Origin: Veillonella sp. T11011-6
Lineage (GTDB): Bacteria; Bacillota; Negativicutes; Veillonellales; Veillonellaceae
DNA: 64,000 nucleotides
Direction of reading: 5' to 3'
Assembly: GCF_002959755.1 (NCBI RefSeq)
Contig: NZ_PPCW01000004.1
Span: 496,001-560,000 of the forward strand
Part shown: positions 1 to 64,000 of the stretch, piece by piece
Layout of the letters: every line of letters starts with the position of its first letter
How positions within the stretch are numbered: position 1 is the stretch's first letter
Notes under the pieces: generated by a model
The model's input: only the letters and a program-made list of their open reading frames with translations
Database searches by the model: none
Told to the model about the DNA's origin: nothing
Position numbers and translations under genes: made by a program

Positions 1-477
1 TTCCATCGGCAATTGGCCCCAACGATTTGGCTCTGGCAAGCGCAAGAAACTTTCATTAGTACGCAACACCTTATCCCGATTGATCGCTATATAAGGCGTC
101 ACCATGCTCGCCGTTGAGGCCGTTTGCATGATGTCGTTTGTGAAAGCTTTCACTTGGTTTTTATTATTTAGATTTTCATTGGTTAGCATAACGCCGCTCA
201 CACGGTATTTCCTGATGACGTCCTTTTGGGACTGTCCTACCGTGCTGCCATGAAGGCTAATCATCATCAGCTGTCCTATCTTGTCCTCTTGAGACATAGC
301 CCCGAGCCAGGTATTTACCTTCTCAGGGACAGGCTTGTCTGATTGCATGACGGCCCGATACGACACAGTGCGTACCTCTTCCTGCTCTGCCTGACTCTCA
401 TGCTGGCATCCCGCAGTACCGATGGCGGCGACAATCAAGGCCATGCCACATAGGGCACGCCGTAAAAACAAGTTCAT
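1..477 (-). CDS. Glycoside hydrolase family 3-like lipoprotein (partial)
   Basis: The 3' part lies beyond the window; 159 codons are visible. A type II signal peptide is evident: positive N-terminus, hydrophobic core and a lipobox ending GTAGC, so the protein is probably anchored in a membrane. The following region (about residues 58-130) resembles the N-terminal barrel of GH3 beta-N-acetylhexosaminidases (NagZ): an EDKIGQLMMISL helix, a KYRVSGVML strand and a PYIAI strand. The usual acidic Asp-Gln-Glu-Gly-Gly segment after that strand is not seen; NRDKVLR occupies the place, so activity is doubtful. The ATG follows an AGGAGAG ribosome site. The 14-base palindrome GTGAAAGCTTTCAC lies within the gene. 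Family assignment is an inference from a fragment. Confidence 0.6.
   Translation of the reverse strand, partial: MNLFLRRALCGMALIVAAIGTAGCQHESQAEQEEVRTVSYRAVMQSDKPVPEKVNTWLGAMSQEDKIGQLMMISLHGSTVGQSQKDVIRKYRVSGVMLTNENLNNKNQVKAFTNDIMQTASTASMVTPYIAINRDKVLRTNESFLRLPEPNRWGQLPME
140..153. repeat. Palindromic pair of the GTGAAAG word
   Basis: GTGAAAG and its complement abut to form the perfect palindrome GTGAAAGCTTTCAC inside the GH3-like gene. It is one of several inverted pairs of the dispersed word discussed in the findings. Confidence 0.7.
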
Positions 478-892
478 CTCTCCTATAAACTCCTTGTCAT
501 ACTCTCTTACATGATACCTTTCTATATATTATACACTATATAATTCATCTTTTCCTCATGTGAAAGCTAATTTTCTATATCAATTTATCATAATAAAGTT
601 ATAAAGTAGTAGTAACAATTAATATAAAAGGTAATTCATACATATAACATATATAAAACTATAAGAAGGTTATACATAAAAATCCTACGAATCGCATGTA
701 AGATGACACTCAGTAGTCAATATCTACACAAGTATCAAGTCACTCATGACCCGTAGGATTTATTTCTGTTTAGTTAGTTACCCATATACCAGTCTAACTA
801 TACTAATGTATGTATGTATGTATGGATGTATTCATCGCCAGAATACATTCGATACGACTCGTACTGAGCAAATTAGCTAATGTATAAAACTA
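478..892. other. Intergenic region with a hairpin and an ATGT microsatellite
   Basis: No gene is seen. A 10-bp stem (AAATCCTACG at about 678 and CGTAGGATTT at about 752) encloses some 65 bases; its function is unknown. An ATGT tetranucleotide run occupies 806-824. A short GCTAAT/ATTAGC hairpin at 875-896 overlaps the end of the hydrogenase gene. One GTGAAAG word is at 560. The remainder is AT-rich without clear signals. Confidence 0.5.
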
Positions 893-2323
893 TTAGCCCT
901 TGTATTTAGGGGATGTTGGGCATGTTTCAGGTGTTACGTCTTTGCGATCACCAAGCACCGCGCTACGGTCTGTGTAATGTGTATGCAATAATTCGTGTGC
1001 CTTGTGGCCCAATGGTTCGCCTAAGAAGTCTTTGTACAATGCTTGGATTTCTGGGTTTTCATAAGAAGCAACCCATTTGTAGTTCGCATCAGCTTCGTAA
1101 AGGCCGCCGATACGAGCTTCCTTAGTTTTCACAGCTTGAGGCAATTTAGTGCGCGGTTGACCACCGCCACCAATACAACCACCTGGGCACGCCATAACTT
1201 CGATGAAGTCATAGTGTTTGTCGCTGTCTTTCAACGCATTAAGGAAGTCACGTGTATTTTTACCGCCATGTACTACAGCAACGGACAATGTAACGTCATC
1301 ACCTAATTGAACAGTTGCCTCTTTAACGCCTTCCATACCACGAACGTCTTCGAGGTGAGTCAAAGCATATGGAGGTGGCTCTTTGTCAGTGATGAGCTTG
1401 TACGCTGTACGCATAGCCGCTTCCATAACACCACCAGTGTTACCGAAGATGATGGATGCACCAGTTTCCATACCGATTAAGTCATCGAATTGGGACTCTT
1501 CAATGGCATTGAAGTCGAGGTTTTCCTCTTGGATCCAACGGATGAACTCACGAGTTGTAATGGAAATGTCTGTATCCATGCCAAGGGATTCGTCATCATA
1601 GAAACGAGCCGCTGCATTTTCTTCTTCTCGTTTTGTTTCTGCTTTTTTAGCAGTACAAGGGTTTACAGATACAGATACGATGTTGCTAGGATTAATGCCT
1701 TTTTTCTCAGCAAAGTATGTTTTAATCATAGCCGCTTCCATAGCGATACAAGAACGTGTGGAAGACAAGTTAGGAATCAATTCAGGGAAGTAGATTTCCG
1801 CAAAGCGTACCCACGCTGGGCAGCAGCTTGTGAACTGAGGAATTTGACCGCCAGTTTTAAGACGTTCTACAAGCTCAGATGCTTCTTCCATAATCGTTAA
1901 GTCTGCACCAAAGTTAGTGTCTACTACATAGTCCGCACCTAATGCACGCAAAGCACCAACCATTTTTCCTTCAAGGAATGTACCTGGTTCGTAGCCGAAG
2001 CCTTCACCGATAGCTACGCGCACAGCTGGTGCTGTTTGAATAACCACGATTTTTTCAGGGTCTGCAAGAGCTGCTTTCACCTTTTCAAGCTCGGATTTAG
2101 CATGCATGGAGTCGAATGGACATGCAGCCGCACATTGACCACAGTGGATACATACAGGCACGTCACCGTTTGCATCGAGATCGTAGTAGTCGAGTACGCT
2201 CATTACGTCCGCACAAGCACGACGGCATAACGTACAGTTTTTACACTTGGAAATGTCGTGATAAATGGATGGATTGTCGAGCGCAATCGGCACACGTTTA
2301 TCGATAAATTCGTATTGAGACAT
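893..2323 (-). CDS. hydA: Monomeric [FeFe] hydrogenase
   Basis: Catalyses reversible proton reduction to H2, normally with reduced ferredoxin during fermentation. Two 4Fe-4S ferredoxin motifs lie at residues 27-37 (CKNCTLCRRAC) and 58-68 (CIHCGQCAAAC). The H-cluster domain follows: L1 TSCCPAW at 165-171, L2 at about 221-230 (NPCTAKKAET) and L3 near 380 (ACPGGCIGGGGQP). At 476 residues it has the compact two-ferredoxin layout known from Megasphaera hydrogenase. L2 normally begins MPC; here the Met is replaced by Asn. An upstream in-frame ATG (2341) lies ahead of the GAGGAGG ribosome site, so ATG 2323 was chosen. The maturase hydF is at 22.2 kb; hydE and hydG are not in the window. Confidence 0.93.
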   Translation of the reverse strand: MSQYEFIDKRVPIALDNPSIYHDISKCKNCTLCRRACADVMSVLDYYDLDANGDVPVCIHCGQCAAACPFDSMHAKSELEKVKAALADPEKIVVIQTAPAVRVAIGEGFGYEPGTFLEGKMVGALRALGADYVVDTNFGADLTIMEEASELVERLKTGGQIPQFTSCCPAWVRFAEIYFPELIPNLSSTRSCIAMEAAMIKTYFAEKKGINPSNIVSVSVNPCTAKKAETKREEENAAARFYDDESLGMDTDISITTREFIRWIQEENLDFNAIEESQFDDLIGMETGASIIFGNTGGVMEAAMRTAYKLITDKEPPPYALTHLEDVRGMEGVKEATVQLGDDVTLSVAVVHGGKNTRDFLNALKDSDKHYDFIEVMACPGGCIGGGGQPRTKLPQAVKTKEARIGGLYEADANYKWVASYENPEIQALYKDFLGEPLGHKAHELLHTHYTDRSAVLGDRKDVTPETCPTSPKYKG

Positions 2324-2461
2324 GAGGACCTCCTCTAACAAACTAAAACTATCAAACCTTTTGGGAAATTAGTCCAAACTACAGAGCACTGTGCTCAAGG
2401 CGTACTTCCACATCTTACCTTTAGTATACGCTATGGTGAAAGTTTATACTATGTAGAAATG

Positions 2462-2477
2462 TTACACTTTTGTGCAA
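2462..2477. promoter_or_regulatory. Inverted repeat upstream of hydA, possible operator
   Basis: TTACACTTTTGTGCAA has dyad symmetry (TTxCAC-N4-GTGxAA), 139 bases upstream of the hydA start. Its shape recalls redox-regulator operators such as Rex sites, but the spacing differs from the usual TTGTGA-N6-TCACAA, so the regulator is not identified. Confidence 0.3.
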
Positions 2478-2730
2478 AATTATGGTCAATCAACCCTCTC
2501 TAGATACCATAATATTGCGCATGAAATTATAAGTGACATTATGAGTGACATTCTATATGACATTGTACGTCAGTATATTTCAACAAGATAGAAATTACAT
2601 AAATGCGTAATAATATTCCCATTGTACCACGAATGAGTAAATAATTCACCAACTTTTCGGGAATTAAAACAAAAGAAAACCGCACGTCAATTTAAATAAA
2701 AACGTACATCAATTTAAATAAAAGAAAAAA

Positions 2731-2756
2731 CGCACGCCCTCTAATGAGAACGTGCG
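2731..2756 (-). terminator. Rho-independent terminator of the first small secreted gene
   Basis: Read on the minus strand, a CGCACG/CGTGCG stem is followed by a run of six T, downstream of the gene ending at 2801. Confidence 0.7.
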
Positions 2757-2800
2757 TGTGTGAAGCTTTCACAAAGAATCATAACCCTCTGCGGATCAGA

Positions 2801-3175
2801 TTATTTGTCACCCCAGATAAGTGTGTACACAGCGTATGCAGGAGTGCCTTGTTCAACCTTACGAGTAGATTTGTTAGGTTGTTCTTCTTTCACAACATAA
2901 CCTTGAGGGTTGTAAAGAGTAACCTTAACGTCTTTTACTTCGCGTTTTTTGTGGTTGAACTCTTCAGTTACGATGTAGTGGTAACCTTCATAGTCCATAG
3001 CTTTGATGTCCAAAGTAGCTTTTTTGTCATCTTTTTTAACAGAATCGTTATCGATTGACCAAGTGATACCATTGCTATCTGTACCAACAGTATACCAATT
3101 TGCCGCATCAACACTACCGATACCACCAATGAATAAAGCGCCTGCTGCCAAAACAGCTGCCAATGTTTTTTTCAT
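2801..3175 (-). CDS. Small secreted protein, paralogue 1
   Basis: A 124-residue protein with a Sec signal peptide (MKKTLAAVLAAGALFIGG..VDAA). The mature part shows the pattern shared with the products at 4609-4974 and 5324-5695: WY near the N-terminus, then IDNDSVKKDD, an alternating AT-L-IK strand, a Tyr-rich strand, a Lys/Arg turn and YNPQGYV. This recalls the surface-adhesin E fold (short beta protein with an IDxxSI-K motif), but that is only a resemblance. The longer reading frame from 3262 is rejected because GAGAGGT lies just before ATG 3175. Probably periplasmic or surface exposed; function unknown. Confidence 0.75.
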   Translation of the reverse strand: MKKTLAAVLAAGALFIGGIGSVDAANWYTVGTDSNGITWSIDNDSVKKDDKKATLDIKAMDYEGYHYIVTEEFNHKKREVKDVKVTLYNPQGYVVKEEQPNKSTRKVEQGTPAYAVYTLIWGDK

Positions 3176-3286
3176 ATTTTTACCTCTCGAATTAAATACA
3201 AGAATATAAAATCTAGTATATTCGATAAAACTAAATATTTTATGAAAGACAAACGTACTCAATTATTAGAATATCTATTATAAACA

Positions 3287-4330
3287 TTAAGACTTCACAT
3301 AATAGGTAGACCGTCCTCCTCCTTTACGTTGAATATGGCCATCCTTCACAAGGGTACGTATAGTGCCTTCAATGGAACTATCACTGAGATTTGGACACCA
3401 TTCTCTAATATCTTGCTTTGTAAAAGCCCCTAAATGTCTATCGATAGCTGCTTTCACCTGATCCATTGCTGAACCACTATTTGCCAGTATAGAACTGCGA
3501 TCCTCAAAGTCATGATATGCGGCTAACAGCATTTGTAACCAATAGCGAATAAACGATATCGGGCAGGAACTTTCATCATACCAAGGATCACTAGACTCGC
3601 GTAAAGCAGCGTAATACATATCCTTATGTCTTGCAATCTTGGCCTCTAACGATACATATTTACCTACCATAAAGCCGCTACGATACAGCAATAATGTTGT
3701 TAACAAACGGCTCATACGTCCATTCCCGTCATTAAATGGGTGAATACATAAGAAATCATGTATAAAAATAGGAATAGCTAGAAGTGGCTCCACCTCTCCA
3801 TTACCTACAACACGATTATATTCAGCACAAATCTGGTCGAGAGCCTCCGCCGTTTCATAAGGCGCTAGGGGAGTGAACAACACCTCTGTACGTCCATCGG
3901 GATAGGTAGCACTAATATAATTTTGTACACTCTTTAACTGTCCACCGCGGGCATTGAACTGGTAATTATACAAAATCTTGTGTAACTGCAAAATATGATT
4001 CCGAGACAAGGATATAGAATCATAACTTTCATGGATAACATTTAAGGCATCACGATACCCCATAATCTCCTGCTCATCCCTATTTCGAGGCGTAGTCTTA
4101 TCAGCTACCAACTGCCGAAGGCGCGTACTCGTCGTCACAATCCCTTCAATCGCATTCGACGCCTCTGTACTCTGTACCTTTGCCAACTCTACAAGAGAAT
4201 CTAGTATAGCAGGACTCTGTGAAAGCAAAACCTCCTCCTTGCCATTCGCCCTATAAATCCCTGCAATTAGACTTAAAATATCCATATCCCACGACAAAGA
4301 CTGAATCCGACCATACTCAAAACGACGCAT
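3287..4330 (-). CDS. Fic-domain AMP transferase, class II autoinhibited
   Basis: About 347 residues. The Fic core motif HPFNDGNGR lies at residues 197-205, with the catalytic His and the phosphate-binding loop intact. The inhibitory helix motif (S/T)xxxE(G/N) is present as SNAIEG at 58-63, N-terminal to the core, which defines a class II Fic protein held inactive until the Glu is displaced. The C-terminal 60 residues look like a winged helix. Such proteins transfer AMP to target hydroxyls; the target here is unknown. GGAGG lies 7 bases before ATG 4330, so the GTG at 4336 is rejected. It lies between two members of the small secreted family. Confidence 0.88.
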   Translation of the reverse strand: MRRFEYGRIQSLSWDMDILSLIAGIYRANGKEEVLLSQSPAILDSLVELAKVQSTEASNAIEGIVTTSTRLRQLVADKTTPRNRDEQEIMGYRDALNVIHESYDSISLSRNHILQLHKILYNYQFNARGGQLKSVQNYISATYPDGRTEVLFTPLAPYETAEALDQICAEYNRVVGNGEVEPLLAIPIFIHDFLCIHPFNDGNGRMSRLLTTLLLYRSGFMVGKYVSLEAKIARHKDMYYAALRESSDPWYDESSCPISFIRYWLQMLLAAYHDFEDRSSILANSGSAMDQVKAAIDRHLGAFTKQDIREWCPNLSDSSIEGTIRTLVKDGHIQRKGGGRSTYYVKS

Positions 4331-4461
4331 ACACACACCTCCATTTCCTTCTAATCCCTTATAAATAAAATTATTCCCTTAAATTATACCATAAAATAAG
4401 GGAATAAATAATTTGGATATATTTAATCATACGTGCAGAAAGGATTCTATCTCTTTGAGAC

Positions 4462-4480
4462 CGACTTAGGTAACTACTCC
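4462..4480 (+). repeat. Partial copy of the GACT/TGGA hairpin core
   Basis: CGACTTAGGTAACTA matches the core at 4547, but the TGGAG half is replaced by CTCCC and no clear long stem flanks it. Probably a decayed copy of the hairpin family. Confidence 0.4.
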
Positions 4481-4498
4481 CAAATGTAGTTTTGGAAA

Positions 4499-4608
4499 GA
4501 TTTCCTCATTAGGCTATGAGAAAACGGGTGGATATATCTCTAAGGGCGACTTAGGTAACTATGGAGACCGAAGAGATATATCCACCCGTTCATAACTGAA
4601 GAGGAAAT
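4499..4608. repeat. GACT/TGGA hairpin element A
   Basis: A perfect 19-bp stem (4523-4541 with 4572-4590) is flanked by an imperfect outer stem (TTTCCTC...CTATG with CATAACTGAAGAGGAAA). The apical 30 bases contain GACT, a TAG/CTA mini-stem and TGGAG. It lies between two minus-strand genes, with the core motif reading on the plus strand. Member of the family described in the findings. Confidence 0.75.
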
Positions 4609-4974
4609 TTACCAAATCAAGTGATACACGCGATCTAGATTACTTCCGTCTTGTATTTGTACTTTTGTATTTGCCAATGTTTCAGAACCAATCATATAGC
4701 CTTGTGGGTTATATGTAGCAACATCAATGAGCTGTACTGTTTTATCAGCACGGTTGAATGTCATTGTATAAATGGAGTGATCTCCATTTGGATCTACAAT
4801 CTTCAGGCGCAATGTAGCACGAGCATCGTTTTTATCAACAGAGTCATTGTCGATATAGCCAGTACGACCATATTGATCCGTATCAAGAGCATACCAACTT
4901 TCAGCATGAGACACGCCCACACCAGCACTGAATAATAACCCGGCTACCGCTAAACAGGCAAACCATTTTTTCAT
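4609..4974 (-). CDS. Small secreted protein, paralogue 2
   Basis: A 121-residue protein with a Sec signal peptide (MKKWFACLAVAGLLFSAGVGVSHA). The mature part again carries SWYALDTDQYGR, IDNDSVDKND, ATLRLKIVDPNG, a YTMTFNR strand and YNPQGYM, aligning along its length with the proteins at 2801-3175 and 5324-5695. It ends in LIW, as paralogue 1 ends LIWGDK and paralogue 3 ALWGK. There are no Cys in the mature part, so no disulfides. AGGAGAGAATAGTT precedes the ATG. Function unknown; the family pattern and export signal suggest an envelope or surface role. Confidence 0.75.
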   Translation of the reverse strand: MKKWFACLAVAGLLFSAGVGVSHAESWYALDTDQYGRTGYIDNDSVDKNDARATLRLKIVDPNGDHSIYTMTFNRADKTVQLIDVATYNPQGYMIGSETLANTKVQIQDGSNLDRVYHLIW

Positions 4975-5323
4975 AACTATTCTCTCCTGACTATAAAATT
5001 CAAATAACTATGCAATCTGCATACCATAAATTCCCTACGCCTTCATTATAACACCATAATTGCATATTACTAATAAAAACTCTATAAACTGCATAATTAA
5101 TATAAATCTATTAAGGACGATGTGCTGAGTCCTATGGGCTTTGATAATATAACGTATTTGATGACTGATATTCGCCCTGTAAGGTCAACAAAACATAGAA
5201 AGCCCCGAACTGTTCTGAAAACGACTTCGGTCACTATGGAGGCTTTCAGGATAGTTCGGGGCCAAATACGTTCTGAGTATCTAAATAAACAGAGCGAATA
5301 TAAGCTTCTATTAAATTGTTGGA
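4975..5323. other. Intergenic region holding hairpin element B
   Basis: Apart from hairpin element B (listed separately) and AT-rich sequence upstream of paralogue 2 that should contain its promoter, nothing is recognised. No open frame here has a convincing ribosome site. Confidence 0.5.
5151..5272. repeat. GACT/TGGA hairpin element B
   Basis: The inner stem pairs 5202-5220 with 5244-5262 (19 positions, two mismatches). The outer stem pairs AACGTATTTG (5151-5160) with CAAATACGTT (5263-5272). The apical loop contains GACTTCGGTCACTATGGAG. Flanking genes are both on the minus strand; the core reads on the plus strand. Confidence 0.75.
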
Positions 5324-5695
5324 TTATTTACCCCATAGGGCCTTCATAACTTCCGCACCCATGGTATCTTCTTCAATTTTTGTAGGTTTTTGTGCTTCTT
5401 TGCTGGACAATAGTGCTACGCCTGCAGCGCTGTATACTGTTGTATCAAGTTCTGTCCATGTTTTTTCTTTACGGTCAATGCGCACTGTATAGATGTATGT
5501 GAAGCCTTCTACATTGTTAATTTTAACAAGTACTGTAGCCGCATCATCTGTTTTGTATACAGATGCATTATCGATGAACCATGCTGCATCGTCAGCATCA
5601 GCATCGATGTAGTACCAATCAGCAGCACTAGCTTGACCAAAGCCGCCTAAGAATAAAACCCCTGCTGCAAACATAGCAGCTAACCATTTTTTCAT
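5324..5695 (-). CDS. Small secreted protein, paralogue 3
   Basis: A 123-residue protein with a Sec signal peptide (MKKWLAAMFAAGVLFLGG..ASA). It shares with the other two copies the WYYIDAD start, IDNASVYKTDD, AT-LVKI, a YIYTVRI strand and a late Tyr-Ser-Ala-Ala-Gly segment in place of YNPQGY, so it is the most divergent copy. An in-frame ATG at 5743 is rejected because AAGGAG lies just before ATG 5695. It lies 76 bases downstream of gyrA on the same strand and may be transcribed from its own promoter in that gap or by readthrough. Function unknown. Confidence 0.75.
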   Translation of the reverse strand: MKKWLAAMFAAGVLFLGGFGQASAADWYYIDADADDAAWFIDNASVYKTDDAATVLVKINNVEGFTYIYTVRIDRKEKTWTELDTTVYSAAGVALLSSKEAQKPTKIEEDTMGAEVMKALWGK

Positions 5696-5771
5696 ATCTA
5701 AACTCCTTAACGCTAGAGACGACCATCTAAGATGGCCGCCCATAGTTTCTTACATATACTATTAATACAAA

Positions 5772-8243
5772 TTATTCTGCTTCTTCGTCTTCGATTTCAG
5801 CACCTGGAATAACAGCAATACTAGCTACTTTATCACCTTCATCAAGGTTTTGTGTTTTTACACCAGAAATAGCTTTGCCTTTCTTCACAGCAATATCGTT
5901 CATGTTGAAGCGGATGATTTTGCCTTGTTCAGAGATAAGCATAACTTCATCATCGTTATGAACTACTTCTACGGCAACTACGTCACCTGTCTTGTTCGTA
6001 ATCTTGAAGTTCTTAGAACCTTTACCACCGCGTTTTTGCAATGTGTAAGCTTCCGCATCATTGCGTTTACCGAAACCTTCTTCGGAGATTGTAAACACTT
6101 GAGCTTCGCTTTCATCAGCATTAAGAACACCTGCGCCTACAACTACGTCGCCAGTATTAAGTTTAATGCCGCGTACACCGTGAGCCGCACGTTTCATGAG
6201 ACGTACGTCACTTTCACTGAAACGAATAGCGATACCCAATTTAGTACCTAGCAAGATGTCTTGGCTACCATTCGTTACGTTAACGGAAATCAAGTGATCC
6301 CCTTCGTCGAGGTTGATAGCGTTGAGACCAGAACGACGGATGTTGCGATATTCTTCGATAGCTGTACGTTTTACAACGCCGAACTCAGTAACCATGAATA
6401 AGTTTACATCCTCATGGATACGTTCAAGGTCGATCATAGTTGTAACAGATTCGCCTACAGCAAGTGGCAACACGTTAACCATAGCGGTACCGCGAGAATT
6501 ACGGGAACCTGCTTCTGGCACTTCGTATGCTTTCAGGCGGTATGTACGGCCAGTGGACGTGAAGAACAACAATGTATTATGCGTACGAACATGCATAATT
6601 TGCGTTACATAATCGTCTTCCTTCGTCTTCATGCCGATAACGCCAGCGCCACCTTTATGTTGGTTGCGATATACGTTCGCGTTCATCCGTTTGATATAAC
6701 CTTGTTTAGTCAAGGTAATAACCATCTCTTCGTCAGCGATGAGGTCTTCTACATCAAGGTCGGACGTATCGATTGTGATTTCAGAACGACGAGGATCGCC
6801 GTATTTCTTCTTCATATCTTCTAGTTCTTCTTTGATGATTTGACGTTGACGCGCTTCGCTAGCCAAGATAGCTTTCAAATCTTCGATCAATGCCAACAAT
6901 TCCTTGTATTCTTCTTCGATTTTTTCGCGTTCCAAGCCTGTTAAACGGCGTAGACGCATGTCGAGGATGGCTACTGCTTGTTTTTCTGAAAGCCCGAATT
7001 TTTGCATCAATGCGTTACGTGCAATTTCGTCAGTTTGGGAACTGCGGATTGTAGCGATCACTTCATCGATGTGGTCGAGGGCGATCAACAAGCCTTCCAA
7101 GATGTGAGCACGCGCTTCGGCTTTGTTAAGCTCGAATTGTGTACGGCGTACGATAACATCAAGGCGATGATCTAAGTAATAACCCAATACTTCTTTCAAA
7201 TTCAATACGCGAGGATGACCATCTACGAGGGCTAACATAATCACGCCGAAAGATTCTTGAAGTTGAGTGTGTTTATATAATTTGTTAAGTACGATATCTG
7301 GTTGCACATCAGCGCGCAATTCGATAACGATGCGCATACCTTGACGGTCAGATTCGTCGCGAAGTGCTGTGATACCATCAATTACCTTGTCGCGGCTCAA
7401 ATTCGCAATTGTTTCGATAACGCGAGCCTTGTTAACTTGGTATGGGATCTCAGTCACTACGATTTTATGCTTGCCCTTCGCCATTTCTTCAATGGTTGCA
7501 CGAGCGCGCATTTTTACGCTACCACGACCTGTGGAGTACGCTTTTTTAATACCTTCCCGGCCCAAAATGAGCGCCCCTGTCGGGAAGTCTGGACCTTTGA
7601 TTTGTGTCATCAATTCGTCCACAGTTACCTCTGGGTTATCGATGAGCATTGTAAGGCCATTACATACTTCGTTAAGGTTGTGCGGTGGAATATTTGTCGC
7701 CATCCCTACGGCGATACCGCTGGAACCATTGATGAGAAGATTTGGGATCTTCGCTGGCAATACTGTTGGTTCTTGCAAGCTTTCATCATAGTTCGGCATG
7801 AAATCAACAGTTTCCTTGTCGATATCAGCAAGCATTTCTTGCGTAATTTTTGCCATACGTACTTCGGTATAACGCATCGCAGCAGCACTATCGCCATCGA
7901 TGGAGCCAAAGTTACCATGGCCGTCTACCAAGAGGTAGCGCGTATTGAAATCTTGCGCCAAACGTACAGTCGCGTCGTAAACGGAACTATCACCATGTGG
8001 ATGATACTTACCGAGTACGTCACCGACGATACGAGCGGATTTCTTGTACGGTTTATTTGGCGTCATGCCTGTTTCGTGCATCGCGTACAAAATACGACGA
8101 TGAACTGGTTTCAAGCCGTCACGCACATCTGGAAGAGCACGCATTACGATTACGGACATCGCATAATCGATATAAGCGTTCTTCATTTCTTTATCAATCT
8201 GAACGGGATGAATATTCCCGTGGGACCATTGTTGGTCTGCCAC
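5772..8243 (-). CDS. gyrA: DNA gyrase subunit A
   Basis: The breakage-reunion subunit of the enzyme that introduces negative supercoils. It has 823 residues, normal for the family. The active-site Tyr is Y125 in AAMRYTEVR. The quinolone-resistance region reads [10 protein letters not shown], with Ser86 and Asp90 at the positions equal to E. coli 83 and 87, that is, the susceptible residues. The C-terminal beta-pinwheel carries a GyrA box (KRGGKGS), and the tail is acidic (IEDEEAE), as is common in gyrases. gyrB is not adjacent but lies at 46.5 kb on the other side of oriC, unlike Bacillus, where the two are neighbours. Confidence 0.98.
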
Positions 8244-8330
8244 AATCTCACCTCATTTTACTAACACTGATTATAATACATCATAATATTATAGCATTTT
8301 TAAGGGCTAAAGGCTATAAACCCTTTATTA

Positions 8331-9326
8331 TTAACTGTGTTCTTTCACAAATCTATCAAAATCAGAAATTACCTTCTGCTGTGTATTAAATACTTCATAT
8401 TCACTAACAGCTTTCTTCTGTGCTTGTGTCATAGAAATAAGTCCTTTATTTCTTGAGATTTGATACTCATTAAAATCTAAAAACTTATCAACACTTTCAA
8501 TAAAAGCTTTCATAGTAAATGTTTCACGTCGTTCAATAATACGTTCTATATAATCAAAAAATGAGGATATCGTTCGCTCAAGTTGTTCAATTTCTTCAAC
8601 GGATAAATAATTTTTGGCTATAATTACATCTTTTTTATAAATCCGCCCTTCCGGTCCAGATTCCCACGTAGTCAATCCCATATGATCCTTTGTAGCATCT
8701 GCATGACTATGAATGATCTCTGCAGCAGTTTGACCAGTAATAGCATAATGAAACTTATTCCGTATCGTTCCAAAAAATTCTCTAGTAATAGGTGATTGTG
8801 CATCATAATCGATTGCACACGCAGCAAATATATCTGTTACTTGTTGATATATGCGTCGTTCACTAGCGCGAATTGAGCGGACTCTTCGTAGCAATTCTTT
8901 AAAATAATCGTGTCCAAATGAACGTCCATTCTTTAGCATAACATCATCAAGAGCAAAACCTTTGATAATATATTCCCGTAAAACTCCTGTCGCCCAAATT
9001 CGAAATTGAGTTGCCTTTTTGCTATTTACTCGATAACCTACCGCAATGATAGCATCAAGATTATAAAAATTAGTTTGATAAATTTTACCATCTTCAGCAG
9101 TTGTTTCCATTTTGGAAATAACTGCTGATATAACTAGTTCTCCACTTTCAAATATATTCTTCAGATGCTTACTAATAGCAGGTATATTAACATCAAATAG
9201 TTTTGCCATATCTTTTTGTGTCATCCAAAATGTTTCATCTTTGAATAGTACATTCGTGGAAACAGATTCATTCTCTGCTTGATATACAATAACATTTCCT
9301 GTAATCGCATTTTCTAAAGATGTCAT
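8331..9326 (-). CDS. RhuM-family protein
   Basis: A 331-residue protein matching the RhuM (virulence RhuM/cytosolic) family pattern: an N-terminal region with FWMTQKDMAKLFDV and a helix-turn-helix-like ISKHLKNIF, the YNLDAIIAVGYRVNSKKATQFRIWAT core with the VLREYIIKGFALDD segment, then a second half with ERRIYQQVTDIFAACAIDYD and an H-ADA-DHMGLTTW motif. RhuM genes lie on pathogenicity islands and defence-rich regions of many bacteria; the biochemical role is not established. No secretion signal. It lies 87 bases upstream of gyrA, in the same direction but with its own ribosome site. The accessory character suggests acquisition by transfer. Confidence 0.8.
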   Translation of the reverse strand: MTSLENAITGNVIVYQAENESVSTNVLFKDETFWMTQKDMAKLFDVNIPAISKHLKNIFESGELVISAVISKMETTAEDGKIYQTNFYNLDAIIAVGYRVNSKKATQFRIWATGVLREYIIKGFALDDVMLKNGRSFGHDYFKELLRRVRSIRASERRIYQQVTDIFAACAIDYDAQSPITREFFGTIRNKFHYAITGQTAAEIIHSHADATKDHMGLTTWESGPEGRIYKKDVIIAKNYLSVEEIEQLERTISSFFDYIERIIERRETFTMKAFIESVDKFLDFNEYQISRNKGLISMTQAQKKAVSEYEVFNTQQKVISDFDRFVKEHS

Positions 9327-9390
9327 ATAATTCCCCTCTATATTTATATCTCATTTTATTTCATACTTCTAAGCTATTCCTGCTTCTTAT

Positions 9391-10197
9391 TTAATGAGCT
9401 GCATGATATATCATATGGTCCAAGACCTTAACAAAGTCTCGTTCCACACCTGAAGTATCATTACCAGTACTGCCAATTCCGGTTAACATAGTTTCTTTCC
9501 AATCATTCCTTGCCATAAATCGAAAACCTATCAAATACTCGGCTTTTGTTTTGTCCGCTTCCTCTTTAGGTAAATAGTAAATACCAACGCTTCTATCAGC
9601 ACGAGGATGTAACAGTGCTGGATTATCTTGCGGTTTATATTCGCTATATATGGATTTCATAAAGGTTAGAATATCTTCACCCGTTACATACTTATCTACA
9701 AAGATAATTTCATTGGATCTAAATAGAGGTATCTGATTAGTACCTGCTACACGTGTTGCTTCAGATTTCTTTAGCTTTAAAACTTCCTCATGTGTGGCCA
9801 TTCGCAGGCCATGTTGCTTAGCACGTTCCACCAAAGCAGCGTTCAAATGAATTAAATACTCTTGTGAATAGGCAAAATTAGCATTCGTGTATCTTTCACC
9901 ACCTGGAACCGGTAAGGTTGGGCGTTGCACCACAGAATTCGTAGTGAAAGAAAAACCGTTGCTTTCATCATAAAAGACATACACATTTCGCTGGAATGGT
10001 TTTTCCTGTTCCACTACAGAGGACTGGAGAACAAGATTAGGATGAACAACAGCGAACTCCTTTTCCACGCTAGCCTTGATATCCTCTGGCGTCGCAGGAT
10101 CACCATTCTCCGTCGTCCACACAAAAGAACAACCGCTCAATAAAAATGTACAAATACACACAACAACTAATGATATATACCTAATCAACTGCTTCAT
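9391..10197 (-). CDS. Lipoprotein of unknown function, paralogue 1
   Basis: A 268-residue protein with a type II signal peptide ending LLSGC, so a lipid-anchored envelope protein. It aligns with the upstream neighbour along its length: TPEDIKASVEKEF, HPNLVLQSS, YVFYDESNGFSFT, LPVPGGERYTNANF, a YLI..LNAALVERAKQHG helix, SIYSEYKP, IYYLPKEEADKTKAEYLIGFRF and ARNDWKETMLTGIG. No catalytic motif was recognised. GGGAGAGGTG precedes ATG 10197; the longer in-frame reading from 10257 has no ribosome site and overlaps the upstream gene. The two genes are 19 bases apart and surely co-transcribed. Confidence 0.75.
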   Translation of the reverse strand: MKQLIRYISLVVVCICTFLLSGCSFVWTTENGDPATPEDIKASVEKEFAVVHPNLVLQSSVVEQEKPFQRNVYVFYDESNGFSFTTNSVVQRPTLPVPGGERYTNANFAYSQEYLIHLNAALVERAKQHGLRMATHEEVLKLKKSEATRVAGTNQIPLFRSNEIIFVDKYVTGEDILTFMKSIYSEYKPQDNPALLHPRADRSVGIYYLPKEEADKTKAEYLIGFRFMARNDWKETMLTGIGSTGNDTSGVERDFVKVLDHMIYHAAH

Positions 10198-10216
10198 AGA
10201 TACACCTCTCCCTGAC

Positions 10217-11032
10217 CTATTTTCCTCGCACAGCCTGTTGTATTTCCCGATTAACAACGGTAATTATGTCTCGTTCAATCTGCTCAGAACTCTTATCTTG
10301 ATAACCAACACCACTCATTAAGGTATCTCGCCAATCTTCCCGCCCTCTAATTTTAAAACTTATTAGGTACAGAGCCTTGCTCTTGTCTGTTTCACCATTT
10401 GGTAAATAGTAAAAGCTAACCTTACGGCCATACACGCTACTTACTAAGGTCTCGTCACCATTAGGTTTATATAGAGAATATATGTCTCGTAACATACCTA
10501 CGACACCTGCGCCATTCGATGTTTGATTAAGAAATATAAAATCCCCTTCCTCAAACAAAGGCACCGTACTATTATCCTCTTTTCGCATAATCTTAGCATC
10601 CATTAGCGCTTTGCGCTCCTCATTATTAGCTACCTGAAATCTATACTTTGCAGCAAGCAGTGCTACCTCACTATTCAAGCGATCTAAATAAGCCTCTGCA
10701 TACCTATACTCTGCGTTCGTAACCCGTTGACCACCAGGAATAGGCAACTGAGGAACCTCAACAGAAGCACGCGCAGTAAAGACAATGCCATTATTCTCAT
10801 CAAAAAACGTATATTCATAGTGCTTATAAGGCTTTGTAGTAACAACCTCAGAAGCCTGCAACACTAGACGCGGATGATACGACGCAAAACGCTTCTCAAC
10901 CATTGCCTTTACATCATCCGGCGTATACGGCTCAGCATCGAGCGTCGTTAACCGAGAAGAAGTACAACCACCCAATACAACACTACAAACACACACCAAA
11001 ACCAACAACACAAACCTAACAAACACAGGCAT
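10217..11032 (-). CDS. Lipoprotein of unknown function, paralogue 2
   Basis: A 271-residue protein with a type II signal peptide (lipobox VLGGC) and the same domain as the downstream gene: TPDDVKAMVEKRF, HPRLVLQAS, YTFFDENNGIVFT, LPIPGGQRVTNAEY, YYLPNGETDKSKALYLISFK and GREDWRDTLMSGVG. It is the first gene of a two-gene unit that arose by tandem duplication. AGGAGAGAGG lies upstream; ATG 11032 was chosen, although an in-frame GTG or TTG closer to the ribosome site is possible. Function unknown; the conserved Pro-Gly-Gly turn and the paired Trp/Asp near the C-terminus are the best-preserved points. Confidence 0.72.
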   Translation of the reverse strand: MPVFVRFVLLVLVCVCSVVLGGCTSSRLTTLDAEPYTPDDVKAMVEKRFASYHPRLVLQASEVVTTKPYKHYEYTFFDENNGIVFTARASVEVPQLPIPGGQRVTNAEYRYAEAYLDRLNSEVALLAAKYRFQVANNEERKALMDAKIMRKEDNSTVPLFEEGDFIFLNQTSNGAGVVGMLRDIYSLYKPNGDETLVSSVYGRKVSFYYLPNGETDKSKALYLISFKIRGREDWRDTLMSGVGYQDKSSEQIERDIITVVNREIQQAVRGK

Positions 11033-11400
11033 ACACAACCACACCTCTCTCCTTTTCCCCATTTGTATCAAGTATTCATATCAAATATGCAGACACAATC
11101 ATTGATAACATCAGCTGATTGTTGATACTCTACTTCACACCCTTTCCCCATCAGGGGCCTCGCCCCATGCGAAAGGAAAAGGGCTTTTGTTGTTAATAGT
11201 TGAAGCAACTAGTTAATAGAAAACATAGGTATGGATGGGACAGACTCACATATAACGTAATAAAAAAGGGCTTCCCTTATTGATGAGCGACTTAGGTCAC
11301 TATGGAGCGAAGAGATAATGGAATCCCTTTTTTAACAATCTAGCATATTTGTATTCGGGCCCCATCCATACTATTTTCGGTTATTCGCCATTAACAACAA
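11033..11400. other. Intergenic region dominated by hairpin element C
   Basis: It contains the probable promoter region of the lipoprotein pair near 11045-11140 and the long nested hairpin at 11226-11374. No gene is seen. Confidence 0.5.
11226..11374. repeat. GACT/TGGA hairpin element C
   Basis: The inner stem pairs 11261-11280 with 11315-11334 (20 positions, two mismatches). The outer stem pairs GTATGGATGGG near 11229 with CCCATCCATAC near 11361. The apex holds GAGC-GACT-TAG-GTCA-CTA-TGGA-GCG, the clearest form of the core. It lies between two minus-strand genes; the core reads on the plus strand. Confidence 0.8.
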
Positions 11401-12561
11401 TCACTTAACTAGCGCATCCAATTTATTCATTCGATAGTTCTCTATTACATCCATGAACGCTTTGTTATGAATAGGATTTTCCGTCATCCCAAATAGGTGA
11501 CTGTTACAGTCGCAGTCAGAGGATCCAAATTTAGGCACGTCCCATTCGGCAATGCCACGGACCGCATCAGCGAGAGCGCATTCCGCATCATCCCAGCTAG
11601 TTCGAATCGGCAGGCCTGCAATCATTTCGCAGTGACCGCGGAAATAGTCTAGATGCCAGTGCATTTTCTTCCGTTTTCGCTTGTGGCGCTCAATGCGTTT
11701 CGTTAAGTTCGCCTTCGCAGAGCCTACGTACATATAGTAACCCGCCTTGAAATGCATCATCCCTTTAGAGCCGATTTCAAGGTCAAGATCATGGCCGAGG
11801 TGCATGACCATCACGTACACGCCGCTATCGTGAGCCTCTGTGTCGAGGATGCTACTTGGATAGGAACATTCATGGGTTACAGTAGGCATGGTGAAAGTCT
11901 CATCCCACGCCACAGCAACGGCTTTCCAATCTAAAGAAGGGGCTATCTCTTTAAAGGTTTTAGCAAATTCCAAATCTGTATGGTAGTCTGGCAAGAACCA
12001 CTGCGCTTGGTCCCATTGTACGAGGAATAAGACACCTGTATGGTAACCTTCGTTTTGCAATTCTTTCAAATGTAATAAATGTTTACGGCCTCGCTCTGTT
12101 ATGGCATCAGGGAACATGGCGCCTGTCTTGGAAAATAGCGTACAAGACTTGACCTCTAGCAAGAACTCGTCGCCCTTATCATTGGTGAGGAGCAAGTCAA
12201 AGCGTGATGATGTACCGTGTAGTTTAACTGTATACTCTCGTCTTACAACGCGCCATTCCTCCCAACCAGGGATTAATTTATTTTCGATCAAATGCTGCGC
12301 TACATCGTTACTATAGTTCGTATCGAGCATAATCACGACACCATCGCGCTCGATGCCCACTACGCGGTACTTTGTCTTTGCATCAGGCTTATCGTGAGGC
12401 ACAATGTACATCGTTACACCGGTGAATAAGAGCTCCCACATGCGCCCAGGATTTGGCAAATGAGCGAGTACGCTTTCACCATTTAAATCTAAAGTCACCA
12501 CAAAACGGTTCGGGCGACCAGTATATGTTGCTTTCAAAATTGTATCGTAAAGGACCTTCAT
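11401..12561 (-). CDS. sfsA: SfsA-family nuclease fused to a DUF123 (GIY-YIG-like) domain
   Basis: 386 residues in two domains. Residues 1 to about 225 match SfsA (sugar fermentation stimulation protein), including LPNPGRMWELL, the RFDLLL strand and the nuclease-like FLLEVKSCTL (E-x-K) with FPDAITERGRKHL. SfsA has an OB-like N-terminus and a PD-(D/E)XK fold. Residues from about 245 match DUF123: GVYVMVMHLG, YYMYVGSAK with a basic RIERHKRKRKKMHWHLDY segment, ECALAD and FGSSDCDCNSHLF. DUF123 proteins are relatives of GIY-YIG nucleases. Usually these are separate proteins; here they form one frame without a visible break. The fusion suggests a nucleic-acid role rather than sugar metabolism. Confidence 0.85.
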   Translation of the reverse strand: MKVLYDTILKATYTGRPNRFVVTLDLNGESVLAHLPNPGRMWELLFTGVTMYIVPHDKPDAKTKYRVVGIERDGVVIMLDTNYSNDVAQHLIENKLIPGWEEWRVVRREYTVKLHGTSSRFDLLLTNDKGDEFLLEVKSCTLFSKTGAMFPDAITERGRKHLLHLKELQNEGYHTGVLFLVQWDQAQWFLPDYHTDLEFAKTFKEIAPSLDWKAVAVAWDETFTMPTVTHECSYPSSILDTEAHDSGVYVMVMHLGHDLDLEIGSKGMMHFKAGYYMYVGSAKANLTKRIERHKRKRKKMHWHLDYFRGHCEMIAGLPIRTSWDDAECALADAVRGIAEWDVPKFGSSDCDCNSHLFGMTENPIHNKAFMDVIENYRMNKLDALVK

Positions 12562-12736
12562 TGTATCTCCTATATCAGTAATATTCTATATGTCTATTAT
12601 ACGCTATTTTGTTACAGGATAAGAATCCTATACATCGTACTATGAAAGTCCTTACGTTAATGGGAACCTCTAACAAGTGCTATAAGCCCTTAAAAACTTA
12701 CCAAAAGAGGCATTTAAAAACTTATCAAAATATGGC

Positions 12737-13600
12737 TCAATAATTCACTACAGTTACAGGATCATTGTTGCGATATTTTCGATTGCTACGTTGATAATCA
12801 CGTTCTGCCAAATTATGTAGGGCTTCTCCTAATAACTTCCAAAAACCATCAGTGTCTTCCGTTGGTATCCCCAGAACAATGGAATTTCCTTTGGAATATG
12901 TAATACATGTGGAGGTTATATTATCAAGAATTGGCAAATATACGATAATAACACCACAGGCTCCTAGCATATCCTTAAGAGGCTCTTTCACACCAGCTAA
13001 TGGTTCGCTCTTAAGGTCCTCAATTTTAGGTATAAATGTTCTTAGCAACTCCGCATCATAAGGATTGACCTCCACAAAACGTGCCTGTCCTTTCGTGATT
13101 TGTACCAATGTATAAATCGCACTCTTTTTAGCTGGCTCCATATCCTTAATATTTTCATATACTAAGGGCATAACCATTTCATTATCTACATTCTTTAAAG
13201 AAGCTACCTCAAAAAACTTTTGTAAATTATTAACCTGCTCCGCTGCCTTTTTCGTTTCTGGCACGATACCTAAACGTGCTAATTTAGCATAACCAAAAGG
13301 CTTAGCAAAATTGATTTCTTCATCAATGGAGTTTTCATACTCTACTTTTAAGATAGCTTCTCTATATGCAGCTTCTAGACCGTTCCAAAAACTAGCCTCA
13401 ATATCTAAAACACGTTCTAAACGTATAGCCACATCTTGTGTTAGAGGCACTTCTCCATTAATTAATTTACTAATATGTTTTTCACTTAACCCTAAGCGTA
13501 CAGCTAATTCTTTTTGAGTCATATGATGATCTTCCAGTACTTCTTTAATAGTCATCCCTGGAGGGACTGCTGTAAAGGTTTTACTCCTATAAATTTTCAT
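12737..13600 (-). CDS. higA: HigA-type antitoxin with degenerate C-terminal IrrE-like domain
   Basis: About 287 residues. Residues 14-72 form an XRE helix-turn-helix of the HigA kind (PPGMTIKEVLEDHHMTQKEL, LGLSEKHISKLINGE, RLERVLDIEASFW). The long C-terminus resembles the ImmA/IrrE peptidase region found in extended HigA proteins, but the metal-binding HExxH appears as EALHN, so peptidase activity is unlikely. ATG 13600 follows TTAGGAG, 17 bases after the toxin stop, and the pair is one transcript. It should neutralise the toxin and repress the shared promoter, where two inverted repeats are present (13978-13997 and 14034-14054). Confidence 0.82.
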   Translation of the reverse strand: MKIYRSKTFTAVPPGMTIKEVLEDHHMTQKELAVRLGLSEKHISKLINGEVPLTQDVAIRLERVLDIEASFWNGLEAAYREAILKVEYENSIDEEINFAKPFGYAKLARLGIVPETKKAAEQVNNLQKFFEVASLKNVDNEMVMPLVYENIKDMEPAKKSAIYTLVQITKGQARFVEVNPYDAELLRTFIPKIEDLKSEPLAGVKEPLKDMLGACGVIIVYLPILDNITSTCITYSKGNSIVLGIPTEDTDGFWKLLGEALHNLAERDYQRSNRKYRNNDPVTVVNY

Positions 13601-13617
13601 ACTACTTGCACTCCTAA

Positions 13618-13914
13618 TCAATGATAATCTACAATTTCTTGAATTTCTACAATATCTACAGTATTACCATATTGAGTAAAAATTAAACGATAGGGCTGGA
13701 TTAAGTCCATAGCATATTGTCCTAATCGATCACCATATAGAGGATGACAACGACCAATTCGTTTCTTAACTAACCAATCTATAGATGATGCTACTATAAG
13801 TTGCTTAAGTCTTACCTCTAATAAATCCGCCATGGAAAGCCCATATTTTCTTCGCGCTAATCTTGCTTCTGTACATACCTTACGTATCTTATTATTCTTA
13901 TATCGTATATCCAA
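13618..13914 (-). CDS. higB: HigB/RelE-type toxin
   Basis: A 98-residue basic protein of the RelE/HigB (plasmid maintenance killer) fold: a Lys/Arg-rich N-terminus, ARLARRKYGLSMADLLEVRLKQL, the HPLYGDRLGQYAMDL loop, then YRLIFTQYG and the final strand VDIVEIQEIVDYH. Members cleave mRNA on the ribosome. The order toxin first, antitoxin second is the HigBA order. Placement next to HigA makes the call firm; the substrate preference cannot be read from the sequence. Confidence 0.82.
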   Translation of the reverse strand: MDIRYKNNKIRKVCTEARLARRKYGLSMADLLEVRLKQLIVASSIDWLVKKRIGRCHPLYGDRLGQYAMDLIQPYRLIFTQYGNTVDIVEIQEIVDYH

Positions 13915-13977
13915 TATGTCACCGACTCTCTCAAATCATAGTGAATGGTTAATACAATATAAATGGCCATTTATAAT

Positions 13978-13997
13978 AATTTACCTAGTAGGTTAAT
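13978..13997. promoter_or_regulatory. Inverted repeat upstream of higBA, probable operator 1
   Basis: AATTTACC-TAGT-AGGTTAATT is a near-perfect dyad sharing the AATTTACC half with the second repeat 56 bases away, as expected for a HigA autorepression site. Confidence 0.55.
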
Positions 13998-14033
13998 TCT
14001 ATTATACCTCTTCAAATACAAATGTAAATATAT

Positions 14034-14054
14034 AATTTACCAATTGGGTAAATT
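14034..14054. promoter_or_regulatory. Inverted repeat upstream of higBA, probable operator 2
   Basis: AATTTACC-AATT-GGGTAAATT is a dyad with the same half-site as the repeat at 13978. Together they bracket the likely higBA promoter. Confidence 0.55.
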
Positions 14055-14173
14055 TAATAACACTATGTAGTATCAAAAATCATGTATGCTATTAATAATT
14101 AATATTGAAATTTTTCATTTTTGTAGCTTAGGTTACATTATTACGTGTTAAAATAGTTTATACTAGGAACATC

Positions 14174-14290
14174 AGGTCAGTATTTAATACCCGTACTGAT
14201 CGTTACGCCGGGTTTTGATGAGGCATCGCCTAGTTGATCTCATCACGCTGTTCGTATACGTGCGAAGCTTTCACAAAACCCAACGGCGTA
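14174..14290 (+). promoter_or_regulatory. Structured leader upstream of the siroheme reductase
   Basis: A GTCAGTA/TACTGAT hairpin (14176-14200) is followed by a 14-bp helix P1, 14204-14217 with 14274-14290, interrupted by a 3-base bulge. P1 encloses a GATGAG/CTCATC arm and a TTCG...CGAA arm, giving a possible three-way junction. It ends 88 bases before the reductase ATG. It matches no riboswitch class that I recognise; a terminator-like T run is absent. A GTGAAAG word lies in the junction. Confidence 0.45.
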
Positions 14291-14377
14291 TATATTTTAC
14301 AAACAAAGAATCACATAGATTAACTAAGTAGTTTTAGCCACTATTCTCCGCAGAGAGGGCTCGAGAAAGGATTTAAT

Positions 14378-15334
14378 ATGGCACAAATTGCAGCAAATTT
14401 ACAACGCATTAAAAACGGTCAACGCCGTTATGCAATTACACCTCGCGTTCCTGCAGGTTTCATTCAACCTGAACAATTACAAAAATATATCGACGTAGCT
14501 AATGAGTTCGGCGCCGTTCTTAAATTGACTGGCAGCCAACGCATTATGATTACGAATTTGAAAGCAGAAGACGTAGATAAAGCTTGGGAAATGCTCGGCA
14601 TGGAGCCAGCGTACACTGTTTCTAACCGCGTGCGCAGCGTAAAAATCTGCCCAGGTACTACATTCTGTAAACGTGCTAAACAAGATAGCGTACATCTTGG
14701 CATGCAAATTGAACGCAAATATTTGTCTCAAGAAATGCCAAGCAAAATGAAAATCGGCGTATCCGGTTGTCTTAATTCTTGTACTGAAAGCCGCATGAAA
14801 GATGTGGGTATTATTGGTACTGTAGAGGGCTGGAATGTATACGCTGGCGGTAGCGGCGGTGCACATCCACGCATCGGCGACCTCATCGCAGAAGTAACAA
14901 CTGAAAAAGAAGCTCTTGCATTAGTAGATCGAATTATCGCATACTATAAAGAAAACGCACAAATTGAACGTATGGGCGAATTCATTGACCGCATTGGTTT
15001 AGAGGCTTTCAAAGCGGCTGTATTGGGCGACCTTGAAGGTGCTCCAGCTGAAAGCAAATCCGACGAACCAGCTGTGTTCTTGCCTGGTCATGGTAATGAT
15101 CCAGAACCAGAAGCACCACGCCTTGAAGCAGGTGCTCCTATCACACCAGACACAATCATTCGCGACATCGTTGATACATATCCAAACGTTGTGCCTGTAT
15201 TACAAAGCATCGGCATGGGTTGCCTTGGTTGCCCATCTTCTACAGCTGAACCATTGTGGCAAGCTGCAGAAATTCACGGTGTTAATGTATACGATTTAGT
15301 TCAAAAATTAGAAACTGCACGAAAAGGAGCTTAA
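14378..15334 (+). CDS. Siroheme/4Fe-4S sulfite or nitrite reductase fused to DUF1858
   Basis: 318 residues. The first 220 form a compact siroheme reductase: a ferredoxin-like half domain (residues 18-60) and the 4Fe-4S siroheme half with C91-x5-C97 (CPGTTFC) and C131-x3-C135 (CLNSC), plus basic substrate-binding Arg/Lys. This is the small dissimilatory-like or assimilatory-type sulfite/nitrite reductase; which anion it reduces cannot be told. After an acidic, Pro-rich linker (about 225-250) comes a DUF1858 domain (ITPDTIIRDIVDTYP, MGCLGCPSS), a small presumed redox or disulfide module. AGAAAGG precedes the ATG. The next gene starts 1 base after the stop, so the two products probably act together. 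Confidence 0.85.
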   Translation: MAQIAANLQRIKNGQRRYAITPRVPAGFIQPEQLQKYIDVANEFGAVLKLTGSQRIMITNLKAEDVDKAWEMLGMEPAYTVSNRVRSVKICPGTTFCKRAKQDSVHLGMQIERKYLSQEMPSKMKIGVSGCLNSCTESRMKDVGIIGTVEGWNVYAGGSGGAHPRIGDLIAEVTTEKEALALVDRIIAYYKENAQIERMGEFIDRIGLEAFKAAVLGDLEGAPAESKSDEPAVFLPGHGNDPEPEAPRLEAGAPITPDTIIRDIVDTYPNVVPVLQSIGMGCLGCPSSTAEPLWQAAEIHGVNVYDLVQKLETARKGA

Positions 15335-15335
15335 T

Positions 15336-16001
15336 ATGTCCGCATTCTTAGGTCACATCCATTATTGGTTATATCGTAAAATTCAATTGCTCGTTGAGCG
15401 TGAAAACTTAATTTTAGAAAAAACAACTAAAGTTGTTGATGATTTGGCAGAGGAATTACACTCTATTTCCGTAGATACATACGGCGAGCCAATCAACCCT
15501 AGCATTCCACTAGAGAACATCATCGACCATGGCAATATCCATGGCTGGTTGTCCAACCAAATCAACATCGCATCTGTTCGCGAAGCAGCTTTCATCAAAG
15601 ATTTGCTCGACACTAACTCCGGCGACGAAGCGGTGAACGTAGTAACAGCTATTCTTGATGCGTTTGCTGTACAAGGCCAAGCATGTGGCGTTGTGGCACA
15701 AGATAACCTTGAAGAACACACAGCTCCAGCAATTTACAATGCGTTGCAAAACTTCTACGTAAATGGCATGCCTTGCGATGGTGGTGACCAAGTTGTTTCT
15801 GAAAGCCCTGACGAATTCACATGGGTTGGCGATCACAGATTACAAGCAGGCTACTGGCGTACAGCAGGCGTTGATCCTAAGTTCATGGCACTTGCGTACC
15901 AAACATGGTTCGAAGCCTTTGTAAAAGCGGTAGATCCTAACTTTGAACTTGTAACGACTGAAGAAAACGGCACACGTTTATATACAATTAAGAAAAAATA
16001 A
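15336..16001 (+). CDS. Unknown protein co-transcribed with the siroheme reductase
   Basis: 221 residues, no signal peptide and no clear membrane segment. The first 50 residues are helical (HIHYWLYRKIQLLVERENLILEKTTKVVDDL), and several His/Trp pairs recur (HGNIHGWL, W.GDHRLQAGYW). Cys occur at QACGVVAQ and MPCDGGDQ. The middle region NVVTAILDAFAVQGQACG and the final YQTWFEAFVKAV suggest an all-helical fold, possibly cofactor binding. No family was recognised. Its start one base after the reductase stop, with AAAAGGAG inside the reductase end, indicates translational coupling and a function tied to that enzyme. Confidence 0.7.
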   Translation: MSAFLGHIHYWLYRKIQLLVERENLILEKTTKVVDDLAEELHSISVDTYGEPINPSIPLENIIDHGNIHGWLSNQINIASVREAAFIKDLLDTNSGDEAVNVVTAILDAFAVQGQACGVVAQDNLEEHTAPAIYNALQNFYVNGMPCDGGDQVVSESPDEFTWVGDHRLQAGYWRTAGVDPKFMALAYQTWFEAFVKAVDPNFELVTTEENGTRLYTIKKK

Positions 16002-16042
16002 ATAATATTTCGTTTGTTTAGAGACTATAAACGAACGAAAAC

Positions 16043-16086
16043 GGGCGCAAAAACGAATGAAAATACTTTCGTTCGTTTTTGCGCCC
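16043..16086 (+). terminator. Terminator after the siroheme reductase operon
   Basis: A 20-bp stem with one mismatch (16043-16062 with 16067-16086) and a 4-base loop. The right arm carries a T5 run inside the stem and ATTTTA follows. Confidence 0.65.
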
Positions 16087-16255
16087 ATTTTAAATCTATA
16101 TTTAATATATATTTCTTTCAAAACTGTAGCTATAGGCACAGCATTGATAAGCAATATCATTTATAATGTAAACATAAGGTAATTACACAAATTAATTTAA
16201 TTAAGTGATAGCGTCAGCTTTCAAAACATAAAAAGCTAGAATTAGGAGGTCTATT

Positions 16256-16543
16256 ATGGCAGGCACAGTTAATCAAGAATTAGGTTTATTATTCCAAGGT
16301 CCTAACTATGTAATCGTAAAAAAAGGCGGCAAAGCTGGTGAACAAGTTGAAAAACACAATCACCCAGAAGCAAATGTCATCTTTACAGTAGTAAAAGGTA
16401 AAGTACAAGTATTCCTTAACGAAACTGAAGAACACGTACTTGTACCAGGCCAAGTATTAGAATTCAACGGCGACAACTACATCCAAGCAATACTTGTAGA
16501 AGACAGCGAATTCGTAGTAAACCTTATCCACAAACCTGAATAA
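16256..16543 (+). CDS. Small cupin-domain protein
   Basis: A 95-residue single-domain cupin. The first cupin motif reads GEQVEKHNHPEANVIFTVVKG, with the His-x-His-x3-Glu metal ligand set, and the second is GQVLEFNGDNYIQAIL, where the usual His is not present, so the metal site may be incomplete. Such minimal cupins bind metals or small metabolites and can act as sensors or isomerases; nothing specific can be assigned. AGGAGG lies 8 bases before the ATG. A terminator follows directly, so the gene is monocistronic. Confidence 0.8.
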   Translation: MAGTVNQELGLLFQGPNYVIVKKGGKAGEQVEKHNHPEANVIFTVVKGKVQVFLNETEEHVLVPGQVLEFNGDNYIQAILVEDSEFVVNLIHKPE

Positions 16544-16577
16544 AATACTAACAGAACCTACAAACACTATTAGAAAA

Positions 16578-16605
16578 GGCGGTTAATCGTAATTGATTAA
16601 CCGCC
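16578..16605. terminator. Bidirectional terminator between cupin and nitroreductase genes
   Basis: GGCGGTTAATC pairs with GATTAACCGCC, with A4 on the left and a T run on the right. It serves the converging genes. Confidence 0.85.
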
Positions 16606-16666
16606 CTTTTTGTATTACTTAAATTCTGTAGTGCTTACATTTTATAAAGCTTACATTTTAAAGAAA

Positions 16667-17188
16667 TTAAAAGGAATTATAGATTGTAAAGTCACTTACA
16701 TCAAAGCGTTTTGTATGGCCCGGTGCCGGTACGCAATCTGGATGAGGATAACCGATTGGAAATATCGCTACAGGTATGATGTTATCAGGCAAAGCATAGG
16801 CTGCTCGTACTTTACGGGGATCAAAATGAGCAATCCAAGTTGTTCCTAAGCCTATATCCGCCACGGTAAACATGAGGTGAGAACCTACAATACTAGCGTC
16901 TACAACACCCATATCCGCATCATCATATTCCCGCTTCCAACTCACTGCATTATCATAACACACAATAATAGCCAACGGCGCATTGAAGTGACCATTAGTA
17001 CAGTCTTTTAGTTTATTAAGACTATCTGTCGTATTCAGCACAAGTAAGCGTTGCGGCTGATAATTATGAGCTGTAGGTGCTAATCTCGCTGCCTCTAACA
17101 AGATATCTAACTTCTCTTGCTCAACGGGCTTCGTATCAAATTTTCGAACTGAATACCTCTCTGTGGCTAATGCTTTAAAATCTTTCAT
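16667..17188 (-). CDS. Nitroreductase-family FMN oxidoreductase
   Basis: A 173-residue protein of the nitroreductase superfamily: SVRKFDTKPVEQEKLDILLEAARLAPTAHNYQPQRLLVL is the characteristic N-terminal FMN-binding arrangement (Arg-Lys-Phe pair, then Pro-Thr/Ser-x-x-N-x-Q-P). The middle DASIVGSHLMFTVADIGLGTTWIAHFDP matches the second family block, and IFPIGYPHPD the late Gly-Tyr-Pro. It would reduce nitro compounds, quinones or flavins with NAD(P)H as a dimer in the cytosol. The physiological substrate is unknown. GGAGTGAGATCTA precedes the ATG; the gene stands alone. Confidence 0.88.
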   Translation of the reverse strand: MKDFKALATERYSVRKFDTKPVEQEKLDILLEAARLAPTAHNYQPQRLLVLNTTDSLNKLKDCTNGHFNAPLAIIVCYDNAVSWKREYDDADMGVVDASIVGSHLMFTVADIGLGTTWIAHFDPRKVRAAYALPDNIIPVAIFPIGYPHPDCVPAPGHTKRFDVSDFTIYNSF

Positions 17189-17329
17189 TAGATCTCACTC
17201 CTTATTTGAAATAAGCTAATCTATTTTAAAGAAAACACCTATATATAACCTACAATATCTTATCTCTATACAGACTATTTCTGTTAATATATTTCTCTAT
17301 CTTACTATAAAAGTCCTTTAAATCCAAAA

Positions 17330-17357
17330 GCCCCTTGTCTGAAATCAGACAAGGGGC
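17330..17357 (-). terminator. Terminator of the OmpH/Skp gene
   Basis: GCCCCTTGTCTGA pairs with TCAGACAAGGGGC; on the minus strand it is followed by T4. It lies downstream of the gene ending at 17385. Confidence 0.85.
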
Positions 17358-17384
17358 CATTTCATATTATTTTTTTAGCCAGTA

Positions 17385-17843
17385 TTATTTTTTAAGACGG
17401 CTAATTACTTCGTTAGTAATGTTCTCGATTTTGCTGTTAGCGTCAGCCGCACGGATTGTGTATGGATCATCCAATACTACATCCATTTTTTTCTCAACAC
17501 GAATAGTTTCAACTGCATTGTGAATTGCTTGCATCATAGGTTGAGCAATTTTGTTGATTTCATCATTTTCTTTTTGAAGCAATGGAGCTACGGATTTATT
17601 GAATTCAGCTTCTGCTTGAGTTTGATCTTGAATTTTTTCAATTTCTTGTACTTTTTTCTCAATTTGTGGACGGTATTGAGCGTCTACTTGTTGCATTTTC
17701 ATATCTAATGCACCATAGCCAGGGTAGCTATTTACTACTTGGCTCATATTTACTAAGCCAATGTTAGCAGCACTTGCTACTGCAGCAGTAGCAGACATAG
17801 CACCAACGATAGCTAGGGTAGTTAATTTTTTAGATAATTTCAT
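17385..17843 (-). CDS. OmpH/Skp-family periplasmic chaperone
   Basis: 152 residues with a Sec signal peptide (MKLSKKLTTLAIVGAMSATAAVASA). The mature part starts ANIGLVNMSQVVNSYPGY, the OmpH core strand, followed by long amphipathic helices (about residues 45-115) rich in Lys/Glu/Gln that form the Skp tentacles, and a short strand KKMDVVLDDPYTIRAA returning to the body. Skp-type proteins carry unfolded outer-membrane proteins across the periplasm, so this gene points to a diderm cell. GAGGAGG before ATG 17843 decides the start; a longer frame from 17927 has no ribosome site. Confidence 0.88.
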   Translation of the reverse strand: MKLSKKLTTLAIVGAMSATAAVASAANIGLVNMSQVVNSYPGYGALDMKMQQVDAQYRPQIEKKVQEIEKIQDQTQAEAEFNKSVAPLLQKENDEINKIAQPMMQAIHNAVETIRVEKKMDVVLDDPYTIRAADANSKIENITNEVISRLKK

Positions 17844-17992
17844 CTGAAATCCTCCTCGAAATAAAAGTGTCACTATACAATCCAATAGTGTACTATTTTT
17901 ACTATAACAAATCTCGCTAACTTTCACAAGACTATGTTACATAGCATAATAAAGCCCTATGAACTGCTTATGAAAGTCTATAGAAGTTAAAA

Positions 17993-18067
17993 TAATACCC
18001 ACAGACATGCCCTGAAGCTATAATCGCAGTCGTTACGGACATATTCAGAGCACACATGTGGGTATTA
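17993..18067. repeat. Long hairpin, possible decayed member of the GACT/TGGA family
   Basis: TAATACCCACA (17993-18003) pairs with TGTGGGTATTA (18057-18067). The loop on the minus strand contains CGACTGCGATTATAG, which partly resembles the family core, but TGGAG is absent. Membership is uncertain. Confidence 0.35.
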
Positions 18068-18102
18068 CGGCTTTCACCTAGTATTTATAATTCGTCCCCG
18101 AA

Positions 18103-18480
18103 TTATTGTTCATCGTTCAAATAAATGTATTTATCGGATTTCAATTTGGACACGAGGTCAGGCACCAAACCGATAAGACGATCGAAGCTGCTGCTGTAAG
18201 GATTGCCTTTAATGTTGAACAACTCGATGCGTTCACCTTTAATAACGAGGATAGCGCTTGGTTCCATTTTGGCACCGCCGCCACCGCCACCACATTCGTG
18301 ATTTTTGTTAGCAGTGTTGTGGTTTGTACCAGTACCGAAACCAAATGTTACGTCTACGAATGGAACAAGTGTAGTATCGCCGATTTGCACAGCTTCGCCT
18401 ACTACAGTTTCCACCTTAATCATATTTTTGAATTTCTCGAATAGGACTTCCAAATTCTCTTTTACATTACTGTTCTCCAT
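18103..18480 (-). CDS. ytfJ: YtfJ/GerW-family protein
   Basis: About 125 residues, GerW/YtfJ family: NVKENLEVLFEKFKNMIKVETVVGEAVQIGDTTLVPFVDVTFGFGTG, the Gly-rich CGGGGGGAKMEPSAILVI loop and the IKGNPYSSSFDRLIGLVPDLVSKL end. In Bacillus it is expressed in the forespore and needed for normal germination; family members also occur in non-sporulating lineages. The adjacent upstream gene encodes DUF2953 (YtfI), the usual partner. GGAGG lies 7 bases before ATG 18480; a GTG at 18483 is less well placed. Its retention in what looks like a non-spore-former suggests another envelope function. Confidence 0.85.
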   Translation of the reverse strand: MENSNVKENLEVLFEKFKNMIKVETVVGEAVQIGDTTLVPFVDVTFGFGTGTNHNTANKNHECGGGGGGAKMEPSAILVIKGERIELFNIKGNPYSSSFDRLIGLVPDLVSKLKSDKYIYLNDEQ

Positions 18481-18552
18481 CACAGTACCTCCGCTTTTTG
18501 TGAAAGTATCATTGCTATGTTAGCTCATGTACTTAGTTGACTTAATATATCC

Positions 18553-19692
18553 TTACGCTGTTTGACCTTGTTCGGCTTTCAGCTTTTCTAACTGCTTAGC
18601 TTCCTTCCGTTTAACCCAGAAGACGCGAGCACCTTCGCCCAATAGGGAACGCATTGGTTTAGATAGCAAAAATCTTGTGCCATGCCAAGCCATAACAGCT
18701 AAAATGATGCGACCTTTAATGTGGCCGCTACCTTCACCGGCCCAGTTTACATAATCGAGTTCGATGTTCTCAGCTTGTTCTGGCCAAATGCTATATAGCA
18801 TAGATGCGATAATCCCCATGCGATATGGGTCACCGATACCAAATCGACCTTCTATGGCCACATCGCGTGGTTTAGAGTGGTCATAGCATCGTTTTGAAAC
18901 AAGGAATAGCTGGTGCCACAATTCTGTATTTGTTACATGTTTCATGAACCAGAATGTAGGAATTTTAGACTTGAATGATGCCACTGGATCGTTTGGATCT
19001 GGCTTTTCAAAACGTTGTTTCACCGTCGTTTTGAGGTCATTCACCTTCGTAAATACCTTTTCCTTAATGGAACCGTCACTGTTGAAAGTAACGCGACTTA
19101 CCGTTTCATCATCGCTTTGAATATGGGATGTTGGGTCTTGCTGAATGGAGTCATACCGATCAGCACGAGCTTGTGCATCCATATCCTTAGAAGCTTGTTC
19201 AGGACGTTCTATGCGCTCATTTGGCTTTTGAGAAGTCCCAGCCCCTGGCGCTTCTTCATCACTAAAGGTAGCGTCAGAGCGCTGAGCGCTCTTCAAATCA
19301 TCAAAGCTAGTACCGCTAGAACTTGCAGAAGGACCTTGTCCGCCCCCTTGCATCGCCTTGGCGAAGGCTTCCGCTTGCGACATGTCGCCATCATCGTCCA
19401 TCACCTTTTGGTATTCTTCTTCTACGCGATTTTCAAGCCATTCTTCATAGTCTTTCACAGGACCAATCTTGAGCATGCCCAAAATGTATAATTCCTTAAA
19501 AAATGGTTTGTCCTGCAAATACGCTAGATGCAGTGAAAATACACGCCACAGCCATTTGACGCGCACCTCGCCACGATATGGCGAGCGTCCGTTGATTTCG
19601 ATGCTATATGTGATTGGTGTCAGTAGGATAATCAAGATGAGTGCTGCAATGATGGCCACAATAACGAGGGCCACAATAGCCACTGTACTCAA
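18553..19692 (-). CDS. DUF2953 (YtfI-like) membrane-associated protein
   Basis: About 379 residues. One N-terminal membrane segment (VAIVALVIVAIIAALILIILLTPITYSIEI) precedes an extended domain with WLWRVFSLHLAYL, a low-complexity Ser/Asp/Glu/Gln-rich linker (about residues 95-210), and the conserved DUF2953 C-terminus (RDVAIEGRFGIGDPYRMGIIASMLYSIWP, GRIILAVMAWHGTRFLL). It is commonly found next to ytfJ, as here. A full-strength ribosome site AAGGAGGTGATG lies so close to the ATG (19698) and GTG (19701) that the TTG at 19692 is better spaced; the true start is uncertain by a few codons. Role unknown. Confidence 0.78.
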   Translation of the reverse strand: MSTVAIVALVIVAIIAALILIILLTPITYSIEINGRSPYRGEVRVKWLWRVFSLHLAYLQDKPFFKELYILGMLKIGPVKDYEEWLENRVEEEYQKVMDDDGDMSQAEAFAKAMQGGGQGPSASSSGTSFDDLKSAQRSDATFSDEEAPGAGTSQKPNERIERPEQASKDMDAQARADRYDSIQQDPTSHIQSDDETVSRVTFNSDGSIKEKVFTKVNDLKTTVKQRFEKPDPNDPVASFKSKIPTFWFMKHVTNTELWHQLFLVSKRCYDHSKPRDVAIEGRFGIGDPYRMGIIASMLYSIWPEQAENIELDYVNWAGEGSGHIKGRIILAVMAWHGTRFLLSKPMRSLLGEGARVFWVKRKEAKQLEKLKAEQGQTA

Positions 19693-19721
19693 CCACATCA
19701 CCTCCTTAGGTGTACCTATGA

Positions 19722-20300
19722 TTAGTTTTCAATACCTTTTCGAGCCATTACGCCTTGAAGGTAGTAATGTTTGACCTCTTTCATTTCCGTTACAAGGTCC
19801 GCCTCATCGATTAATTCTTGAGGAGCCCCACGGCCCGTAAATACGAGTTCCGTTTCTGGATGACGAGCATCGAGCAAAGCCTTTGTTTTATTCCATGTAA
19901 TGAGTTCAAAGAAGAGTGCCATGTTATATTCATCTAGAACCACGAGATCGTACTCACCACTGCTGATAGCAGCTAGTGCACGTTCGTAGCCTTTTTCGAT
20001 GAGCGCTACATAATCCTTTGGCGGATTGCCAGATTCAAAGACAACGACTTCATCGCCCCATTTAGCGAGTTCATCCTTGCTCTTCATCCCTTCTTTGATG
20101 ATAAAGAATGGCTTGCCCACGGTTTCCAAGGTTAAATTCTTTAAGGTAGGTAAAATAGTATGTTCACTATATACTTTAGATTTCATAAATTGCAAAAAGA
20201 GGACTTTCTTGCCAGCACCGATGGCGCGGATAGCTAGACCGATAGCAGCGGTCGTTTTGCCCTTGCCTTCGCCGGTATAAACTTGTACATAGGCCTTCAT
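19722..20300 (-). CDS. cobO: Cob(I)yrinic acid a,c-diamide adenosyltransferase
   Basis: CobO/BtuR family, 192 residues. It transfers the adenosyl group of ATP to the reduced cobalt of corrinoids in the cobalamin pathway. The P-loop GEGKGKTT lies at residues 10-17; the family signatures VVLDEYNMALFFELI (Walker B region), ELVFTGRGAPQELIDEADLVTEM and the end VKHYYLQGVMARKGIE are intact. GGAGG lies 7 bases before ATG 20300, so the longer in-frame reading from 20318 is rejected. The downstream DUF2953 gene begins about 29 bases after the stop. It feeds the adenosylcobalamin pool, whereas MetH at 27.3 kb uses methylcobalamin. Confidence 0.93.
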   Translation of the reverse strand: MKAYVQVYTGEGKGKTTAAIGLAIRAIGAGKKVLFLQFMKSKVYSEHTILPTLKNLTLETVGKPFFIIKEGMKSKDELAKWGDEVVVFESGNPPKDYVALIEKGYERALAAISSGEYDLVVLDEYNMALFFELITWNKTKALLDARHPETELVFTGRGAPQELIDEADLVTEMKEVKHYYLQGVMARKGIEN

Positions 20301-20356
20301 AGATATACCTCCGTTCATATACCTTTATTTTACAATATATATATACAAAAGAAAAG

Positions 20357-20405
20357 AAAAAGAACTTGCTATTAGTGCATTTGCACGCATAACAAGTTCT
20401 TTTTC
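20357..20405. terminator. Bidirectional terminator-like hairpin upstream of cobO
   Basis: AAAAAGAACTTG pairs with CAAGTTCTTTTT around a loop that itself contains GTGCATTTGCAC. It would end the transcript of the M23 peptidase gene. Confidence 0.75.
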
Positions 20406-20472
20406 CTATGAATTATGTTTTATGTTACATATATCGTAAAGGATATTACGTATATAGTATTGGTTTTACCTA

Positions 20473-21426
20473 TTAGTTGCTAATTGGCAAGAAAATCATA
20501 GGGTCTGTAGGAGATCCATTGAGGCGTACCTCATAGTGAACGTGGGCGCCTGTACTTTTACCAGTACTACCCATCAAGGCAATTGTTTGACCTTGTTTTA
20601 CGCTCATCCCTACGGTTACCAATACAGCACTATTATGGCCATAACGTGTTACAAAGCCATTTCCATGGTCGATTTCAACGAGGTTACCGTAACCGCCCTC
20701 TGTATAACCTGCAAAGGTTACAACACCAGCAGCAGTAGCCACGATTGGTGTACCATAGTCATCTGCGATATCTACCCCTTCATGGAATGCACCGATAGCG
20801 CCCGTTACAGGATCCACACGGCTACCAAATGGAGAGGTAATAACGCCCTTGCTCGGCCAGATACTAGGTGTTGTGTTATTCGTAACACCACCAGAGCCAG
20901 CGGAGAAGTTGATGGATTGCATAGCCATAAGGTCTTGCGCACCACCATCTCGAAGGATATTACGCATTGTATAGAAGCTAACTAGCAATTTTTGTGCGTC
21001 CTTGTCCATTTTGGATAGACGCGCTGATAATTGTGCCGCCGTCAGCGTCTTTACTTCGCTTTCATCAGCGGCTGGCTGCTTTGGGTCGCTACCGTCCCCG
21101 CCACCTTGAGATGGTGTGCCAGATTCAGCGCCCTTCAGCATTTGCTTGTTTTCTTCGCTAATTTGATTTAAGTTTTGAATTTTCTTATCTAGAACATCTG
21201 TCTTTTGTTGTAATAATTTCAGCTGTTCCGATTGCAATTGTGTCTGTTGACGTAATTGCATCACCTCAGCTTGGCGCACGATGCCCCAAATGCCGAGAAC
21301 CAACGCCGCGATGATTAAGATAGAGCCAACAATGGTCGCTATTTTCGCCTGCTTCGTTGTTAATGTCAATATGCAGTTGTCACCATTTCTTTCAACTTTG
21401 TTTGAAATAAATGCCGGTACTTTCAA
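20473..21426 (-). CDS. M23 (LytM-type) peptidase, membrane anchored
   Basis: 317 residues. A membrane segment at about 29-50 (IATIVGSILIIAALVLGIWGIV) is followed by a coiled coil (about 52-95, Gln/Leu-rich), a Gly/Ser linker, a helical segment and a C-terminal LytM domain. Zn ligands are visible: FHEGVDIAD (H-x3-D) and HVHYE (H-x-H), with YGNLVEIDHGNGFVTRYGHNS between. It is therefore probably an active peptidoglycan endopeptidase, or an amidase activator of the EnvC/NlpD type given the coiled coil. The gene for the DUF4446 protein starts 12 bases upstream, so they form one operon. Confidence 0.9.
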   Translation of the reverse strand: MKVPAFISNKVERNGDNCILTLTTKQAKIATIVGSILIIAALVLGIWGIVRQAEVMQLRQQTQLQSEQLKLLQQKTDVLDKKIQNLNQISEENKQMLKGAESGTPSQGGGDGSDPKQPAADESEVKTLTAAQLSARLSKMDKDAQKLLVSFYTMRNILRDGGAQDLMAMQSINFSAGSGGVTNNTTPSIWPSKGVITSPFGSRVDPVTGAIGAFHEGVDIADDYGTPIVATAAGVVTFAGYTEGGYGNLVEIDHGNGFVTRYGHNSAVLVTVGMSVKQGQTIALMGSTGKSTGAHVHYEVRLNGSPTDPMIFLPISN

Positions 21427-21438
21427 TACAAACCTTCC

Positions 21439-21960
21439 TTATTTAGAAACGATGGCGCTCGTTAACGCTTCCTCATTGGTGCGTTCGCCCAACGCTTCGT
21501 TCAAACTCTCTAATTCTTCTTGTGAAAGACTTACGAGACTTTTACCTTTCACAATGGGTTTACTAAAAATACGGGATTCATTACGACCGTAAATACTGGA
21601 GATACAGATGCCGTTATTGTTGCCGTCAAGCAATGTAAGCGCAAAGGACAAATCATTACCGATATTTTCAAAGGCATTATATTTAATAAAGCCAATTTTT
21701 TGTATCGTATTGCTTTGAATATTGCGGATCGCCGCTTGTTCGGTCATCATAGTCTCAAGACCCTTAGCAGCATCGCGAATTTCGCTAACCTCAACAGATA
21801 ATTTACGTTCTAGGCTCGCACCATTGTCCCCTTGCATAAAGAAATCGTATTTCTTTTTAAGGCTCCCTAAGCGAATGTGTAAGATGACACAATACACTAA
21901 CAACGCTATAACAAGGACGATGGTTGCCATGCCAATCCACGGTTGAATCGATTCGAACAT
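21439..21960 (-). CDS. DUF4446 family membrane protein
   Basis: 173 residues with an N-terminal membrane helix (IGMATIVLVIALLVYCVILHIRL), a basic/helical stretch and the DUF4446 core: IQKIGFIKYNAFENIGNDLSFALTLLDGNNNGICISSIYGRNESRIFSKPIVKGKS. The family occurs in Firmicutes, frequently near parA/parB, as is the case here (parB lies 1.7 kb upstream). No biochemical function is known. A short AT-rich gap separates it from the upstream hydF gene, so it probably starts its own transcript with the M23 peptidase gene downstream. Confidence 0.85.
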   Translation of the reverse strand: MFESIQPWIGMATIVLVIALLVYCVILHIRLGSLKKKYDFFMQGDNGASLERKLSVEVSEIRDAAKGLETMMTEQAAIRNIQSNTIQKIGFIKYNAFENIGNDLSFALTLLDGNNNGICISSIYGRNESRIFSKPIVKGKSLVSLSQEELESLNEALGERTNEEALTSAIVSK

Positions 21961-22163
21961 GTATATTCCTTCCTATACAATCATTCAAACTCCAACACTT
22001 AATTATACCATTCTTATTGTGAAAGTTAAATGACTGCATACAATTTAATTTAATATATTTAATGTATCTAATATAGATAAGCGATATCTATATAACAATT
22101 CATATAACAAGCATGTAAGGTTATATCTACATATATGTATTAGATACAAATTACAATACTTTA

Positions 22164-23417
22164 TTAGCCCTCTAATTCGTCAACAAACGGGCTTATCGCT
22201 CGTTCTAGTATACCATGTAGAGCGGCTATGAGTACACCGTAATTTACAATTGGTGTGCCTTGTACAACGGCACATTCAATGCGTCGTAATACCTCACGGC
22301 GTGTAAGCATACAAGCACCACAGTGTATGATCAAATCATACTGAGATACATCTTTTGGGAAGGCTCCCCCACTCGTGAATTCTAGCTGTAAATCTGTATG
22401 ACCTTGCTTCTTAAGAAGATTAGGAATTTTTACGGTTCCAATATCATCGCATTGACGGCGATGTGTACAGCCTTCGCTGATAAGCACCTTAGAGCCTGCT
22501 TTCAAATTCTTAATTGCCTCTACACCAGCTACTAAGTCCTGTAATTTTCCTTTAAAGCGGGCCATCAAGATAGAGAACGACGTCAACGGAATTGTATTAG
22601 GTGTTAACTCATCAACTCGATCAAAGGCTTGAGAGTCACAGATAACCATCTTAGGTGGGTTCTTAAGAGAGTTGATCATAGCAGGTAACTCTTCTGTTTG
22701 GCACACTAGCGCTAAGCCTTTGTAATCAAGAATTTCTCGAATCGTTTGTACCTGTGGCAAGATAAGACGGCCCTTTGGCGCTGCGCTATCAATAGGGCAT
22801 ACGAGGATGATTGTATCCCCCTCTTCTACTAATCCTTGTAATAAAGTTTGTTCACCTTCTACATCAAGCGGTGTTAATCCGCCCAGAAGATCGAGTAATT
22901 CTAAACGTTTAGCTTTAGATGTAAAATCAGCAGAACCAATTACGGTAGCTAATTCAGACAATCCCTTATGAGTTTCAACATAAGCAGATGCATCTACTTT
23001 ATGTTCTTCTTGATTTACTTCTTTATTTTCTGCATTAATTTCATTGATAAATAATGCAATAGGCACATTATTTTGTTTTAAAAGCCCTAACCAGTGCATA
23101 TCATCAGCAGTTGGTTCTTCATCGGTACGAAGTACATAAACAGCGAGGTTAATCTTTTTCACAACCTCTTCTGTTTTCTCCATCCGCAATGTACCTAATT
23201 CAGTTGTATCGTCTATACCAGCTGTATCGGTAATCACTACAGGTCCTAGTGGCAAAATCTCCATAGATTTGCTCACAGGGTCTGTCGTTGTCCCTGCCAC
23301 CTCAGATACGAGGGATACAGGCTGATCTGTTAACATATTAATCAATGTAGACTTACCAGCATTACAACGGCCAAAAAAGCCTATATGCACGCGGTTTGCT
23401 TTAGGTGTTTGTTCCAT
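22164..23417 (-). CDS. hydF: [FeFe]-hydrogenase maturation GTPase HydF
   Basis: 417 residues. The N-terminal Era/TrmE-like GTPase domain has GRCNAGKS (residues 16-23), the switch region AGTTTDPV and DTAGIDD. The central dimerisation domain is followed by the C-terminal Fe-S domain with the HydF ligand pattern C-x-H ... H-C-x-x-C, seen as GCTHRRQ and HCGACMLTRREV. HydF is the scaffold that carries the 2Fe precursor of the H-cluster and delivers it to apo-HydA; the client is the hydrogenase at 893-2323. The radical-SAM partners HydE and HydG are not in this window. The final residues lack any extension. Confidence 0.95.
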   Translation of the reverse strand: MEQTPKANRVHIGFFGRCNAGKSTLINMLTDQPVSLVSEVAGTTTDPVSKSMEILPLGPVVITDTAGIDDTTELGTLRMEKTEEVVKKINLAVYVLRTDEEPTADDMHWLGLLKQNNVPIALFINEINAENKEVNQEEHKVDASAYVETHKGLSELATVIGSADFTSKAKRLELLDLLGGLTPLDVEGEQTLLQGLVEEGDTIILVCPIDSAAPKGRLILPQVQTIREILDYKGLALVCQTEELPAMINSLKNPPKMVICDSQAFDRVDELTPNTIPLTSFSILMARFKGKLQDLVAGVEAIKNLKAGSKVLISEGCTHRRQCDDIGTVKIPNLLKKQGHTDLQLEFTSGGAFPKDVSQYDLIIHCGACMLTRREVLRRIECAVVQGTPIVNYGVLIAALHGILERAISPFVDELEG

Positions 23418-23447
23418 AGTCTATCCTTGTTACTTAACATAACAGTA

Positions 23448-23473
23448 AAAGCGCAGTCCGTAGACTACGCTTT
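23448..23473 (-). terminator. Hairpin between parB and hydF
   Basis: AAAGCG-c-AGTC-CGTA-GACT-a-CGCTTT folds with T4 following on the minus strand, suggesting a terminator of the parB transcript. It ends 31 bases before the hydF start. Confidence 0.5.
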
Positions 23474-23644
23474 CACCGTGGATTGTAAATTGTATTTACA
23501 TTATACAGAATTGTGTTCAATTTGTCATTACTAAATTTATGTAATTCGATATCAAATTTAGTATACCAATTATGTTATTTAATTAAAAATCCACTATATA
23601 TAGTAATTACGTAGTAATAAAGAGTATACAGTCATGCATTGCTG

Positions 23645-23686
23645 TTGCTATTGCTATTGCTATTGCTATTGCTATTGCTATTGCTA
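23645..23686. repeat. Hexanucleotide microsatellite (TTGCTA)7
   Basis: Seven perfect tandem TTGCTA units lie 5 bases downstream of the parB stop (minus strand). The array is intergenic, so length changes would alter spacing or mRNA 3' structure rather than the frame. Confidence 0.9.
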
Positions 23687-23691
23687 AGCAA

Positions 23692-24621
23692 TTATACTCT
23701 AAATTCTACAGTTTCAGTATCATCTGTATGGTCTTGACCATCCATATAAGCAATGAGTCGTTCTAGTTCTGCTTCAGAGGAGAAGGCAATTTCTATCTTA
23801 CCTTGTACCTTTTTACCAGCGCGGAACTTAATATTTACAGGGGATCCTAAGCTTAGTTTTAAACGATCCATAAGTGCTCGTACTTCTGCTGTACTTTGTG
23901 GTTTAGCAGTCTTTGCCTTTGGTGTTTTATTTTGCATAGACTTCACAAGAGCCTCTGCTTGACGGGCACTTAATTCGCCCTCTTTAATGCGTTCAGCAGC
24001 TTCAATTTGTTGTGCTGCACTACGCAACGCCAATAACGGGCGTGCTTGACCTACCGTTAAGTCACCTTCGATAAGGTCTTTTTGGACAGAATCACATAAT
24101 TTCAACAAACGAACCATGTTTGCAATATAAGAACGACTGCGACCTAAACGAGCAGAAATCATTTCTTGTGTTTGTTTGTAAGTATCCATTAAACCTTGGT
24201 ATGCCAAAGCTTCTTCAATTGGATCTAAGCCTTCACGTTGTAAATTTTCAACGAGGGCTACCTCTGTCATTTCTTCTGTATTATATTTCTTTACAACAAC
24301 TGGTACTGTCTCTAGACCTGCAATAATAGCGGCACGGTAACGACGTTCACCAGCTACAATTTGGTATTTATTCTTTTGTTTACGTACTACAATTGGTTGG
24401 AAAATACCAAGATTTTTAATAGACTCAGCTAATGTGGCTAAACTATCTTCATCAAAGCTTTTACGAGGTTGATCTACATTTGGAACTAATTCGGAAATTG
24501 GTAATTCGTGAATTTCCTTTTCAGGTAACACAGACTCTACAGTGTCCACCTTCATTAAATTTCCAAGGCCCTTCCCCAAGCCAGATGATTTACTTTTCTT
24601 ACTTTTAACTTCTCTAGGCAT
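23692..24621 (-). CDS. parB: Chromosome partitioning protein ParB
   Basis: 309 residues. It binds parS, spreads on DNA as a CTP-dependent clamp and loads SMC. After a basic tail (KSKKSKSSGLGKGLGNLM) come the CTP-binding ParB/Srx motifs (QPRKSFDEDSLATLAESI, GIFQPIVVRK, VAGERRYRAA), where GERRYRA is the hallmark. The helix-turn-helix follows (TQEMISARLGRSRSYIANMVRLLKL), then a Lys-rich linker and the dimerisation domain ending ETVEFRV. Five parS-like sites lie within 4 kb. parA starts 917 bases upstream of the parB start, with a 146-base gap between the genes, so parB may have its own promoter. Confidence 0.96.
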   Translation of the reverse strand: MPREVKSKKSKSSGLGKGLGNLMKVDTVESVLPEKEIHELPISELVPNVDQPRKSFDEDSLATLAESIKNLGIFQPIVVRKQKNKYQIVAGERRYRAAIIAGLETVPVVVKKYNTEEMTEVALVENLQREGLDPIEEALAYQGLMDTYKQTQEMISARLGRSRSYIANMVRLLKLCDSVQKDLIEGDLTVGQARPLLALRSAAQQIEAAERIKEGELSARQAEALVKSMQNKTPKAKTAKPQSTAEVRALMDRLKLSLGSPVNIKFRAGKKVQGKIEIAFSSEAELERLIAYMDGQDHTDDTETVEFRV

Positions 24622-24767
24622 AACTAACCTCTCTCACCTTACATATAGTGGCTATATCAATCTATAACACTCAATTATTTAATAGCCAATGCATTAATTC
24701 TACTAATCTCATACATTTGTTTAACTAAACACTTAGCCATTTAGCTCTTTCAGCTATATATAACCAT

Positions 24768-25538
24768 TTATTTAGCTTTTGATGCTTTGATTACTTCTTT
24801 AGCTAATTTAGTATATACGTCAGCACCCTTAGATTTTGGATCATATACGATAATTGGTTCACCATAACTTGGAGCTTCGCTAAGACGTACATTACGAGGA
24901 ATAATAGTCTTATATACTTTATTGCCAAAGAATTTTTTCACTTCATCAGCAACCTGAATAGATAAATTTGTACGACCATCAAACATAGTTAACAAGACAC
25001 CTTCAATTTCAAGTTCTTTATTAGATGTTTGTTGCACAATAGTTATGGTTTTTACAAGTTGACTAACCCCTTCTAATGCGTAGAATTCACTTTGAATTGG
25101 AATTAATACACTATCTGCTGCTGTGAAAGCATTTAATGTTAGTAAACCAAGGGATGGCGGACAATCAATGATAATAAAGTCGTACTCATCGCGTACCGGT
25201 GCTAATGCTTTTTTCAACATTGTTTCACGTGAAATAACGGAAACAAGTTCTACTTCAGCACCAGCCAATTGAATCGTTGCAGGCGCTACAAATAGCTTTT
25301 TAAGCATTGTAGGCTGAACAATATCAGCAATAGGTTCACCATCGATTAGAACATCATGTACACAGAGTTCTAAATCATCTTTTTCAATGCCTAAACCAGA
25401 ACTAGCATTACCTTGTGGATCTAAATCAACAAGCAATACTTTCTTACCAGCATCAGCCAAACAAGCGCTCAAATTCACGGATGTTGTTGTTTTACCAACA
25501 CCGCCTTTTTGATTAGTAATAGCTATAACTTTGCCCAC
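24768..25538 (-). CDS. parA: Chromosome partitioning ATPase ParA (Soj)
   Basis: 256 residues. A deviant Walker A motif KGGVGKTTT (residues 11-19) with the signature Lys, Walker A' ([14 protein letters not shown]) and Walker B ([13 protein letters not shown]) identify a ParA/Soj ATPase that moves ParB-parS complexes and tunes DnaA. It is the short chromosomal type without an N-terminal helix-turn-helix. GAGGTGAATTAA precedes a GTG start. A 15/16 match to parS (25221-25236) lies within the coding sequence. The preceding 0.9 kb to the next gene is non-coding and holds further parS sites. Confidence 0.96.
25221..25236. promoter_or_regulatory. parS-like site inside parA
   Basis: TGTTTCACGTGAAATA matches the parS consensus TGTTNCACGTGAAACA at all but one position. 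Confidence 0.7.
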
Positions 25539-25749
25539 TTAATTCACCTCACATGTTCGTTCAAAATATTTCTTTTTAATTATAACATAAAACAACGATA
25601 ATTACGGTAATTACAAATCAAATTCCAGAAAAATATCTATAATTTCATCTATCATACACATTATTTCAAAAATTATATAGTTTATATCAGCAAATATATA
25701 GACCCAATGTGCTATATTTCCTTTAAATTATATAATTATATACCTTGAT

Positions 25750-25765
25750 TGTTTCACGTGAAACA
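25750..25765. promoter_or_regulatory. parS site
   Basis: TGTTTCACGTGAAACA is a perfect match to the ParB-binding consensus, flanked by matching T/A bases that extend the dyad. Confidence 0.92.
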
Positions 25766-25806
25766 ATTTACTTTTAATTTTTCAAAATATATTTGAGTAA
25801 AAACTT

Positions 25807-25840
25807 ATCTATAAATGTTTCACGTGAAACATTTATAGAT
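25807..25840. promoter_or_regulatory. parS site within a 34-bp perfect palindrome
   Basis: The 16-bp parS core (25816-25831) is extended on both sides by ATCTATAAA and its complement, giving perfect dyad symmetry over 34 bases, far longer than ParB needs. Confidence 0.92.
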
Positions 25841-26101
25841 AATCAAAATTTTATAGTTACTCAAAACGTAAATTTATAGTTGTTCAATACATATTTTTAA
25901 CATAAATTTTTTATAGTAAAAAAAACAGAGTTGGTATATAAATATATACCAACTTATAATTTTTACACATATTTTTTCACACAGTTTTATTTTGAAATAA
26001 CTAAGCTAAAAAAATTACAACCCAACTAATCTAAAATATATAACTAACCTAAAAATTCAATCCGCTAATTGAAATAGTTAAGCTAATAAAAATAATTCAA
26101 T

Positions 26102-26117
26102 TGTTTCACGTGAAACA
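26102..26117. promoter_or_regulatory. parS site
   Basis: TGTTTCACGTGAAACA, inside a 22-bp palindrome (26099-26120). Confidence 0.92.
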
Positions 26118-26151
26118 ATTAGAAATAAAACAGTAAGATCATGAAGCAAAT

Positions 26152-26183
26152 ATAATAGATATAATAGATATAATAGATATAAT
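26152..26183. repeat. Tandem 9-base repeat
   Basis: ATAATAGAT is repeated three times followed by a partial unit, 35 bases from the third parS site. Confidence 0.85.
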
Positions 26184-26292
26184 ACTTAAAACAATTATAT
26201 TTATAACTTTTAGGATTAAAATATATTTTGATATAGCTTTAAGTTATACCAATTTACTACTAAATTATATGAGAATACAGGCCCTATATGCT

Positions 26293-26321
26293 TTGACAGG
26301 CATTGGTGATATCTATATACT
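26293..26321 (+). promoter_or_regulatory. Sigma-70-type promoter of the metH operon
   Basis: TTGACA (26293-26298) and TATACT (26316-26321) are separated by 17 bases. Transcription would start near 26328, giving a leader of about 130 bases. Confidence 0.75.
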
Positions 26322-26412
26322 ATTAAATAGATAGTAATTATATTTATAGGCATGAAAAAGATCATTATAAAGATTGATTTAATCTATAAACAATATACTA
26401 ATATTAAGTACA

Positions 26413-26442
26413 CGCTCTACGGATACGCAGAGCTTTTTATTT
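26413..26442 (+). promoter_or_regulatory. Terminator-like hairpin in the metH leader
   Basis: GCTCTaCG-GATA-CGcAGAGC is followed by TTTTTATTTT and then AAAAGGAGG and the ATG of the first gene. Its position between promoter and ribosome site suggests attenuation; the sensing part is not recognised. Confidence 0.5.
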
Positions 26443-26460
26443 TGAAAAGGAGGCGTTTCC

Positions 26461-27228
26461 ATGCCCATTTATAACGGAATGCTTCCTGCCATCGATAAAG
26501 CAGAAGTAAAACGATACGCAGGACTTCGTCATGCAGAGGATTTTCCTCAAAATTATGTAGACGAAGCATGTAAAGAAATCCAGTTATTAGCTACACCTAA
26601 AGGTGTATATCAAGAATATGATTATGATGCTGAAACAAAGACAATTTTGAGCAATCCACCGCTTAAAATCGAAGGTTCCATCATTGAAAAACATCTAGAA
26701 AAGTCTACAAAGGTCTATGTATTAGGCGTAACAGTAGGTGAAGATGTAGAAATTCGCAGTGAACAGTTATTTAAACAAGGTAATTACACTGTAGGTTTGT
26801 TACTTGATGCAGCGGCTACAACAGCAGTAGAACAAGTAGCAGATCAAGTAAACGAAGTTATCAATACAATTGCTAAAAAGCAAGGCTATAAACCAACATG
26901 GCGCTTTAGCCCTGGCTATGGTAACTGGCCATTAGAAATTCAACCACAACTAGCTAAAATCATCAAAACAGAGATGATTGGCTTACAAGTAACAGAGAAT
27001 TATTTATTGTTCCCACGTAAGTCTGTAACAGCTATCATTGGTTTGATGCCAGCTAACGAAGACATCAAAACAAAACGTGGTTGCACATCTTGTTCTCAAA
27101 AGGATTGTGCATCTCGTAAACTACCAGAAAAGGCGACTGTAACGTCTAATAACGAAGGCGAAGAGGGCTGTAACAAAACAACAGCCGAAGCCTCTGGTAT
27201 CGCTATGAAAGGCCAACCAACAGAATAA
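26461..27228 (+). CDS. Methionine synthase reactivation-domain protein (stand-alone)
   Basis: 255 residues related to the C-terminal AdoMet-binding activation domain of cobalamin-dependent methionine synthase: SPGYGNWPLEIQPQLAKII is the characteristic Arg/Ser-Pro-Gly-Tyr motif that binds S-adenosylmethionine, followed by ENYLLFPRKSVTAIIGL. A Cys-rich tail (GCTSCSQKDCASRK) comes after it. The MetH encoded 49 bases downstream lacks this domain, so the two proteins together make up the enzyme: this one would reductively re-methylate cob(II)alamin when MetH is oxidised. AAAAGGAGG precedes the ATG. It is the first gene of the operon. Confidence 0.88.
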   Translation: MPIYNGMLPAIDKAEVKRYAGLRHAEDFPQNYVDEACKEIQLLATPKGVYQEYDYDAETKTILSNPPLKIEGSIIEKHLEKSTKVYVLGVTVGEDVEIRSEQLFKQGNYTVGLLLDAAATTAVEQVADQVNEVINTIAKKQGYKPTWRFSPGYGNWPLEIQPQLAKIIKTEMIGLQVTENYLLFPRKSVTAIIGLMPANEDIKTKRGCTSCSQKDCASRKLPEKATVTSNNEGEEGCNKTTAEASGIAMKGQPTE

Positions 27229-27244
27229 TGTTTCACGTGAAACA
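27229..27244. promoter_or_regulatory. parS site between the first and second genes of the metH operon
   Basis: TGTTTCACGTGAAACA begins at the base after the stop codon of the reactivation gene, within a 22-bp palindrome. It is the rightmost parS. Confidence 0.92.
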
Positions 27245-27277
27245 TTATAAAATTTAGGATGATAAAGGAAGATGTTT

Positions 27278-29713
27278 ATGTATATATTTGACGGTGCTAT
27301 GGGCACAATGCTTCAAGCTGCAGGCTTAGAAGAGGGCTATTGTCCAGAATTATTTAACGTAGAAAAACCAGAAGTAGTAAAGAATATTCACGCTCAATAC
27401 TTACAACACGGCAGTGATGTTATCACAACAAATACATTCGGTGCTTGTGGTCTTAAATTAGAAGATTACGACTTACAAGATCGTGTAAGAGAAATTAATA
27501 TTGCCGCTGTAAAGGTAGCAAAAGATGCTATTGCAGAGTTTAAACCATCTGCACGTGTAGCCGGTTCTATGGGTCCTACGGGTCGTTTCTTACAACCATT
27601 GGGCAACATGAGCTTTGACTCTATTTATGACACATACCGCGAACAAGCTGAAGCATTGATCGAAGGTGGCGTAGATTTCATCATCATTGAAACTATCATC
27701 GACGTACAAGAAATGCGCGCCGCTTTATTAGCATCTCTTGATGCTCGTGAAGCAGCAGGAAAGACAAAAGAAGATGTACAAATCATCTGTCAATTTTCTT
27801 TCAGTGAAGACGGTCGTACTATTACAGGTACACCACCAGCAGTTGCAACTACTATCGTAGAGGCTATGGGTGCTGATATTATTGGTATTAACTGTTCCCT
27901 TGGACCTGAACAAATCACACCTCTTATTGAGGAAATTGCAAGCGTAACAAACTTGCCAATTATCTGCCAACCAAATGCAGGCATGCCTCAATTAATCAAT
28001 AAACAAACTGTATTCCCACTTACAGCAGAAGAAATGGGTCCATTGATGCTTCCAATCGTAGATGCAGGTGCAAGCTATGTAGGCGGCTGCTGTGGTACAA
28101 CACCAGCTCATATTCAAGCAATTTCTGACGCTGTAAAAGCACATACACCTAAGGAACGTGCTCACGTAGAACCTAAAACAATCATTACTAGCCGTACTAA
28201 ATTGTTAGAATTAGGTCACAATACAAAACCTCTTATCATTGGTGAACGTATCAATCCTACAGGCCGTAAAGTTCTTGCTCAAGAGTTACGCGATGGCTCT
28301 TTCATCCGCGTAAAACGAGACGCTTTGGACCAAGTAGAAGCGGGTGCAGACATCCTCGACGTAAACATGGGTGTAGCTGGTATGGACCAAACTCCATTGA
28401 TGGAACGTGCTATCTTCGAATTATCCATGCTCGTTGAAACTCCATTGTCTATCGACACATTGGACCCAGTAGCTATGGAAGTAGCTCTTAAAAACTACCC
28501 AGGCCGCGCTCTTATCAACTCCGTAAACGGGGAAGAGGAGTCCATCACTCACGTTATGCCATTGGCTAAACGTTATGGTGCAGCTTTACTTTGCTTGCCA
28601 ATCTGCAGTGGTGATTTACCTGAAAAAGCAGAGGACCGCGTTGCTTTAGCTGAAAGCATCGTAAATCGTGCTTATGGTTATGGTCTTCAACCACATGACT
28701 TATTACTTGACCCATTGGTATTAACACTTGCTAGCGGTGAAGATAGTGCACGCCAAACATTGCGTACATTACAGTTATACAAAGAGAAATTTGGCTTCCC
28801 AACAGTAATGGGCTTGTCTAACATCTCCTTCGGTATGCCACAACGTCCTTACTTGAATGGCCAATTCTTAACAATGGCTTTGGCATGTGGCTTAACAACA
28901 CCAATTATGAACCCATTAAACTATCCAGCTAAAAAAGCGTTCGTATCTAGTACAACATTATTAGGCTGGGACCCAGGTTCTGCAGAATTCATTAAAGAAT
29001 ACGGCTATGAAGACGAAACAAGTGCTCCTGGTAACGCTGCTCCAAAAGGTCCTGAAAAGAAATCCTTCGACAGCAACGATCCATTAGCAAATATCCGTGC
29101 TTGCGTAGAACAAGGCGAAAAAGAAGCCATTGTTGATCTTGTGAAAAAAGCGTTAGCTGATGGCATGGACCCATTAGATATTACGAAAAAAGGCTTATCT
29201 GAAGCGATGAACGTAGTAGGGGATAAGTTCGGTTCTGGTAAATTATTCTTACCACAAGTAATGCTCGCTGCTGAAACAATGCAAGCTGCTTTCAACACTA
29301 TTAAAGAAATCATTCCTGCTAGTGAAAGCTTAGATAAAGGTACAGTCGTTGTTGCTACTGTTAAAGGCGATATCCACGATTTAGGTAAAAACATCGTAGC
29401 AGCCTTGCTTGAAAACAATGGTTACAAAATCGTCGACCTCGGCAAGGACGTTGACCCAGAAGTTATCGTTCAAGCGATTAAAGACAATAAGGCGGCTCTC
29501 GTTGGTATTTGTTCCTTGATGACTACAACAATGCCTCAAATCGACAATACTATCGCTGCTATCCGCGCTGCAGGCCTTAACACTAAGGTCATGGTTGGTG
29601 GTGCCGTAGTATCTCAAGACTACGCAGACCAAGCGGGCGCAGATATCTATGCTAAAGATGGTATCGCTGCCGTTAACCACGCAAATGATTATTTTGAAAC
29701 ATTAGAAAAATAA
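27278..29713 (+). CDS. metH: Cobalamin-dependent methionine synthase without activation domain
   Basis: 811 residues. It moves a methyl group from methyltetrahydrofolate through cobalamin to homocysteine. Order of domains: homocysteine-binding Zn barrel (1 to about 290; Cys ligands in GINCSLGP and GGCCGTTPAH), pterin-binding barrel (about 310-560; GERINPTGRKVL, DVNMG), helical cap and Rossmann cobalamin domain (about 600-810) with the cobalt-ligating D-x-H-x-x-G in KGDIHDLGKN. The activation domain is supplied by the preceding gene. AAGGA lies 8 bases before ATG 27278, so the ATG at 27272 is less likely. metF follows, supplying the methyl donor. Confidence 0.95.
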   Translation: MYIFDGAMGTMLQAAGLEEGYCPELFNVEKPEVVKNIHAQYLQHGSDVITTNTFGACGLKLEDYDLQDRVREINIAAVKVAKDAIAEFKPSARVAGSMGPTGRFLQPLGNMSFDSIYDTYREQAEALIEGGVDFIIIETIIDVQEMRAALLASLDAREAAGKTKEDVQIICQFSFSEDGRTITGTPPAVATTIVEAMGADIIGINCSLGPEQITPLIEEIASVTNLPIICQPNAGMPQLINKQTVFPLTAEEMGPLMLPIVDAGASYVGGCCGTTPAHIQAISDAVKAHTPKERAHVEPKTIITSRTKLLELGHNTKPLIIGERINPTGRKVLAQELRDGSFIRVKRDALDQVEAGADILDVNMGVAGMDQTPLMERAIFELSMLVETPLSIDTLDPVAMEVALKNYPGRALINSVNGEEESITHVMPLAKRYGAALLCLPICSGDLPEKAEDRVALAESIVNRAYGYGLQPHDLLLDPLVLTLASGEDSARQTLRTLQLYKEKFGFPTVMGLSNISFGMPQRPYLNGQFLTMALACGLTTPIMNPLNYPAKKAFVSSTTLLGWDPGSAEFIKEYGYEDETSAPGNAAPKGPEKKSFDSNDPLANIRACVEQGEKEAIVDLVKKALADGMDPLDITKKGLSEAMNVVGDKFGSGKLFLPQVMLAAETMQAAFNTIKEIIPASESLDKGTVVVATVKGDIHDLGKNIVAALLENNGYKIVDLGKDVDPEVIVQAIKDNKAALVGICSLMTTTMPQIDNTIAAIRAAGLNTKVMVGGAVVSQDYADQAGADIYAKDGIAAVNHANDYFETLEK

Positions 29714-29740
29714 TTTCTAATTAACATGACACAAAACAAG

Positions 29741-29813
29741 GTGAAAGCTCATCTTAAAAACTTATTTTGATGGTGAAAACCACTTAAAAGATTAAACCAG
29801 ATAAGCTTTCACC
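29741..29813. repeat. Inverted pair of GTGAAAG words after metH
   Basis: GGTGAAAGCT at 29740 and AGCTTTCACC ending at 29813 bracket 53 bases between metH and metF. They could form the base of a hairpin. Confidence 0.6.
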
Positions 29814-29838
29814 ATATGTATAGATCAAGAGGTACATG

Positions 29839-30696
29839 ATGACATTAAGAGAGAAACATCAACAAGGGAAATTCACCATCACCGTTGAATTAGACCCACC
29901 AAAGAGTAGTTCTGCTCAAAAAGTATTTGACCAAGCAGCACGTTTAAAAGGTAAGGTAGATGCTATTAACATCGCTGACAGCCCTATGTCCAAAATGCGT
30001 ATGAGCCCAATTTCCTTGTCTTATTTGTTACAACACAATAAAGATATCGAAACTATCTTCCACCTTACATGCCGCGATCGTAATATCATCGGCTTACAAT
30101 CCGAATTACTTGGCGCTGCAGCACTTGGCGTAAATAATATCTTAACCCTTACTGGTGACAAACCAGATAATGGGGACCATCCATTTGCACAATCCGTATT
30201 TGAAGTAGACTGCATGGGCTTACTTAACATCGCTAAAACTTTGAATTCTGGCAAAGACTTGGCAGGTAATGACTTAGACGAGCCTACAAACTTCTACATC
30301 GGTGCTACTGGTAACCCTGGTGCGCCAGATTTAGAAATTGAACGTCAAAAATTGGCTGCTAAAATTAAAAATGGTGCGCATTTCGTACAAACACAACCAA
30401 TTTACGATTTAGAACAAGCAAAACGCTACATCGATAAAATGTCTGAGTTCGATGTGCCTATTATGCTCGGTTTAATTCCACTTAAAAGCTTCAAAATGGC
30501 CACATATCTACACGAAAAAGTGCCTGGGATCAACCTTACACAAGAAATCCTAGACCGCGTAGAAAAGGGCGGTAAAGAAGCGGGTACAGAAATCGCTATC
30601 GAAACATTGGAACAAATCAAAAAAATCGCTGCAGGCGTACATATTATGCCTTTAAACGATATCGATACAACATTACATATCATTGATCACGTATAA
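29839..30696 (+). CDS. metF: Methylenetetrahydrofolate reductase
   Basis: About 285 residues of the MTHFR FAD-barrel family. It reduces 5,10-methylene-THF to 5-methyl-THF, the substrate of MetH. Visible blocks are FTITVELDPPKSS (catalytic Glu region), AINIADSPMSKMRMSPI, HLTCRDRN, the LTGDKPDNGDH FAD segment, ATGNPGAPDLEIERQKLAAKIKNGAHFVQTQPIYD and GLIPLKS. The length is typical of bacterial MetF with no regulatory domain. AAGAGG suits ATG 29839 better than the immediately preceding ATG 29836. It is 125 bases from metH; the intervening inverted word pair may modulate readthrough. Confidence 0.93.
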   Translation: MTLREKHQQGKFTITVELDPPKSSSAQKVFDQAARLKGKVDAINIADSPMSKMRMSPISLSYLLQHNKDIETIFHLTCRDRNIIGLQSELLGAAALGVNNILTLTGDKPDNGDHPFAQSVFEVDCMGLLNIAKTLNSGKDLAGNDLDEPTNFYIGATGNPGAPDLEIERQKLAAKIKNGAHFVQTQPIYDLEQAKRYIDKMSEFDVPIMLGLIPLKSFKMATYLHEKVPGINLTQEILDRVEKGGKEAGTEIAIETLEQIKKIAAGVHIMPLNDIDTTLHIIDHV

Positions 30697-30717
30697 GTCA
30701 TTGTGAGATTATCATAG

Positions 30718-30773
30718 AACACCCTTCCCATGGACTCCATAGTAATCCTAAGTCGTCCTTAGGGAAAGGTGTT
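30718..30773. repeat. GACT/TGGA hairpin element D
   Basis: AACACCCTTCCC (30718-30729) pairs with GGGAAAGGTGTT (30762-30773). On the minus strand the apex reads GGAC-GACT-TAG-GATTA-CTA-TGGA-GTCC, so the helix next to the internal loop is a perfect 4-bp GGAC/GTCC. It lies between the convergent metF and rsmG genes and may also act as the metF terminator. Confidence 0.75.
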
Positions 30774-30804
30774 TATTTTATTTAATAAGCCTAGAGAAAA
30801 AGAA

Positions 30805-30835
30805 AAAGGATGCAAATCATAGATTTGCATCCTTT
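30805..30835 (-). terminator. Terminator of rsmG
   Basis: AAAGGATGCAAAT pairs with ATTTGCATCCTTT; on the minus strand it is followed by a T-rich run. Immediately downstream of the rsmG stop. Confidence 0.85.
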
Positions 30836-30844
30836 ATTCATACA

Positions 30845-31597
30845 TTAGATTAATGGCTTATCTTTAATTTCTTTTGGTTTACGTGGGTATTGTTTAGGTG
30901 TTTTACCTGTTTTCTTAATGTACAAGATAGCTCGTTTATCATCCAAGGTTGGAAGTGTAACAGTGCGTACTTCTTCAATCTTAGCTTTTAGTGTGCTAAG
31001 GGCTTTATTAGATTCGCCCACTTCTTCTTCGTAGATGGCGCCTTTTAGAGCAATTACGTAGCCACCTTCTTTTACATATGGTACGGTCCATTCTAACAGA
31101 ATAGGTAATCTTGCTACCGCACGGCTCGTAGCGACATCGAAGCTTTCACGGTAATCTTGATGACTAAGATCCTCTGCACGGCCATGTAAAGTCGTACAGT
31201 TCGTCAATTGTAGCTCATCAATAACGGTTTCAAGAAAGGTAAGACGTTTTTTTAAAGAGTCAAACAGAGTAACCTTGAGGCTACGGTCGTAAATAGCCAA
31301 AGGAATACCTGGGAAACCAGCGCCAGTACCAACATCGATGATGGACATACCAGATTTGATGATATGTGGGTCATAGCAGGAGAGGGAATCGATCATATGT
31401 TTCACCACAACCTCTTTCATGTCTGTAATACCCGTGAGGTTCAGATATTTATTTGTTTCAATCATGCGCGCATAATACACGTAAAAGTCTTTTGCTTGAT
31501 CTTCCGTACAAGGCAAACCAAATTCGCTCATTTGCTCCATCATATATGAAACAAATTCAGACTCAGGCGCAATAGGCACATCGTATTTTTCTTTCAT
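30845..31597 (-). CDS. rsmG: 16S rRNA (guanine-527-N7) methyltransferase
   Basis: 250 residues of the RsmG/GidB family. It methylates G527 in the 530 loop of 16S rRNA; loss gives low-level streptomycin resistance. The SAM-binding motif reads IIDVGTGAGFPGIPLAI, followed by VTLFDSLKKRLTFLETVIDEL and VATSRAVARLPILLEWTVPYV, and the Lys-rich tail YPRKPKEIKDKP is typical. AGGAGCACTT lies before ATG 31597; the longer in-frame reading from 31621 begins ahead of the ribosome site. Here rsmG lies 1.4 kb from mnmG, with a small lipoprotein gene and a short ORF inserted into the usual mnmG-rsmG-parA order. Confidence 0.95.
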   Translation of the reverse strand: MKEKYDVPIAPESEFVSYMMEQMSEFGLPCTEDQAKDFYVYYARMIETNKYLNLTGITDMKEVVVKHMIDSLSCYDPHIIKSGMSIIDVGTGAGFPGIPLAIYDRSLKVTLFDSLKKRLTFLETVIDELQLTNCTTLHGRAEDLSHQDYRESFDVATSRAVARLPILLEWTVPYVKEGGYVIALKGAIYEEEVGESNKALSTLKAKIEEVRTVTLPTLDDKRAILYIKKTGKTPKQYPRKPKEIKDKPLI

Positions 31598-32285
31598 AAG
31601 TGCTCCTAATGAATTATCCAATATTTATATGATAGTGAAAGTAATCGACACATAGTTAGAAAATCTCATGTCATATGGTAGATCATATAAACAAATCCAG
31701 ATAATTAATAATATAATAAGTTATAAGAATAGTATTTCTTATTTCAAAGGCTATAAAACTCAAAAATTTGCGTTCTACGCCGTTTTTAATCTATTTTATA
31801 TAAGTTATATATGAAAACTAATAAAATGACCATACAAGCGAAATATTTAAGTCATTTTTCTTTATATTATAGCATATTCTCAATTAATTCTCATTTAAAT
31901 AGATATATTTTCTAAAAACACCATCTAAACATAGGATAGAAGAAGTATTAATCAATCATTATCATTTAAATAACAATATTGAGAAATCGGTCCATCTTTT
32001 TTCAATTTCATCATTCATCTTTTCAGCAACTACATTTCACTGTTTATTTCTAATTTATCACCATGAACTTTTCTTCACTTACAAAATATTTTGTCTATTC
32101 TGAATGTACACTCAATGTATTCTCCTGGTGTACATATTTTAATTATAGAATACTATATGTTTTATAAATATTCATATAAATATACAAATATTTACTTATA
32201 TAGAATTCTTTTACATCTATAAAAAATAAAACTTGCGAATAAACTTATTTATGGATACACTACCATTAATAGGGAGGTGGTACCC
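31598..32285. other. AT-rich intergenic region upstream of rsmG
   Basis: 688 bases with no open frame supported by a ribosome site. It would hold the rsmG promoter on the minus strand and, at 32233-32261, a possible plus-strand promoter (TTGCGA-N17-TACACT) for the short ORF at 32286. One GTGAAAG word is at 31635. No repeat or RNA is recognised. Confidence 0.45.
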
Positions 32286-32399
32286 ATGAAACAAAAATTT
32301 ATGTGGATATTATTTAAAATGGGCCTATCATTATTTACTCCAGACTATATGAGCAAAGGTCGCGAAATCGATGAGCATCAAGAAAGAGAAGTCTTATAA
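32286..32399 (+). CDS. Short protein of 37 residues
   Basis: An ATG preceded by the strong ribosome site AGGGAGGTGG opens a 37-codon frame. The N-terminal half is hydrophobic and basic (MKQKFMWILFKMGLSLF), and the C-terminal half is charged (SKGREIDEHQEREVL), as in small amphipathic membrane proteins. A perfect 15-bp terminator with a T run starts 5 bases after the stop, and a promoter-like sequence lies 25 bases before the ribosome site. This complete transcription unit argues for a real gene, although no family was recognised. It stands alone on the plus strand among minus-strand genes. Confidence 0.6.
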   Translation: MKQKFMWILFKMGLSLFTPDYMSKGREIDEHQEREVL

Positions 32400-32403
32400 C
32401 TAA

Positions 32404-32437
32404 AAAAGCTAGTTAATCACAAGATTAACTAGCTTTT
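32404..32437 (+). terminator. Terminator of the short ORF
   Basis: AAAAGCTAGTTAATC pairs with GATTAACTAGCTTTT around a 4-base loop; T5 ends the right arm. It could also serve the minus strand. Confidence 0.85.
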
Positions 32438-32487
32438 TGTATGTAATTAATAAAAAAGTAGATTTATTTTATTATACTTTTACCTTA

Positions 32488-32961
32488 TTAGTAATAGATT
32501 ACTTCTCTTGGAACGTCTAACTCTTTATAAATATCGTTATCTGTATAATTAGTATCATTTAAATTTACGTTATTATTAGATATTTTTTTATATTGTATAT
32601 CATCAATAACAATTGTTTTATCATCATTTAATGTAAATTGTCTAAATTGTCTATCGAACTCTTTTAATGTTTTAGCATCTACATAAAAGTCAGAGTTTGT
32701 ATAATAATATCTATCTAAATTTTTATTGTATCTTTGTTTAGTAAATCTAATTTCGATAGCAGGTTTATTTTCAAAGAATGTGTCTTTTTCTTTAATCATT
32801 AAATAATATTTCTTACCATCTTCTTTTGTCTCTTTACCGTGATCCACTAAAATATATTCACCAGTCAAATCTTCAGCAGTTATACTTCCACAACCAGCAA
32901 ATACTATAGCTGTAGCGATAAGTGACATTATAATAAATATTAATTTAGTTACTCTCTTCAT
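32488..32961 (-). CDS. Lipoprotein of unknown function
   Basis: 157 residues with a type II signal peptide (lipobox VFAGC). The mature part (ITAEDLTGEYILVDHGKETKEDGKKYYLMIKEKDTFF, EIRFTKQRYN, VDAKTLKEFDRQF, KTIVIDDIQYKKIS) has the strand-turn rhythm of small beta-barrel envelope lipoproteins, ending in an Asn/Asp-rich tail. It is unusually rich in Lys, Asn, Asp and Tyr, and the gene has lower GC than its neighbours mnmG and rsmG, which suggests a later insertion into the conserved cluster. No function can be assigned. GAGGAGAAAAATTTT precedes the ATG. Confidence 0.75.
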   Translation of the reverse strand: MKRVTKLIFIIMSLIATAIVFAGCGSITAEDLTGEYILVDHGKETKEDGKKYYLMIKEKDTFFENKPAIEIRFTKQRYNKNLDRYYYTNSDFYVDAKTLKEFDRQFRQFTLNDDKTIVIDDIQYKKISNNNVNLNDTNYTDNDIYKELDVPREVIYY

Positions 32962-33011
32962 AAAATTTTTCTCCTCTTCAAACTATATTTGTATTTTTAC
33001 ATTATTAAAAA

Positions 33012-34883
33012 TTATTTGCTTCGATTGTATTGTTCTAGTTGGATCAACAGCACAGATACGTCCGCAGGGGATACGCCAGAGATACGGCTTGCTTGGCCGA
33101 TGGAGTGAGGGCGGATTTTATTGAGCTTTTGTTGAGCTTCAAGAGAAATGCCCTTAATTTGTGTATAGTCCCATTCTTTTGGAAGAATTTTTTCTTCTAG
33201 TTTGCGAACCTTATCGACTTGGTCCATTTGCTTTTTAATATAACCTTCGTAAGTAATGGAGATATCAACAGCTTCTTCTACGTCAGGTGTATAGCGTTTT
33301 AAACCAAATGCATCGGCTACGATAGCATAGGAGAGTTCGTTACGTTTTACTAAATCGTAGGCATGAATACCTGTTCTAATAGGTGCTGTACCTAAACTTT
33401 CAAGCAAAGCTTGTGTTTCCTTGGATGGATTTACAGGTGTATTTCGCAACATATCCATCGCTTCTTCGATAGCAGCTTTCTTAGCTGTAAATTTAGCCCA
33501 ACGATCGTCTTTTACAAGACCGATAACACGACCTTTTTCAGTGAGACGCATATCTGCATTATCTTGGCGAAGTAATAGACGGTATTCGCTGCGGCTCGTC
33601 ATCATACGGTACGGTTCATTTGTACCTTTTGTTACGAGATCATCGATGAGAACACCAATGTATGCTTCGGAGCGAACAAGGATGAACGGTTCTTTACCTT
33701 CAAGCCACAATGCTGCATTAATACCAGCCATGAGACCTTGAGCAGCCGCTTCTTCATAGCCAGATGTACCATTCGCTTGACCAGCAGAATAGAGGCCTTC
33801 AATATGTTTTACTTGAAGAGCTGGTGTCAATTGTGTTGGGTTCAAGCAATCGTATTCAATAGCATATGCTGGACGCATGATTTCTACATTTTCTAAACCA
33901 GGAATAGTACGAAGAAACGCGTATTGTACGTCCATAGGAAGGGATGTACTCATACCTTGTACGTACATTTCATTTGTGCCTGTACCTTCTGGTTCTACGA
34001 ATAATTGATGGCGTTCTTTATCGGCAAAGCGCACTACTTTATCTTCGATAGAAGGGCAGTAACGAGGGCCTACACCTTCAATTTTACCGCTATACATTGG
34101 AGCACGGTGAATATTGCTTGTAATAATTTCATGCGTCTCTTTGTTAGTATAGGTCAACCAACATACGTCTTCGTTGCGGTTGATCCATTCATCCATGAAG
34201 GAGAAGGAGTGATGATGTGTATCACCTTCTTGAACCTCCATATTTTCAAGGTTAAGAGTACGTTTATCTACACGAGCTGGCGTACCAGTCTTAAAGCGCA
34301 TCAACTCAATGCCATTGTCGAGCAAGGATTGAGAAAAATGTTCCGCTACGCGTTGACCATTTGGGCCACCTACGTAGTCGATGTCGCCGATGAGGATTTT
34401 ACCCTTCAAATAGGTACCTGTACAAAGAACGACAGCTTTAGCACCATAGAATTCGCCAAGTTCTGTAACGATACCTGTTACCTTGCCGTCCTCAACCTTA
34501 AGCTCGGTCACCATGATTTGCTTAACATTGAGGTTTTCTGTATTTTCAATGGTTTGTTTCATCAAATGTTGGTATTTGATTTTATCGGATTGGCAGCGCA
34601 ATGAATGAACGGCAGGGCCTTTACCCATATTGAGCATACGCATTTGAATAGCCGTAGCATCTGCGTTGATACCCATTTGACCGCCTAAAGCGTCAAGCTC
34701 ATAAACAAGATGGCTTTTACCAGGACCACCAACGGCAGGGTTACATGGCATAAGCGCAATATTATCTAAACTGATGGTCGCCATCAACGTACGATGACCC
34801 ATGCGGGCAGCGGCGAGGGCCGCCTCACAACCAGCATGACCACCACCGATGACGATGACATCATAATTATCTACTGTGTACAT
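33012..34883 (-). CDS. mnmG: tRNA uridine-5-carboxymethylaminomethyl modification enzyme MnmG
   Basis: 623 residues, the usual length. With MnmE it installs the (carboxymethyl)aminomethyl group at wobble U34 of tRNAs, using FAD, NADH and methylene-THF. The FAD dinucleotide motif is near the N-terminus ([21 protein letters not shown]). The family blocks [39 protein letters not shown] and [21 protein letters not shown] are intact, as is the helical C-terminus that binds tRNA. It lies 85 bases downstream of mnmE, separated by a stretch with one GTGAAAG word and a dispersed 35-base repeat. Confidence 0.97.
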
Positions 34884-34933
34884 ATCAATTGAATTCCTTA
34901 TATTTGTTACTTATCTTATTGTGAAAGTTTTCT

Positions 34934-34968
34934 CAGAGCACAGTTCCTCACTGTGACTTTTCTTTGGG
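34934..34968 (-). repeat. Dispersed 35-base repeat, copy 1
   Basis: On the minus strand this reads CCCAAAGAAAAGT followed by CACAGTGAGGAACTGTGCTCTG; a second copy with three or four changes is at 43731-43764. The centre forms the small hairpin ACAGT-gagga-ACTGT. It fills the gap between mnmE and mnmG. Confidence 0.65.
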
Positions 34969-36354
34969 TTATTTACCAAGGCAGAAACGGCTAAATAGTT
35001 CGTCGATCATGGATTCACGGATGGTATCACCCGTGATGTCGCCTAGTAGTTCCCAGGCGCTGCGCAGGTCGGTTGCTACAAAGTCTACTGGCATGCCCAT
35101 GTCGATGGAGGAGAGGGCTTGTTCGACTTGAGCCTTCGCTTGTTCCATGAGGCTGATGTGGCGCACGTTACTGATCATAGCGCTGTTATCTTGTTTTACG
35201 CGACCGCCGTAGACGAGTTCTTGCACCCATTTAGAGAGAACTGCAGAGCCTTCGCCTTCTTTAGCACTGATGCGCTCGATAGCCGTAAAGGTTCCGTGTT
35301 CTTTAATATTTTCGTCTGTAACGACTTGTGCCATATCGGACTTATTAAGGAGTACGATGGTGTTCAAACCGCTCACAGAGGTCAAAATTTCGATTTCTTC
35401 AGGGGTTAATGGAGTAGACCCATCGATAACGCAGAGCACGATGTCTGCTTTGTTGATATAATCGCGAGCACGTTCAACGCCAAGGGCTTCTACCGTGTCT
35501 TGTGTGTCACGGATACCTGCTGTATCGATGAGGCGCAAGGAAATGCCTTCAACGGTCATATATTCTTCAATACTATCCCGTGTCGTACCAGGAATATCTG
35601 TTACGATAGCGCGATTTTCACGCAAGAGAGCGTTCATCAAGCTCGATTTACCTGCATTTGGACGGCCTACGATAACCGTTGTAATACCGTCCCGAATGAG
35701 GCGGCCTGTATTCGCTGTGGATAAGAGATCATCCATAGCTTTCAAAATAGGCTGCAATTGATCACGAACCTCTTGGCTCGTTACGTCCTCAATATCCTCT
35801 TCAGGATAGTCGATGGTTACCTCTAAATGGGCAATCATAGCGATGAGCTGTTCACGCACATCTTTCACAAAGGACGAAACGGTCCCATCTAGCTGAGATA
35901 CAGCGAGAGAGAGGGAGTCCTCCGTTTTTGCTTCAATAATATCAATGATCGCCTCTGCTTGAGTAAGGTCGATGCGTCCGTTCATAAAGGCGCGCTTCGT
36001 AAATTCGCCGGCCTCAGCCATGCGCACATCGTGGTTTACGAGCAATTTCAGAATTTGTCGAACCGGCACAATACCGCCGTGACACTGAATTTCCACTACA
36101 TCCTCTGCCGTGTAGGAATGAGGGCCTTTCATTAATAATACAAGAACCTCGTCAATGGTCTTGTTCGTTGCGGGATCCACAATGGTCCCATATTGTATCG
36201 TTCTATTTTGGCGGTCCATCAAAGGAACAGTGCCAGCGCTCTTGAACAGGCTATTTACAATAGGAAAACTATCCTTGCCGCTGACCCGAATAATACCAAC
36301 CCCGCCGATACCGGGCGGCGTCGCAATGGCCGCTATTGTATCATCTATATACAT
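34969..36354 (-). CDS. mnmE: tRNA modification GTPase MnmE
   Basis: 461 residues. Partner of MnmG in U34 modification. The N-terminal folate-binding domain (DTIAAIATPPGIGGVGIIRVSG, HSYTAEDVVEIQCHGG, AEAGEFTKRAFMNGRIDLTQAEAI) is followed by the inserted G domain: GRPNAGKSSLMNALL, IPGTTRDSIEE, DTAGIRDTQD and NKSD. The C-terminal end is the obligatory FCLGK, whose Cys is required for activity. Upstream it is separated from jag by a hairpin with the GTGAAAG word at both ends, so the two genes may be separate transcripts. Confidence 0.97.
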   Translation of the reverse strand: MYIDDTIAAIATPPGIGGVGIIRVSGKDSFPIVNSLFKSAGTVPLMDRQNRTIQYGTIVDPATNKTIDEVLVLLMKGPHSYTAEDVVEIQCHGGIVPVRQILKLLVNHDVRMAEAGEFTKRAFMNGRIDLTQAEAIIDIIEAKTEDSLSLAVSQLDGTVSSFVKDVREQLIAMIAHLEVTIDYPEEDIEDVTSQEVRDQLQPILKAMDDLLSTANTGRLIRDGITTVIVGRPNAGKSSLMNALLRENRAIVTDIPGTTRDSIEEYMTVEGISLRLIDTAGIRDTQDTVEALGVERARDYINKADIVLCVIDGSTPLTPEEIEILTSVSGLNTIVLLNKSDMAQVVTDENIKEHGTFTAIERISAKEGEGSAVLSKWVQELVYGGRVKQDNSAMISNVRHISLMEQAKAQVEQALSSIDMGMPVDFVATDLRSAWELLGDITGDTIRESMIDELFSRFCLGK

Positions 36355-36409
36355 ACATATCTCCGTATTTCGATTATCTAATATTTGATTTTGTATATGT
36401 TCTTCGCCT

Positions 36410-36467
36410 GTGAAAGTTAAACTAAACTAATCTTTGCATGCGAAGATTAACTTAGGTTAGCTTTCAC
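36410..36467. repeat. Hairpin ending in inverted GTGAAAG words
   Basis: Bases 36410-36435 pair imperfectly with 36442-36467 around GCATGC, with GTGAAAG and CTTTCAC at the outer ends. It lies between jag and mnmE, where a terminator might be expected, but no T run follows. Confidence 0.65.
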
Positions 36468-36543
36468 CATAACCTAAAGAATAAAGAGGACAGCCCTCAA
36501 GCAACCGATAATCTCAGTTACTTGAAAGCTGCACCACTATATT

Positions 36544-37341
36544 TTATTTTTTGTACGTAATCACAACGTGACGGAACGGTTCGTCCCCTTCACTGTTAGT
36601 AACAACGTTTTTATCGCCTTGAAGGGCAGTGTGAATGATTTTACGTTCAAAAGCATTCATTGGTTCTAAAGAAACCTTTTGACGGTTGCGTTTCACCTTA
36701 GAAGCCAAGCGTTTCGCGAGATTTACCAATGTTTCTTCTCGGCGAGAACGATAGTTTTCCACATCTACAACGATATGGCAGTGGCCAGATACATCCTTGT
36801 GAGCCACGAGATTAGTTAAGTATTGAATAGCATCCAATGTTTGACCATGTTTGCCAATCAAAATACCCAAATCTTCGCCGTGTACTTGGAATGTAATCTT
36901 ATCTTTGGTCATCATTTTTTCGATAACCACAGTGAGGCCCATTTGAGTAAACATATCATCGAGGAATTGTTTACCTTTTTCAGCGATTTCTTGTTGATCT
37001 TCTTTTGAAAGTTCCTTTTTAGAAGGTTTTTCTACAACATCACCTTCAGTAGAATCAACTAATGTGTCTTCTACTTCTGTTTCAGTTGTTGCCACCGGTT
37101 CGGAAGCAACAGCTACAGATTGTTCTTCTACATGAGCTACTTCTTCTTGAGTAGCAGTTTTAGCTACAGATGTGAAGAATAAGCGAACAACTGCTGGTTT
37201 ACGACCAATGCCCAAGAAGCCATTAGAAGGTTGTTCCAAGACTTTAGTTTCTACCAATTCTTGGCCTTCTGCAGCCAATTGAGCTACGCCTTTGGCAATG
37301 GCATCTTCAATGGTTTTAGCAGATACATCGATAAATTCCAT
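36544..37341 (-). CDS. jag: Jag/KhpB RNA-binding protein
   Basis: 265 residues. Jag N domain (MEFIDVSAKTIEDAIAKGVAQL, SNGFLGIGRKPAVVRLFF), an acidic Val/Thr/Glu-rich linker (about 65-115), a KH domain with the GxxG loop GKHG in ILIGKHGQTLDAIQYLTNLV, and an R3H domain (RRRETLVNLAKRLA ... NAFERKIIHTAL). In Gram-positives KhpB binds RNA with KhpA and affects cell elongation and division. The yidC stop lies 9 bases upstream of its start, and TAGGAGGC precedes the ATG, so it is the last gene of the rpmH-rnpA-yidD-yidC-jag unit. Confidence 0.95.
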   Translation of the reverse strand: MEFIDVSAKTIEDAIAKGVAQLAAEGQELVETKVLEQPSNGFLGIGRKPAVVRLFFTSVAKTATQEEVAHVEEQSVAVASEPVATTETEVEDTLVDSTEGDVVEKPSKKELSKEDQQEIAEKGKQFLDDMFTQMGLTVVIEKMMTKDKITFQVHGEDLGILIGKHGQTLDAIQYLTNLVAHKDVSGHCHIVVDVENYRSRREETLVNLAKRLASKVKRNRQKVSLEPMNAFERKIIHTALQGDKNVVTNSEGDEPFRHVVITYKK

Positions 37342-37350
37342 AATTGCCTC

Positions 37351-38016
37351 CTACTTAGCGTTCAAATTTTTGTAAATGAAGTGCTGTTGAATCAATTGGA
37401 ATACGTTAGATACTACCCAGTAGATAACGAGACCAGATGGGAAGCTCAAAGAGATGTAACCAATGAATAAAGGCATAAAGATTGTCATAATCTTTTGTTG
37501 TTGTGCAGCTGCACCAGTTGCACCATTGCTAGTTTGACGAGACATAACCCATGTGGATAATGCACTCAAAACTGGCAAGATGTACATTGGATCTGGTTCG
37601 CCAAGGCTAGGCAACCACAAGAATTGTACAAAGTTTGGATCGTAAGGGTAGTCTTTCAACGCCCAGTAAATTGCGATCAAGAATGGCATTTGCACCAATA
37701 GAGGCAAACAACCAGCCAATGGATTAACGCCCATTTCTTTGTACAATGCACCCATTTCCGCTTGAAGTTTTGCAGGATCGTTTTTGTATTTATCTTGCAA
37801 TTGTTTCATGCGAGGCTGCAATTCTTGCATAGCCTTCATGGATTTAATTTGCTTAACAGTAAGTGGTGCCAAAATCGCTTTAATGAAGATTGTTAAAAGG
37901 ATAATAGCCACACCGTAGCTTGGATAACCTACCATTTGAGTCAATTGGAACGCGTACGTTACCAATGTGCTCATCAAGTCAACGATAGGTTGGAAAATAC
38001 CACTTAAAAAGTCCAT
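37351..38016 (-). CDS. yidC: Membrane protein insertase YidC
   Basis: 221 residues, the short Gram-positive-like Oxa1/YidC form lacking the large periplasmic P1 domain of Gram-negative YidC, and here also lacking a lipobox. Five membrane segments are visible, starting with MVGYPSYGVAIILLTIFIKAIL. The hydrophilic-groove Arg is absent from its usual context: the segment LTIFIKAILAPLTVKQIKSM has Lys where many YidC proteins have Arg. The C1 hairpin KAMQELQPRMKQLQDKYKNDPAKLQAEMGALYKEMGVNP is clear, and the end SGLVIYWVVSNVFQLIQQHFI is canonical. It inserts membrane proteins with or without SecYEG. Confidence 0.95.
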   Translation of the reverse strand: MDFLSGIFQPIVDLMSTLVTYAFQLTQMVGYPSYGVAIILLTIFIKAILAPLTVKQIKSMKAMQELQPRMKQLQDKYKNDPAKLQAEMGALYKEMGVNPLAGCLPLLVQMPFLIAIYWALKDYPYDPNFVQFLWLPSLGEPDPMYILPVLSALSTWVMSRQTSNGATGAAAQQQKIMTIFMPLFIGYISLSFPSGLVIYWVVSNVFQLIQQHFIYKNLNAK

Positions 38017-38138
38017 TGTTTCTCCTTTTTCTTACAGTCCGAAACCGTCCTTTGCGCATCTATATATCGTTATGGTATGGTCTAAATTTCATCCATACAG
38101 ATGCTCAGGTATTTCCAAAACTGTGCTAGATAGTTTTT

Positions 38139-38155
38139 GTGAAAGTTACTTTCAC
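38139..38155. repeat. Inverted pair of GTGAAAG words
   Basis: GTGAAAG-TTA-CTTTCAC: two words 3 bases apart in inverted orientation, in the gap between yidD and yidC. Confidence 0.7.
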
Positions 38156-38184
38156 AGAACGCATCCAGCCTAAGCCCAAATAGG

Positions 38185-38406
38185 TTAGGGAACTGGATCG
38201 TAGCCACCCTTGTGGAAAGGATGGCAGCGAAGAATGCGTTTTAAACCCATCCAGCTACCTTTCAAAGGACCATATTTTTCGATGGCCTGCAGAGTATATG
38301 TGGAACATGTCGGATAATAACGGCAACATCCAGGTTTTAAGGGAGATATGGCAAGCTGATAGAACCTAATTAAAAGTCGTAAAAGCGCGGTTATACAGCG
38401 TTTCAT
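38185..38406 (-). CDS. yidD: Membrane protein insertion efficiency factor YidD
   Basis: 73 residues: [64 protein letters not shown]. This is the complete YidD signature, with the three conserved Cys (CCRYYPTC), the amphipathic N-terminal helix and the terminal GGYDPVP. It sits between rnpA and yidC as in most bacteria and assists YidC-dependent insertion. GGAGGTTTCC lies before ATG 38406; the longer reading from 38424 starts ahead of this ribosome site. Confidence 0.96.
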
Positions 38407-38456
38407 GGAAACCTCCATATACACAAAAAAGGACCAAAGCCTTCTAACTTGTGGTC

Positions 38457-38816
38457 CTATTTATCATTTTGTATCAACAATTTGCTTTTTCGCAAGAGAT
38501 ACAAAATTTCCTTTTCCGCTTTTTCGTAGGTAGCGTTTTTCAGAGGGCCACGTCCAACAATTACGATATGATACCCTTCGCGTATGGAATGTTGATTGAG
38601 GCGATATACCTCTTTCATAAGGCGTCTAGCTCGGTTGCGCTCTACAGCACAACCAACCTTTTTGCCGGTTACAAAACCAATGCGCGTAGATTGCTTCGCC
38701 ACGGGCATACGATACAGTACACACATACGGCCTACTTCGTATTTACCGTGCTTATACACAAGGCGATATTCATTATTGTGCGTCAGTCGTCTTGCTTTAT
38801 CGAGGCAATAATCCAT
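38457..38816 (-). CDS. rnpA: Ribonuclease P protein component
   Basis: About 119 residues. Protein subunit that helps the RNase P RNA cleave tRNA 5' leaders. The family features are [20 protein letters not shown], the basic RNR box in [18 protein letters not shown], and [22 protein letters not shown]. The ribosome site AAGGA is 8 bases from ATG 38816 and only 2 from ATG 38822, so the shorter form is preferred. It lies between rpmH and yidD, in the same direction. Confidence 0.95.
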
Positions 38817-38895
38817 ATGCATTGTCCTTAAGTCCTAAGAATAGAAAAACTTGGCAGCAGCGCCAAGTTTTTTCTCCTGCCTAACAGCTATTATA

Positions 38896-39030
38896 TTATG
38901 CAGATAAGCGTTTTCTGCCTTTTGCACGTCTTCTTTTTAAAACGAGACGGCCACCGATAGTTTTCATGCGTTCACGGAAACCATGGGTACGTTTTCTCCA
39001 AAGAGTATTTGGTTGGTAAGTACGTTTCAT
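38896..39030 (-). CDS. rpmH: 50S ribosomal protein L34
   Basis: 44 residues with the full L34 signature: [18 protein letters not shown], then [20 protein letters not shown] and an ending LSA. GAGGAGGTGTTTTACTA precedes the ATG. It is the first gene of the leftward conserved cluster; its promoter is at 39086-39114 and is close to consensus, as expected for a highly expressed ribosomal gene next to the origin. The RNase P protein gene follows after about 80 bases. Confidence 0.97.
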
Positions 39031-39085
39031 TAGTAAAACACCTCCTCGTCATTTTGTATTGTTTTACTTATACCATAACAGGGTA

Positions 39086-39114
39086 ATTATAGAGTTAAAA
39101 CGTAAATTTGTCAA
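39086..39114 (-). promoter_or_regulatory. Consensus sigma-70 promoter of rpmH
   Basis: On the minus strand TTGACA (39114-39109) and TATAAT (39091-39086) are both perfect and separated by 17 bases. Transcription would start near 39079, 48 bases before the rpmH ATG. Confidence 0.9.
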
Positions 39115-39127
39115 TCATTTAGGGCTA

Positions 39128-39358
39128 TTCTGAAAGACTTTTATGTAGATTTTACTTAAATCCGATAGAACTTAAAACTGATACTACTTTTATAGGGGGA
39201 GGAATAGATGTGGTTTTCTCCCTCCATACTCATCGTAAGTCGGTCAAAAATCCACATCTATTCCTGCTCCTAACATACTCTAATGACTACTATAACACCT
39301 ACCACCAGTATAAAAAGTAGTATCAGTTTTTATGGCAAATCTAAAAGTCTTTCAAAAT
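39128..39358. repeat. GACT/TGGA hairpin element E
   Basis: Three nested stems: outer CTGAAAGACTTTT with AAAAGTCTTTCA, middle AAAACTGATACTACTTTT with its near complement ending at 39330, inner GGAATAGATGTGG with CCACATCTATTCC. On the minus strand the apex (39222-39245) reads GACC-GACT-TAC-GATGA-GTA-TGGA-GGG. Confidence 0.75.
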
Positions 39359-39433
39359 ACGGATCTAAGATATAACAAATCTTCCCTTTCAACCTCTTGA
39401 GGGAAAAAGGGAAAATTAATGTTACGTTTCCAA
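39196..39433. repeat. Direct repeat left of oriC, copy 1
   Basis: This stretch recurs 440 bases away (39636-39873) with scattered substitutions and one or two small length changes. Each copy carries the right part of one hairpin element and the start of a second. Confidence 0.8.
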
Positions 39434-39557
39434 AAGAGAGCTCCTTCATCGCTCCATACTAACCGTAAAGTCGCTCAAAAGGACCCTATATTCCCTCCCT
39501 AAGACAACCCTAATCTATCCTTACACACCACTACACGATGTAAACGTAACATCAATT
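39410..39557. repeat. GACT/TGGA hairpin element F
   Basis: The outer stem ATTAATGTTACGTTT pairs with AAACGTAACATCAAT (39542-39557). The apex near 39452-39475 on the minus strand reads GAGC-GACTT-TAC-GGTTA-GTA-TGGA-GCG. Intermediate stems are decayed. Confidence 0.6.
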
Positions 39558-39635
39558 ATTCAGCAACACAAGAACTCACATTCTAATCTTTTATATTTTG
39601 GCGAATTTACCTTTTGATCTCTAGTTGGAAGAGGA

Positions 39636-39873
39636 GGGGAGGAATAGATGTGGTTTTCTCCCTCCATACGACACGTAAGTCGGTCAAAAATCCACATCTA
39701 TTCCTGCTCCTAACACGCTCTAATGACTACTATAACACCTACCACCAGTATAGAAAGTAGTATCAGTTTTTATAGCAAATCTAAAAGTCTTTCAGAATAC
39801 GGATCTAAGATATAACAAATCTTACCTTTTAACCTTTTGAGGGGAAAGGGAAAATTGATGTTACATTTCCAAA
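39636..39873. repeat. Direct repeat left of oriC, copy 2, with elements G and H
   Basis: Second copy of 39196-39433. Element G keeps the inner stem GGAATAGATGTGG/CCACATCTATTCC; its apex on the minus strand reads GACC-GACT-TACG-TGT-CGTA-TGGA-GGG. Element H begins at its right end and continues to about 39930 with a decayed core. Confidence 0.75.
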
Positions 39874-39950
39874 CAACTAAGTCTTCTTCATCACTCCATA
39901 CGACACGTTTCGGTCAAAGATCCACATCCACACCTAACACTCCCTCTTAG

Positions 39951-40257
39951 AAAAATCACTAGTTTGTTATTTTTATCTATCATTTAGTTTTGATTATCTG
40001 AAGGTTGATGTTGTTATGTTCATCAATTACTTTTTCGTCTATGTATATTGTAATCATAAAAATTATCTTATAGGAGGAGCGGACTGAAAACTACTTTTTG
40101 AGTGACTTACGCGTCGTATGGAGCGATAAAAGTAGTTTTCAGTCCTCCCCCAAAAGTAATTGATGAACAAAAGATGAGATAATTACTGAGTTATTAACAT
40201 TTCTCCTTCAGATAATCAAAAGTTATCCACAGAATAAATGACAAACTAGTGATTTTT
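39951..40257. repeat. GACT/TGGA hairpin element I, a 307-base nested inverted repeat
   Basis: Four successive stems: 39951-39967 with 40241-40257, 39992-40004 with 40205-40217, 40018-40034 with 40152-40168, and 40082-40098 with 40128-40144, each perfect or nearly so over 13-17 bp. The apex (40099-40127) reads GAGT-GACT-TACG-CGT-CGTA-TGGA-GCG on the plus strand. A perfect DnaA box (40223-40231) lies between its outermost right arms. Confidence 0.85.
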
Positions 40258-40524
40258 TGGTACAATCATAACTGAAATTAGGAAAAAGTATATATTTTTA
40301 TAAGTTTTTGTTGGATAACTTTTAAGGTTATCCACATTTTTTCTCTTTTGACCTGTGTAATCTATAAAGTCAGTTATTATCTGGTTGGAATAGAATTTTA
40401 TTTTCACTTATTCACAGGTTGTGCACAGGTTATTCACAGGAATAACAGGTTTTTCCACAGCTTTCACAAGAGTTATACACATTATTCCTAAAGTTATACA
40501 CATTTATCGTAATAGTTATACACA
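40223..40524 (+). promoter_or_regulatory. oriC: oriC, left DnaA-box array
   Basis: Perfect TTATCCACA boxes are at 40223 and 40328. A same-strand array follows at 40408, 40419, 40430, 40451, 40473, 40494 and 40516 (TTATTCACA or TTATACACA, with single mismatches at 40419 and 40451). Start-to-start spacings are 11, 11, 21, 22, 21 and 22 bases, that is, one or two helical turns. The dnaA gene begins 12 bases after the last box, so the array also overlaps the dnaA promoter region. Confidence 0.93.
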
Positions 40525-40535
40525 AGAGGCACGTC

Positions 40536-42113
40536 ATGCAATCATTTGATTTGAATAATATATGGGAACATATATTGCAAGAGGCGAAAAAGAACATGCA
40601 ACATTTGCCTGACGCGTTGTACTTGCGCGTCACGTCATCGTTGATTCCCATGTCTCTCGACAGTCATTCGATCCATATAGGGGTCATGCAAACATTTGTT
40701 AAAAACTTAATCGATCAGCAGCCACAGATCAGCAAGGCTTTGCAGGATGCTATTACTACGGTTATCGGTTCTCATCGGGATATGGTGTTATTCGATTTCA
40801 ATCAAGAGAGTGTAGATACTACTTTTGTTGATGAAAGTCTCATCGATGATGCACCTGTAGTGGCTCCACCGATGCCATTACCGCCTGTGGTAGAGGAAAA
40901 AGCTCAACAAGATGAGTTCTACACACCGGTATATCAGGAGCCTGTTTATATCGACCGAGCACCAGCGCCTGTAAATATTCCAGATGAGCCAATGGTAGTG
41001 CCTAGTAAAACAGTTGAAACTACAACACCTACATTACAATCTGATAATGTACCTGTGGATTTATCATTATCTAACCTTAATCCAGCGTACCGTTTCGATA
41101 ACTACGTTACAGGCAACGCGAACCGCATTCCATTTGGTGCGGCTCAAAATGTAGCTGAGTTCCCAGGCGGTGACTATAATCCGCTCTTTATCTATGGTCC
41201 ATCAGGTCTAGGTAAAACGCATTTGATGCACGCTATCGGCAATGCCATCAAGGAAAATCATCCACACATGAAGGTTATGTCCATTACGAGCGAAAACTTT
41301 ATGAACATTTTCGTCGAAACATTGCAGCGTAACCAAGGTAAATTGTTCCGCAACACATTCCGCAACATCGACGTACTCATGATTGACGATATTCAGTTCC
41401 TTGAAAGTCGTGAAAGTACGAAAACTGAGCTATTTAATACGTTCAATGAGTTATTAAATAACAACAAACAAATCGTCCTCACCTCTGATACGATGCCAAA
41501 CGATATGGAGCAATTCGAAGACCGTCTTCGTTCTCGTTTCCAAGCTGGCTACATTGCAACAATGGAAAATCCAGATTTAGAAACACGCATCGCCATCTTT
41601 AGATCACTTTTAGAACGTGAATATAAGAAAAATCGCGTTATCCGCATCGATAACGACTCCATCAACTACGTGGCGTTACAATTTAGCGAAAACGTCAGGG
41701 TGTTGCAAGGTGCTTTCACCAAATTAATCGGCACTGCATCCATCGATCAACGTCTTGAATCTATCGATCTAGAATACACTAAACAAGCCTTGGCTGGCCT
41801 CGTTCATACCGAAGAGGTGAACATGGTCACTATGGAAAGCATCCAAAATTTTGTAAGTTCTTATTTCAATATTAAAAAGCAAGACTTGCTCGGTAAGAAG
41901 CGTAAGGCACAGTTCGCATTCCCACGGCAAATTGCCATGTATCTATGCCGTGATATGATCAATGAAAGTTATCCGCAAATCGCAGCAGCCTTCTCTCGTG
42001 ACCATACGACAATTCTCCATGCGTACGATAAAATTACGAAGGAAATTGAACGAAACGAAGAAACTAAGAACATGATTTCTGAAATTAAACAGAAATTAAC
42101 AACCTGTGGATAA
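40536..42113 (+). CDS. dnaA: Chromosomal replication initiator DnaA
   Basis: 525 residues, long for the family because of an acidic, Pro-rich domain II (about 95-175). Domain I is at 1-80. The AAA+ domain III has Walker A GPSGLGKTH (221-229), Walker B LMIDDIQF (281-288) and an arginine-finger region RLRSRF. The domain IV helix-turn-helix ends with the signature FSRDHTTILHAYDKI. It binds the DnaA boxes on both sides of its own gene and melts the origin. AGAGG is 8 bases before the ATG. The first downstream DnaA box overlaps its stop codon. Confidence 0.98.
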   Translation: MQSFDLNNIWEHILQEAKKNMQHLPDALYLRVTSSLIPMSLDSHSIHIGVMQTFVKNLIDQQPQISKALQDAITTVIGSHRDMVLFDFNQESVDTTFVDESLIDDAPVVAPPMPLPPVVEEKAQQDEFYTPVYQEPVYIDRAPAPVNIPDEPMVVPSKTVETTTPTLQSDNVPVDLSLSNLNPAYRFDNYVTGNANRIPFGAAQNVAEFPGGDYNPLFIYGPSGLGKTHLMHAIGNAIKENHPHMKVMSITSENFMNIFVETLQRNQGKLFRNTFRNIDVLMIDDIQFLESRESTKTELFNTFNELLNNNKQIVLTSDTMPNDMEQFEDRLRSRFQAGYIATMENPDLETRIAIFRSLLEREYKKNRVIRIDNDSINYVALQFSENVRVLQGAFTKLIGTASIDQRLESIDLEYTKQALAGLVHTEEVNMVTMESIQNFVSSYFNIKKQDLLGKKRKAQFAFPRQIAMYLCRDMINESYPQIAAAFSRDHTTILHAYDKITKEIERNEETKNMISEIKQKLTTCG

Positions 42114-42297
42114 CTCTGTGGATATATTGTGCGTAACTTTGTGGATATCCTAAAAACCGCACTCCGCTGTGAGTATGTGGATAAGTGGTTACAAACTATC
42201 AACATAGTTATACACAACCGAGAAATCGCACAGTTAGTAGTGCCAATTCACTTTTACACATATGAACAGGCCCCTACTATTACTACTACTAAAACTA
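42104..42297. promoter_or_regulatory. oriC: oriC, right DnaA-box cluster and DnaA-trio element
   Basis: Reverse-strand boxes are at 42104 (perfect), 42116, 42128 and 42139 (one mismatch each; spacing 12, 12, 11) and 42175 (perfect), with forward boxes at 42207 and 42252. A GC strip CAGGCCCC then leads into CTA triplets from 42274 to 42297 (six of eight CTA). This is the box, GC strip, DnaA-trio order described for the Bacillus subtilis unwinding element. Confidence 0.85.
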
Positions 42298-42520
42298 ACA
42301 AACAATCAAAAAACCAGTAGAAACAGATCTATCGCAGAATATCTATAGAGCATCTACGATAGCAAACATAGAATATTACAAACAAGATAAGTAATTATTA
42401 ATGCTTCTACATTATATGGAAACAGTACATACAAACAATATATAAATTAGTAGAGCAAAATAGTAATCTACAAATTAAATAATACTAATAACAAACATAC
42501 AAATTATAAAGGAGTAACAT
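42298..42520. other. AT-rich DNA-unwinding region
   Basis: Very low GC between the DnaA-trios and the dnaN ribosome site. No gene is seen. Its position matches the duplex unwinding element of a bipartite origin. Confidence 0.7.
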
Positions 42521-43633
42521 ATGCATATTACATTCCCAAAAGCAAATCTCCAAAAAGCAATCAATGTATTGCAAAAGGTATCTCAAAATAAAACAAGCTC
42601 CAACTTACCAGGTGCTATCTACATGACAACAAAAAATGGTCAAGTAGAATTACAAGGCAACGACTTTGAGCTTGGTATTCGTTTAACCATCGACGGCGAC
42701 ATCAAAGAACCTGGCACATTAGTTGTAGGTTCCCGCTATTTCCAAGAATTAATTCGCAAATTGCCTGGCGATACCATCGAGCTTTACAAACCAGAAGATG
42801 GCAATTCTTTAACAATCACATCTGGCTCTTCCGAATTCAACTTAGTAACATTACATCCAGATGATTTCTCCTTAGTTGAACAAATTCACGACCAAGATCA
42901 TGTAAACATCGATAGCTTTGCAATGAAAGAACTCATCGATTTAACAAATTACGCAGCTGCTACTGACGAAGATCGTCCTGTATTTACTGGTGCTCTTCTT
43001 GAAATCAAAGAAAATGAAGTAACAATGGTTGCTACTGATACACACCGTATGGCTGTTAAGAAAATTACCATCGATGAACCAGCAACTACGCCAATGCGCG
43101 CTATCATTCCTACAAAAACATTGGCTGAAGTATCTCGTTTGTTACCAACAGATAATCCAGCCATGATCAACATCATTTGGAACCGCACACAAATCGTGTT
43201 CAACTTTGAATCTATTTATATTATTTCTCGTTTGATCGAAGGTACTTACCCTGAATATGAAAAGGTAATTCCTTCCCAATTCGATTCTAGCGCTGTTATC
43301 GACCGCCGCGAATTCGCTGGTGCTGTTGACCGCGTATCCTTATTGGCTAAAGACATCAGCTATAACGTAATTCGTTATGATTGGGCTGAAAGTAATGTAA
43401 CATTGTCTACTCAAAATACTGAAATTGGTATGGCAAAAGAAGACGTAGCTGTTGAATTTAAAGGCACACCTTTCACAATCTCCTTCAACGGTCGCTACAT
43501 CTCTGACATCTTGCGCCACAGCACAGGCGACAATATCCACTTGTTCTTAAAACAAAACGGTCCTGTTGTTATTCGCCAAGACAATAATCCGAACTATACA
43601 TACGTAGTAACACCAGTTCGTACGAATGCATAA
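42521..43633 (+). CDS. dnaN: DNA polymerase III beta sliding clamp
   Basis: 370 residues, the normal clamp length of three repeated domains. Recognisable blocks are MHITFPKANLQKAINVLQKVS, the ELQGNDFELGI strand, VGSRYFQELIRKLP, TDTHRMAVKK in domain 2, LIEGTYPEYEKVIPS and the C-terminal FLKQNGPVVIRQDNNPNYTYVVTPVRTNA. It encircles DNA and tethers polymerase III and other partners. AAGGAGTAACAT precedes the ATG. It lies just downstream of the unwinding region. Confidence 0.97.
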   Translation: MHITFPKANLQKAINVLQKVSQNKTSSNLPGAIYMTTKNGQVELQGNDFELGIRLTIDGDIKEPGTLVVGSRYFQELIRKLPGDTIELYKPEDGNSLTITSGSSEFNLVTLHPDDFSLVEQIHDQDHVNIDSFAMKELIDLTNYAAATDEDRPVFTGALLEIKENEVTMVATDTHRMAVKKITIDEPATTPMRAIIPTKTLAEVSRLLPTDNPAMINIIWNRTQIVFNFESIYIISRLIEGTYPEYEKVIPSQFDSSAVIDRREFAGAVDRVSLLAKDISYNVIRYDWAESNVTLSTQNTEIGMAKEDVAVEFKGTPFTISFNGRYISDILRHSTGDNIHLFLKQNGPVVIRQDNNPNYTYVVTPVRTNA

Positions 43634-43708
43634 AAGTAAAAGCAGGGCAGTAGTCAATGGAGGAGCTTGCGACGACAGGGAAACTGCATCGCTTTGTTCC
43701 GAACGTAA

Positions 43709-43743
43709 AATTTTCTAGGCTACAACGTAGCCTAAAGAAAATT
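43709..43743 (+). terminator. Hairpin after dnaN, possible terminator
   Basis: AATTTTCTAGGCTAC pairs with GTAGCCTAAAGAAAATT with a 2-base bulge. There is no clear T run after it, so termination is uncertain. Confidence 0.4.
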
Positions 43744-43764
43744 CACAGTGAGGAACTGTACTCT
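43731..43764 (+). repeat. Dispersed 35-base repeat, copy 2
   Basis: CCTAAAGAAAATT followed by CACAGTGAGGAACTGTACTCTG. It matches the minus strand of 34934-34968 except at three or four positions. It overlaps the right arm of the hairpin after dnaN. Confidence 0.65.
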
Positions 43765-43940
43765 GGTACTAAATAATTAATAATGTTAAAGACAGTCTGT
43801 TATTAGTTTATTGATAAAAATATCAGAATTCTGTATATCTCACTGAATTAATATACATATTTTTATTAGGTAATGATGATTAAAAGTCATCGTTACCTAA
43901 TTCCCATATAGTTATAAATTGTCCACTATAGGAGGACGTT

Positions 43941-44174
43941 ATGAAAGAGCAACAGCAGGTACCCATTCATACGGAGTACATTCAAATTGATCAGTTGTTG
44001 AAGTTAGAAGGAATCATCGAAACAGGTGGTCAAATTAAATCCTTTATCGATGAAGGTATTCTTACTTTGAATGGTCAGGTTGTCACAGAAAAGCGCAAGA
44101 AATGCCGCGTTGGCGATGTGATTTCTTGCGAAGGTCTCGATGTAGATCTCGTGATTACTCAAGAGGAGGCATAA
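43941..44174 (+). CDS. S4-domain RNA-binding protein (YaaA/RlbA type)
   Basis: 77 residues, almost only an S4 fold: YIQIDQLLKLEGIIETGGQIKSFIDEGILTLNGQVVTEKRKKCRVGDVIS. This protein is found between dnaN and recF in many Firmicutes (yaaA in Bacillus) and probably binds rRNA or tRNA. The GTG of recF lies 3 bases after its stop, so translation is coupled. TAGGAGGACGTT precedes the ATG. It is the first gene of a tight run through gyrB. Confidence 0.92.
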   Translation: MKEQQQVPIHTEYIQIDQLLKLEGIIETGGQIKSFIDEGILTLNGQVVTEKRKKCRVGDVISCEGLDVDLVITQEEA

Positions 44175-44177
44175 TCG

Positions 44178-45278
44178 GTGAGAATTGACTCACTGCAATT
44201 ATTCCAGTTTCGTAATTACAAGGATGTAACGATTCAGTTTAATCCGGAGATTATCGTTTTGTACGGCACTAATGGGGCTGGTAAGACGAATATCCTCGAA
44301 TCTATTTATGTGGGTACCATTGGTAAAAGCCATCGTACCAACGATACGTCAGACATGCTCTTGTTCAATGCTGAGGAAGCTGGCATTGTAGTCAAGTTCG
44401 AGAAAAAGGATACGCCACAAAAGGTAAATATCAAGTTATTCCGCCAAGGCCCTAAGGATATTCGCTTAAACGATACTAAAATATCTCAAAAGGAACTGAT
44501 TGGTACATTAAATACAGTTATATTCTGTCCTGAAGATTTACAACTCATTAAGGGTACGCCGTCTGGACGTAGACGTTTTCTCGATATGGAAATTTCTCAG
44601 ACTAGTGCTACCTATTATCATCAGTTGATGCAGTATAATCGGTTATTACAGCAGCGTAATGCAATCCTTAAAGAATATAGAGGGAAGAAAAACATTCCTC
44701 TTGAAGAATGGGATTTGCAATTAGCCGATATGGCGAGCTTTATCGTAAAGAAACGGTTAGAAAGCTTGAAGAAAATCAATCTTCTCATCGATTTGATGAA
44801 CCGTAAATTGACGGGTGGCCTTGAGAATTTGACCATCGGTTATGAACAGCCTTATATGGACAATGGTTCATTAGAGTATACAAAGGAAGGCTTTTACGAG
44901 CGCATTAAAGTAGCGTTGCCGCAGGATCGTCATCGGATGACCACTAGCGTAGGTCCTCATCGCGATGATTTACGATTCTTTTCCGATGAGATGGATTTAA
45001 AGAAATTTGGATCCCAAGGGCAGCAACGAACGGCTGTATTGTCCTTAAAGTTAAGCGAGCTTGAGTTTATCAAGTCCGAGGTTGGGGAATATCCAGTTCT
45101 GCTACTAGATGATGTATTGAGCGAACTTGATGAATCGAGACGAGCGAATTTATTGCAGTTTATTCATAAACGTATTCAAACATTTATTACTACTACAGAT
45201 ATTCACGATTTTAAAGATTTGAAATCGGTTCAATTTATTTCTTGTGAAGGGGGAAAGGTTCAGTATGGACAGCCTTGA
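44178..45278 (+). CDS. recF: DNA replication and repair protein RecF
   Basis: 366 residues. SMC-like ATPase of the RecFOR pathway that loads RecA at gaps. The Walker A LYGTNGAGKTNILESIYV is near residue 33, the ABC signature region is in FGSQGQQRTAVLSLKLSELEFI, and Walker B with the D-loop is VLLLDDVLSELDESRR. The start codon is GTG with GAGGAGG upstream inside the S4 gene end. The next gene begins inside its last five codons. Confidence 0.96.
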   Translation: MRIDSLQLFQFRNYKDVTIQFNPEIIVLYGTNGAGKTNILESIYVGTIGKSHRTNDTSDMLLFNAEEAGIVVKFEKKDTPQKVNIKLFRQGPKDIRLNDTKISQKELIGTLNTVIFCPEDLQLIKGTPSGRRRFLDMEISQTSATYYHQLMQYNRLLQQRNAILKEYRGKKNIPLEEWDLQLADMASFIVKKRLESLKKINLLIDLMNRKLTGGLENLTIGYEQPYMDNGSLEYTKEGFYERIKVALPQDRHRMTTSVGPHRDDLRFFSDEMDLKKFGSQGQQRTAVLSLKLSELEFIKSEVGEYPVLLLDDVLSELDESRRANLLQFIHKRIQTFITTTDIHDFKDLKSVQFISCEGGKVQYGQP

Positions 45279-46167
45279 TCTTTGTTTACCAAAGGCCTTA
45301 TCAAAACTGAATTTACTGGAACAATATAAATTAAATACCCTCGTTCACAAGTGGCGTGATGTAGTGGGCGATGTCATTGCGGAGCATACAAAAATTGTGT
45401 CTATCAAGCCTCCAGATATGGTAATTAGTGCAGATAATTCTATGTGGATGCAAGAATTACAGATGCAAAAACGGCGTATCATCGAGGCGATAAACAAATA
45501 TTACCATCAAGAGGTCATCACCGATATTCGCTTTATTATGAAACGTCAGAGCTATGTGAAAGCAAATACTGATACATCTATTTCATTACCTGATGAACAG
45601 ATTATTACAAAACGGATTAACTTTGGAGATATCGTGCTTTCAAAAGAAGACGTAGAAGCCATCGATAAATCGTTAGAGAAGACAGATAACGAAGAATTAA
45701 AGGCTGCTTTCAGAAAAGTACAAATTACGGCTCGAAAGCGGGAAATCTATTTAGAGCAGCATGGTTATCATCGTTGTAAGCGATGTGGCATGCATATGGA
45801 ATCTAAAAAAGAAATCTGTCCGACCTGTGAATATGAATTGCATCGAGCTCATATTAAGGACATTAAGGCGGTCATTAGAAAGTATCCGTACTTTAAATAC
45901 AGCGACTGTCAGCAGTTTATACAATGTACCTTCCCAGACTTTGCAGAAGCCATGCGGGAATCTATATACTTTTACTTAGATAAAATTTATAAAGGGTCCA
46001 TTAATCGCCGTCATATGTATATGGTGGCTATGCTCATCACTCATAAGAAGCCTGATGAGCTAACGGACCAGAACGTTATTAATTTGTGCAACAAATATCG
46101 ATCTAAGTTCCTTGCTGAAGAGGAACAGCGGAAAATCGATTCATTAAATGGGACATTAGAAAAGTAG
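45265..46167 (+). CDS. dciA: DciA-like (DUF721) protein with zinc ribbon
   Basis: 300 residues. The first 95 match DUF721/DciA, the ancestral loader or operator of the replicative helicase DnaB: LPKALSKLNLLEQYKLNTLVHKWRDVVGDVIAEHTK, the IKPPDMVISADNSMWMQELQMQKRRIIEAINKYY KH-like fold. The middle is helical, then comes a C-x-x-C/C-x-x-C ribbon (CKRCGMHMESKKEICPTC, about 172-190) and a helical C-terminal domain of about 100 residues. Most DciA proteins are much shorter, so the zinc ribbon and tail are an addition. ATG 45265 overlaps recF by 14 bases and is preceded by GGGGGAAAGG. Confidence 0.85.
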   Translation: MDSLDLCLPKALSKLNLLEQYKLNTLVHKWRDVVGDVIAEHTKIVSIKPPDMVISADNSMWMQELQMQKRRIIEAINKYYHQEVITDIRFIMKRQSYVKANTDTSISLPDEQIITKRINFGDIVLSKEDVEAIDKSLEKTDNEELKAAFRKVQITARKREIYLEQHGYHRCKRCGMHMESKKEICPTCEYELHRAHIKDIKAVIRKYPYFKYSDCQQFIQCTFPDFAEAMRESIYFYLDKIYKGSINRRHMYMVAMLITHKKPDELTDQNVINLCNKYRSKFLAEEEQRKIDSLNGTLEK

Positions 46168-46180
46168 AGGAGGCATTCCT

Positions 46181-46429
46181 ATGTACGTTCATATTGGGGA
46201 TACCGTTTCCGTGCCTATCGAATCCATCATTACCATGGTGCACGCCAAGGGCGGAAAATCCCATAAAAGTCCTATTCATCACTATGAGAGCTTAGAGTAT
46301 ATCGCCATGGTACCAGAGGAGCAGATCAAGACCTATGTGGTCACTGATGATTGCGTTTATGGATCTGGTGTTAGTATTAAGACTTTAATGAGACGAATTG
46401 ATGAGTTTTATAGTATAATAAAGAGATAA
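46181..46429 (+). CDS. remB: RemB/YaaB-like DUF370 protein
   Basis: 82 residues: MYVHIGDTVSVPIESIITMVHAKGG, then EYIAMVPEEQIKTYVVTDDCVYGSGVSIKTLMRRIDEFY. This is the extracellular-matrix regulatory protein B family (YaaB in Bacillus), which lies between recF and gyrB there as well. The role of the family outside Bacillus is unknown; the related RemA is a DNA-binding regulator of matrix genes. It starts 13 bases after the previous gene with AGAGGAGGC upstream. Confidence 0.9.
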   Translation: MYVHIGDTVSVPIESIITMVHAKGGKSHKSPIHHYESLEYIAMVPEEQIKTYVVTDDCVYGSGVSIKTLMRRIDEFYSIIKR

Positions 46430-48406
<1,977 letters not shown>

Positions 48407-48416
48407 GAGGTGACCC

Positions 48417-49898
48417 ATGGCTGAAAATCAAAATAATAATGTAGAGTTTACCTCTAATAAAGATCAACATTTAAAACGTTCCCTAAAAGCGCGTCATATG
48501 AATATGATTGCTTTAGGTGGCGCTATCGGTACTGGCTTATTCGTAGCTGGTGGTGAGGTAGTAAGTACAGCAGGCCCTGGTGGTGCGCTTGTAGCTTACG
48601 GCCTTATCGGTATTATGGTGTACTTCCTCATGACATCTCTTGGTGAAATGGCTACGTACTTGCCGATTCCTGGTTCCTTTGGGACTTATGCAAAACGTTA
48701 TGTAGACCCTGCCTTCGGTTTTGCCTTAGGTTGGAACTATTGGTTTAACTGGGCTATTACATTGGCTGCTGAAGTATTAGCAGGGGCGCTGATCATGAAA
48801 TATTGGTTCCCTGATGTGCCTGCCATCGTATGGTCTGCTCTGTTCTTGCTCGTTTTATTCGGCTTGAACTATTTGTCTACTCGTTCCTTTGGTGAAAGTG
48901 AATACGTATTCTCTAGCATCAAGGTTATTACTGTATTCGTATTCCTATTCTGCGGATTCATGCTTATCTTTGGCATTGGTGGCACATCTCCAGGATTTGC
49001 AAACTGGACAGTAGGGGAAGCGCCATTCGTAGGTGGCTGGGAATCTATTCTTGCCATCTTTATGGTAGCTGGTTTCTCCTTCCAAGGTACTGAGCTTATC
49101 GGCGTAGCAGCTGGTGAAGCAGAAGACCCTGAAAAGAACGTGCCAAAAGCGATTAATACAATCTTCTGGCGTATTCTATTGTTCTATATCGGTGCTTTCA
49201 CAGTTATCGGTTTCTTAATTCCGTACACTGATCCAAATCTGTTGAATTCTAGTGTAGAGAATGTATCTATTTCTCCATTTACACTCGTATTTGACCGCTT
49301 TGGTTTTGCCTTTGCTGCTAGCTTTATCAATGCTATCATCTTAACGGCAGTACTCAGTGCTGGTAACTCTGGTTTATATTCTTCTACACGTATGCTTTAC
49401 GCACTCGCTAAAGAAGGTCAAGCACCAAAAATCTTCGCTAAGCTTAATAGCCGTGGCGTTCCAGTGCCAGCATTAATCTTAACAACAGCAATCGGTTTAT
49501 TTGCATTCCTTACAAGCTTCATCGGCGAAGGTACTGCATATACTTGGATTGTTAATATCTCCGGTCTTTGCGGCTTTATCGCATGGGTTGGTATCGCTGT
49601 TTCTCACTATCGTTTCCGCCGTGCTTTCATTGCACAAGGTAGAGATCTTAGTGAATTACCTTACAAAGCGTGGTTGTTCCCAATTGGTCCAATCTTGGCG
49701 TTCATCCTTTGCGTCATCATCATTGCTGGCCAAAACTACTCTGCTTTCACAGGCGATACAATCGACTGGTATGGCGTATCCGTTGCGTACATTGGATTGC
49801 CAATCTTCTTCGCAGTATACTTAGGTTACAAATACATCAAGAAAACAAAACTTGTTCCATTGAAAGAGGTTAACCTAGACCGCGATTTCGATAAATAA
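48417..49898 (+). CDS. Amino-acid permease of the APC superfamily (AAT family)
   Basis: 493 residues, twelve membrane segments. The N-terminal block LKRSLKARHMNMIALGGAIGTGLFVAGGEVVSTAGPGGALVAYGLIG with the GxGxG-like loop, GEMATYLPIPGSFGTYA and ALGWNYWFNWAITLAAEV identify the amino-acid transporter (AAT) family; the closest described members are lysine and basic amino-acid permeases of the LysP type. Substrate cannot be fixed from sequence alone. It starts 10 bases after gyrB with GAGGTGACCC, an unusual partner for gyrase, and ends the plus-strand operon at a strong terminator. Confidence 0.9.
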   Translation: MAENQNNNVEFTSNKDQHLKRSLKARHMNMIALGGAIGTGLFVAGGEVVSTAGPGGALVAYGLIGIMVYFLMTSLGEMATYLPIPGSFGTYAKRYVDPAFGFALGWNYWFNWAITLAAEVLAGALIMKYWFPDVPAIVWSALFLLVLFGLNYLSTRSFGESEYVFSSIKVITVFVFLFCGFMLIFGIGGTSPGFANWTVGEAPFVGGWESILAIFMVAGFSFQGTELIGVAAGEAEDPEKNVPKAINTIFWRILLFYIGAFTVIGFLIPYTDPNLLNSSVENVSISPFTLVFDRFGFAFAASFINAIILTAVLSAGNSGLYSSTRMLYALAKEGQAPKIFAKLNSRGVPVPALILTTAIGLFAFLTSFIGEGTAYTWIVNISGLCGFIAWVGIAVSHYRFRRAFIAQGRDLSELPYKAWLFPIGPILAFILCVIIIAGQNYSAFTGDTIDWYGVSVAYIGLPIFFAVYLGYKYIKKTKLVPLKEVNLDRDFDK

Positions 49899-49909
49899 TA
49901 ACATAATTA

Positions 49910-49947
49910 GACCTGTTCATTATGAAATAGTGAACAGGTCTTTTTTT
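49910..49947 (+). terminator. Terminator after the permease gene
   Basis: GACCTGTTCA pairs with TGAACAGGTC, extended by imperfect pairs, followed by T7. It ends the gyrB-permease transcript. Confidence 0.93.
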
Positions 49948-50020
49948 GTGATTGTATTAATGTGAAAGCCTTGCTATAATTAATCAAAATATATTGTAGT
50001 CAATTAGAGAGGATACAATT

Positions 50021-50338
50021 ATGATTATTACTACAACTATGCATATTGAAAACAAACCTGTTCAAGAGTACAAAGGTATCGTATTTGGTGAGGTCGTAGA
50101 AGGCCGTAACTTTGTGAAAGATTTTATGTCTGGTATTCGCGACATCGTTGGTGGCCGTAGTGGCAGCTATGAAGATTCTTTGATGAGTGCCCGCCAAGCA
50201 GCCCTCGATGAAATGTCTCAACGGGCTTCTAAAATGGGTGCTAATGCTATTATTGGCGTATCCTTCCAATACAGCACAGTAGGTGCAGAAAACGGTATGC
50301 TCATGGTTACATGCAATGGCACAGCCGTTGTAGTTTAA
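50021..50338 (+). CDS. YbjQ/UPF0145 (DUF74) protein
   Basis: 105 residues: YKGIVFGEVVEGRNFVKDFMSGIRDIVGGRSGSYEDSLMSARQAALDEMSQRASKMGANAIIGVSFQYSTVG. This is the complete YbjQ family pattern, a pentameric fold sometimes labelled heavy-metal-binding. No function has been demonstrated. It has no signal peptide. It is a single-gene unit between two terminators, with GAGAGGATACAATT before the ATG. Confidence 0.92.
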   Translation: MIITTTMHIENKPVQEYKGIVFGEVVEGRNFVKDFMSGIRDIVGGRSGSYEDSLMSARQAALDEMSQRASKMGANAIIGVSFQYSTVGAENGMLMVTCNGTAVVV

Positions 50339-50346
50339 TAGGTAAT

Positions 50347-50394
50347 AAAAATCCCCCTAATAATAGTGTTAAAACTATATTAGGGGGATTTTTT
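50347..50394. terminator. Bidirectional terminator between ybjQ-like and RND genes
   Basis: AAAAATCCCCCTAATA pairs with its complement ending in TTTTTT. It serves both converging genes and includes the last base of the RND gene stop. Confidence 0.92.
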
Positions 50395-53300
50395 TATTTT
50401 ATCTTATACCATGTTGCATACATAACTGGTAGTACGATAAGTGTTAGTACTGTTGCCACTAGTAAGCCGCCGCTGAAGGCGATAGCAAGTGGACTCCAGA
50501 ATACAGATCCCATGAGAGGAATCATGCCTAAAATCGCTGCGATTGCAGTGAGCATGATAGGTCGGAAACGAAGTGTAGCGGAGTTGATAATCGCTTCACG
50601 AGGTTCTTGACCTTCTGCTTTGTGGATTTCGATTTGGTCTAACAAGATAATGGAGTTACGGATGATCATACCCGAAAGGGCAATGATGCCAAGAATAGCC
50701 ATAAAGCCCAATGGCGTTCTCGTAATATTCAGAGCCAATACAACGCCGATTAATCCGAGAGGAGCTGTGAGCAAAGCCATAAACATGAGGGCGATACGCT
50801 TTAATTGGAACATGAGGATTGTCATGATCATAAAGAGCATAATCGGCATTGGTGTTAACAGATTTTGTACAGCTGTTACGCTCTTTTCAGCGGCTCCATC
50901 AAGTTCAATGGTATATCCTGTAGGCAAGGAATCGCGAATGTCTTGTAAGGATTTATACACTTCTTTAGTTTTCGCATTGCCTAGGACGCCAGCATTTACA
51001 TTAGCGTGAATGCTGATGGTTGGCATCATGTTGCGATGCCAGATAATACCATCCTCTTGAGTCATGGTGATGGTTGCAATTTGGCTAAGCGGTACGTAGG
51101 AACCATTACCTGTTTGAATTGGTAAGGAGGATAGAGCACTTAAGTTGTGTTGTTCATTATCTCCTAAACGGAATGTCACAGGAATTGTTTGGTTACCTTC
51201 GTAGTATTCACCAGATTTAGTGCCAGATAATAGGCTTTGTAAGTGTAAGGATACGGCATAGCTATCGATACCGAGTAAGCGAGCCTTGTTAGGATCGATA
51301 TGGATATTGGCTACTGGTTCTGTATCTGGCCAGTCAAAGGCTATGTTATGTAAATCCTTGTCGCCTTGCATCTTCTCTTTTATCTTGTTGGCAATTTCTT
51401 TTACCACCTTTTGATCAGGTCCAGAAACGCGGAGCATCACTGGATATTTAGATGGTGGACCAATTTGTAAGAACTGCGTATTTACAAGGGCAGATGGGAA
51501 TTCTTCATTTAAGTATGGCGTCAATTCTGCATATAATTTATCGCGGTCCTCTAAGGATTTTGTGACGATTACATATTGCAAGAAATTGTTCCGTTGTAAT
51601 TCCGGTTCCAAGGTGAGGACGAAACGTGGAGAACCTTGTCCAATGTAGGATGTAAAGGTGGAAATATGTTCGTTACCTTGTAAGTGTTCGTCGATGATTT
51701 TAGCTTGGTTTGTAGTATATTCGATGGACGAACTTTGAGGAAATTGCATAGATACTATGATTTCATTACGCGTTGATGATGGGAAAAATTCCTGTTTAAT
51801 CAATGGTAGTGAAAGTAGGGATAACAGAAAAGCACCTAAGGTTATGAGTAATACGACCTTATGATGTCCTAAGGCCCAATGTAACAGTTTTTCAAACTTA
51901 TCATAGAATGTAACACTGAGCTTATGCATGATACGGTCTCGTTTGTTCCATTCTGATTCAGGTTTTGGAGCCTTGTTTTCGATAATTTTATAACCGAGAA
52001 CAGGGCTGACGAGAACAGAGGCGAACCAAGATAGGATGAGCGCCATAAATACAACGATGGATAGAGATTTTGTAAACTCTGCTACCATGCCTTCTGCGAG
52101 TGCTAATGGCAAGAAGCCAGTACAGGTAATGAGCGTACCAGATAGCATAGGGAACGCTGTCGATTGATAAGCAAAGGTGGCAGATCTAAAGTGCCCCCAA
52201 CCTTCTTCGAGCTTAACGCTCATCATTTCTACAACGATGATGGCATCGTCTACGAGGAGGCCTAGAGCCAGTATTAATGCACCTAGACTAACCTTGTGCA
52301 GATAAATGCCATTTTCATACATCAAAATGAATGTGGTAGATACAACGACTGGAATAGTGAGGGCTACGACCACACCTGTACGCAAGCCAAGAGATGCAAA
52401 GCTTACGAGCAATACGATGGCGATGGCTTCAAATAAGGATTGTGAGAAGTCCCCAATGGATTCCTTAACAATATGTGGCTGGTTAGATACTTGATCGAGT
52501 TCAAGGCCTGCAGGGATGGTTTTCTTCAACTCTGCTAGCTTTTTGTCGATAGCTTCACCAAATTCCACATTGTTAGCCCCAGCATCCATGGAAATGGCAA
52601 TACCGATAGCTGGCTTGCCTTCATAGTAGAATTGAGGATTGCTAGGGTCTTGGTATGTCATGGTCACATCAGCCATGTCGCCGAGGCGCAAGGTTTGATT
52701 ATTGATGCGAATTGGCATATCTTGTACGGCTTGTGGACTATCGAATAGACCGTTCACGCGGAGATATACATTATTCGTATCCGTCGTAATCATACCAGCT
52801 GGAACCATCATACTTTGCTGTTTAATAGCTGTTAATAGCTGTTGTGTACTGATTTTATAGGATGCTAATTTATCCTTATTAATCGTTACATTAAGGGTTT
52901 GTTGTTGAACCCCAATGAGGCTGATTTTCTTAACGTTTGGAACAGATAAAAGCTGACGTTTTAAGTCTTCTGCTTGTTGACGCTTTTCTTCGTACGAGAA
53001 TTCATCGCCGCTAATAGCGTAGATAATGCCGTATACATCATCGAATCTGTCGTTGATGGTCGGTCCTTGAACACCTTGTGGTAATGACTTCCATTCATCG
53101 TTAATCATGTTCCGCGCTTCTTCCCAAGCGGGACGGATTTTATCGGATGGTAGATTTTCTTTCAGATTAATATAAATAACTGATTTGCTGCCATCTGTGA
53201 AAGATTTTGTATAATCGACGCCAGGTAGGTCGCGCAGTTTTTCTTCTAATTTGTCCGTTACCTGATCCGACATTTCTTGTGGGGAAGCCCCCGGCCAAGC

Positions 53301-53456
53301 AACGCCGACTACCATGGTGCGCATCGTAAAGTCTGGGTCTTCCATACGTCCCATATGGTTGTATGAAAAGATACCAAAGGTAAGGAGCACAGCCATGAAG
53401 TAGTAGATAATGGACTTATGTTTGAGGGCCCATTCGGCTAAGTTAAATTGTTTCAT
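50394..53456 (-). CDS. RND-family efflux transporter (AcrB-like)
   Basis: 1020 residues, the normal length of an inner-membrane RND pump: a membrane helix at the N-terminus, a large periplasmic loop, membrane helices 2-6, a second loop and helices 8-12. The proton-relay Asp pair is in helix 4 (ALGLLVDDAIIVVEMM). The N-terminal block MGRMEDPDFTMRTMVVGVAWPGASPQEMSDQVTDKLEEKL is that of the HAE-1-like subgroup found in Firmicutes-type diderms. It would export hydrophobic drugs or envelope components, driven by protons. It starts 4 bases before the end of the adaptor gene (ATGA overlap). No TolC-type gene is in the window. Confidence 0.95.
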   Translation of the reverse strand: MKQFNLAEWALKHKSIIYYFMAVLLTFGIFSYNHMGRMEDPDFTMRTMVVGVAWPGASPQEMSDQVTDKLEEKLRDLPGVDYTKSFTDGSKSVIYINLKENLPSDKIRPAWEEARNMINDEWKSLPQGVQGPTINDRFDDVYGIIYAISGDEFSYEEKRQQAEDLKRQLLSVPNVKKISLIGVQQQTLNVTINKDKLASYKISTQQLLTAIKQQSMMVPAGMITTDTNNVYLRVNGLFDSPQAVQDMPIRINNQTLRLGDMADVTMTYQDPSNPQFYYEGKPAIGIAISMDAGANNVEFGEAIDKKLAELKKTIPAGLELDQVSNQPHIVKESIGDFSQSLFEAIAIVLLVSFASLGLRTGVVVALTIPVVVSTTFILMYENGIYLHKVSLGALILALGLLVDDAIIVVEMMSVKLEEGWGHFRSATFAYQSTAFPMLSGTLITCTGFLPLALAEGMVAEFTKSLSIVVFMALILSWFASVLVSPVLGYKIIENKAPKPESEWNKRDRIMHKLSVTFYDKFEKLLHWALGHHKVVLLITLGAFLLSLLSLPLIKQEFFPSSTRNEIIVSMQFPQSSSIEYTTNQAKIIDEHLQGNEHISTFTSYIGQGSPRFVLTLEPELQRNNFLQYVIVTKSLEDRDKLYAELTPYLNEEFPSALVNTQFLQIGPPSKYPVMLRVSGPDQKVVKEIANKIKEKMQGDKDLHNIAFDWPDTEPVANIHIDPNKARLLGIDSYAVSLHLQSLLSGTKSGEYYEGNQTIPVTFRLGDNEQHNLSALSSLPIQTGNGSYVPLSQIATITMTQEDGIIWHRNMMPTISIHANVNAGVLGNAKTKEVYKSLQDIRDSLPTGYTIELDGAAEKSVTAVQNLLTPMPIMLFMIMTILMFQLKRIALMFMALLTAPLGLIGVVLALNITRTPLGFMAILGIIALSGMIIRNSIILLDQIEIHKAEGQEPREAIINSATLRFRPIMLTAIAAILGMIPLMGSVFWSPLAIAFSGGLLVATVLTLIVLPVMYATWYKIK

Positions 53457-54517
53457 TGACTCACCGCCGTCCCTTCTTGTAATTGTTGGGTACCTGCGGT
53501 GATGACAATGTCACCCTTAGCTAAACCAGATGTGACGATGACAGAGTTCTTACCAAATTCACCAGTCTTAATCGGTACGAGATGAGCTTTTTTGTCTCGG
53601 ATAATATACACTGCATTATTGCCATTAGAGTCTTTTACAAGAGCTGTTAACGGAATGGAAATATTAGTGCTATCTGTAGTAGATAGATTAGCATTAATCG
53701 TCATGCCTAGTTGCACCTCTTTAGGTGGATTTTGTAAGGCAATTTTTACGGTATACGTTCTCGCCACAGGGTCAGGGATTGGTGAAATTTCACGGACCAC
53801 ACCTTGCACAGTTACATCTGGTAGAGCCCAGAATGTAATAGTGGCAGGGCTACCTACATGCACCTTAGTCAATTCTTGTTCAGGAAGGGCGATGACTGCT
53901 TCTGGGTCGCGACCAGCTGCTAAGGTACCAACGTTTTGACCAGCCGCTACGACTTGGCCTGCTTCAATGTTGAAAGCTGTAATAATACCTGTATCAGGAG
54001 CAGTCAAATTAGTATAGCTATTTTGATTGCTACTCAAATTGAGGCTAGCCTGTGCTTGTTGTAATTGAGCAGAGGTAGCATTCAATTGGTTTTCAGCTTG
54101 GTCTAATTGCAATTTACTAATCGCTTGTTGCGCGTAGAGCTCGCGATATCGTTTAGCATTGGTTTCCGCTAATTCATAAGCCGATTGAGCAGCTTTTACA
54201 GCACCCTCAGCATTTTGTACTTGAGCGGATGTATCGGAACCATTGATTTGCGCGATGACTTGGCCTGCTTGTACCACATCACCAACATTTACAAATTTAT
54301 TGATGACGCGCCCTCCAATTTGAAAGGCTAAGTTTGTTTCCGTTTTATTATGGATGGTACCTGCATAGCCAGCGCCGGTAGTACCAGATTCTTCACCAAT
54401 GGTGATAGTACGCACCTTGAGGCTTGTATCCTCAGGTTGCTTTTCAGATCCACAACCACTTATGAGGGCAGCCCCTATTAAGAGGGCTCCTATGGTTGCT
54501 ATAACTCGTTGATTCAT
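53453..54517 (-). CDS. RND efflux periplasmic adaptor, lipoprotein
   Basis: 354 residues with a lipobox (LISGC), so probably anchored to the inner membrane. The membrane-fusion-protein plan is visible: lipoyl half domains (NLAFQIGGRVINKFVNVGDVVQAGQVIAQI and DTGIITAFNIEAGQVVAAGQNVGTLA) around an alpha-hairpin (about 93-160, Ala/Gln-rich), a beta-barrel and a membrane-proximal domain ending GTAVSQ. It links the RND pump to an outer-membrane channel. It overlaps the pump gene by 4 bases and is translated first. AGGAGAGATTCT precedes the ATG. Confidence 0.94.
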   Translation of the reverse strand: MNQRVIATIGALLIGAALISGCGSEKQPEDTSLKVRTITIGEESGTTGAGYAGTIHNKTETNLAFQIGGRVINKFVNVGDVVQAGQVIAQINGSDTSAQVQNAEGAVKAAQSAYELAETNAKRYRELYAQQAISKLQLDQAENQLNATSAQLQQAQASLNLSSNQNSYTNLTAPDTGIITAFNIEAGQVVAAGQNVGTLAAGRDPEAVIALPEQELTKVHVGSPATITFWALPDVTVQGVVREISPIPDPVARTYTVKIALQNPPKEVQLGMTINANLSTTDSTNISIPLTALVKDSNGNNAVYIIRDKKAHLVPIKTGEFGKNSVIVTSGLAKGDIVITAGTQQLQEGTAVSQ

Positions 54518-54826
54518 AGAATCTCTCCTTTATACCACACATAAGCCCTATGACACACAACTACATGGATGCAGCATTCATAGGACTCCATATTATGAGA
54601 GTAGATCTAAATTAGCCATTAAAATTATAGTAATTAATAGCTCTATTAGGTCTGATTATATATTTTATACAATTTAATAATACTATATTTAGCTGTAAAC
54701 GGCTAGGGGTATATATAAAAAGTGAGTCCTCCATAGGAGAACTCACTCTTTATAAACTTACGAATCTCATATATTTATGAGCTAGTAACTTTTAACTAGT
54801 AACTAGTTACTATTAACTATTAACTA
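54518..54826. other. Intergenic region with terminator and short repeats
   Basis: It should contain the promoter of the adaptor/pump operon near 54540-54660 and the CorC terminator hairpin at 54721-54747. TAACTAGTAACTAGTTA (54793-54809) is a palindrome, followed by three CTATTAA units (about 54810-54830) that run into the stop codon of the CorC-like gene. No gene is seen. Confidence 0.5.
54721..54747 (-). terminator. Terminator downstream of the CorC-like gene
   Basis: AGTGAGTCCTCC pairs with GGAGAACTCACT; the minus strand continues into T5. It also contains CTATGGAG on the minus strand, by chance. Confidence 0.8.
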
Positions 54827-56191
54827 TTAATCTTTTTCTTCTGTTTCTTGTACTACGATAGGTTCTTCATAGGTTACAAGAATCTTATCGATACGGGTAT
54901 TATCCATATCTACAACTTCAAAGGTATAGCCATTCCATTTGGCTTTGTCTAATTCTTTAGGAATGCGACCAAAGAGCACGTTTAAGAGACCGCCCATTGT
55001 TTTGTATAAGTCTTTTTCTTCGCCTGGTAGCTCTTGATCGATATGGAAGAATTCTTTAAATTCGTCTACGTCGAGAAGGCCATCTACAAGCCAGGAACCA
55101 TCTTCGCGTTCAACGATTTTGTTTTCTTCTTCCTTGATTTCTTCTTCACCAGAAGGCATGAGACCTACGATTTCTTCCATGATGTCATGTAAGGTTACAA
55201 GACCACTGAAACCACCGTATTCGTCGAGAACGATGGTTTCATGAACGCCTTCTGTACGGAGTACGTTCAATAATTTCATGAGTGTAATGGATTCTGGAAT
55301 GAGTAATGGTTCTTTCAAACAAGATTCAATAATATCATGAATGGATCGTTCGCTAGGACGTTGCATGATTTGAACTAATACATCAGATACGGTAACGAGA
55401 CCTTTTAATTCGTCCAAGGAATCGGTACCTACAGGAATGCGGTAATGGTTGGCGTTTTTGAGGACTTCCATGATTTCGTCCTCTGTACCGTTAAGGTCAA
55501 TCCATTTGAGCTGCGTACGAGGTGTCATGATGTCACCAGCGTTCATATCTGCCAAGTGGAAGATATTTTCTACGAGGATAGGTTCCTCTTCTTCGTAAGC
55601 ACCCATGGCAACGCCTTCGGTGAGCATTTTGTTGATTTCAGACTCTGTAACAGGCGCCTCTTCTTTCACAGTAACGCCTAGTAATTTTAAAAGGAATTCT
55701 GTGGAAACACCGAGGAAGCTAACGATAGGTTTTAATGCTACAGATAACCAGTAAATCGGTTTAGATACTACAACAGCAATGCTTTCAGGACTATTTAAAG
55801 CCAAACGTTTCGGCACAAGCTCGCCAATAACGAGGGATAAATAGGTGATGATAGCAACGATGAGGAAGGAGCTAATAGATGCAGCATAGGGCTCGATGCT
55901 TGGAATGCTTGCCACTAAGATATCCTCTAACGGACCAGAGAAGGTAGCACCAGAATACAAACCAGTTAAGATACCAACAAGGGTAATACCAATTTGAATA
56001 GTAGAGAACATCTCGTTTGGATTTTCTGCTAATTCAAAGGCTTTTTTAGCACGCTCGTTGCCCGCTTCGGCCATTTCCTCTAATTTTCGTTTCTTCGCAT
56101 TGACGATGGCCAATTCCGTCATAGAGAATAAGCCATTCGCGATGATTAATACGATGATAATTATAAAATCTAAGGTCAGATCACTGTCCAT
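54827..56191 (-). CDS. CorC/HlyC-family membrane protein with CBS domains
   Basis: 454 residues. DUF21 (CNNM) membrane domain with four hydrophobic segments, beginning DLTLDFIIIIVLIIANGLFSMTELAIVNAKKRKLEEMAEAGN; a CBS pair (about 215-335; IMTPRTQLKWIDLNGTEDEIMEVLKNANHYRIPV, TIVLDEYGGFSGLVTLHDIMEEIVG); and a CorC_HlyC C-terminal domain (DGLLDVDEFKEFFHI, GYTFEVVDMDNTRIDKILV). Members move Mg2+ or other divalent ions out of the cell, or regulate such transport; the old hemolysin label is misleading. AAGGAGTAT before ATG 56191 decides the start, since the in-frame ATG at 56221 lies upstream of it. Confidence 0.92.
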   Translation of the reverse strand: MDSDLTLDFIIIIVLIIANGLFSMTELAIVNAKKRKLEEMAEAGNERAKKAFELAENPNEMFSTIQIGITLVGILTGLYSGATFSGPLEDILVASIPSIEPYAASISSFLIVAIITYLSLVIGELVPKRLALNSPESIAVVVSKPIYWLSVALKPIVSFLGVSTEFLLKLLGVTVKEEAPVTESEINKMLTEGVAMGAYEEEEPILVENIFHLADMNAGDIMTPRTQLKWIDLNGTEDEIMEVLKNANHYRIPVGTDSLDELKGLVTVSDVLVQIMQRPSERSIHDIIESCLKEPLLIPESITLMKLLNVLRTEGVHETIVLDEYGGFSGLVTLHDIMEEIVGLMPSGEEEIKEEENKIVEREDGSWLVDGLLDVDEFKEFFHIDQELPGEEKDLYKTMGGLLNVLFGRIPKELDKAKWNGYTFEVVDMDNTRIDKILVTYEEPIVVQETEEKD

Positions 56192-56564
56192 GTAAATAGA
56201 TACTCCTTTTATATTCTGCACATGAGAAAATAGAAATGTTACTCTTTAGTATACCATATTAGCATCAATAAATGTTTGTATACAAGAAAAGCACCCTAAT
56301 GGGTGCTTTTCTTGTGTCAATACATTTGCAAATGGCTAGATAGATATTTCCGTCAGTAACTAGCACAGAAAAAGCAGGGCTGCCACCCTATTTTCCATTT
56401 GAATGCATTAAAATGTTATAACTATTGATTTCCTTGATTAATATAATATATGATTGCCTTTAATTTGTAAATATGGCTCTAATAAGGGTATAGTATGTAT
56501 ATAAATTAAGATTAGTATTAATTATTAGGCCATATAAATTGGACTTCATGATAGGATTAGATTT
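56192..56564. other. Intergenic region between divergent CorC-like and methyltransferase genes
   Basis: It holds one strong hairpin (56282-56315) and AT-rich DNA with probable promoters for both flanking genes. AAAAGCAGGGC at about 56371 also occurs after dnaN. No gene is seen. Confidence 0.45.
56282..56315. terminator. Strong bidirectional hairpin upstream of the CorC-like gene
   Basis: ACAAGAAAAGCACCC pairs perfectly with GGGTGCTTTTCTTGT around TAAT. As it lies between divergent genes, it cannot end either of them and may instead mark an undetected transcript or a regulatory structure. Confidence 0.7.
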
Positions 56565-57164
56565 ATGACAAGTGAACAGGAATGGGAACAGGTTTTACAA
56601 ATAAAGACAGCAGGCCGCGATGATAGTCGGTCTGATACGGAGCATCATCCGTATGAGCCGACTGATTATTGCGTGCTAGAGCGCTTGGCAAATAGCGGTC
56701 ATATTCGCAAGAAAAATACCCTCATCGATTATGGTAGTGGCAAGGGTCGTGTCAGCATTTTTATGGCGTACCAAACGGGTTGTCACTCCATTGGAATCGA
56801 ATACGATGAACGACTCTATGAAAAGGCTCTAATCAATGGTGAAAGCCCAGCAGCTCGCAATCGTGTGAGCTTTGTGCATGGTGATGCGGCGCTTTATGAA
56901 TTGCCAGATCAAGCAGATCGTTGTTTTTTCTTTAATCCCTTTGCACTCCATACGATTAAGCGTGTCTTAGGAAATATCTTTGATTCCCTGTATCATCATC
57001 CTCGTGAAATTAAGTTGTTTTTCTACTACGTAAACGAAGAGGTAGAAAACTTCTTGAATAACCATGTGCGATTGGAACAGGAAGAACCCATTGATTGCAG
57101 TGATCTCTTTGAAGAAAATGATGATAAGGAACGAATTTTAGTGTATTCAGTAAACTTATTTTAG
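56565..57164 (+). CDS. Class I SAM-dependent methyltransferase
   Basis: 199 residues. The SAM-binding motif I is LIDYGSGKGRVSIFMAYQTG, followed by motif II SIGIEYDERLYEKAL with the acidic Glu, and VHGDAALYELPDQADRCFFFNPFAL at the motif IV position (NPF). The small Rossmann domain is complete, but no substrate-specific domain is present, so the target (protein, rRNA or small molecule) is unknown. The C-terminal half contains HHPREIKLFFYYVNEEVENFL. It precedes a Lys-rich protein gene by 160 bases and may be on its own transcript. The ATG is preceded by a weak AGGATTAG. Confidence 0.82.
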   Translation: MTSEQEWEQVLQIKTAGRDDSRSDTEHHPYEPTDYCVLERLANSGHIRKKNTLIDYGSGKGRVSIFMAYQTGCHSIGIEYDERLYEKALINGESPAARNRVSFVHGDAALYELPDQADRCFFFNPFALHTIKRVLGNIFDSLYHHPREIKLFFYYVNEEVENFLNNHVRLEQEEPIDCSDLFEENDDKERILVYSVNLF

Positions 57165-57323
57165 GGGACTTTCACCTAGATTATTAAGGAAAAAGCAGAT
57201 AAATTCTGCTATAATAATATATTAGAGATTATAAAATCAAATTAATTTTTATGGTTCTATACATTGATTCGTATGCGCTAATGTAGTGGATAGGGCTGAG
57301 TGTATTGAAGACTGGAGGTACCC

Positions 57324-58541
57324 GTGGAAATCATCGATACATCATTGATTGAACGTATTCGCAAGGCCTTAATTAAACGTTATGATCGAGATCAACAGAT
57401 CCAACAAATGATTGAAGAAATCGGTGCCGAAGAGGGGCTCAATGAGTCAGAATTGGCTATCGTTTACCAAGCTTATTTAGAGGTTAAGGAACGCGTATAC
57501 TATACATCCTCTCTCGTTGATTTATGGAATCAAATTGAAGAGGTTCAAAAACGGATGTCCATGTTGCATACCTATGATTCTCTTGAAGAGGATTTATTTG
57601 GTAATGTGTTAGGCGACGATAAAGAGAATATCATCATTTCTGATGAATCTTATCTTGGCAAGGGTGCTAGTCATAATAATGATATATATGCTATGGAACA
57701 GGTCCAATTATCGGATATTCCTGTGCAGCATGATTCTACAGTGGGCATGAACCATATTAAATTGAACGAATTGCATTCTATGGGTGGTCTTTTTACAGGT
57801 TCTGGTGAAAGCTCCAAACATGAGGTGTCTGACCTTGATGAAGCAATTGTAGAGCATATGGATGTCAATCCACTAGATGGCGTGGAAAGCTTAGAAGTCC
57901 ATCATTTAGATGAAGAAAACCCATTTGATGCAGAAAATTCTGTGTTGCTTTCAAAATCTAAGAATACTGAAACATCCCTTAACAATACGGATGCATCTAC
58001 TAAAAAAGATAGCACTGTATCTAAGCATGAAGATGCATCTCATACAGGTAAATCTGTAGATGATGAATTTGATGATATATCCTCCATTGATCCGTATACA
58101 GCGGTAAATGCTTTGTTATTTGGCAAAGCTGGTTTAGATTCCGATAAAGCCAATAAGAAGATGGAAAAGCTTCTTAAAAAGCAATTGAAACGCGTAGATG
58201 ATGAATGGGCGCGTATCAATGGGACTGACGAAAAGTCTAAAAAATCTAAGGACCACAAAAAATCCAAAGACGAAAAAAAATCTAAAGAAGACAAGAAATC
58301 TAAGGATGACAAGAAGTCTAAAGAGGATAAAAAGGACAAAAAACATAAAAAGTTCAAGGAAGATAAACATTCTAAGTCTGAAGATAAGTTAAAGAAAAAG
58401 AAAGACAAGGCTGAAAAGAAGCTTAAAGTCTTAAATGACAAGTTAAAAACAGTATTTTTGGCGGATACTTTCAAGAAAAAAGATAAGAAAAAGGATAAAA
58501 AATCCGAAAAGGATGGATCCGAAAAAAAGCAAAAACGATAG
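57324..58541 (+). CDS. Unknown protein with Lys-rich tail; probable -1 frameshift near its end
   Basis: 405 residues, GTG start with TGGAGGTACCC upstream. The first 90 residues are helical (IERIRKALIKRYDRDQQIQQMIEEIGAEEGLNESELAIVYQAYL). The middle (95-290) is acidic and of low complexity. The last 110 are a run of KKSKD/KEDKK repeats, very basic and probably RNA- or membrane-binding. No family was recognised. Near the end the heptamer A AAA AAG (58523-58529) sits in the exact phase of a -1 slippery site, with AAAGGAT about 12 bases upstream. The -1 frame stays open for 52 more codons (separate entry). The methyltransferase gene lies upstream and an LtaS-like gene downstream. Confidence 0.7.
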   Translation: MEIIDTSLIERIRKALIKRYDRDQQIQQMIEEIGAEEGLNESELAIVYQAYLEVKERVYYTSSLVDLWNQIEEVQKRMSMLHTYDSLEEDLFGNVLGDDKENIIISDESYLGKGASHNNDIYAMEQVQLSDIPVQHDSTVGMNHIKLNELHSMGGLFTGSGESSKHEVSDLDEAIVEHMDVNPLDGVESLEVHHLDEENPFDAENSVLLSKSKNTETSLNNTDASTKKDSTVSKHEDASHTGKSVDDEFDDISSIDPYTAVNALLFGKAGLDSDKANKKMEKLLKKQLKRVDDEWARINGTDEKSKKSKDHKKSKDEKKSKEDKKSKDDKKSKEDKKDKKHKKFKEDKHSKSEDKLKKKKDKAEKKLKVLNDKLKTVFLADTFKKKDKKKDKKSEKDGSEKKQKR

Positions 58542-58687
58542 TTTCTGTATGGAATAGTAAGGCCTCTGAACAGAGGGTTAAGGAGAGTACTAGTGCGAAG
58601 AAATCGGCAAATGCTGGAACTATCGACCGCGGGTGCGGTAAATGCAAGCGATGTAAGGGACCTAAGTGTAAGAAATATCCAACATAA
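58529..58687 (+). CDS. -1 frame extension with Cys-rich end
   Basis: Frame reached by a -1 shift at the A AAA AAG heptamer (58523-58529): 52 codons from GCA to the TAA at 58685-58687. It starts AKTIVSVWNSKASEQR, continues with KKSAN, and ends in CGKCKRCKGPKCKKYPT, a four-Cys cluster (C-x2-C-x2-C-x4-C) fit to bind zinc or an Fe-S cluster. There is no start codon with a ribosome site in this frame, so it is expressed only as a fusion, if at all. Alternatives are a real single-base deletion or a sequencing error in the A7 run. Confidence 0.5.
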   Translation, partial: AKTIVSVWNSKASEQRVKESTSAKKSANAGTIDRGCGKCKRCKGPKCKKYPT

Positions 58688-58740
58688 TTATAGTTAGGTA
58701 GTATAGAGTAGTTACGTTATATGAAGAATAGTAGGGATTA

Positions 58741-60720
58741 ATGATGAACCGATGGCAACGATTATTTGAAGGCATAAAGACAGAGATTAAGGTATTTATC
58801 TTTTTCTCTGCCTTGTTGACTGCATTTAGAATCGTGTTTCTTGCAGTATTTCAATCACAACTGGCATCTGTGACGATGGAGAATATCCTTACGTCCTTAT
58901 GGCTAGGCTTTAGATTGAGTCTCAAGACAGTTGGTTCTTTGTGTTTATTGGGTTTCTTAGGAGGCACATTGGTGCATACCTTTGTACCAAAATGGCCATC
59001 CTTGCGCATTAAACAGGTTATCTATTCTATTGCAACGGTACTGTTAACCTTCTTATTCTTGGGGCGTATTCCATTCTATAAGATTTTTAATTCCTCCTAT
59101 AATGCGATGCTCATTAATGGTAAAAACGATGATATCGGTGCCATTATTAATACAGCCATCAATGAATATAATGCGTTGATGTACATCGTTGGTGCTGTTG
59201 TGTTGAGTGCAGCCCTTTGTTGGTTCCTCGTTCGTTTCTTGGCGTGGGGCACAAAGAAATATAGCGATTACGCTAATACTCAACTAGTTTGTACTACGTG
59301 GTATCCTAAGACGAAGAAAACGCAATGGATTACAGGCATTGGATTGACTGTAGTTATCGGCGTACTAGGACTATTCTTTAGATTTGGTGGTGCTTTTAAT
59401 TATACAAATTCCATCAACTGGGAAAGTGCGGCGCGACTCAGTTCTAATCTGTTAAACGAAACCATTCTTGATGATGTACAGGCTCTTTATCGTGTTAAAA
59501 GTATTGCAAAACGCGCGGAGGAGTTAGAGGTTATCAACTTAACCCCTCAAGAATTGAGTGAAAAAATTAGTGCCATCGGCGGTAAGTTTAACGGTAAGGA
59601 TTTTGATGGTTCTTTCACAAGAACTATTACGACAGAGCGTTTAGCGGAGCAACCACAGTCTATCAATATCGTTCTCGGTGAATCTTATGGTTTGTGGCCA
59701 TTCCTTGGTGAATACAACGAACCTGGTGCGTACCTCGTTGAACAAGGTCGTAAATATGCTGCCAGTCCTCAAGCGATGAGTACACAGCTAGCACTTGCCC
59801 AAGGTACAGGTACGATGCCTGCTATCAACGGTTTATTGACTGGCATGCCTGACACAGGTCTATATCCTAACTATGAAGGTGAAAGCTTCAAACAACCGTA
59901 TGGCTTAGGCATTGGTTCTGTTATGAAAAAGCTAGGTTATAAAACTGTATTCTGGTACGGCGGATTTAGTACATGGCAAAATGTGAAGAACTTCGCCTTG
60001 TCTCAAGGTTTTGATGAATTCCATGATGCTTCTGAAATGCCAAGTGATGAAAGCAATGCATGGGGCGTAGCGGATAAGGATATGTTTAAAGCCATTTCCG
60101 CTTACATGGATCAACATAGAGGGGAAAAAATCCTCAACGTAATTATGACTACATCTAATCATCCTCCATATAGCGTTAACGTCGCTAAAGAAGGGTATGA
60201 TGTGAACAAGGTAAAAGGTCATTTGCCTGATACAATCGCTGAAACCGATAAACAATTGAACGAAATGGGTCATATTTGGTATGCAGACCATGTAATGGGC
60301 CAGTTTATCGCCAGTGAAGAAAAAGCAGATCCATCGGCGCTCTTCGTTATCACTGGGGACCATAGCGAACGCTTTACCTTTGCTCGCGAAGTAAGTCCTA
60401 ATGTGGCATCTACCATTCCAATTATCTTCTATGGTCGAGGCATTCATAAAGACTGGCTTGCTCCAAACGCTTTCGGCATGAGCATTCAAATCATTCCAAC
60501 CTTGGCAGAACTTGTAGGTCGTCCTGGTCAAACCTATGAAGCCATGGTACCAAGCTTGTTTACACAAGAGAAATTTGTCTTTAACCATAGACTCTATCTA
60601 GATAACAATGGAAAAGTTATGGAACAAGGCACAAATATGCCTCAAGCCTATGGTGATGTGATTAAGAACATGCGCGAACTCGCAGCATGGCGTATCAAAC
60701 ATGGGGATAGTATTCAATAA
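58741..60720 (+). CDS. LtaS/EptA-like membrane sulfatase-fold transferase 1
   Basis: 659 residues. Five N-terminal membrane segments (first 200 residues; IFFSALLTAFRIVFLAVF, SLKTVGSLCLLGFLGGTLV, VIYSIATVLLTFLFLG and others), then an extracytoplasmic alkaline-phosphatase-fold domain: INIVLGESYGLWP, GTMPAINGLLTG with the probable Thr nucleophile, TVFWYGGFSTWQN, IMTTSNHPPYSV and LFVITGDHSERF. This is the lipoteichoic-acid synthase/phosphoethanolamine transferase superfamily. In a diderm with LPS a lipid A, core or glycan phosphoglycerol/phosphoethanolamine transferase is more likely than LTA synthesis. A paralogue lies at 61639-63660. Confidence 0.85.
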   Translation: MMNRWQRLFEGIKTEIKVFIFFSALLTAFRIVFLAVFQSQLASVTMENILTSLWLGFRLSLKTVGSLCLLGFLGGTLVHTFVPKWPSLRIKQVIYSIATVLLTFLFLGRIPFYKIFNSSYNAMLINGKNDDIGAIINTAINEYNALMYIVGAVVLSAALCWFLVRFLAWGTKKYSDYANTQLVCTTWYPKTKKTQWITGIGLTVVIGVLGLFFRFGGAFNYTNSINWESAARLSSNLLNETILDDVQALYRVKSIAKRAEELEVINLTPQELSEKISAIGGKFNGKDFDGSFTRTITTERLAEQPQSINIVLGESYGLWPFLGEYNEPGAYLVEQGRKYAASPQAMSTQLALAQGTGTMPAINGLLTGMPDTGLYPNYEGESFKQPYGLGIGSVMKKLGYKTVFWYGGFSTWQNVKNFALSQGFDEFHDASEMPSDESNAWGVADKDMFKAISAYMDQHRGEKILNVIMTTSNHPPYSVNVAKEGYDVNKVKGHLPDTIAETDKQLNEMGHIWYADHVMGQFIASEEKADPSALFVITGDHSERFTFAREVSPNVASTIPIIFYGRGIHKDWLAPNAFGMSIQIIPTLAELVGRPGQTYEAMVPSLFTQEKFVFNHRLYLDNNGKVMEQGTNMPQAYGDVIKNMRELAAWRIKHGDSIQ

Positions 60721-60732
60721 TTTTTGTATACG

Positions 60733-60773
60733 ATACATATGGTAGATATCATATTTGTATCTACCATATGTAT
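60733..60773. terminator. Hairpin after the first LtaS-like gene
   Basis: ATACATATGGTAGATA pairs perfectly with TATCTACCATATGTAT. No T run follows; it may only attenuate readthrough into the glycosyltransferase gene. Confidence 0.5.
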
Positions 60774-60816
60774 CTACATAGTAAATTAACGGGATTTGTA
60801 AGTTAAAGGATGATCT

Positions 60817-61572
60817 ATGAGCACTGTGACGGCTATTATCTTAGCTCGCAACGAAGAAAAACATATTGTAGATTGTATTAAAAGTATTCAATTTGCTGAT
60901 GAAATATTAGTTATTGATGATGGAAGTACAGATCAAACGGTACCTCTTGCTACTAACTTGGGGGCTAAAGTTATACCACATCCTCTGAATGGAGATTGGT
61001 CACAACAACGGAGATTTGGTATATCTCAAGCGCATTCTGAATGGATTCTATTTATAGATTCGGATGAGCGTGTATCTCCTCAATTAGCAAAATCAATTCA
61101 AGAATCTATTAAAGGAGAGCCAAAGGCTTATTGGCTACGAAGATATAATTTATTCCATCACAATCCAGCTACTCATGGTGTGGTGAGACCTGATAAGGTG
61201 TTACGATTGATGCCTCGAGAGGGAGCCACTGTGGAAGGTGCTGTTCATGAAGCCTTTATCAGTCCGTATCCACAAGATACATTAGAGGGAAAATTGTATC
61301 ACTATACGTATGATAACTGGCATCAGTTCTTTGAAAAGTTCAATAAATATACTACAGCAGCGGCCAACAAGTACAAGGCACAAGGGAAGTCTTGTAGTTT
61401 TTTAGGGGATATTATATTGCGTCCAACATGGGCATTTTTTAAGATATATATTTTGCAAGGCGGCATATTAGATGGAAAAATAGGTTTTCTATTATCTATC
61501 TACCATATGATGTATACCATGACGAAATATGTAAAATTATATTATTTAAACAAATCTAATGGGCAATTATAA
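60817..61572 (+). CDS. Family 2 glycosyltransferase, WaaE/KdtX-like
   Basis: 251 residues. GT-A fold: VTAIILARNEEKHIVDCIKSIQFADEILVIDDGSTDQT, then SQQRRFGISQAHSEWILFIDSDERVS with the metal-binding DSD, and the HHNPATHGVVRPDKVLRLMPREGATVEGAVHEAF region of the WaaE/LgtF subgroup (beta-glucosyl transfer to inner-core heptose in LPS). The C-terminal 60 residues have hydrophobic and amphipathic segments (FLGDIILRPTWAFFKIYILQGGILDGKIGFLLSIYHMMY) for peripheral membrane binding. Located between two LtaS-like genes, it points to a surface-glycan assembly locus. Confidence 0.87.
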   Translation: MSTVTAIILARNEEKHIVDCIKSIQFADEILVIDDGSTDQTVPLATNLGAKVIPHPLNGDWSQQRRFGISQAHSEWILFIDSDERVSPQLAKSIQESIKGEPKAYWLRRYNLFHHNPATHGVVRPDKVLRLMPREGATVEGAVHEAFISPYPQDTLEGKLYHYTYDNWHQFFEKFNKYTTAAANKYKAQGKSCSFLGDIILRPTWAFFKIYILQGGILDGKIGFLLSIYHMMYTMTKYVKLYYLNKSNGQL

Positions 61573-61638
61573 TCAGTAATTTAGTATAGTAGATTACTAT
61601 GGGGAATTATTGTTCTTGACGTAGATATGGAAGTATGA

Positions 61639-63660
61639 ATGAGTGAACAATTTTTTCTATCCCTACAACAAAATATAAAACTAATGCTTTGGGCTCCTAT
61701 ATTGAGCACCATCTTTCGAATCATATTCATGATCGTTTATAATCCTTACCCCACATGGAAGGGACGCTGGAAATCTGTATTAGGTTCATTGCGTTACGGC
61801 TTCTGGTGGGGCATGGATTTTGATGCATATGTATTCTTATTACCCTTAGTATTGGTGACGCTCCCTGCATTATTATTTGATGGGTATCATCAAATAGAAG
61901 ATACTATACGATTGGTAGGATTAACCATTTATTCCTGTGTATTATATGCAGCTTTTGCAGGAAAAATGATTTTCTACAAGCATTTCCATGATACGTATAA
62001 CTATATGGTTCATTATGGAAATCATGCAGAGAAACGTAATTTGATTGATGTATTCTTTAATCAAGATCGAGGAATTCTCGTCATTTTAGGATTGATTCCT
62101 ATTACATTTATATCCTGGTACATGGGAGATTTCTTCTTGTCCTTGCCATCAATACCGTATCCAAACATCGAAGGAACATGGCCTACGGTAGCTTGGAATA
62201 TAGGACTTGTGTCTGCCTCTGTGTTAGGTTTCTATTGGTTCCGCTATGGTGGCACCTTATCTCATGATGATAAACCAGAATGGGATACGATTCCTACAGT
62301 GGTAAAAGAGGATATATTCTTTGCTCGTGCTACAGTGCCAGATCTATGTGCTTTAGAAACGGTACTCAAACATCCGCTACGTGATGAATATACAGCATCA
62401 CCTGAGGATATTGATGACGCCATACACCGTATTGTTCCTGACAAATACAAAGATTCCTGGCAGGATTTGAGCACACCACTTCATGCATTTAAGCGCGTTG
62501 CATCAGGTCCTCGTATTGATAAACCGCAGCATATTTTCTTTATTGTTGGTGAAAGTATCCCTCAATGGTCTCTTGATGAACCTTATAAGGATCTCAATAT
62601 TTGTCCTGGTTTATGGGATTTTAAAGATAATCCACATACGGCGCAAGTGCCTAATTTCTTGCCTGCCGGTAATGTATCTCGTCCATCCATTGTAAGTCTA
62701 TTATCTGGTGTCTATGATGCGGGTATGGAAATCAATGAACGGGAAGCCTTTTGGCATGAGCCACTGCCGACCTCTTTGGCAGCTCAAATGAAGCGATTAG
62801 GCTATGATACGATTTATTGGTATGGTGGTAATGCGTCGTACGGCAACTTTAATCACTTTGGTAAGGCTCAAGGCTTTGATCGCGTGGAAAGCGCTTCTGT
62901 TTTCTGTGGTCCCGATGCTCCTAAAACGTGGGTAGGCGTCTATGACCATGTCTTTTTAGAACATATTGAACAGGAAATCAAATCTTTAGAACATCCTACA
63001 TTCCATTTTATTTACACAACATCCAATCATGGCCCTTATAAAATGGAGGATTCCTTATTAGATTATGATCCTGAAAAGGTCATGCCTAACCTTGGAGATG
63101 ATCTGAAATCTAACAAGAAACGTAATAAAGAATTGGCTACCTATCGCTATAGTGATAAGGCGATTTTTAACTTTGTACGTGCTATGAAAGAGGCTTTTCC
63201 TGATAGTTTATTCGTTGTCACCGGTGACCACTCGAATCTATTTGGGTCTCTGAATAATACATCCTTAATTCAACGGGATTATACTTTGCGCGACACATTC
63301 TGTACCGTAGGTCTATTGCAACATCCTGCTTTCACTAAGGACAGTATTACAGCGCCCATTGGCACGCATATGAGCCTCATGCCTACAATCATTGAAGCCA
63401 TTGCACCAAAGGGTTTTGAATATTATTCCATTGTGCCGTCCTTGTTTGAGGAGCAGCCAGAAACTTTAGTTACACCGTACCAGTGGATTACACCGCATAT
63501 GATGGGCGATGTTCGTATGGATTATGGTGAAAGCAACATACCGTCCTATAAACCGGTTGAGCCAATTCGACCTATTAATAATCATGCAGATGATGCACGT
63601 GATTGGACATTGTTGACCATGTGGCTCATTAATCATGAGGACAGTATGAATAAGTCGTAG
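61639..63660 (+). CDS. LtaS/EptA-like membrane sulfatase-fold transferase 2
   Basis: 673 residues. N-terminal membrane segments (first 220 residues) and an alkaline-phosphatase-fold domain: IFFIVGESIPQWSLDEPY, GNVSRPSIVSLLSG, DTIYWYGGNASYGNF, FIYTTSNHGPYKM and LFVVTGDHSNLF. It aligns with the first paralogue, but where that protein has GTGTMPAINGLLTG, the probable nucleophile Thr is Ser here. The ribosome site is weak (TGGAAG), so the ATG 61639 is a best guess. Probably modifies LPS or another surface glycan with a phospho-linked group. The next gene encodes a GT4-type glycosyltransferase. Confidence 0.84.
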   Translation: MSEQFFLSLQQNIKLMLWAPILSTIFRIIFMIVYNPYPTWKGRWKSVLGSLRYGFWWGMDFDAYVFLLPLVLVTLPALLFDGYHQIEDTIRLVGLTIYSCVLYAAFAGKMIFYKHFHDTYNYMVHYGNHAEKRNLIDVFFNQDRGILVILGLIPITFISWYMGDFFLSLPSIPYPNIEGTWPTVAWNIGLVSASVLGFYWFRYGGTLSHDDKPEWDTIPTVVKEDIFFARATVPDLCALETVLKHPLRDEYTASPEDIDDAIHRIVPDKYKDSWQDLSTPLHAFKRVASGPRIDKPQHIFFIVGESIPQWSLDEPYKDLNICPGLWDFKDNPHTAQVPNFLPAGNVSRPSIVSLLSGVYDAGMEINEREAFWHEPLPTSLAAQMKRLGYDTIYWYGGNASYGNFNHFGKAQGFDRVESASVFCGPDAPKTWVGVYDHVFLEHIEQEIKSLEHPTFHFIYTTSNHGPYKMEDSLLDYDPEKVMPNLGDDLKSNKKRNKELATYRYSDKAIFNFVRAMKEAFPDSLFVVTGDHSNLFGSLNNTSLIQRDYTLRDTFCTVGLLQHPAFTKDSITAPIGTHMSLMPTIIEAIAPKGFEYYSIVPSLFEEQPETLVTPYQWITPHMMGDVRMDYGESNIPSYKPVEPIRPINNHADDARDWTLLTMWLINHEDSMNKS

Positions 63661-63678
63661 TATAATTAAACAATGATA

Positions 63679-63722
63679 TCTATTGATGTATATGTAACCA
63701 GTATTTCGTATACATCAATAGA
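63679..63722. terminator. Hairpin after the second LtaS-like gene
   Basis: TCTATTGATGTATA pairs perfectly with TATACATCAATAGA around 16 bases. No T run, so termination is uncertain. Confidence 0.45.
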
Positions 63723-63765
63723 TGCTACTCACTGTGTATTGATATGTGTATGATAGGAGGAACCT

Positions 63766-64000
63766 ATGTCTATAATCAATGTTGTAGGCGCCAAAATTTG
63801 GGGTGGTGGCGAACAATATGTATATGATATTTGTAAACAATTACAACAGAGACATAGGACTGCCTATATCTTAGTGGACCAATCGAATGAAGATATGCAA
63901 TCTCGCTATGCTCAAGTGGGACATGTGATGACGGCCAATCTTTATACTCTAAAGGGATTTCTATCTGTTAATGCAGTAGCTAAGCAGGTAAAAGCACAAG
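63766..64000 (+). CDS. Family 4-type glycosyltransferase (5' part)
   Basis: 78 codons are visible and the gene runs off the window. It begins MSIINVVGAKIWGGGEQYVYD, the N-terminal strand and Gly-rich turn plus helix that are typical of GT-B glycosyltransferases of family 4, followed by ICKQLQQRHRTAYILVDQS. GGAGGAACCT precedes the ATG. Lies in the same direction as the preceding glycosyltransferase and LtaS-like genes and probably builds the same surface glycan or LPS core. Confidence 0.75.
   Translation, partial: MSIINVVGAKIWGGGEQYVYDICKQLQQRHRTAYILVDQSNEDMQSRYAQVGHVMTANLYTLKGFLSVNAVAKQVKAQ

Follow-up and report, generated by a model that had tools for sequence, protein, structure and literature searches.

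Multi-copy hairpins of bacterial chromosomes normally share the sequence of their stems. The ERIC or IRU elements of the enterobacteria, which measure approximately 127 bp, are of this kind, their copies having a stem sequence in common. REPINs and REP doublets occur in many copies as extragenic inverted repeats, for which hairpin formation in single-stranded DNA or mRNA is predicted, and REPs themselves are over-represented short words (PMC3116915). The Correia repeat enclosed elements, also termed NEMIS, are small, multi-copy elements with inverted repeats and a conserved core that can affect neighbouring genes (PMC2649163).

Veillonella chromosomes carry several to approximately 20 long hairpins each, in which the layout, the ends and usually the tip are constant, whereas the stems vary by site and are nonetheless near-perfectly paired. 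This arrangement separates what is recognised from what merely pairs. With ERIC elements the family shares its approximate length, an imperfectly palindromic form, an intergenic location and a multi-copy character, but the site-specific stems set it apart from ERIC as described. The elements resemble REPINs as multi-copy extragenic inverted repeats, and differ from them in that the palindrome sequence is not common to the copies, which share instead their ends, layout, internal loops and usually their tip; a tie to Y1 transposases is likewise absent, none having been found in the element-bearing genome G008. Like Correia elements they are small and built on inverted repeats, although their helices vary between sites. 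Terminal inverted repeats are present as in MITEs, whereas the direct target duplication that flanks MITEs is absent. The likeness to intrinsic terminators lies in a stem that follows a stop codon, with an A-run before it and a T-run after it in approximately half of the site groups; a loop of approximately 31-38 nt with its own sub-fold, outer helices that reach past the U-run, and copies beside dnaA without any U-run distinguish the family from them. The initial annotation recognised no named RNA or REP class in these hairpins, and this stands: Rfam gave nothing at or above its gathering threshold across the window, and at 11100-11500 the sole match with E <=1 was RT-17 (18.2 bits against a threshold of 40.4), outside the core. 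Among the matches listed from the open-licence PMC literature, no description of the family was found.

Hairpins of the dnaA region

The window, that is, the whole stretch of 64,000 nucleotides analysed from Veillonella sp. T11011-6, covers the replication-origin region, with dnaA followed by dnaN, rnpA at 38457-38822, and ParB-like and ParA-like genes at 23692-25538. Beside the latter two, at 25748-26128, lie several GTTTCACGTGAAAC palindromes, which we take to be a parS-like motif. Eight intergenic hairpins had been reported by the initial annotation; all are present, each centred on a tip of the GACT...TGGA form, and are given here with their neighbouring features.

4436-4486, plus strand: half copy, consisting of the left arm and part of the tip, beside the intact copy at 4520-4593
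4520-4593, plus strand: inner hairpin, tip 4548-4565, 3' of a 121-aa gene at 4609-4974 (minus strand)
5196-5268, plus strand: inner hairpin, tip 5223-5240, mini-stem with a C.T; arms apparently extend into the 3' end of the gene at 5324-5743 (minus strand)
11236-11364, plus strand: full-form (type A) core TGGGAC...GGGCCCCA, tip 11289-11306, inverted flanks to approximately 11224-11376
11401-12561, minus strand: SfsA-DUF123 gene (by Pfam), with the core at 11236-11364 directly 3' of it
30708-30782, minus strand: inner hairpin, tip 30736-30754, 3' of the MTHFR gene at 29836-30696 (plus strand)
39196-39269, minus strand: dnaA-side hairpin 1, tip 39223-39241
39431-39500, minus strand: dnaA-side hairpin 2, tip 39453-39472, one arm partly lost
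39636-39709, minus strand: dnaA-side hairpin 3, tip 39663-39681, nearly a repeat of hairpin 1 but with another tip loop
40076-40150, plus strand: dnaA-side hairpin 4, tip 40104-40122, innermost of nested arms
39951-40257, no strand assigned: nested inverted repeats around hairpin 4, with arms 39951-39972/40236-40257, 39971-40004/40205-40238 and 40014-40034/40152-40172
40536-42113, plus strand: dnaA (NCBIfam TIGR00362, E 1.3e-131)

The only full copy in the window, at 11224-11376, matches the full-form covariance model R2 with 134.5 bits (E 1.5e-32), the alignment from which R2 was built (A3) having included this copy; the other seven hairpins match R2 partly or weakly. The strict pattern GACTTA-N(3-10)-TATGGA has eight matches in the window against 0.09 expected (100 shuffles). 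Six of these matches coincide with hairpin tips; the other two (1467 and 1887, minus strand) fall inside an ORF, with no hairpin centred there. The tips at 5223 and 39453 were found only with a looser pattern. The stems, which had been called unrelated, do differ by site, with the exception of the nearly identical pair at 39196-39269 and 39636-39709.

The half copy at 4436-4486 resembles, by eye, the intact copy of genome G005 at the same site. The stretches that bear hairpins 1 and 3 (39128-39358 and 39636-39800) are similar to one another and carry different tip loops, and near these hairpins, at approximately 39840-39945, there is apparently another decayed copy.

Architecture, covariation and strand asymmetry

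Across the family, the core measures approximately 128 nt end to end, with arms of mostly 53 nt before the tip and 57-58 nt after it, as observed in 38 distinct cores and in 43 when more loci were used without a flank cut. Arm lengths among the 43 are 53/58 (19 cores), 53/57 (17), 52/58 (4), and 53/59, 51/57 and 52/57 (one each), in searches that bounded core length and tip position; wider bounds add eight cores of other lengths, seven of which are without flank pairing. The core is delimited by the terminal inverted repeats ATGGGAC and GGGCCCCAT, which leave one A.C mismatch, and columns 12-16 are paired in 21 or 22 of 22 aligned rows, the rows having been preselected by these ends. Ends of the GGGCCCCAT type and their partners were listed across 800 kb of genome G009 and across the window. 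The 8-12 nt that adjoin the core on its outside make up an inverted repeat particular to each site, with at least five of 12 flank pairs formed in 42 of the 43 cores. Arm lengths of up to approximately 300 nt and more proved to be an artefact of lax gap penalties; mismatched-partner nulls score 27 on average and up to 70, and only the inner arms and the core were therefore used.

The letters of both the inner stem and the outer flanking helix vary by site while their pairing is almost perfect, implying either that a fold is under selection or that the arms are actively corrected. In 22 aligned full elements with a structure of 44 pairs, 87.1% of 960 cells are paired, compared to 66.0% upon shuffling, and the covariation score is 0.524 against 0.141 for shuffled alignments (0 of 500 reaching 0.524) and at most 0.132 for slid versions, with rows that were hand-picked and include some orthologues, a structure drawn from the same sequences, and relatedness that can itself surpass both kinds of control. 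In this alignment, broadly speaking, the paired columns are variable, and the ends and most of the tip are invariant. Within the outer flank, columns 6-12 hold Watson-Crick pairs in 151 of 154 cells and G.T in none, the rows being preselected for at least five of 12 flank pairs.

The usual tip is CGAC...GGAG, i.e., C-GA-C-Y...Y-G-GA-G on one strand, and its loop takes the forms TAG/CTA, TAG/CTT, TACG/CGTA or TGC/GAA, or is long and GC-rich or branched (V. atypica and others); the loop form can differ between species at one site despite the same stem. Covariation of the mini-stem, as originally proposed, is upheld in part. In 26 family members one of its pairs is G-C in 16 and C-G in 10, but column pair 35-43 is unpaired in three, and complementarity is not strict, given TCG/CTA at 5223 and TGC...GAA, with G.A, at the dnaA-side tips of four other genomes. 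The covariation claimed for the pairs outside the internal loop is in line with the counts, the second pair outside the tip being G-C in 11, C-G in seven and unpaired in six of the 26.

An invariant tip is ruled out. R2 matched 27 places across 21 further stretches; GAC...GGA is kept at 15 (a count that includes L174 and, read on its other strand, L283, both assigned by eye) and altered at 10 (e.g., GATT...CTGA and GCCT...TTGA), the remaining two being tipless fragments. Most of the other loci were fetched via the tip itself, such that its conservation there is partly a product of how they were chosen; thus, the ends and the layout are better-tested constants than the tip.

The tandem G-A pairs that GACT opposite TGGA would allow have gained support. 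Mismatches beside the tip (positions 1-7) are G.A in 112 cases and C.T in 12 on the GACT..TGGA strand, as counted over 66 distinct, non-independent flanks. At the top of the stem, columns 57-58 hold 13 T.G and no A.C, and for 80 of 91 inner hairpins the plus-strand RNA has the more stable fold. These asymmetries make the strand reading GACT..TGGA the likelier one to be folded.

Distribution, placement and descent

A covariance-model search revealed further copies well beyond the window, as R2 finds matches in 13 of 14 Veillonella genomes, with a maximum of 21 per genome, a number reached in V. parvula SKV38. Across the order (61 genomes), the 17 matched genomes comprise the 13 of Veillonella and four of two sister genera, the latter matched weakly, and there was no match in the other 10 genera searched. 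Model R1, which describes the tip and inner stem and was built from 26 sequences, matches 13 of the 14 Veillonella genomes at E <=0.1 and, at E <=0.01, 12 of 300 genomes of the class, representing two of 97 genera. Carriers include V. rogosae, V. infantium, V. denticariosi, V. atypica and V. parvula SKV38. A further search gave 17 stretches, seven from Veillonella or Veillonellaceae and 10 from distant taxa, which are probably chance matches.

Placement relative to genes is strongly biased. Of 104 rows (genes of at least 90 aa; orthologues included), 59 have a gene within 150 nt on the 3' side of the element. In 56 of these the element runs antisense to that gene, which places it just behind the gene; sense placement occurs in three, and to this minority the earlier statement that both orientations occur is confined. 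The other 45 rows have no gene within 150 nt on that side. Neighbouring genes, as identified by Pfam, encode SfsA-DUF123, a Prismane-family protein, ArsC-like, EtfA, MTHFR, carbonic anhydrase, CstA, AcrB and DnaB. Exceptions to this placement include the rpmH-dnaA intergenic cluster (rpmH being recognised by eye only), a copy located approximately 213 nt ahead of a bioD-like gene and, behind cstA, a second copy. The MTHFR gene is directed toward oriC and its element nonetheless follows it; thus, orientation there tracks transcription and not replication.

Copies are concentrated toward the origin. In five complete genomes, 56 of 61 clusters, counted by hand among the matches listed, fall in the half nearer dnaA (11/11, 12/14, 13/14, 7/8 and 13/14), with sites shared by descent and the genomes accordingly not independent. 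Samples of 400 kb from G009 contain, with R1 at E <=0.01, 10 places near the origin and one near the terminus, while long hairpins of all kinds, the family included, number 49 and 26. A terminus half devoid of copies is refuted by those at G012:905685, G008:1299370, G008:1155324 and G009:461083; the bias is real but not absolute.

A second multi-hairpin cluster lies between a carbonic anhydrase gene and a bioD-like gene (G008:312995-313721, G006:C3, G009, G011:C15 and G012), and its copies face both ways, like those next to dnaA.

Orthologous sites often have exactly the same stem in different species, whereas at paralogous sites the stems differ. Where left arms are at least 60% alike, 60 distinct changes affect both arms (34 without a possible G-U step) and 33 a single arm; where they are 80% alike, the counts are 16 (11 of transition type) and 23. 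Judging from these sequence comparisons, close relatives look like products of ordinary compensation and distant versions like those of whole replacement. Adjoining copies also seem to recombine, as L115:2290-2363 and L089:2291-2364 have the appearance of joined arms of two neighbours. The orthologous series offer a natural data set on whether selection or template switching maintains the stems.

Putative termination and recognition, and alternative explanations

Terminator activity is taken here, on sequence grounds, as a common though not universal role. An A-run of at least four at the stem base, equivalent to a U-run in the mRNA of the gene lying behind, is found in at least one member of 14 of 29 site groups. 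The other 15 groups are without a run of four A, the dnaA-side groups among them, and termination is therefore ruled out as the function that all share. Of the 21 rows that bear an element at four sites, 14 have the element as the top-ranking terminator-like hairpin after the gene. Where the element is absent, an ordinary terminator occupies its place at cstA in 11 of 12 rows, at dnaB in four of seven, at MTHFR in one of seven and at SfsA in none of six, in a scan that took one best match per row and required runs of four T (dnaB row L249, a false positive of the pattern, being counted as element-lacking); their presence is thus site-dependent. The outer helix pairs across the U-run, involving a part that would be missing from an efficiently terminated transcript, and the dnaA-side copies lie elsewhere than at the 3' ends of genes. 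The contention that these hairpins are not ordinary terminators is correct by half: the run in 14 groups and the rows in which the element is the top-ranking hairpin speak against it, and the dnaA-side groups, which lack a run, agree with it.

We tentatively favour, with confidence somewhat short of even, an old, vertically inherited, multi-copy structured element that often acts as a bidirectional terminator and whose G.A-rich tip may bind a candidate factor. The copies would be non-coding and inherited mostly at fixed sites. In approximately half of the site groups, the inner stem and U-run would form a (bidirectional) intrinsic terminator of the preceding operon. The purine-rich tip would fold on the operon-antisense strand and serve there as a recognition module for a host factor. 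Stem letters would drift because only pairing matters there, with selection keeping the arms matched, possibly with help from template switching and from swaps of entire inner parts. It counts against this explanation that the G.A-rich strand is not the mRNA of the upstream gene, and the altered tip at 10 of 27 full-model places lowers confidence in it further.

Best placed among the alternatives, though unlikely in itself, is non-autonomous mobile DNA of the MITE or REPIN type, in which the single-stranded hairpin is or was a transposase substrate, with the ends and tip as recognition sites. A discrete core with conserved ends, 9-21 full-model matches in nine of 14 genomes (some representing both strands of one place) and presence/absence differences at orthologous sites are consistent with mobility. 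So too are the dnaB site, where one inner part is common to six species and V. rogosae, with almost identical flanks, has a different one, and an internally deleted remnant without stem and tip after cstA in G005. The flanks, however, are inverted, and direct flank repeats of at least 5 nt occur at none of 38 cores, those of 4 nt at four. Stems that differ among paralogues and are often conserved among orthologues are unlike those of fresh copies; no clean empty site was seen at the four sites examined, and one full element had no plasmid or phage match. Matches to PF01797 (Y1, IS200/IS605-type, with IS200-type and RAYT pooled) number 1-14, fragments included, in each of 12 of the 14 genomes, but among the matches listed none was found in G001 or in G008, which carries 14 element clusters, and a transposase of this type was rejected as a necessary partner on the strength of G008.

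A structured RNA, be it a 3'-UTR or an antisense RNA, with a tip that binds protein or RNA and with selection on RNA folding alone, is also doubtful, and somewhat more so. Covarying helices with conserved unpaired positions, an orientation tied to transcription even at the MTHFR site, and the strand asymmetry beside the tip, including the T.G at the stem top, all speak for it. Against it, G-U pairs occupy 0 of 154 cells in flank columns 6-12 and five of 70 in the acceptor stems of ten tRNAs from the same loci, G.T is elsewhere in the stems about as rare as A.C (13 and 10 in 1340 inner-stem positions), and no known RNA family in Rfam matches. The scarcity of G-U leans against RNA folding as the sole constraint, with a weak terminator control and T.G present at the stem top. 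One-strand RNA selection expressed through wobble asymmetry was rejected, as 88 hairpins gave 37 G.T and 43 A.C, a count affected, by rough estimate, by chance registers, and inner stems alone gave 13 and 10, in a low-powered test for which control terminator-like hairpins gave only 31 and 20. Of the initial proposal of selection for a specific folded RNA or single-stranded DNA, the fold itself is supported by copies in 13 of 14 genomes, by covariation above controls (with structures from the same sequences) and by conserved ends and internal loops, whereas the equal rarity of G.T and A.C in the inner stems leaves folding at the RNA level unproven.

It is improbable, if conceivable, that the purine-rich tip, in its fold on the operon-antisense strand, is the ligand of a candidate Veillonella factor that recognises the dnaA-rpmH region and the ends of operons near the origin. 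Such a factor would see the tip, the end loops and the arm length while each copy keeps its own stem, and the family would constitute a spatial marking system and not a set of terminators or transposons. The dnaA-side cluster raises a direct question regarding origin or dnaA regulation. Some Veillonella strains are naturally competent, and deletion and tip-swap tests should thus be feasible.

A functionless by-product of mutation, in which template switching at replication forks produces long palindromes and maintains their perfection, is very improbable. Template switching can create and repair such stems, by a published mechanism (PMC8794818). The near-perfect Watson-Crick arms of changing sequence, the excess of both-arm over single changes (60 to 33) with 34 of the 60 unreachable via a G-U step, and arms that apparently run into a gene end are compatible with it, but it does not predict conserved ends, internal loops or near-fixed arm lengths, and closely similar arms show 16 both-arm and 23 single changes, as ordinary compensation would. 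Ordinary intrinsic terminators with a loop shared by chance would explain the position behind genes and the U-runs of approximately half of the groups, but are regarded as refuted by the conserved core; its conserved ends and arm lengths, the eightfold occurrence of a tip expected 0.09 times and the dnaA-side groups without a run also speak against them.

Variant tips were noted at several loci. At L150, L151, L273 and L275 (V. atypica G002, and G013), the tip is larger than usual owing to an insert, GGCCCTG...CCCGGCCGG, that is rich in GC and apparently structured. L279 and L280 (G009:1276500-1277700 and G012:1853900-1855500) form a subgroup with the tip GATTTTACG...CGTACTGAG, in which neighbouring copies are oppositely oriented. 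In genome G181, of another Veillonellaceae genus, loci L122, L123 and L125 contain adjoining related hairpins with similar stems and tips such as GACTTACGAAGTATGGA.

Follow-up and report, generated by a model that had tools for sequence, protein, structure and literature searches.

A conserved −1 frameshift signal predicted to append a four-cysteine tail to cysteine-free, lysine-rich proteins of an undescribed Veillonellaceae family

Does the gene for a lysine-rich protein in Veillonella sp. T11011-6 have a single end, at its zero-frame stop codon, or do some ribosomes slip back by one base just ahead of that stop and continue into a cysteine-rich tail? The gene lies in the window (the whole stretch of DNA that was analysed, 64,000 nucleotides, from a genome of 2.05 Mb), where its zero-frame ORF runs on the plus strand from 57324 to 58541 (405 aa, TAG stop at 58539–58541 included), with a GTG start and GGAGG at 57314–57318. 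From comparison with relatives, we consider genuine programmed −1 ribosomal frameshifting of the dnaX/IS911 type, yielding a form without cysteine and a form with a four-cysteine (Cys4) tail, to be the likely explanation, with a probability of about 0.9.

The zero-frame product is probably a cytoplasmic protein combining a coiled coil with a Lys-rich part. It consists of a helical-hairpin N terminus (approximately residues 6–92), an acidic middle and a Lys-rich C-terminal third, with 59 Lys and Arg among the last 145 residues, and structure prediction models the N terminus as a two-helix hairpin with a mean pLDDT of 81. Searches of Pfam, NCBIfam and PDB sequences gave no family match for the protein or its tail. 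Foldseek against the PDB gave nothing at E ≤ 0.001; its weaker matches were of a generic helical-hairpin kind, and no function is therefore claimed from them. The N-terminal domain is present in 21 Veillonellaceae genomes, and a search of 380 genomes of the class gave no convincing match elsewhere, only three weak ones outside the family; the gene family is an undescribed one of the Veillonellaceae. Its neighbourhood offers no functional lead, and the neighbours differ between the window and the sister genus. Two long alternative-frame ORFs, at 58134–58370 on the minus strand and 58198–58392 on the plus strand, overlap the Lys-rich repeats and are probably artefacts of the AAG/GAT-rich repeat rather than genes.

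The gene ends in GAA AAA AAG CAA AAA CGA TAG, and the heptamer A_AAA_AAG at 58523–58529 (plus strand) therefore stands in the dnaX-type −1 phase, as the first-pass annotation, made from the window alone, had read it. That annotation's proposal of recoding can be judged by orthologue comparison. Our genus sample comprised 14 Veillonella genomes, of which 12, the window's included, carry a close orthologue, one (G007) carries a divergent one and one (G001) has none. All 12 close orthologues keep the heptamer in its phase, the two-frame layout and the Cys-rich tail in the −1 frame, with the heptamer 7–16 nt from the zero-frame stop. The codon ahead of the Lys pair varies among them (GAA, GTA, GCA, GGA, ACA or AAA), and its last base is always A. 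Within the window gene, which has 21 Lys-Lys pairs, A_AAA_AAG occurs in phase once, where codon usage predicts 1.5; as the sole in-phase copy in the gene, kept at one position by all 12 orthologues, it exceeds chance.

Past the shift, the −1 frame stays open for 52 codons (58529–58684, plus strand, with TAA at 58685–58687), the length that had been claimed for it, and reads AKTIVSVWNSKASEQRVKESTSAKKSANAGTIDRGCGKCKRCKGPKCKKYPT. The C-terminal end of this tail is CGKCKRCKGPKCKKYPT, and it closes with DRGCGKCKRCKGPKCKKYPT, in which the cysteines are spaced C-x2-C-x2-C-x4-C. The predicted products are 405 aa without the shift and 454 aa with it, in line with the two forms first proposed. Across the 12 orthologues the zero-frame product never contains cysteine and the tail always contains four, three of them in the consensus D(R/K)GCGKCKRC(K/R)G and the fourth after it; 13 positions of the tail are invariant, all four cysteines among them. 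In the 18-codon Cys block, 26 columns vary over the 12 orthologues, of which 4 are first, 6 second and 16 third codon positions. Among codons with a single difference in the close clade, the −1 frame gives 126 synonymous to 102 non-synonymous changes; the corresponding counts for the two other frames are 51:178 and 26:220. A synonymous bias confined to this frame points to selection on the tail as a −1 frame product. Searched through the 380 genomes of the class, the Veillonella tail found matches in Veillonella only. AlphaFold gave no confident fold for it (pLDDT 54). From its four invariant cysteines, which recur with other spacings in relatives, this basic tail is most likely a putative site for zinc or another metal.

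The main conserved stimulator appears, from its conservation and covariation, to be a downstream RNA stem, which the first-pass annotation had not mentioned and which we found in all 12 Veillonella orthologues. On the plus strand of the window, a 6-nt spacer (58530–58535; exactly 6 nt in every one of the 12, within the roughly 5–9 nt expected of dnaX/IS911-type signals) separates the heptamer from the 5′ arm CGATAGTTTC at 58536–58545, which overlaps the zero-frame stop codon, and the 3′ arm GGAACTATCG lies at 58616–58625, within the Gly-Thr-Ile-Asp codons of the tail. Folding of the downstream region gives a long-range stem in most species. In the window's clade the stem is predicted to close a branched 70-nt loop bearing an inner hairpin (CCTCT-GAAC-AGAGG, 58563–58576, plus strand), a predicted element seen only in the close clade.

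Several comparisons bear on this stem. Over nine distinct Veillonella sequences, six of its ten pairs show double compensatory changes, such as GC to CG, AU to GC and UA to CG. In the alignment 97.8% of cells pair, compared with 30–46% for slid partners, a percentage that is partly built in because the arms were chosen for pairing, and the covariation counts therefore outweigh it. On four of five measures the stem beats all slid controls and 500 of 500 shuffles. In an alignment-free test of the 18 genomes, from two genera, that have the frameshift layout, the region 4–22 nt past the heptamer paired in every case with the tail of the same genome, with a mean pairing energy of −16.5 kcal/mol, versus −12.5 kcal/mol with tails of other clades. 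When each tail was recoded synonymously 2000 times, the native stem was stronger than the recoded ones in the main clade (p 0.01–0.04), in G003 (p 0.025) and in the two sister-genus clades (p 0.02–0.04 and 0.0005–0.0015); the difference was marginal (p about 0.09) for G013 and G002, and the stem was not stronger in the denticariosi-like clade (p 0.25–0.43). Combined by Fisher's method with one genome per clade, the six clades give p of about 7e-5.

Two further features could modulate the signal. The first is AAAGGAT at 58508–58514 (plus strand), which had been put forward as an internal Shine-Dalgarno stimulator. The motif is indeed present upstream, at 8 nt from the heptamer rather than about 12, and comparable elements are strong in the window species, G010 and G002 and moderate in several others; they are absent in G008 and G003, and the element is therefore at most a possible auxiliary stimulator. 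The second is the tRNA complement. The genome encodes tRNA-Lys with anticodon CTT (L122) besides two with TTT (L106 and L127), that is, CUU in addition to UUU, and work in E. coli implies that tRNA-Lys(CUU) should reduce slippage on AAG. By analogy, its presence may lower the slipperiness of AAG and so matter for the efficiency of A_AAA_AAG here; E. coli is not known to have this tRNA.

Taken together, comparative sequence establishes a slippery site held in one codon phase, a stem that covaries and keeps its distance from that site, and selection on the tail in the −1 frame; that the slippage itself occurs on the ribosome we infer. Ribosomes would arrive at A_AAA_AAG while translating the end of the Lys-rich protein and would be stalled by the stem 6 nt beyond it. 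A fraction would then re-pair both tRNA-Lys one base back, on AAA AAA, and read on in the −1 frame, and the remainder would terminate within four codons. Because some ribosomes would shift and others stop, each mRNA should give two proteins, one of 405 aa that lacks Cys and one of 454 aa that ends in a basic tail with four invariant Cys.

A parallel arrangement is seen in a sister genus (g4), where six of seven genomes have the same layout with A_AAA_AAG or A_AAA_AAA at the stop; in three of them (G024–G026) the slippery site is A_AAA_AAA. The stem there is of a CCTTGG/CCAAGG type, 4–7 nt from the heptamer, and the Cys4 motif of the −1 tail is another one, in which GRCQVCxNxC precedes the fourth Cys and KKRQRA, so that the spacing is C-x2-C-x3-C-x6-C versus C-x2-C-x2-C-x4-C in Veillonella. 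Three genomes, G021, G022 and G027 (loci L098, L097 and L096), have tandem in-phase heptamers, A_AAA_AAG CC A_AAA_AAG, directly ahead of the stop. In G022 the −1 tail is 123 codons long, versus about 56–59, because of a long insertion ahead of the Cys4 block that leaves the block in frame. In further homologues the tail is disposed otherwise. The more distant homologues of G023 (L103) and G007 (L102) end in Cys4 sequences read in the zero frame, KPCKGCKTKCNPCKKDKK and KRCVCKKKKDRCTC respectively, and the tail would therefore be made constitutively there; the homologue of G014 lacks a Cys4 tail. On these comparisons, the Cys4 tail would be a widespread and replaceable part, and frameshifting one way to put it on only some copies of the protein.

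Several other explanations could, in principle, account for the two frames. First, in programmed transcriptional slippage, RNA polymerase would add or drop an A in the run, and normal translation of the altered mRNA would give the tail. The run comprises seven A in six species (58522–58528 in the window) and nine in G003, where AAA precedes the Lys pair, and such a mechanism does use runs of about nine (PMC1088944), with runs longer than seven among those listed in PMC3711429. In five of the 12 orthologues (G012, G009, G008, G013 and G002), however, the run is only six, so that a long run of about eight to nine or more is not kept across the homologues. Moreover, the run always sits in the X_XXY_YYZ phase, which polymerase slippage does not need, and a covarying stem at a fixed 6-nt spacing resembles a ribosomal stimulator. 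Because of the six-A runs, the strict codon phase and the stem at fixed spacing, we favor slippage on the ribosome and regard the transcriptional route as improbable.

Second, the tail might be a separate small protein, made by reinitiation or from its own start codon. An early ATG or TTG does occur in the −1 tails of G004, G008, G009, G010 and G012, but in the other seven orthologues, the window's among them, the tail frame contains no ATG, GTG or TTG, only ATA, ATC and ATT codons, and independent standard initiation therefore cannot explain the tail. Such a protein would also leave the heptamer and the stem unexplained, and we consider this possibility very unlikely.

Third, the zero-frame stop could reflect an indel, a sequencing error or a phase-variable tract in a gene that is otherwise in a single frame, an alternative that the first-pass annotation had itself raised. 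A homopolymer does lie at the junction, and G023 and G007 do carry a Cys4 tail in frame 0. Against this, the identical two-frame layout recurs in 12 Veillonella species and six sister-genus genomes despite varied A-runs and differing zero-frame stops, and none of the 12 close Veillonella orthologues has a fused frame or lacks the tail. Because the layout is fixed over 12 species even though the A-run may count 6, 7 or 9, we exclude an assembly error or phase-variable tract and give an indel hardly any credence. Finally, that the stem and conserved region form some other RNA element, a regulator or terminator, with the −1 frame incidental, is extremely unlikely. The downstream gene does start (at 58741) soon after the tail, but an Rfam search with E values as high as 1 matched nothing in the region, and the −1 frame shows protein-like third-position variation with invariant Cys.

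Programmed ribosomal frameshifting at this locus resembles known systems in part. Like E. coli dnaX, it would use A_AAA_AAG in the same phase in a chromosomal gene, with a stem a few nucleotides downstream and, in some species, possibly an upstream Shine-Dalgarno element. It differs in that the dnaX shift shortens the product (gamma), whereas the shift in Veillonella would lengthen it by the Cys4 tail, in that some Veillonella species lack the Shine-Dalgarno element, so that it is not conserved, and in that the tRNA set of the host includes tRNA-Lys(CUU). With the transposases of the IS911/IS3 family it shares the heptamer, a long branched structure a few nucleotides downstream and a longer fusion protein, although the Veillonellaceae gene is single-copy, chromosomal and of an undescribed family, with neither mobile element nor transposase. 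The branched stem loop predicted in the window's clade recalls the IS911 stimulator, which is a three-way junction according to the title of Rettberg et al. (1999), as listed in PMC4066793. A third analogy is E. coli copA, a cellular gene whose −1 frameshift gives a truncated product, a putative copper chaperone (PMC5009743). There too a cellular gene yields two forms, one of them proposed to bind metal, but the copA shift truncates a transporter, whereas that in Veillonella would append a Cys cluster to a Cys-free, Lys-rich protein.

Well-supported −1 frameshifts in cellular genes, outside mobile elements and phages, are few. In an E. coli-centered survey, reduced synonymous variability around the site is reported for only two of 56 non-mobile candidate clusters (PMC4066793). 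The signal described here, which by its sequence conservation is real and conserved in an undescribed Veillonellaceae gene family, would add a full case with genus-wide covariation, plus a parallel one in the sister genus, from a group of oral and gut commensals. The literature on Veillonella with programmed or ribosomal frameshifting yielded nothing relevant, although an unnamed GeneTack cluster in the supplementary tables of PMC3711429 and PMC4066793 may contain this gene. Annotation would also be corrected, as a gene caller confined to a single frame misses the tail in every species.

Perhaps the tail lets the protein bind nucleic acid or some other polyanion in a way that depends on metal or redox state. 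We suggest, tentatively, that frameshifting serves to set how much of a Cys-free, Lys-rich protein receives a four-Cys (metal or redox) module, and that two genera have conserved this device and replaced the module. The target of selection would in that case be how much protein carries the tail relative to how much lacks it, a ratio that translating cells might sense by way of metal or redox state. The relatives offer a natural experiment, as their Cys4 tails lie in the shifted frame, lie in the zero frame or are missing, depending on the genome.

The next gene downstream begins at 58741, shortly past the end of the tail. Its product (58741–60720) matches Pfam Sulfatase, and together with a second large protein of similar size (61639–63660) it flanks a family 2 glycosyltransferase; by eye, the second protein is of the same LTA synthase-like kind as the first.
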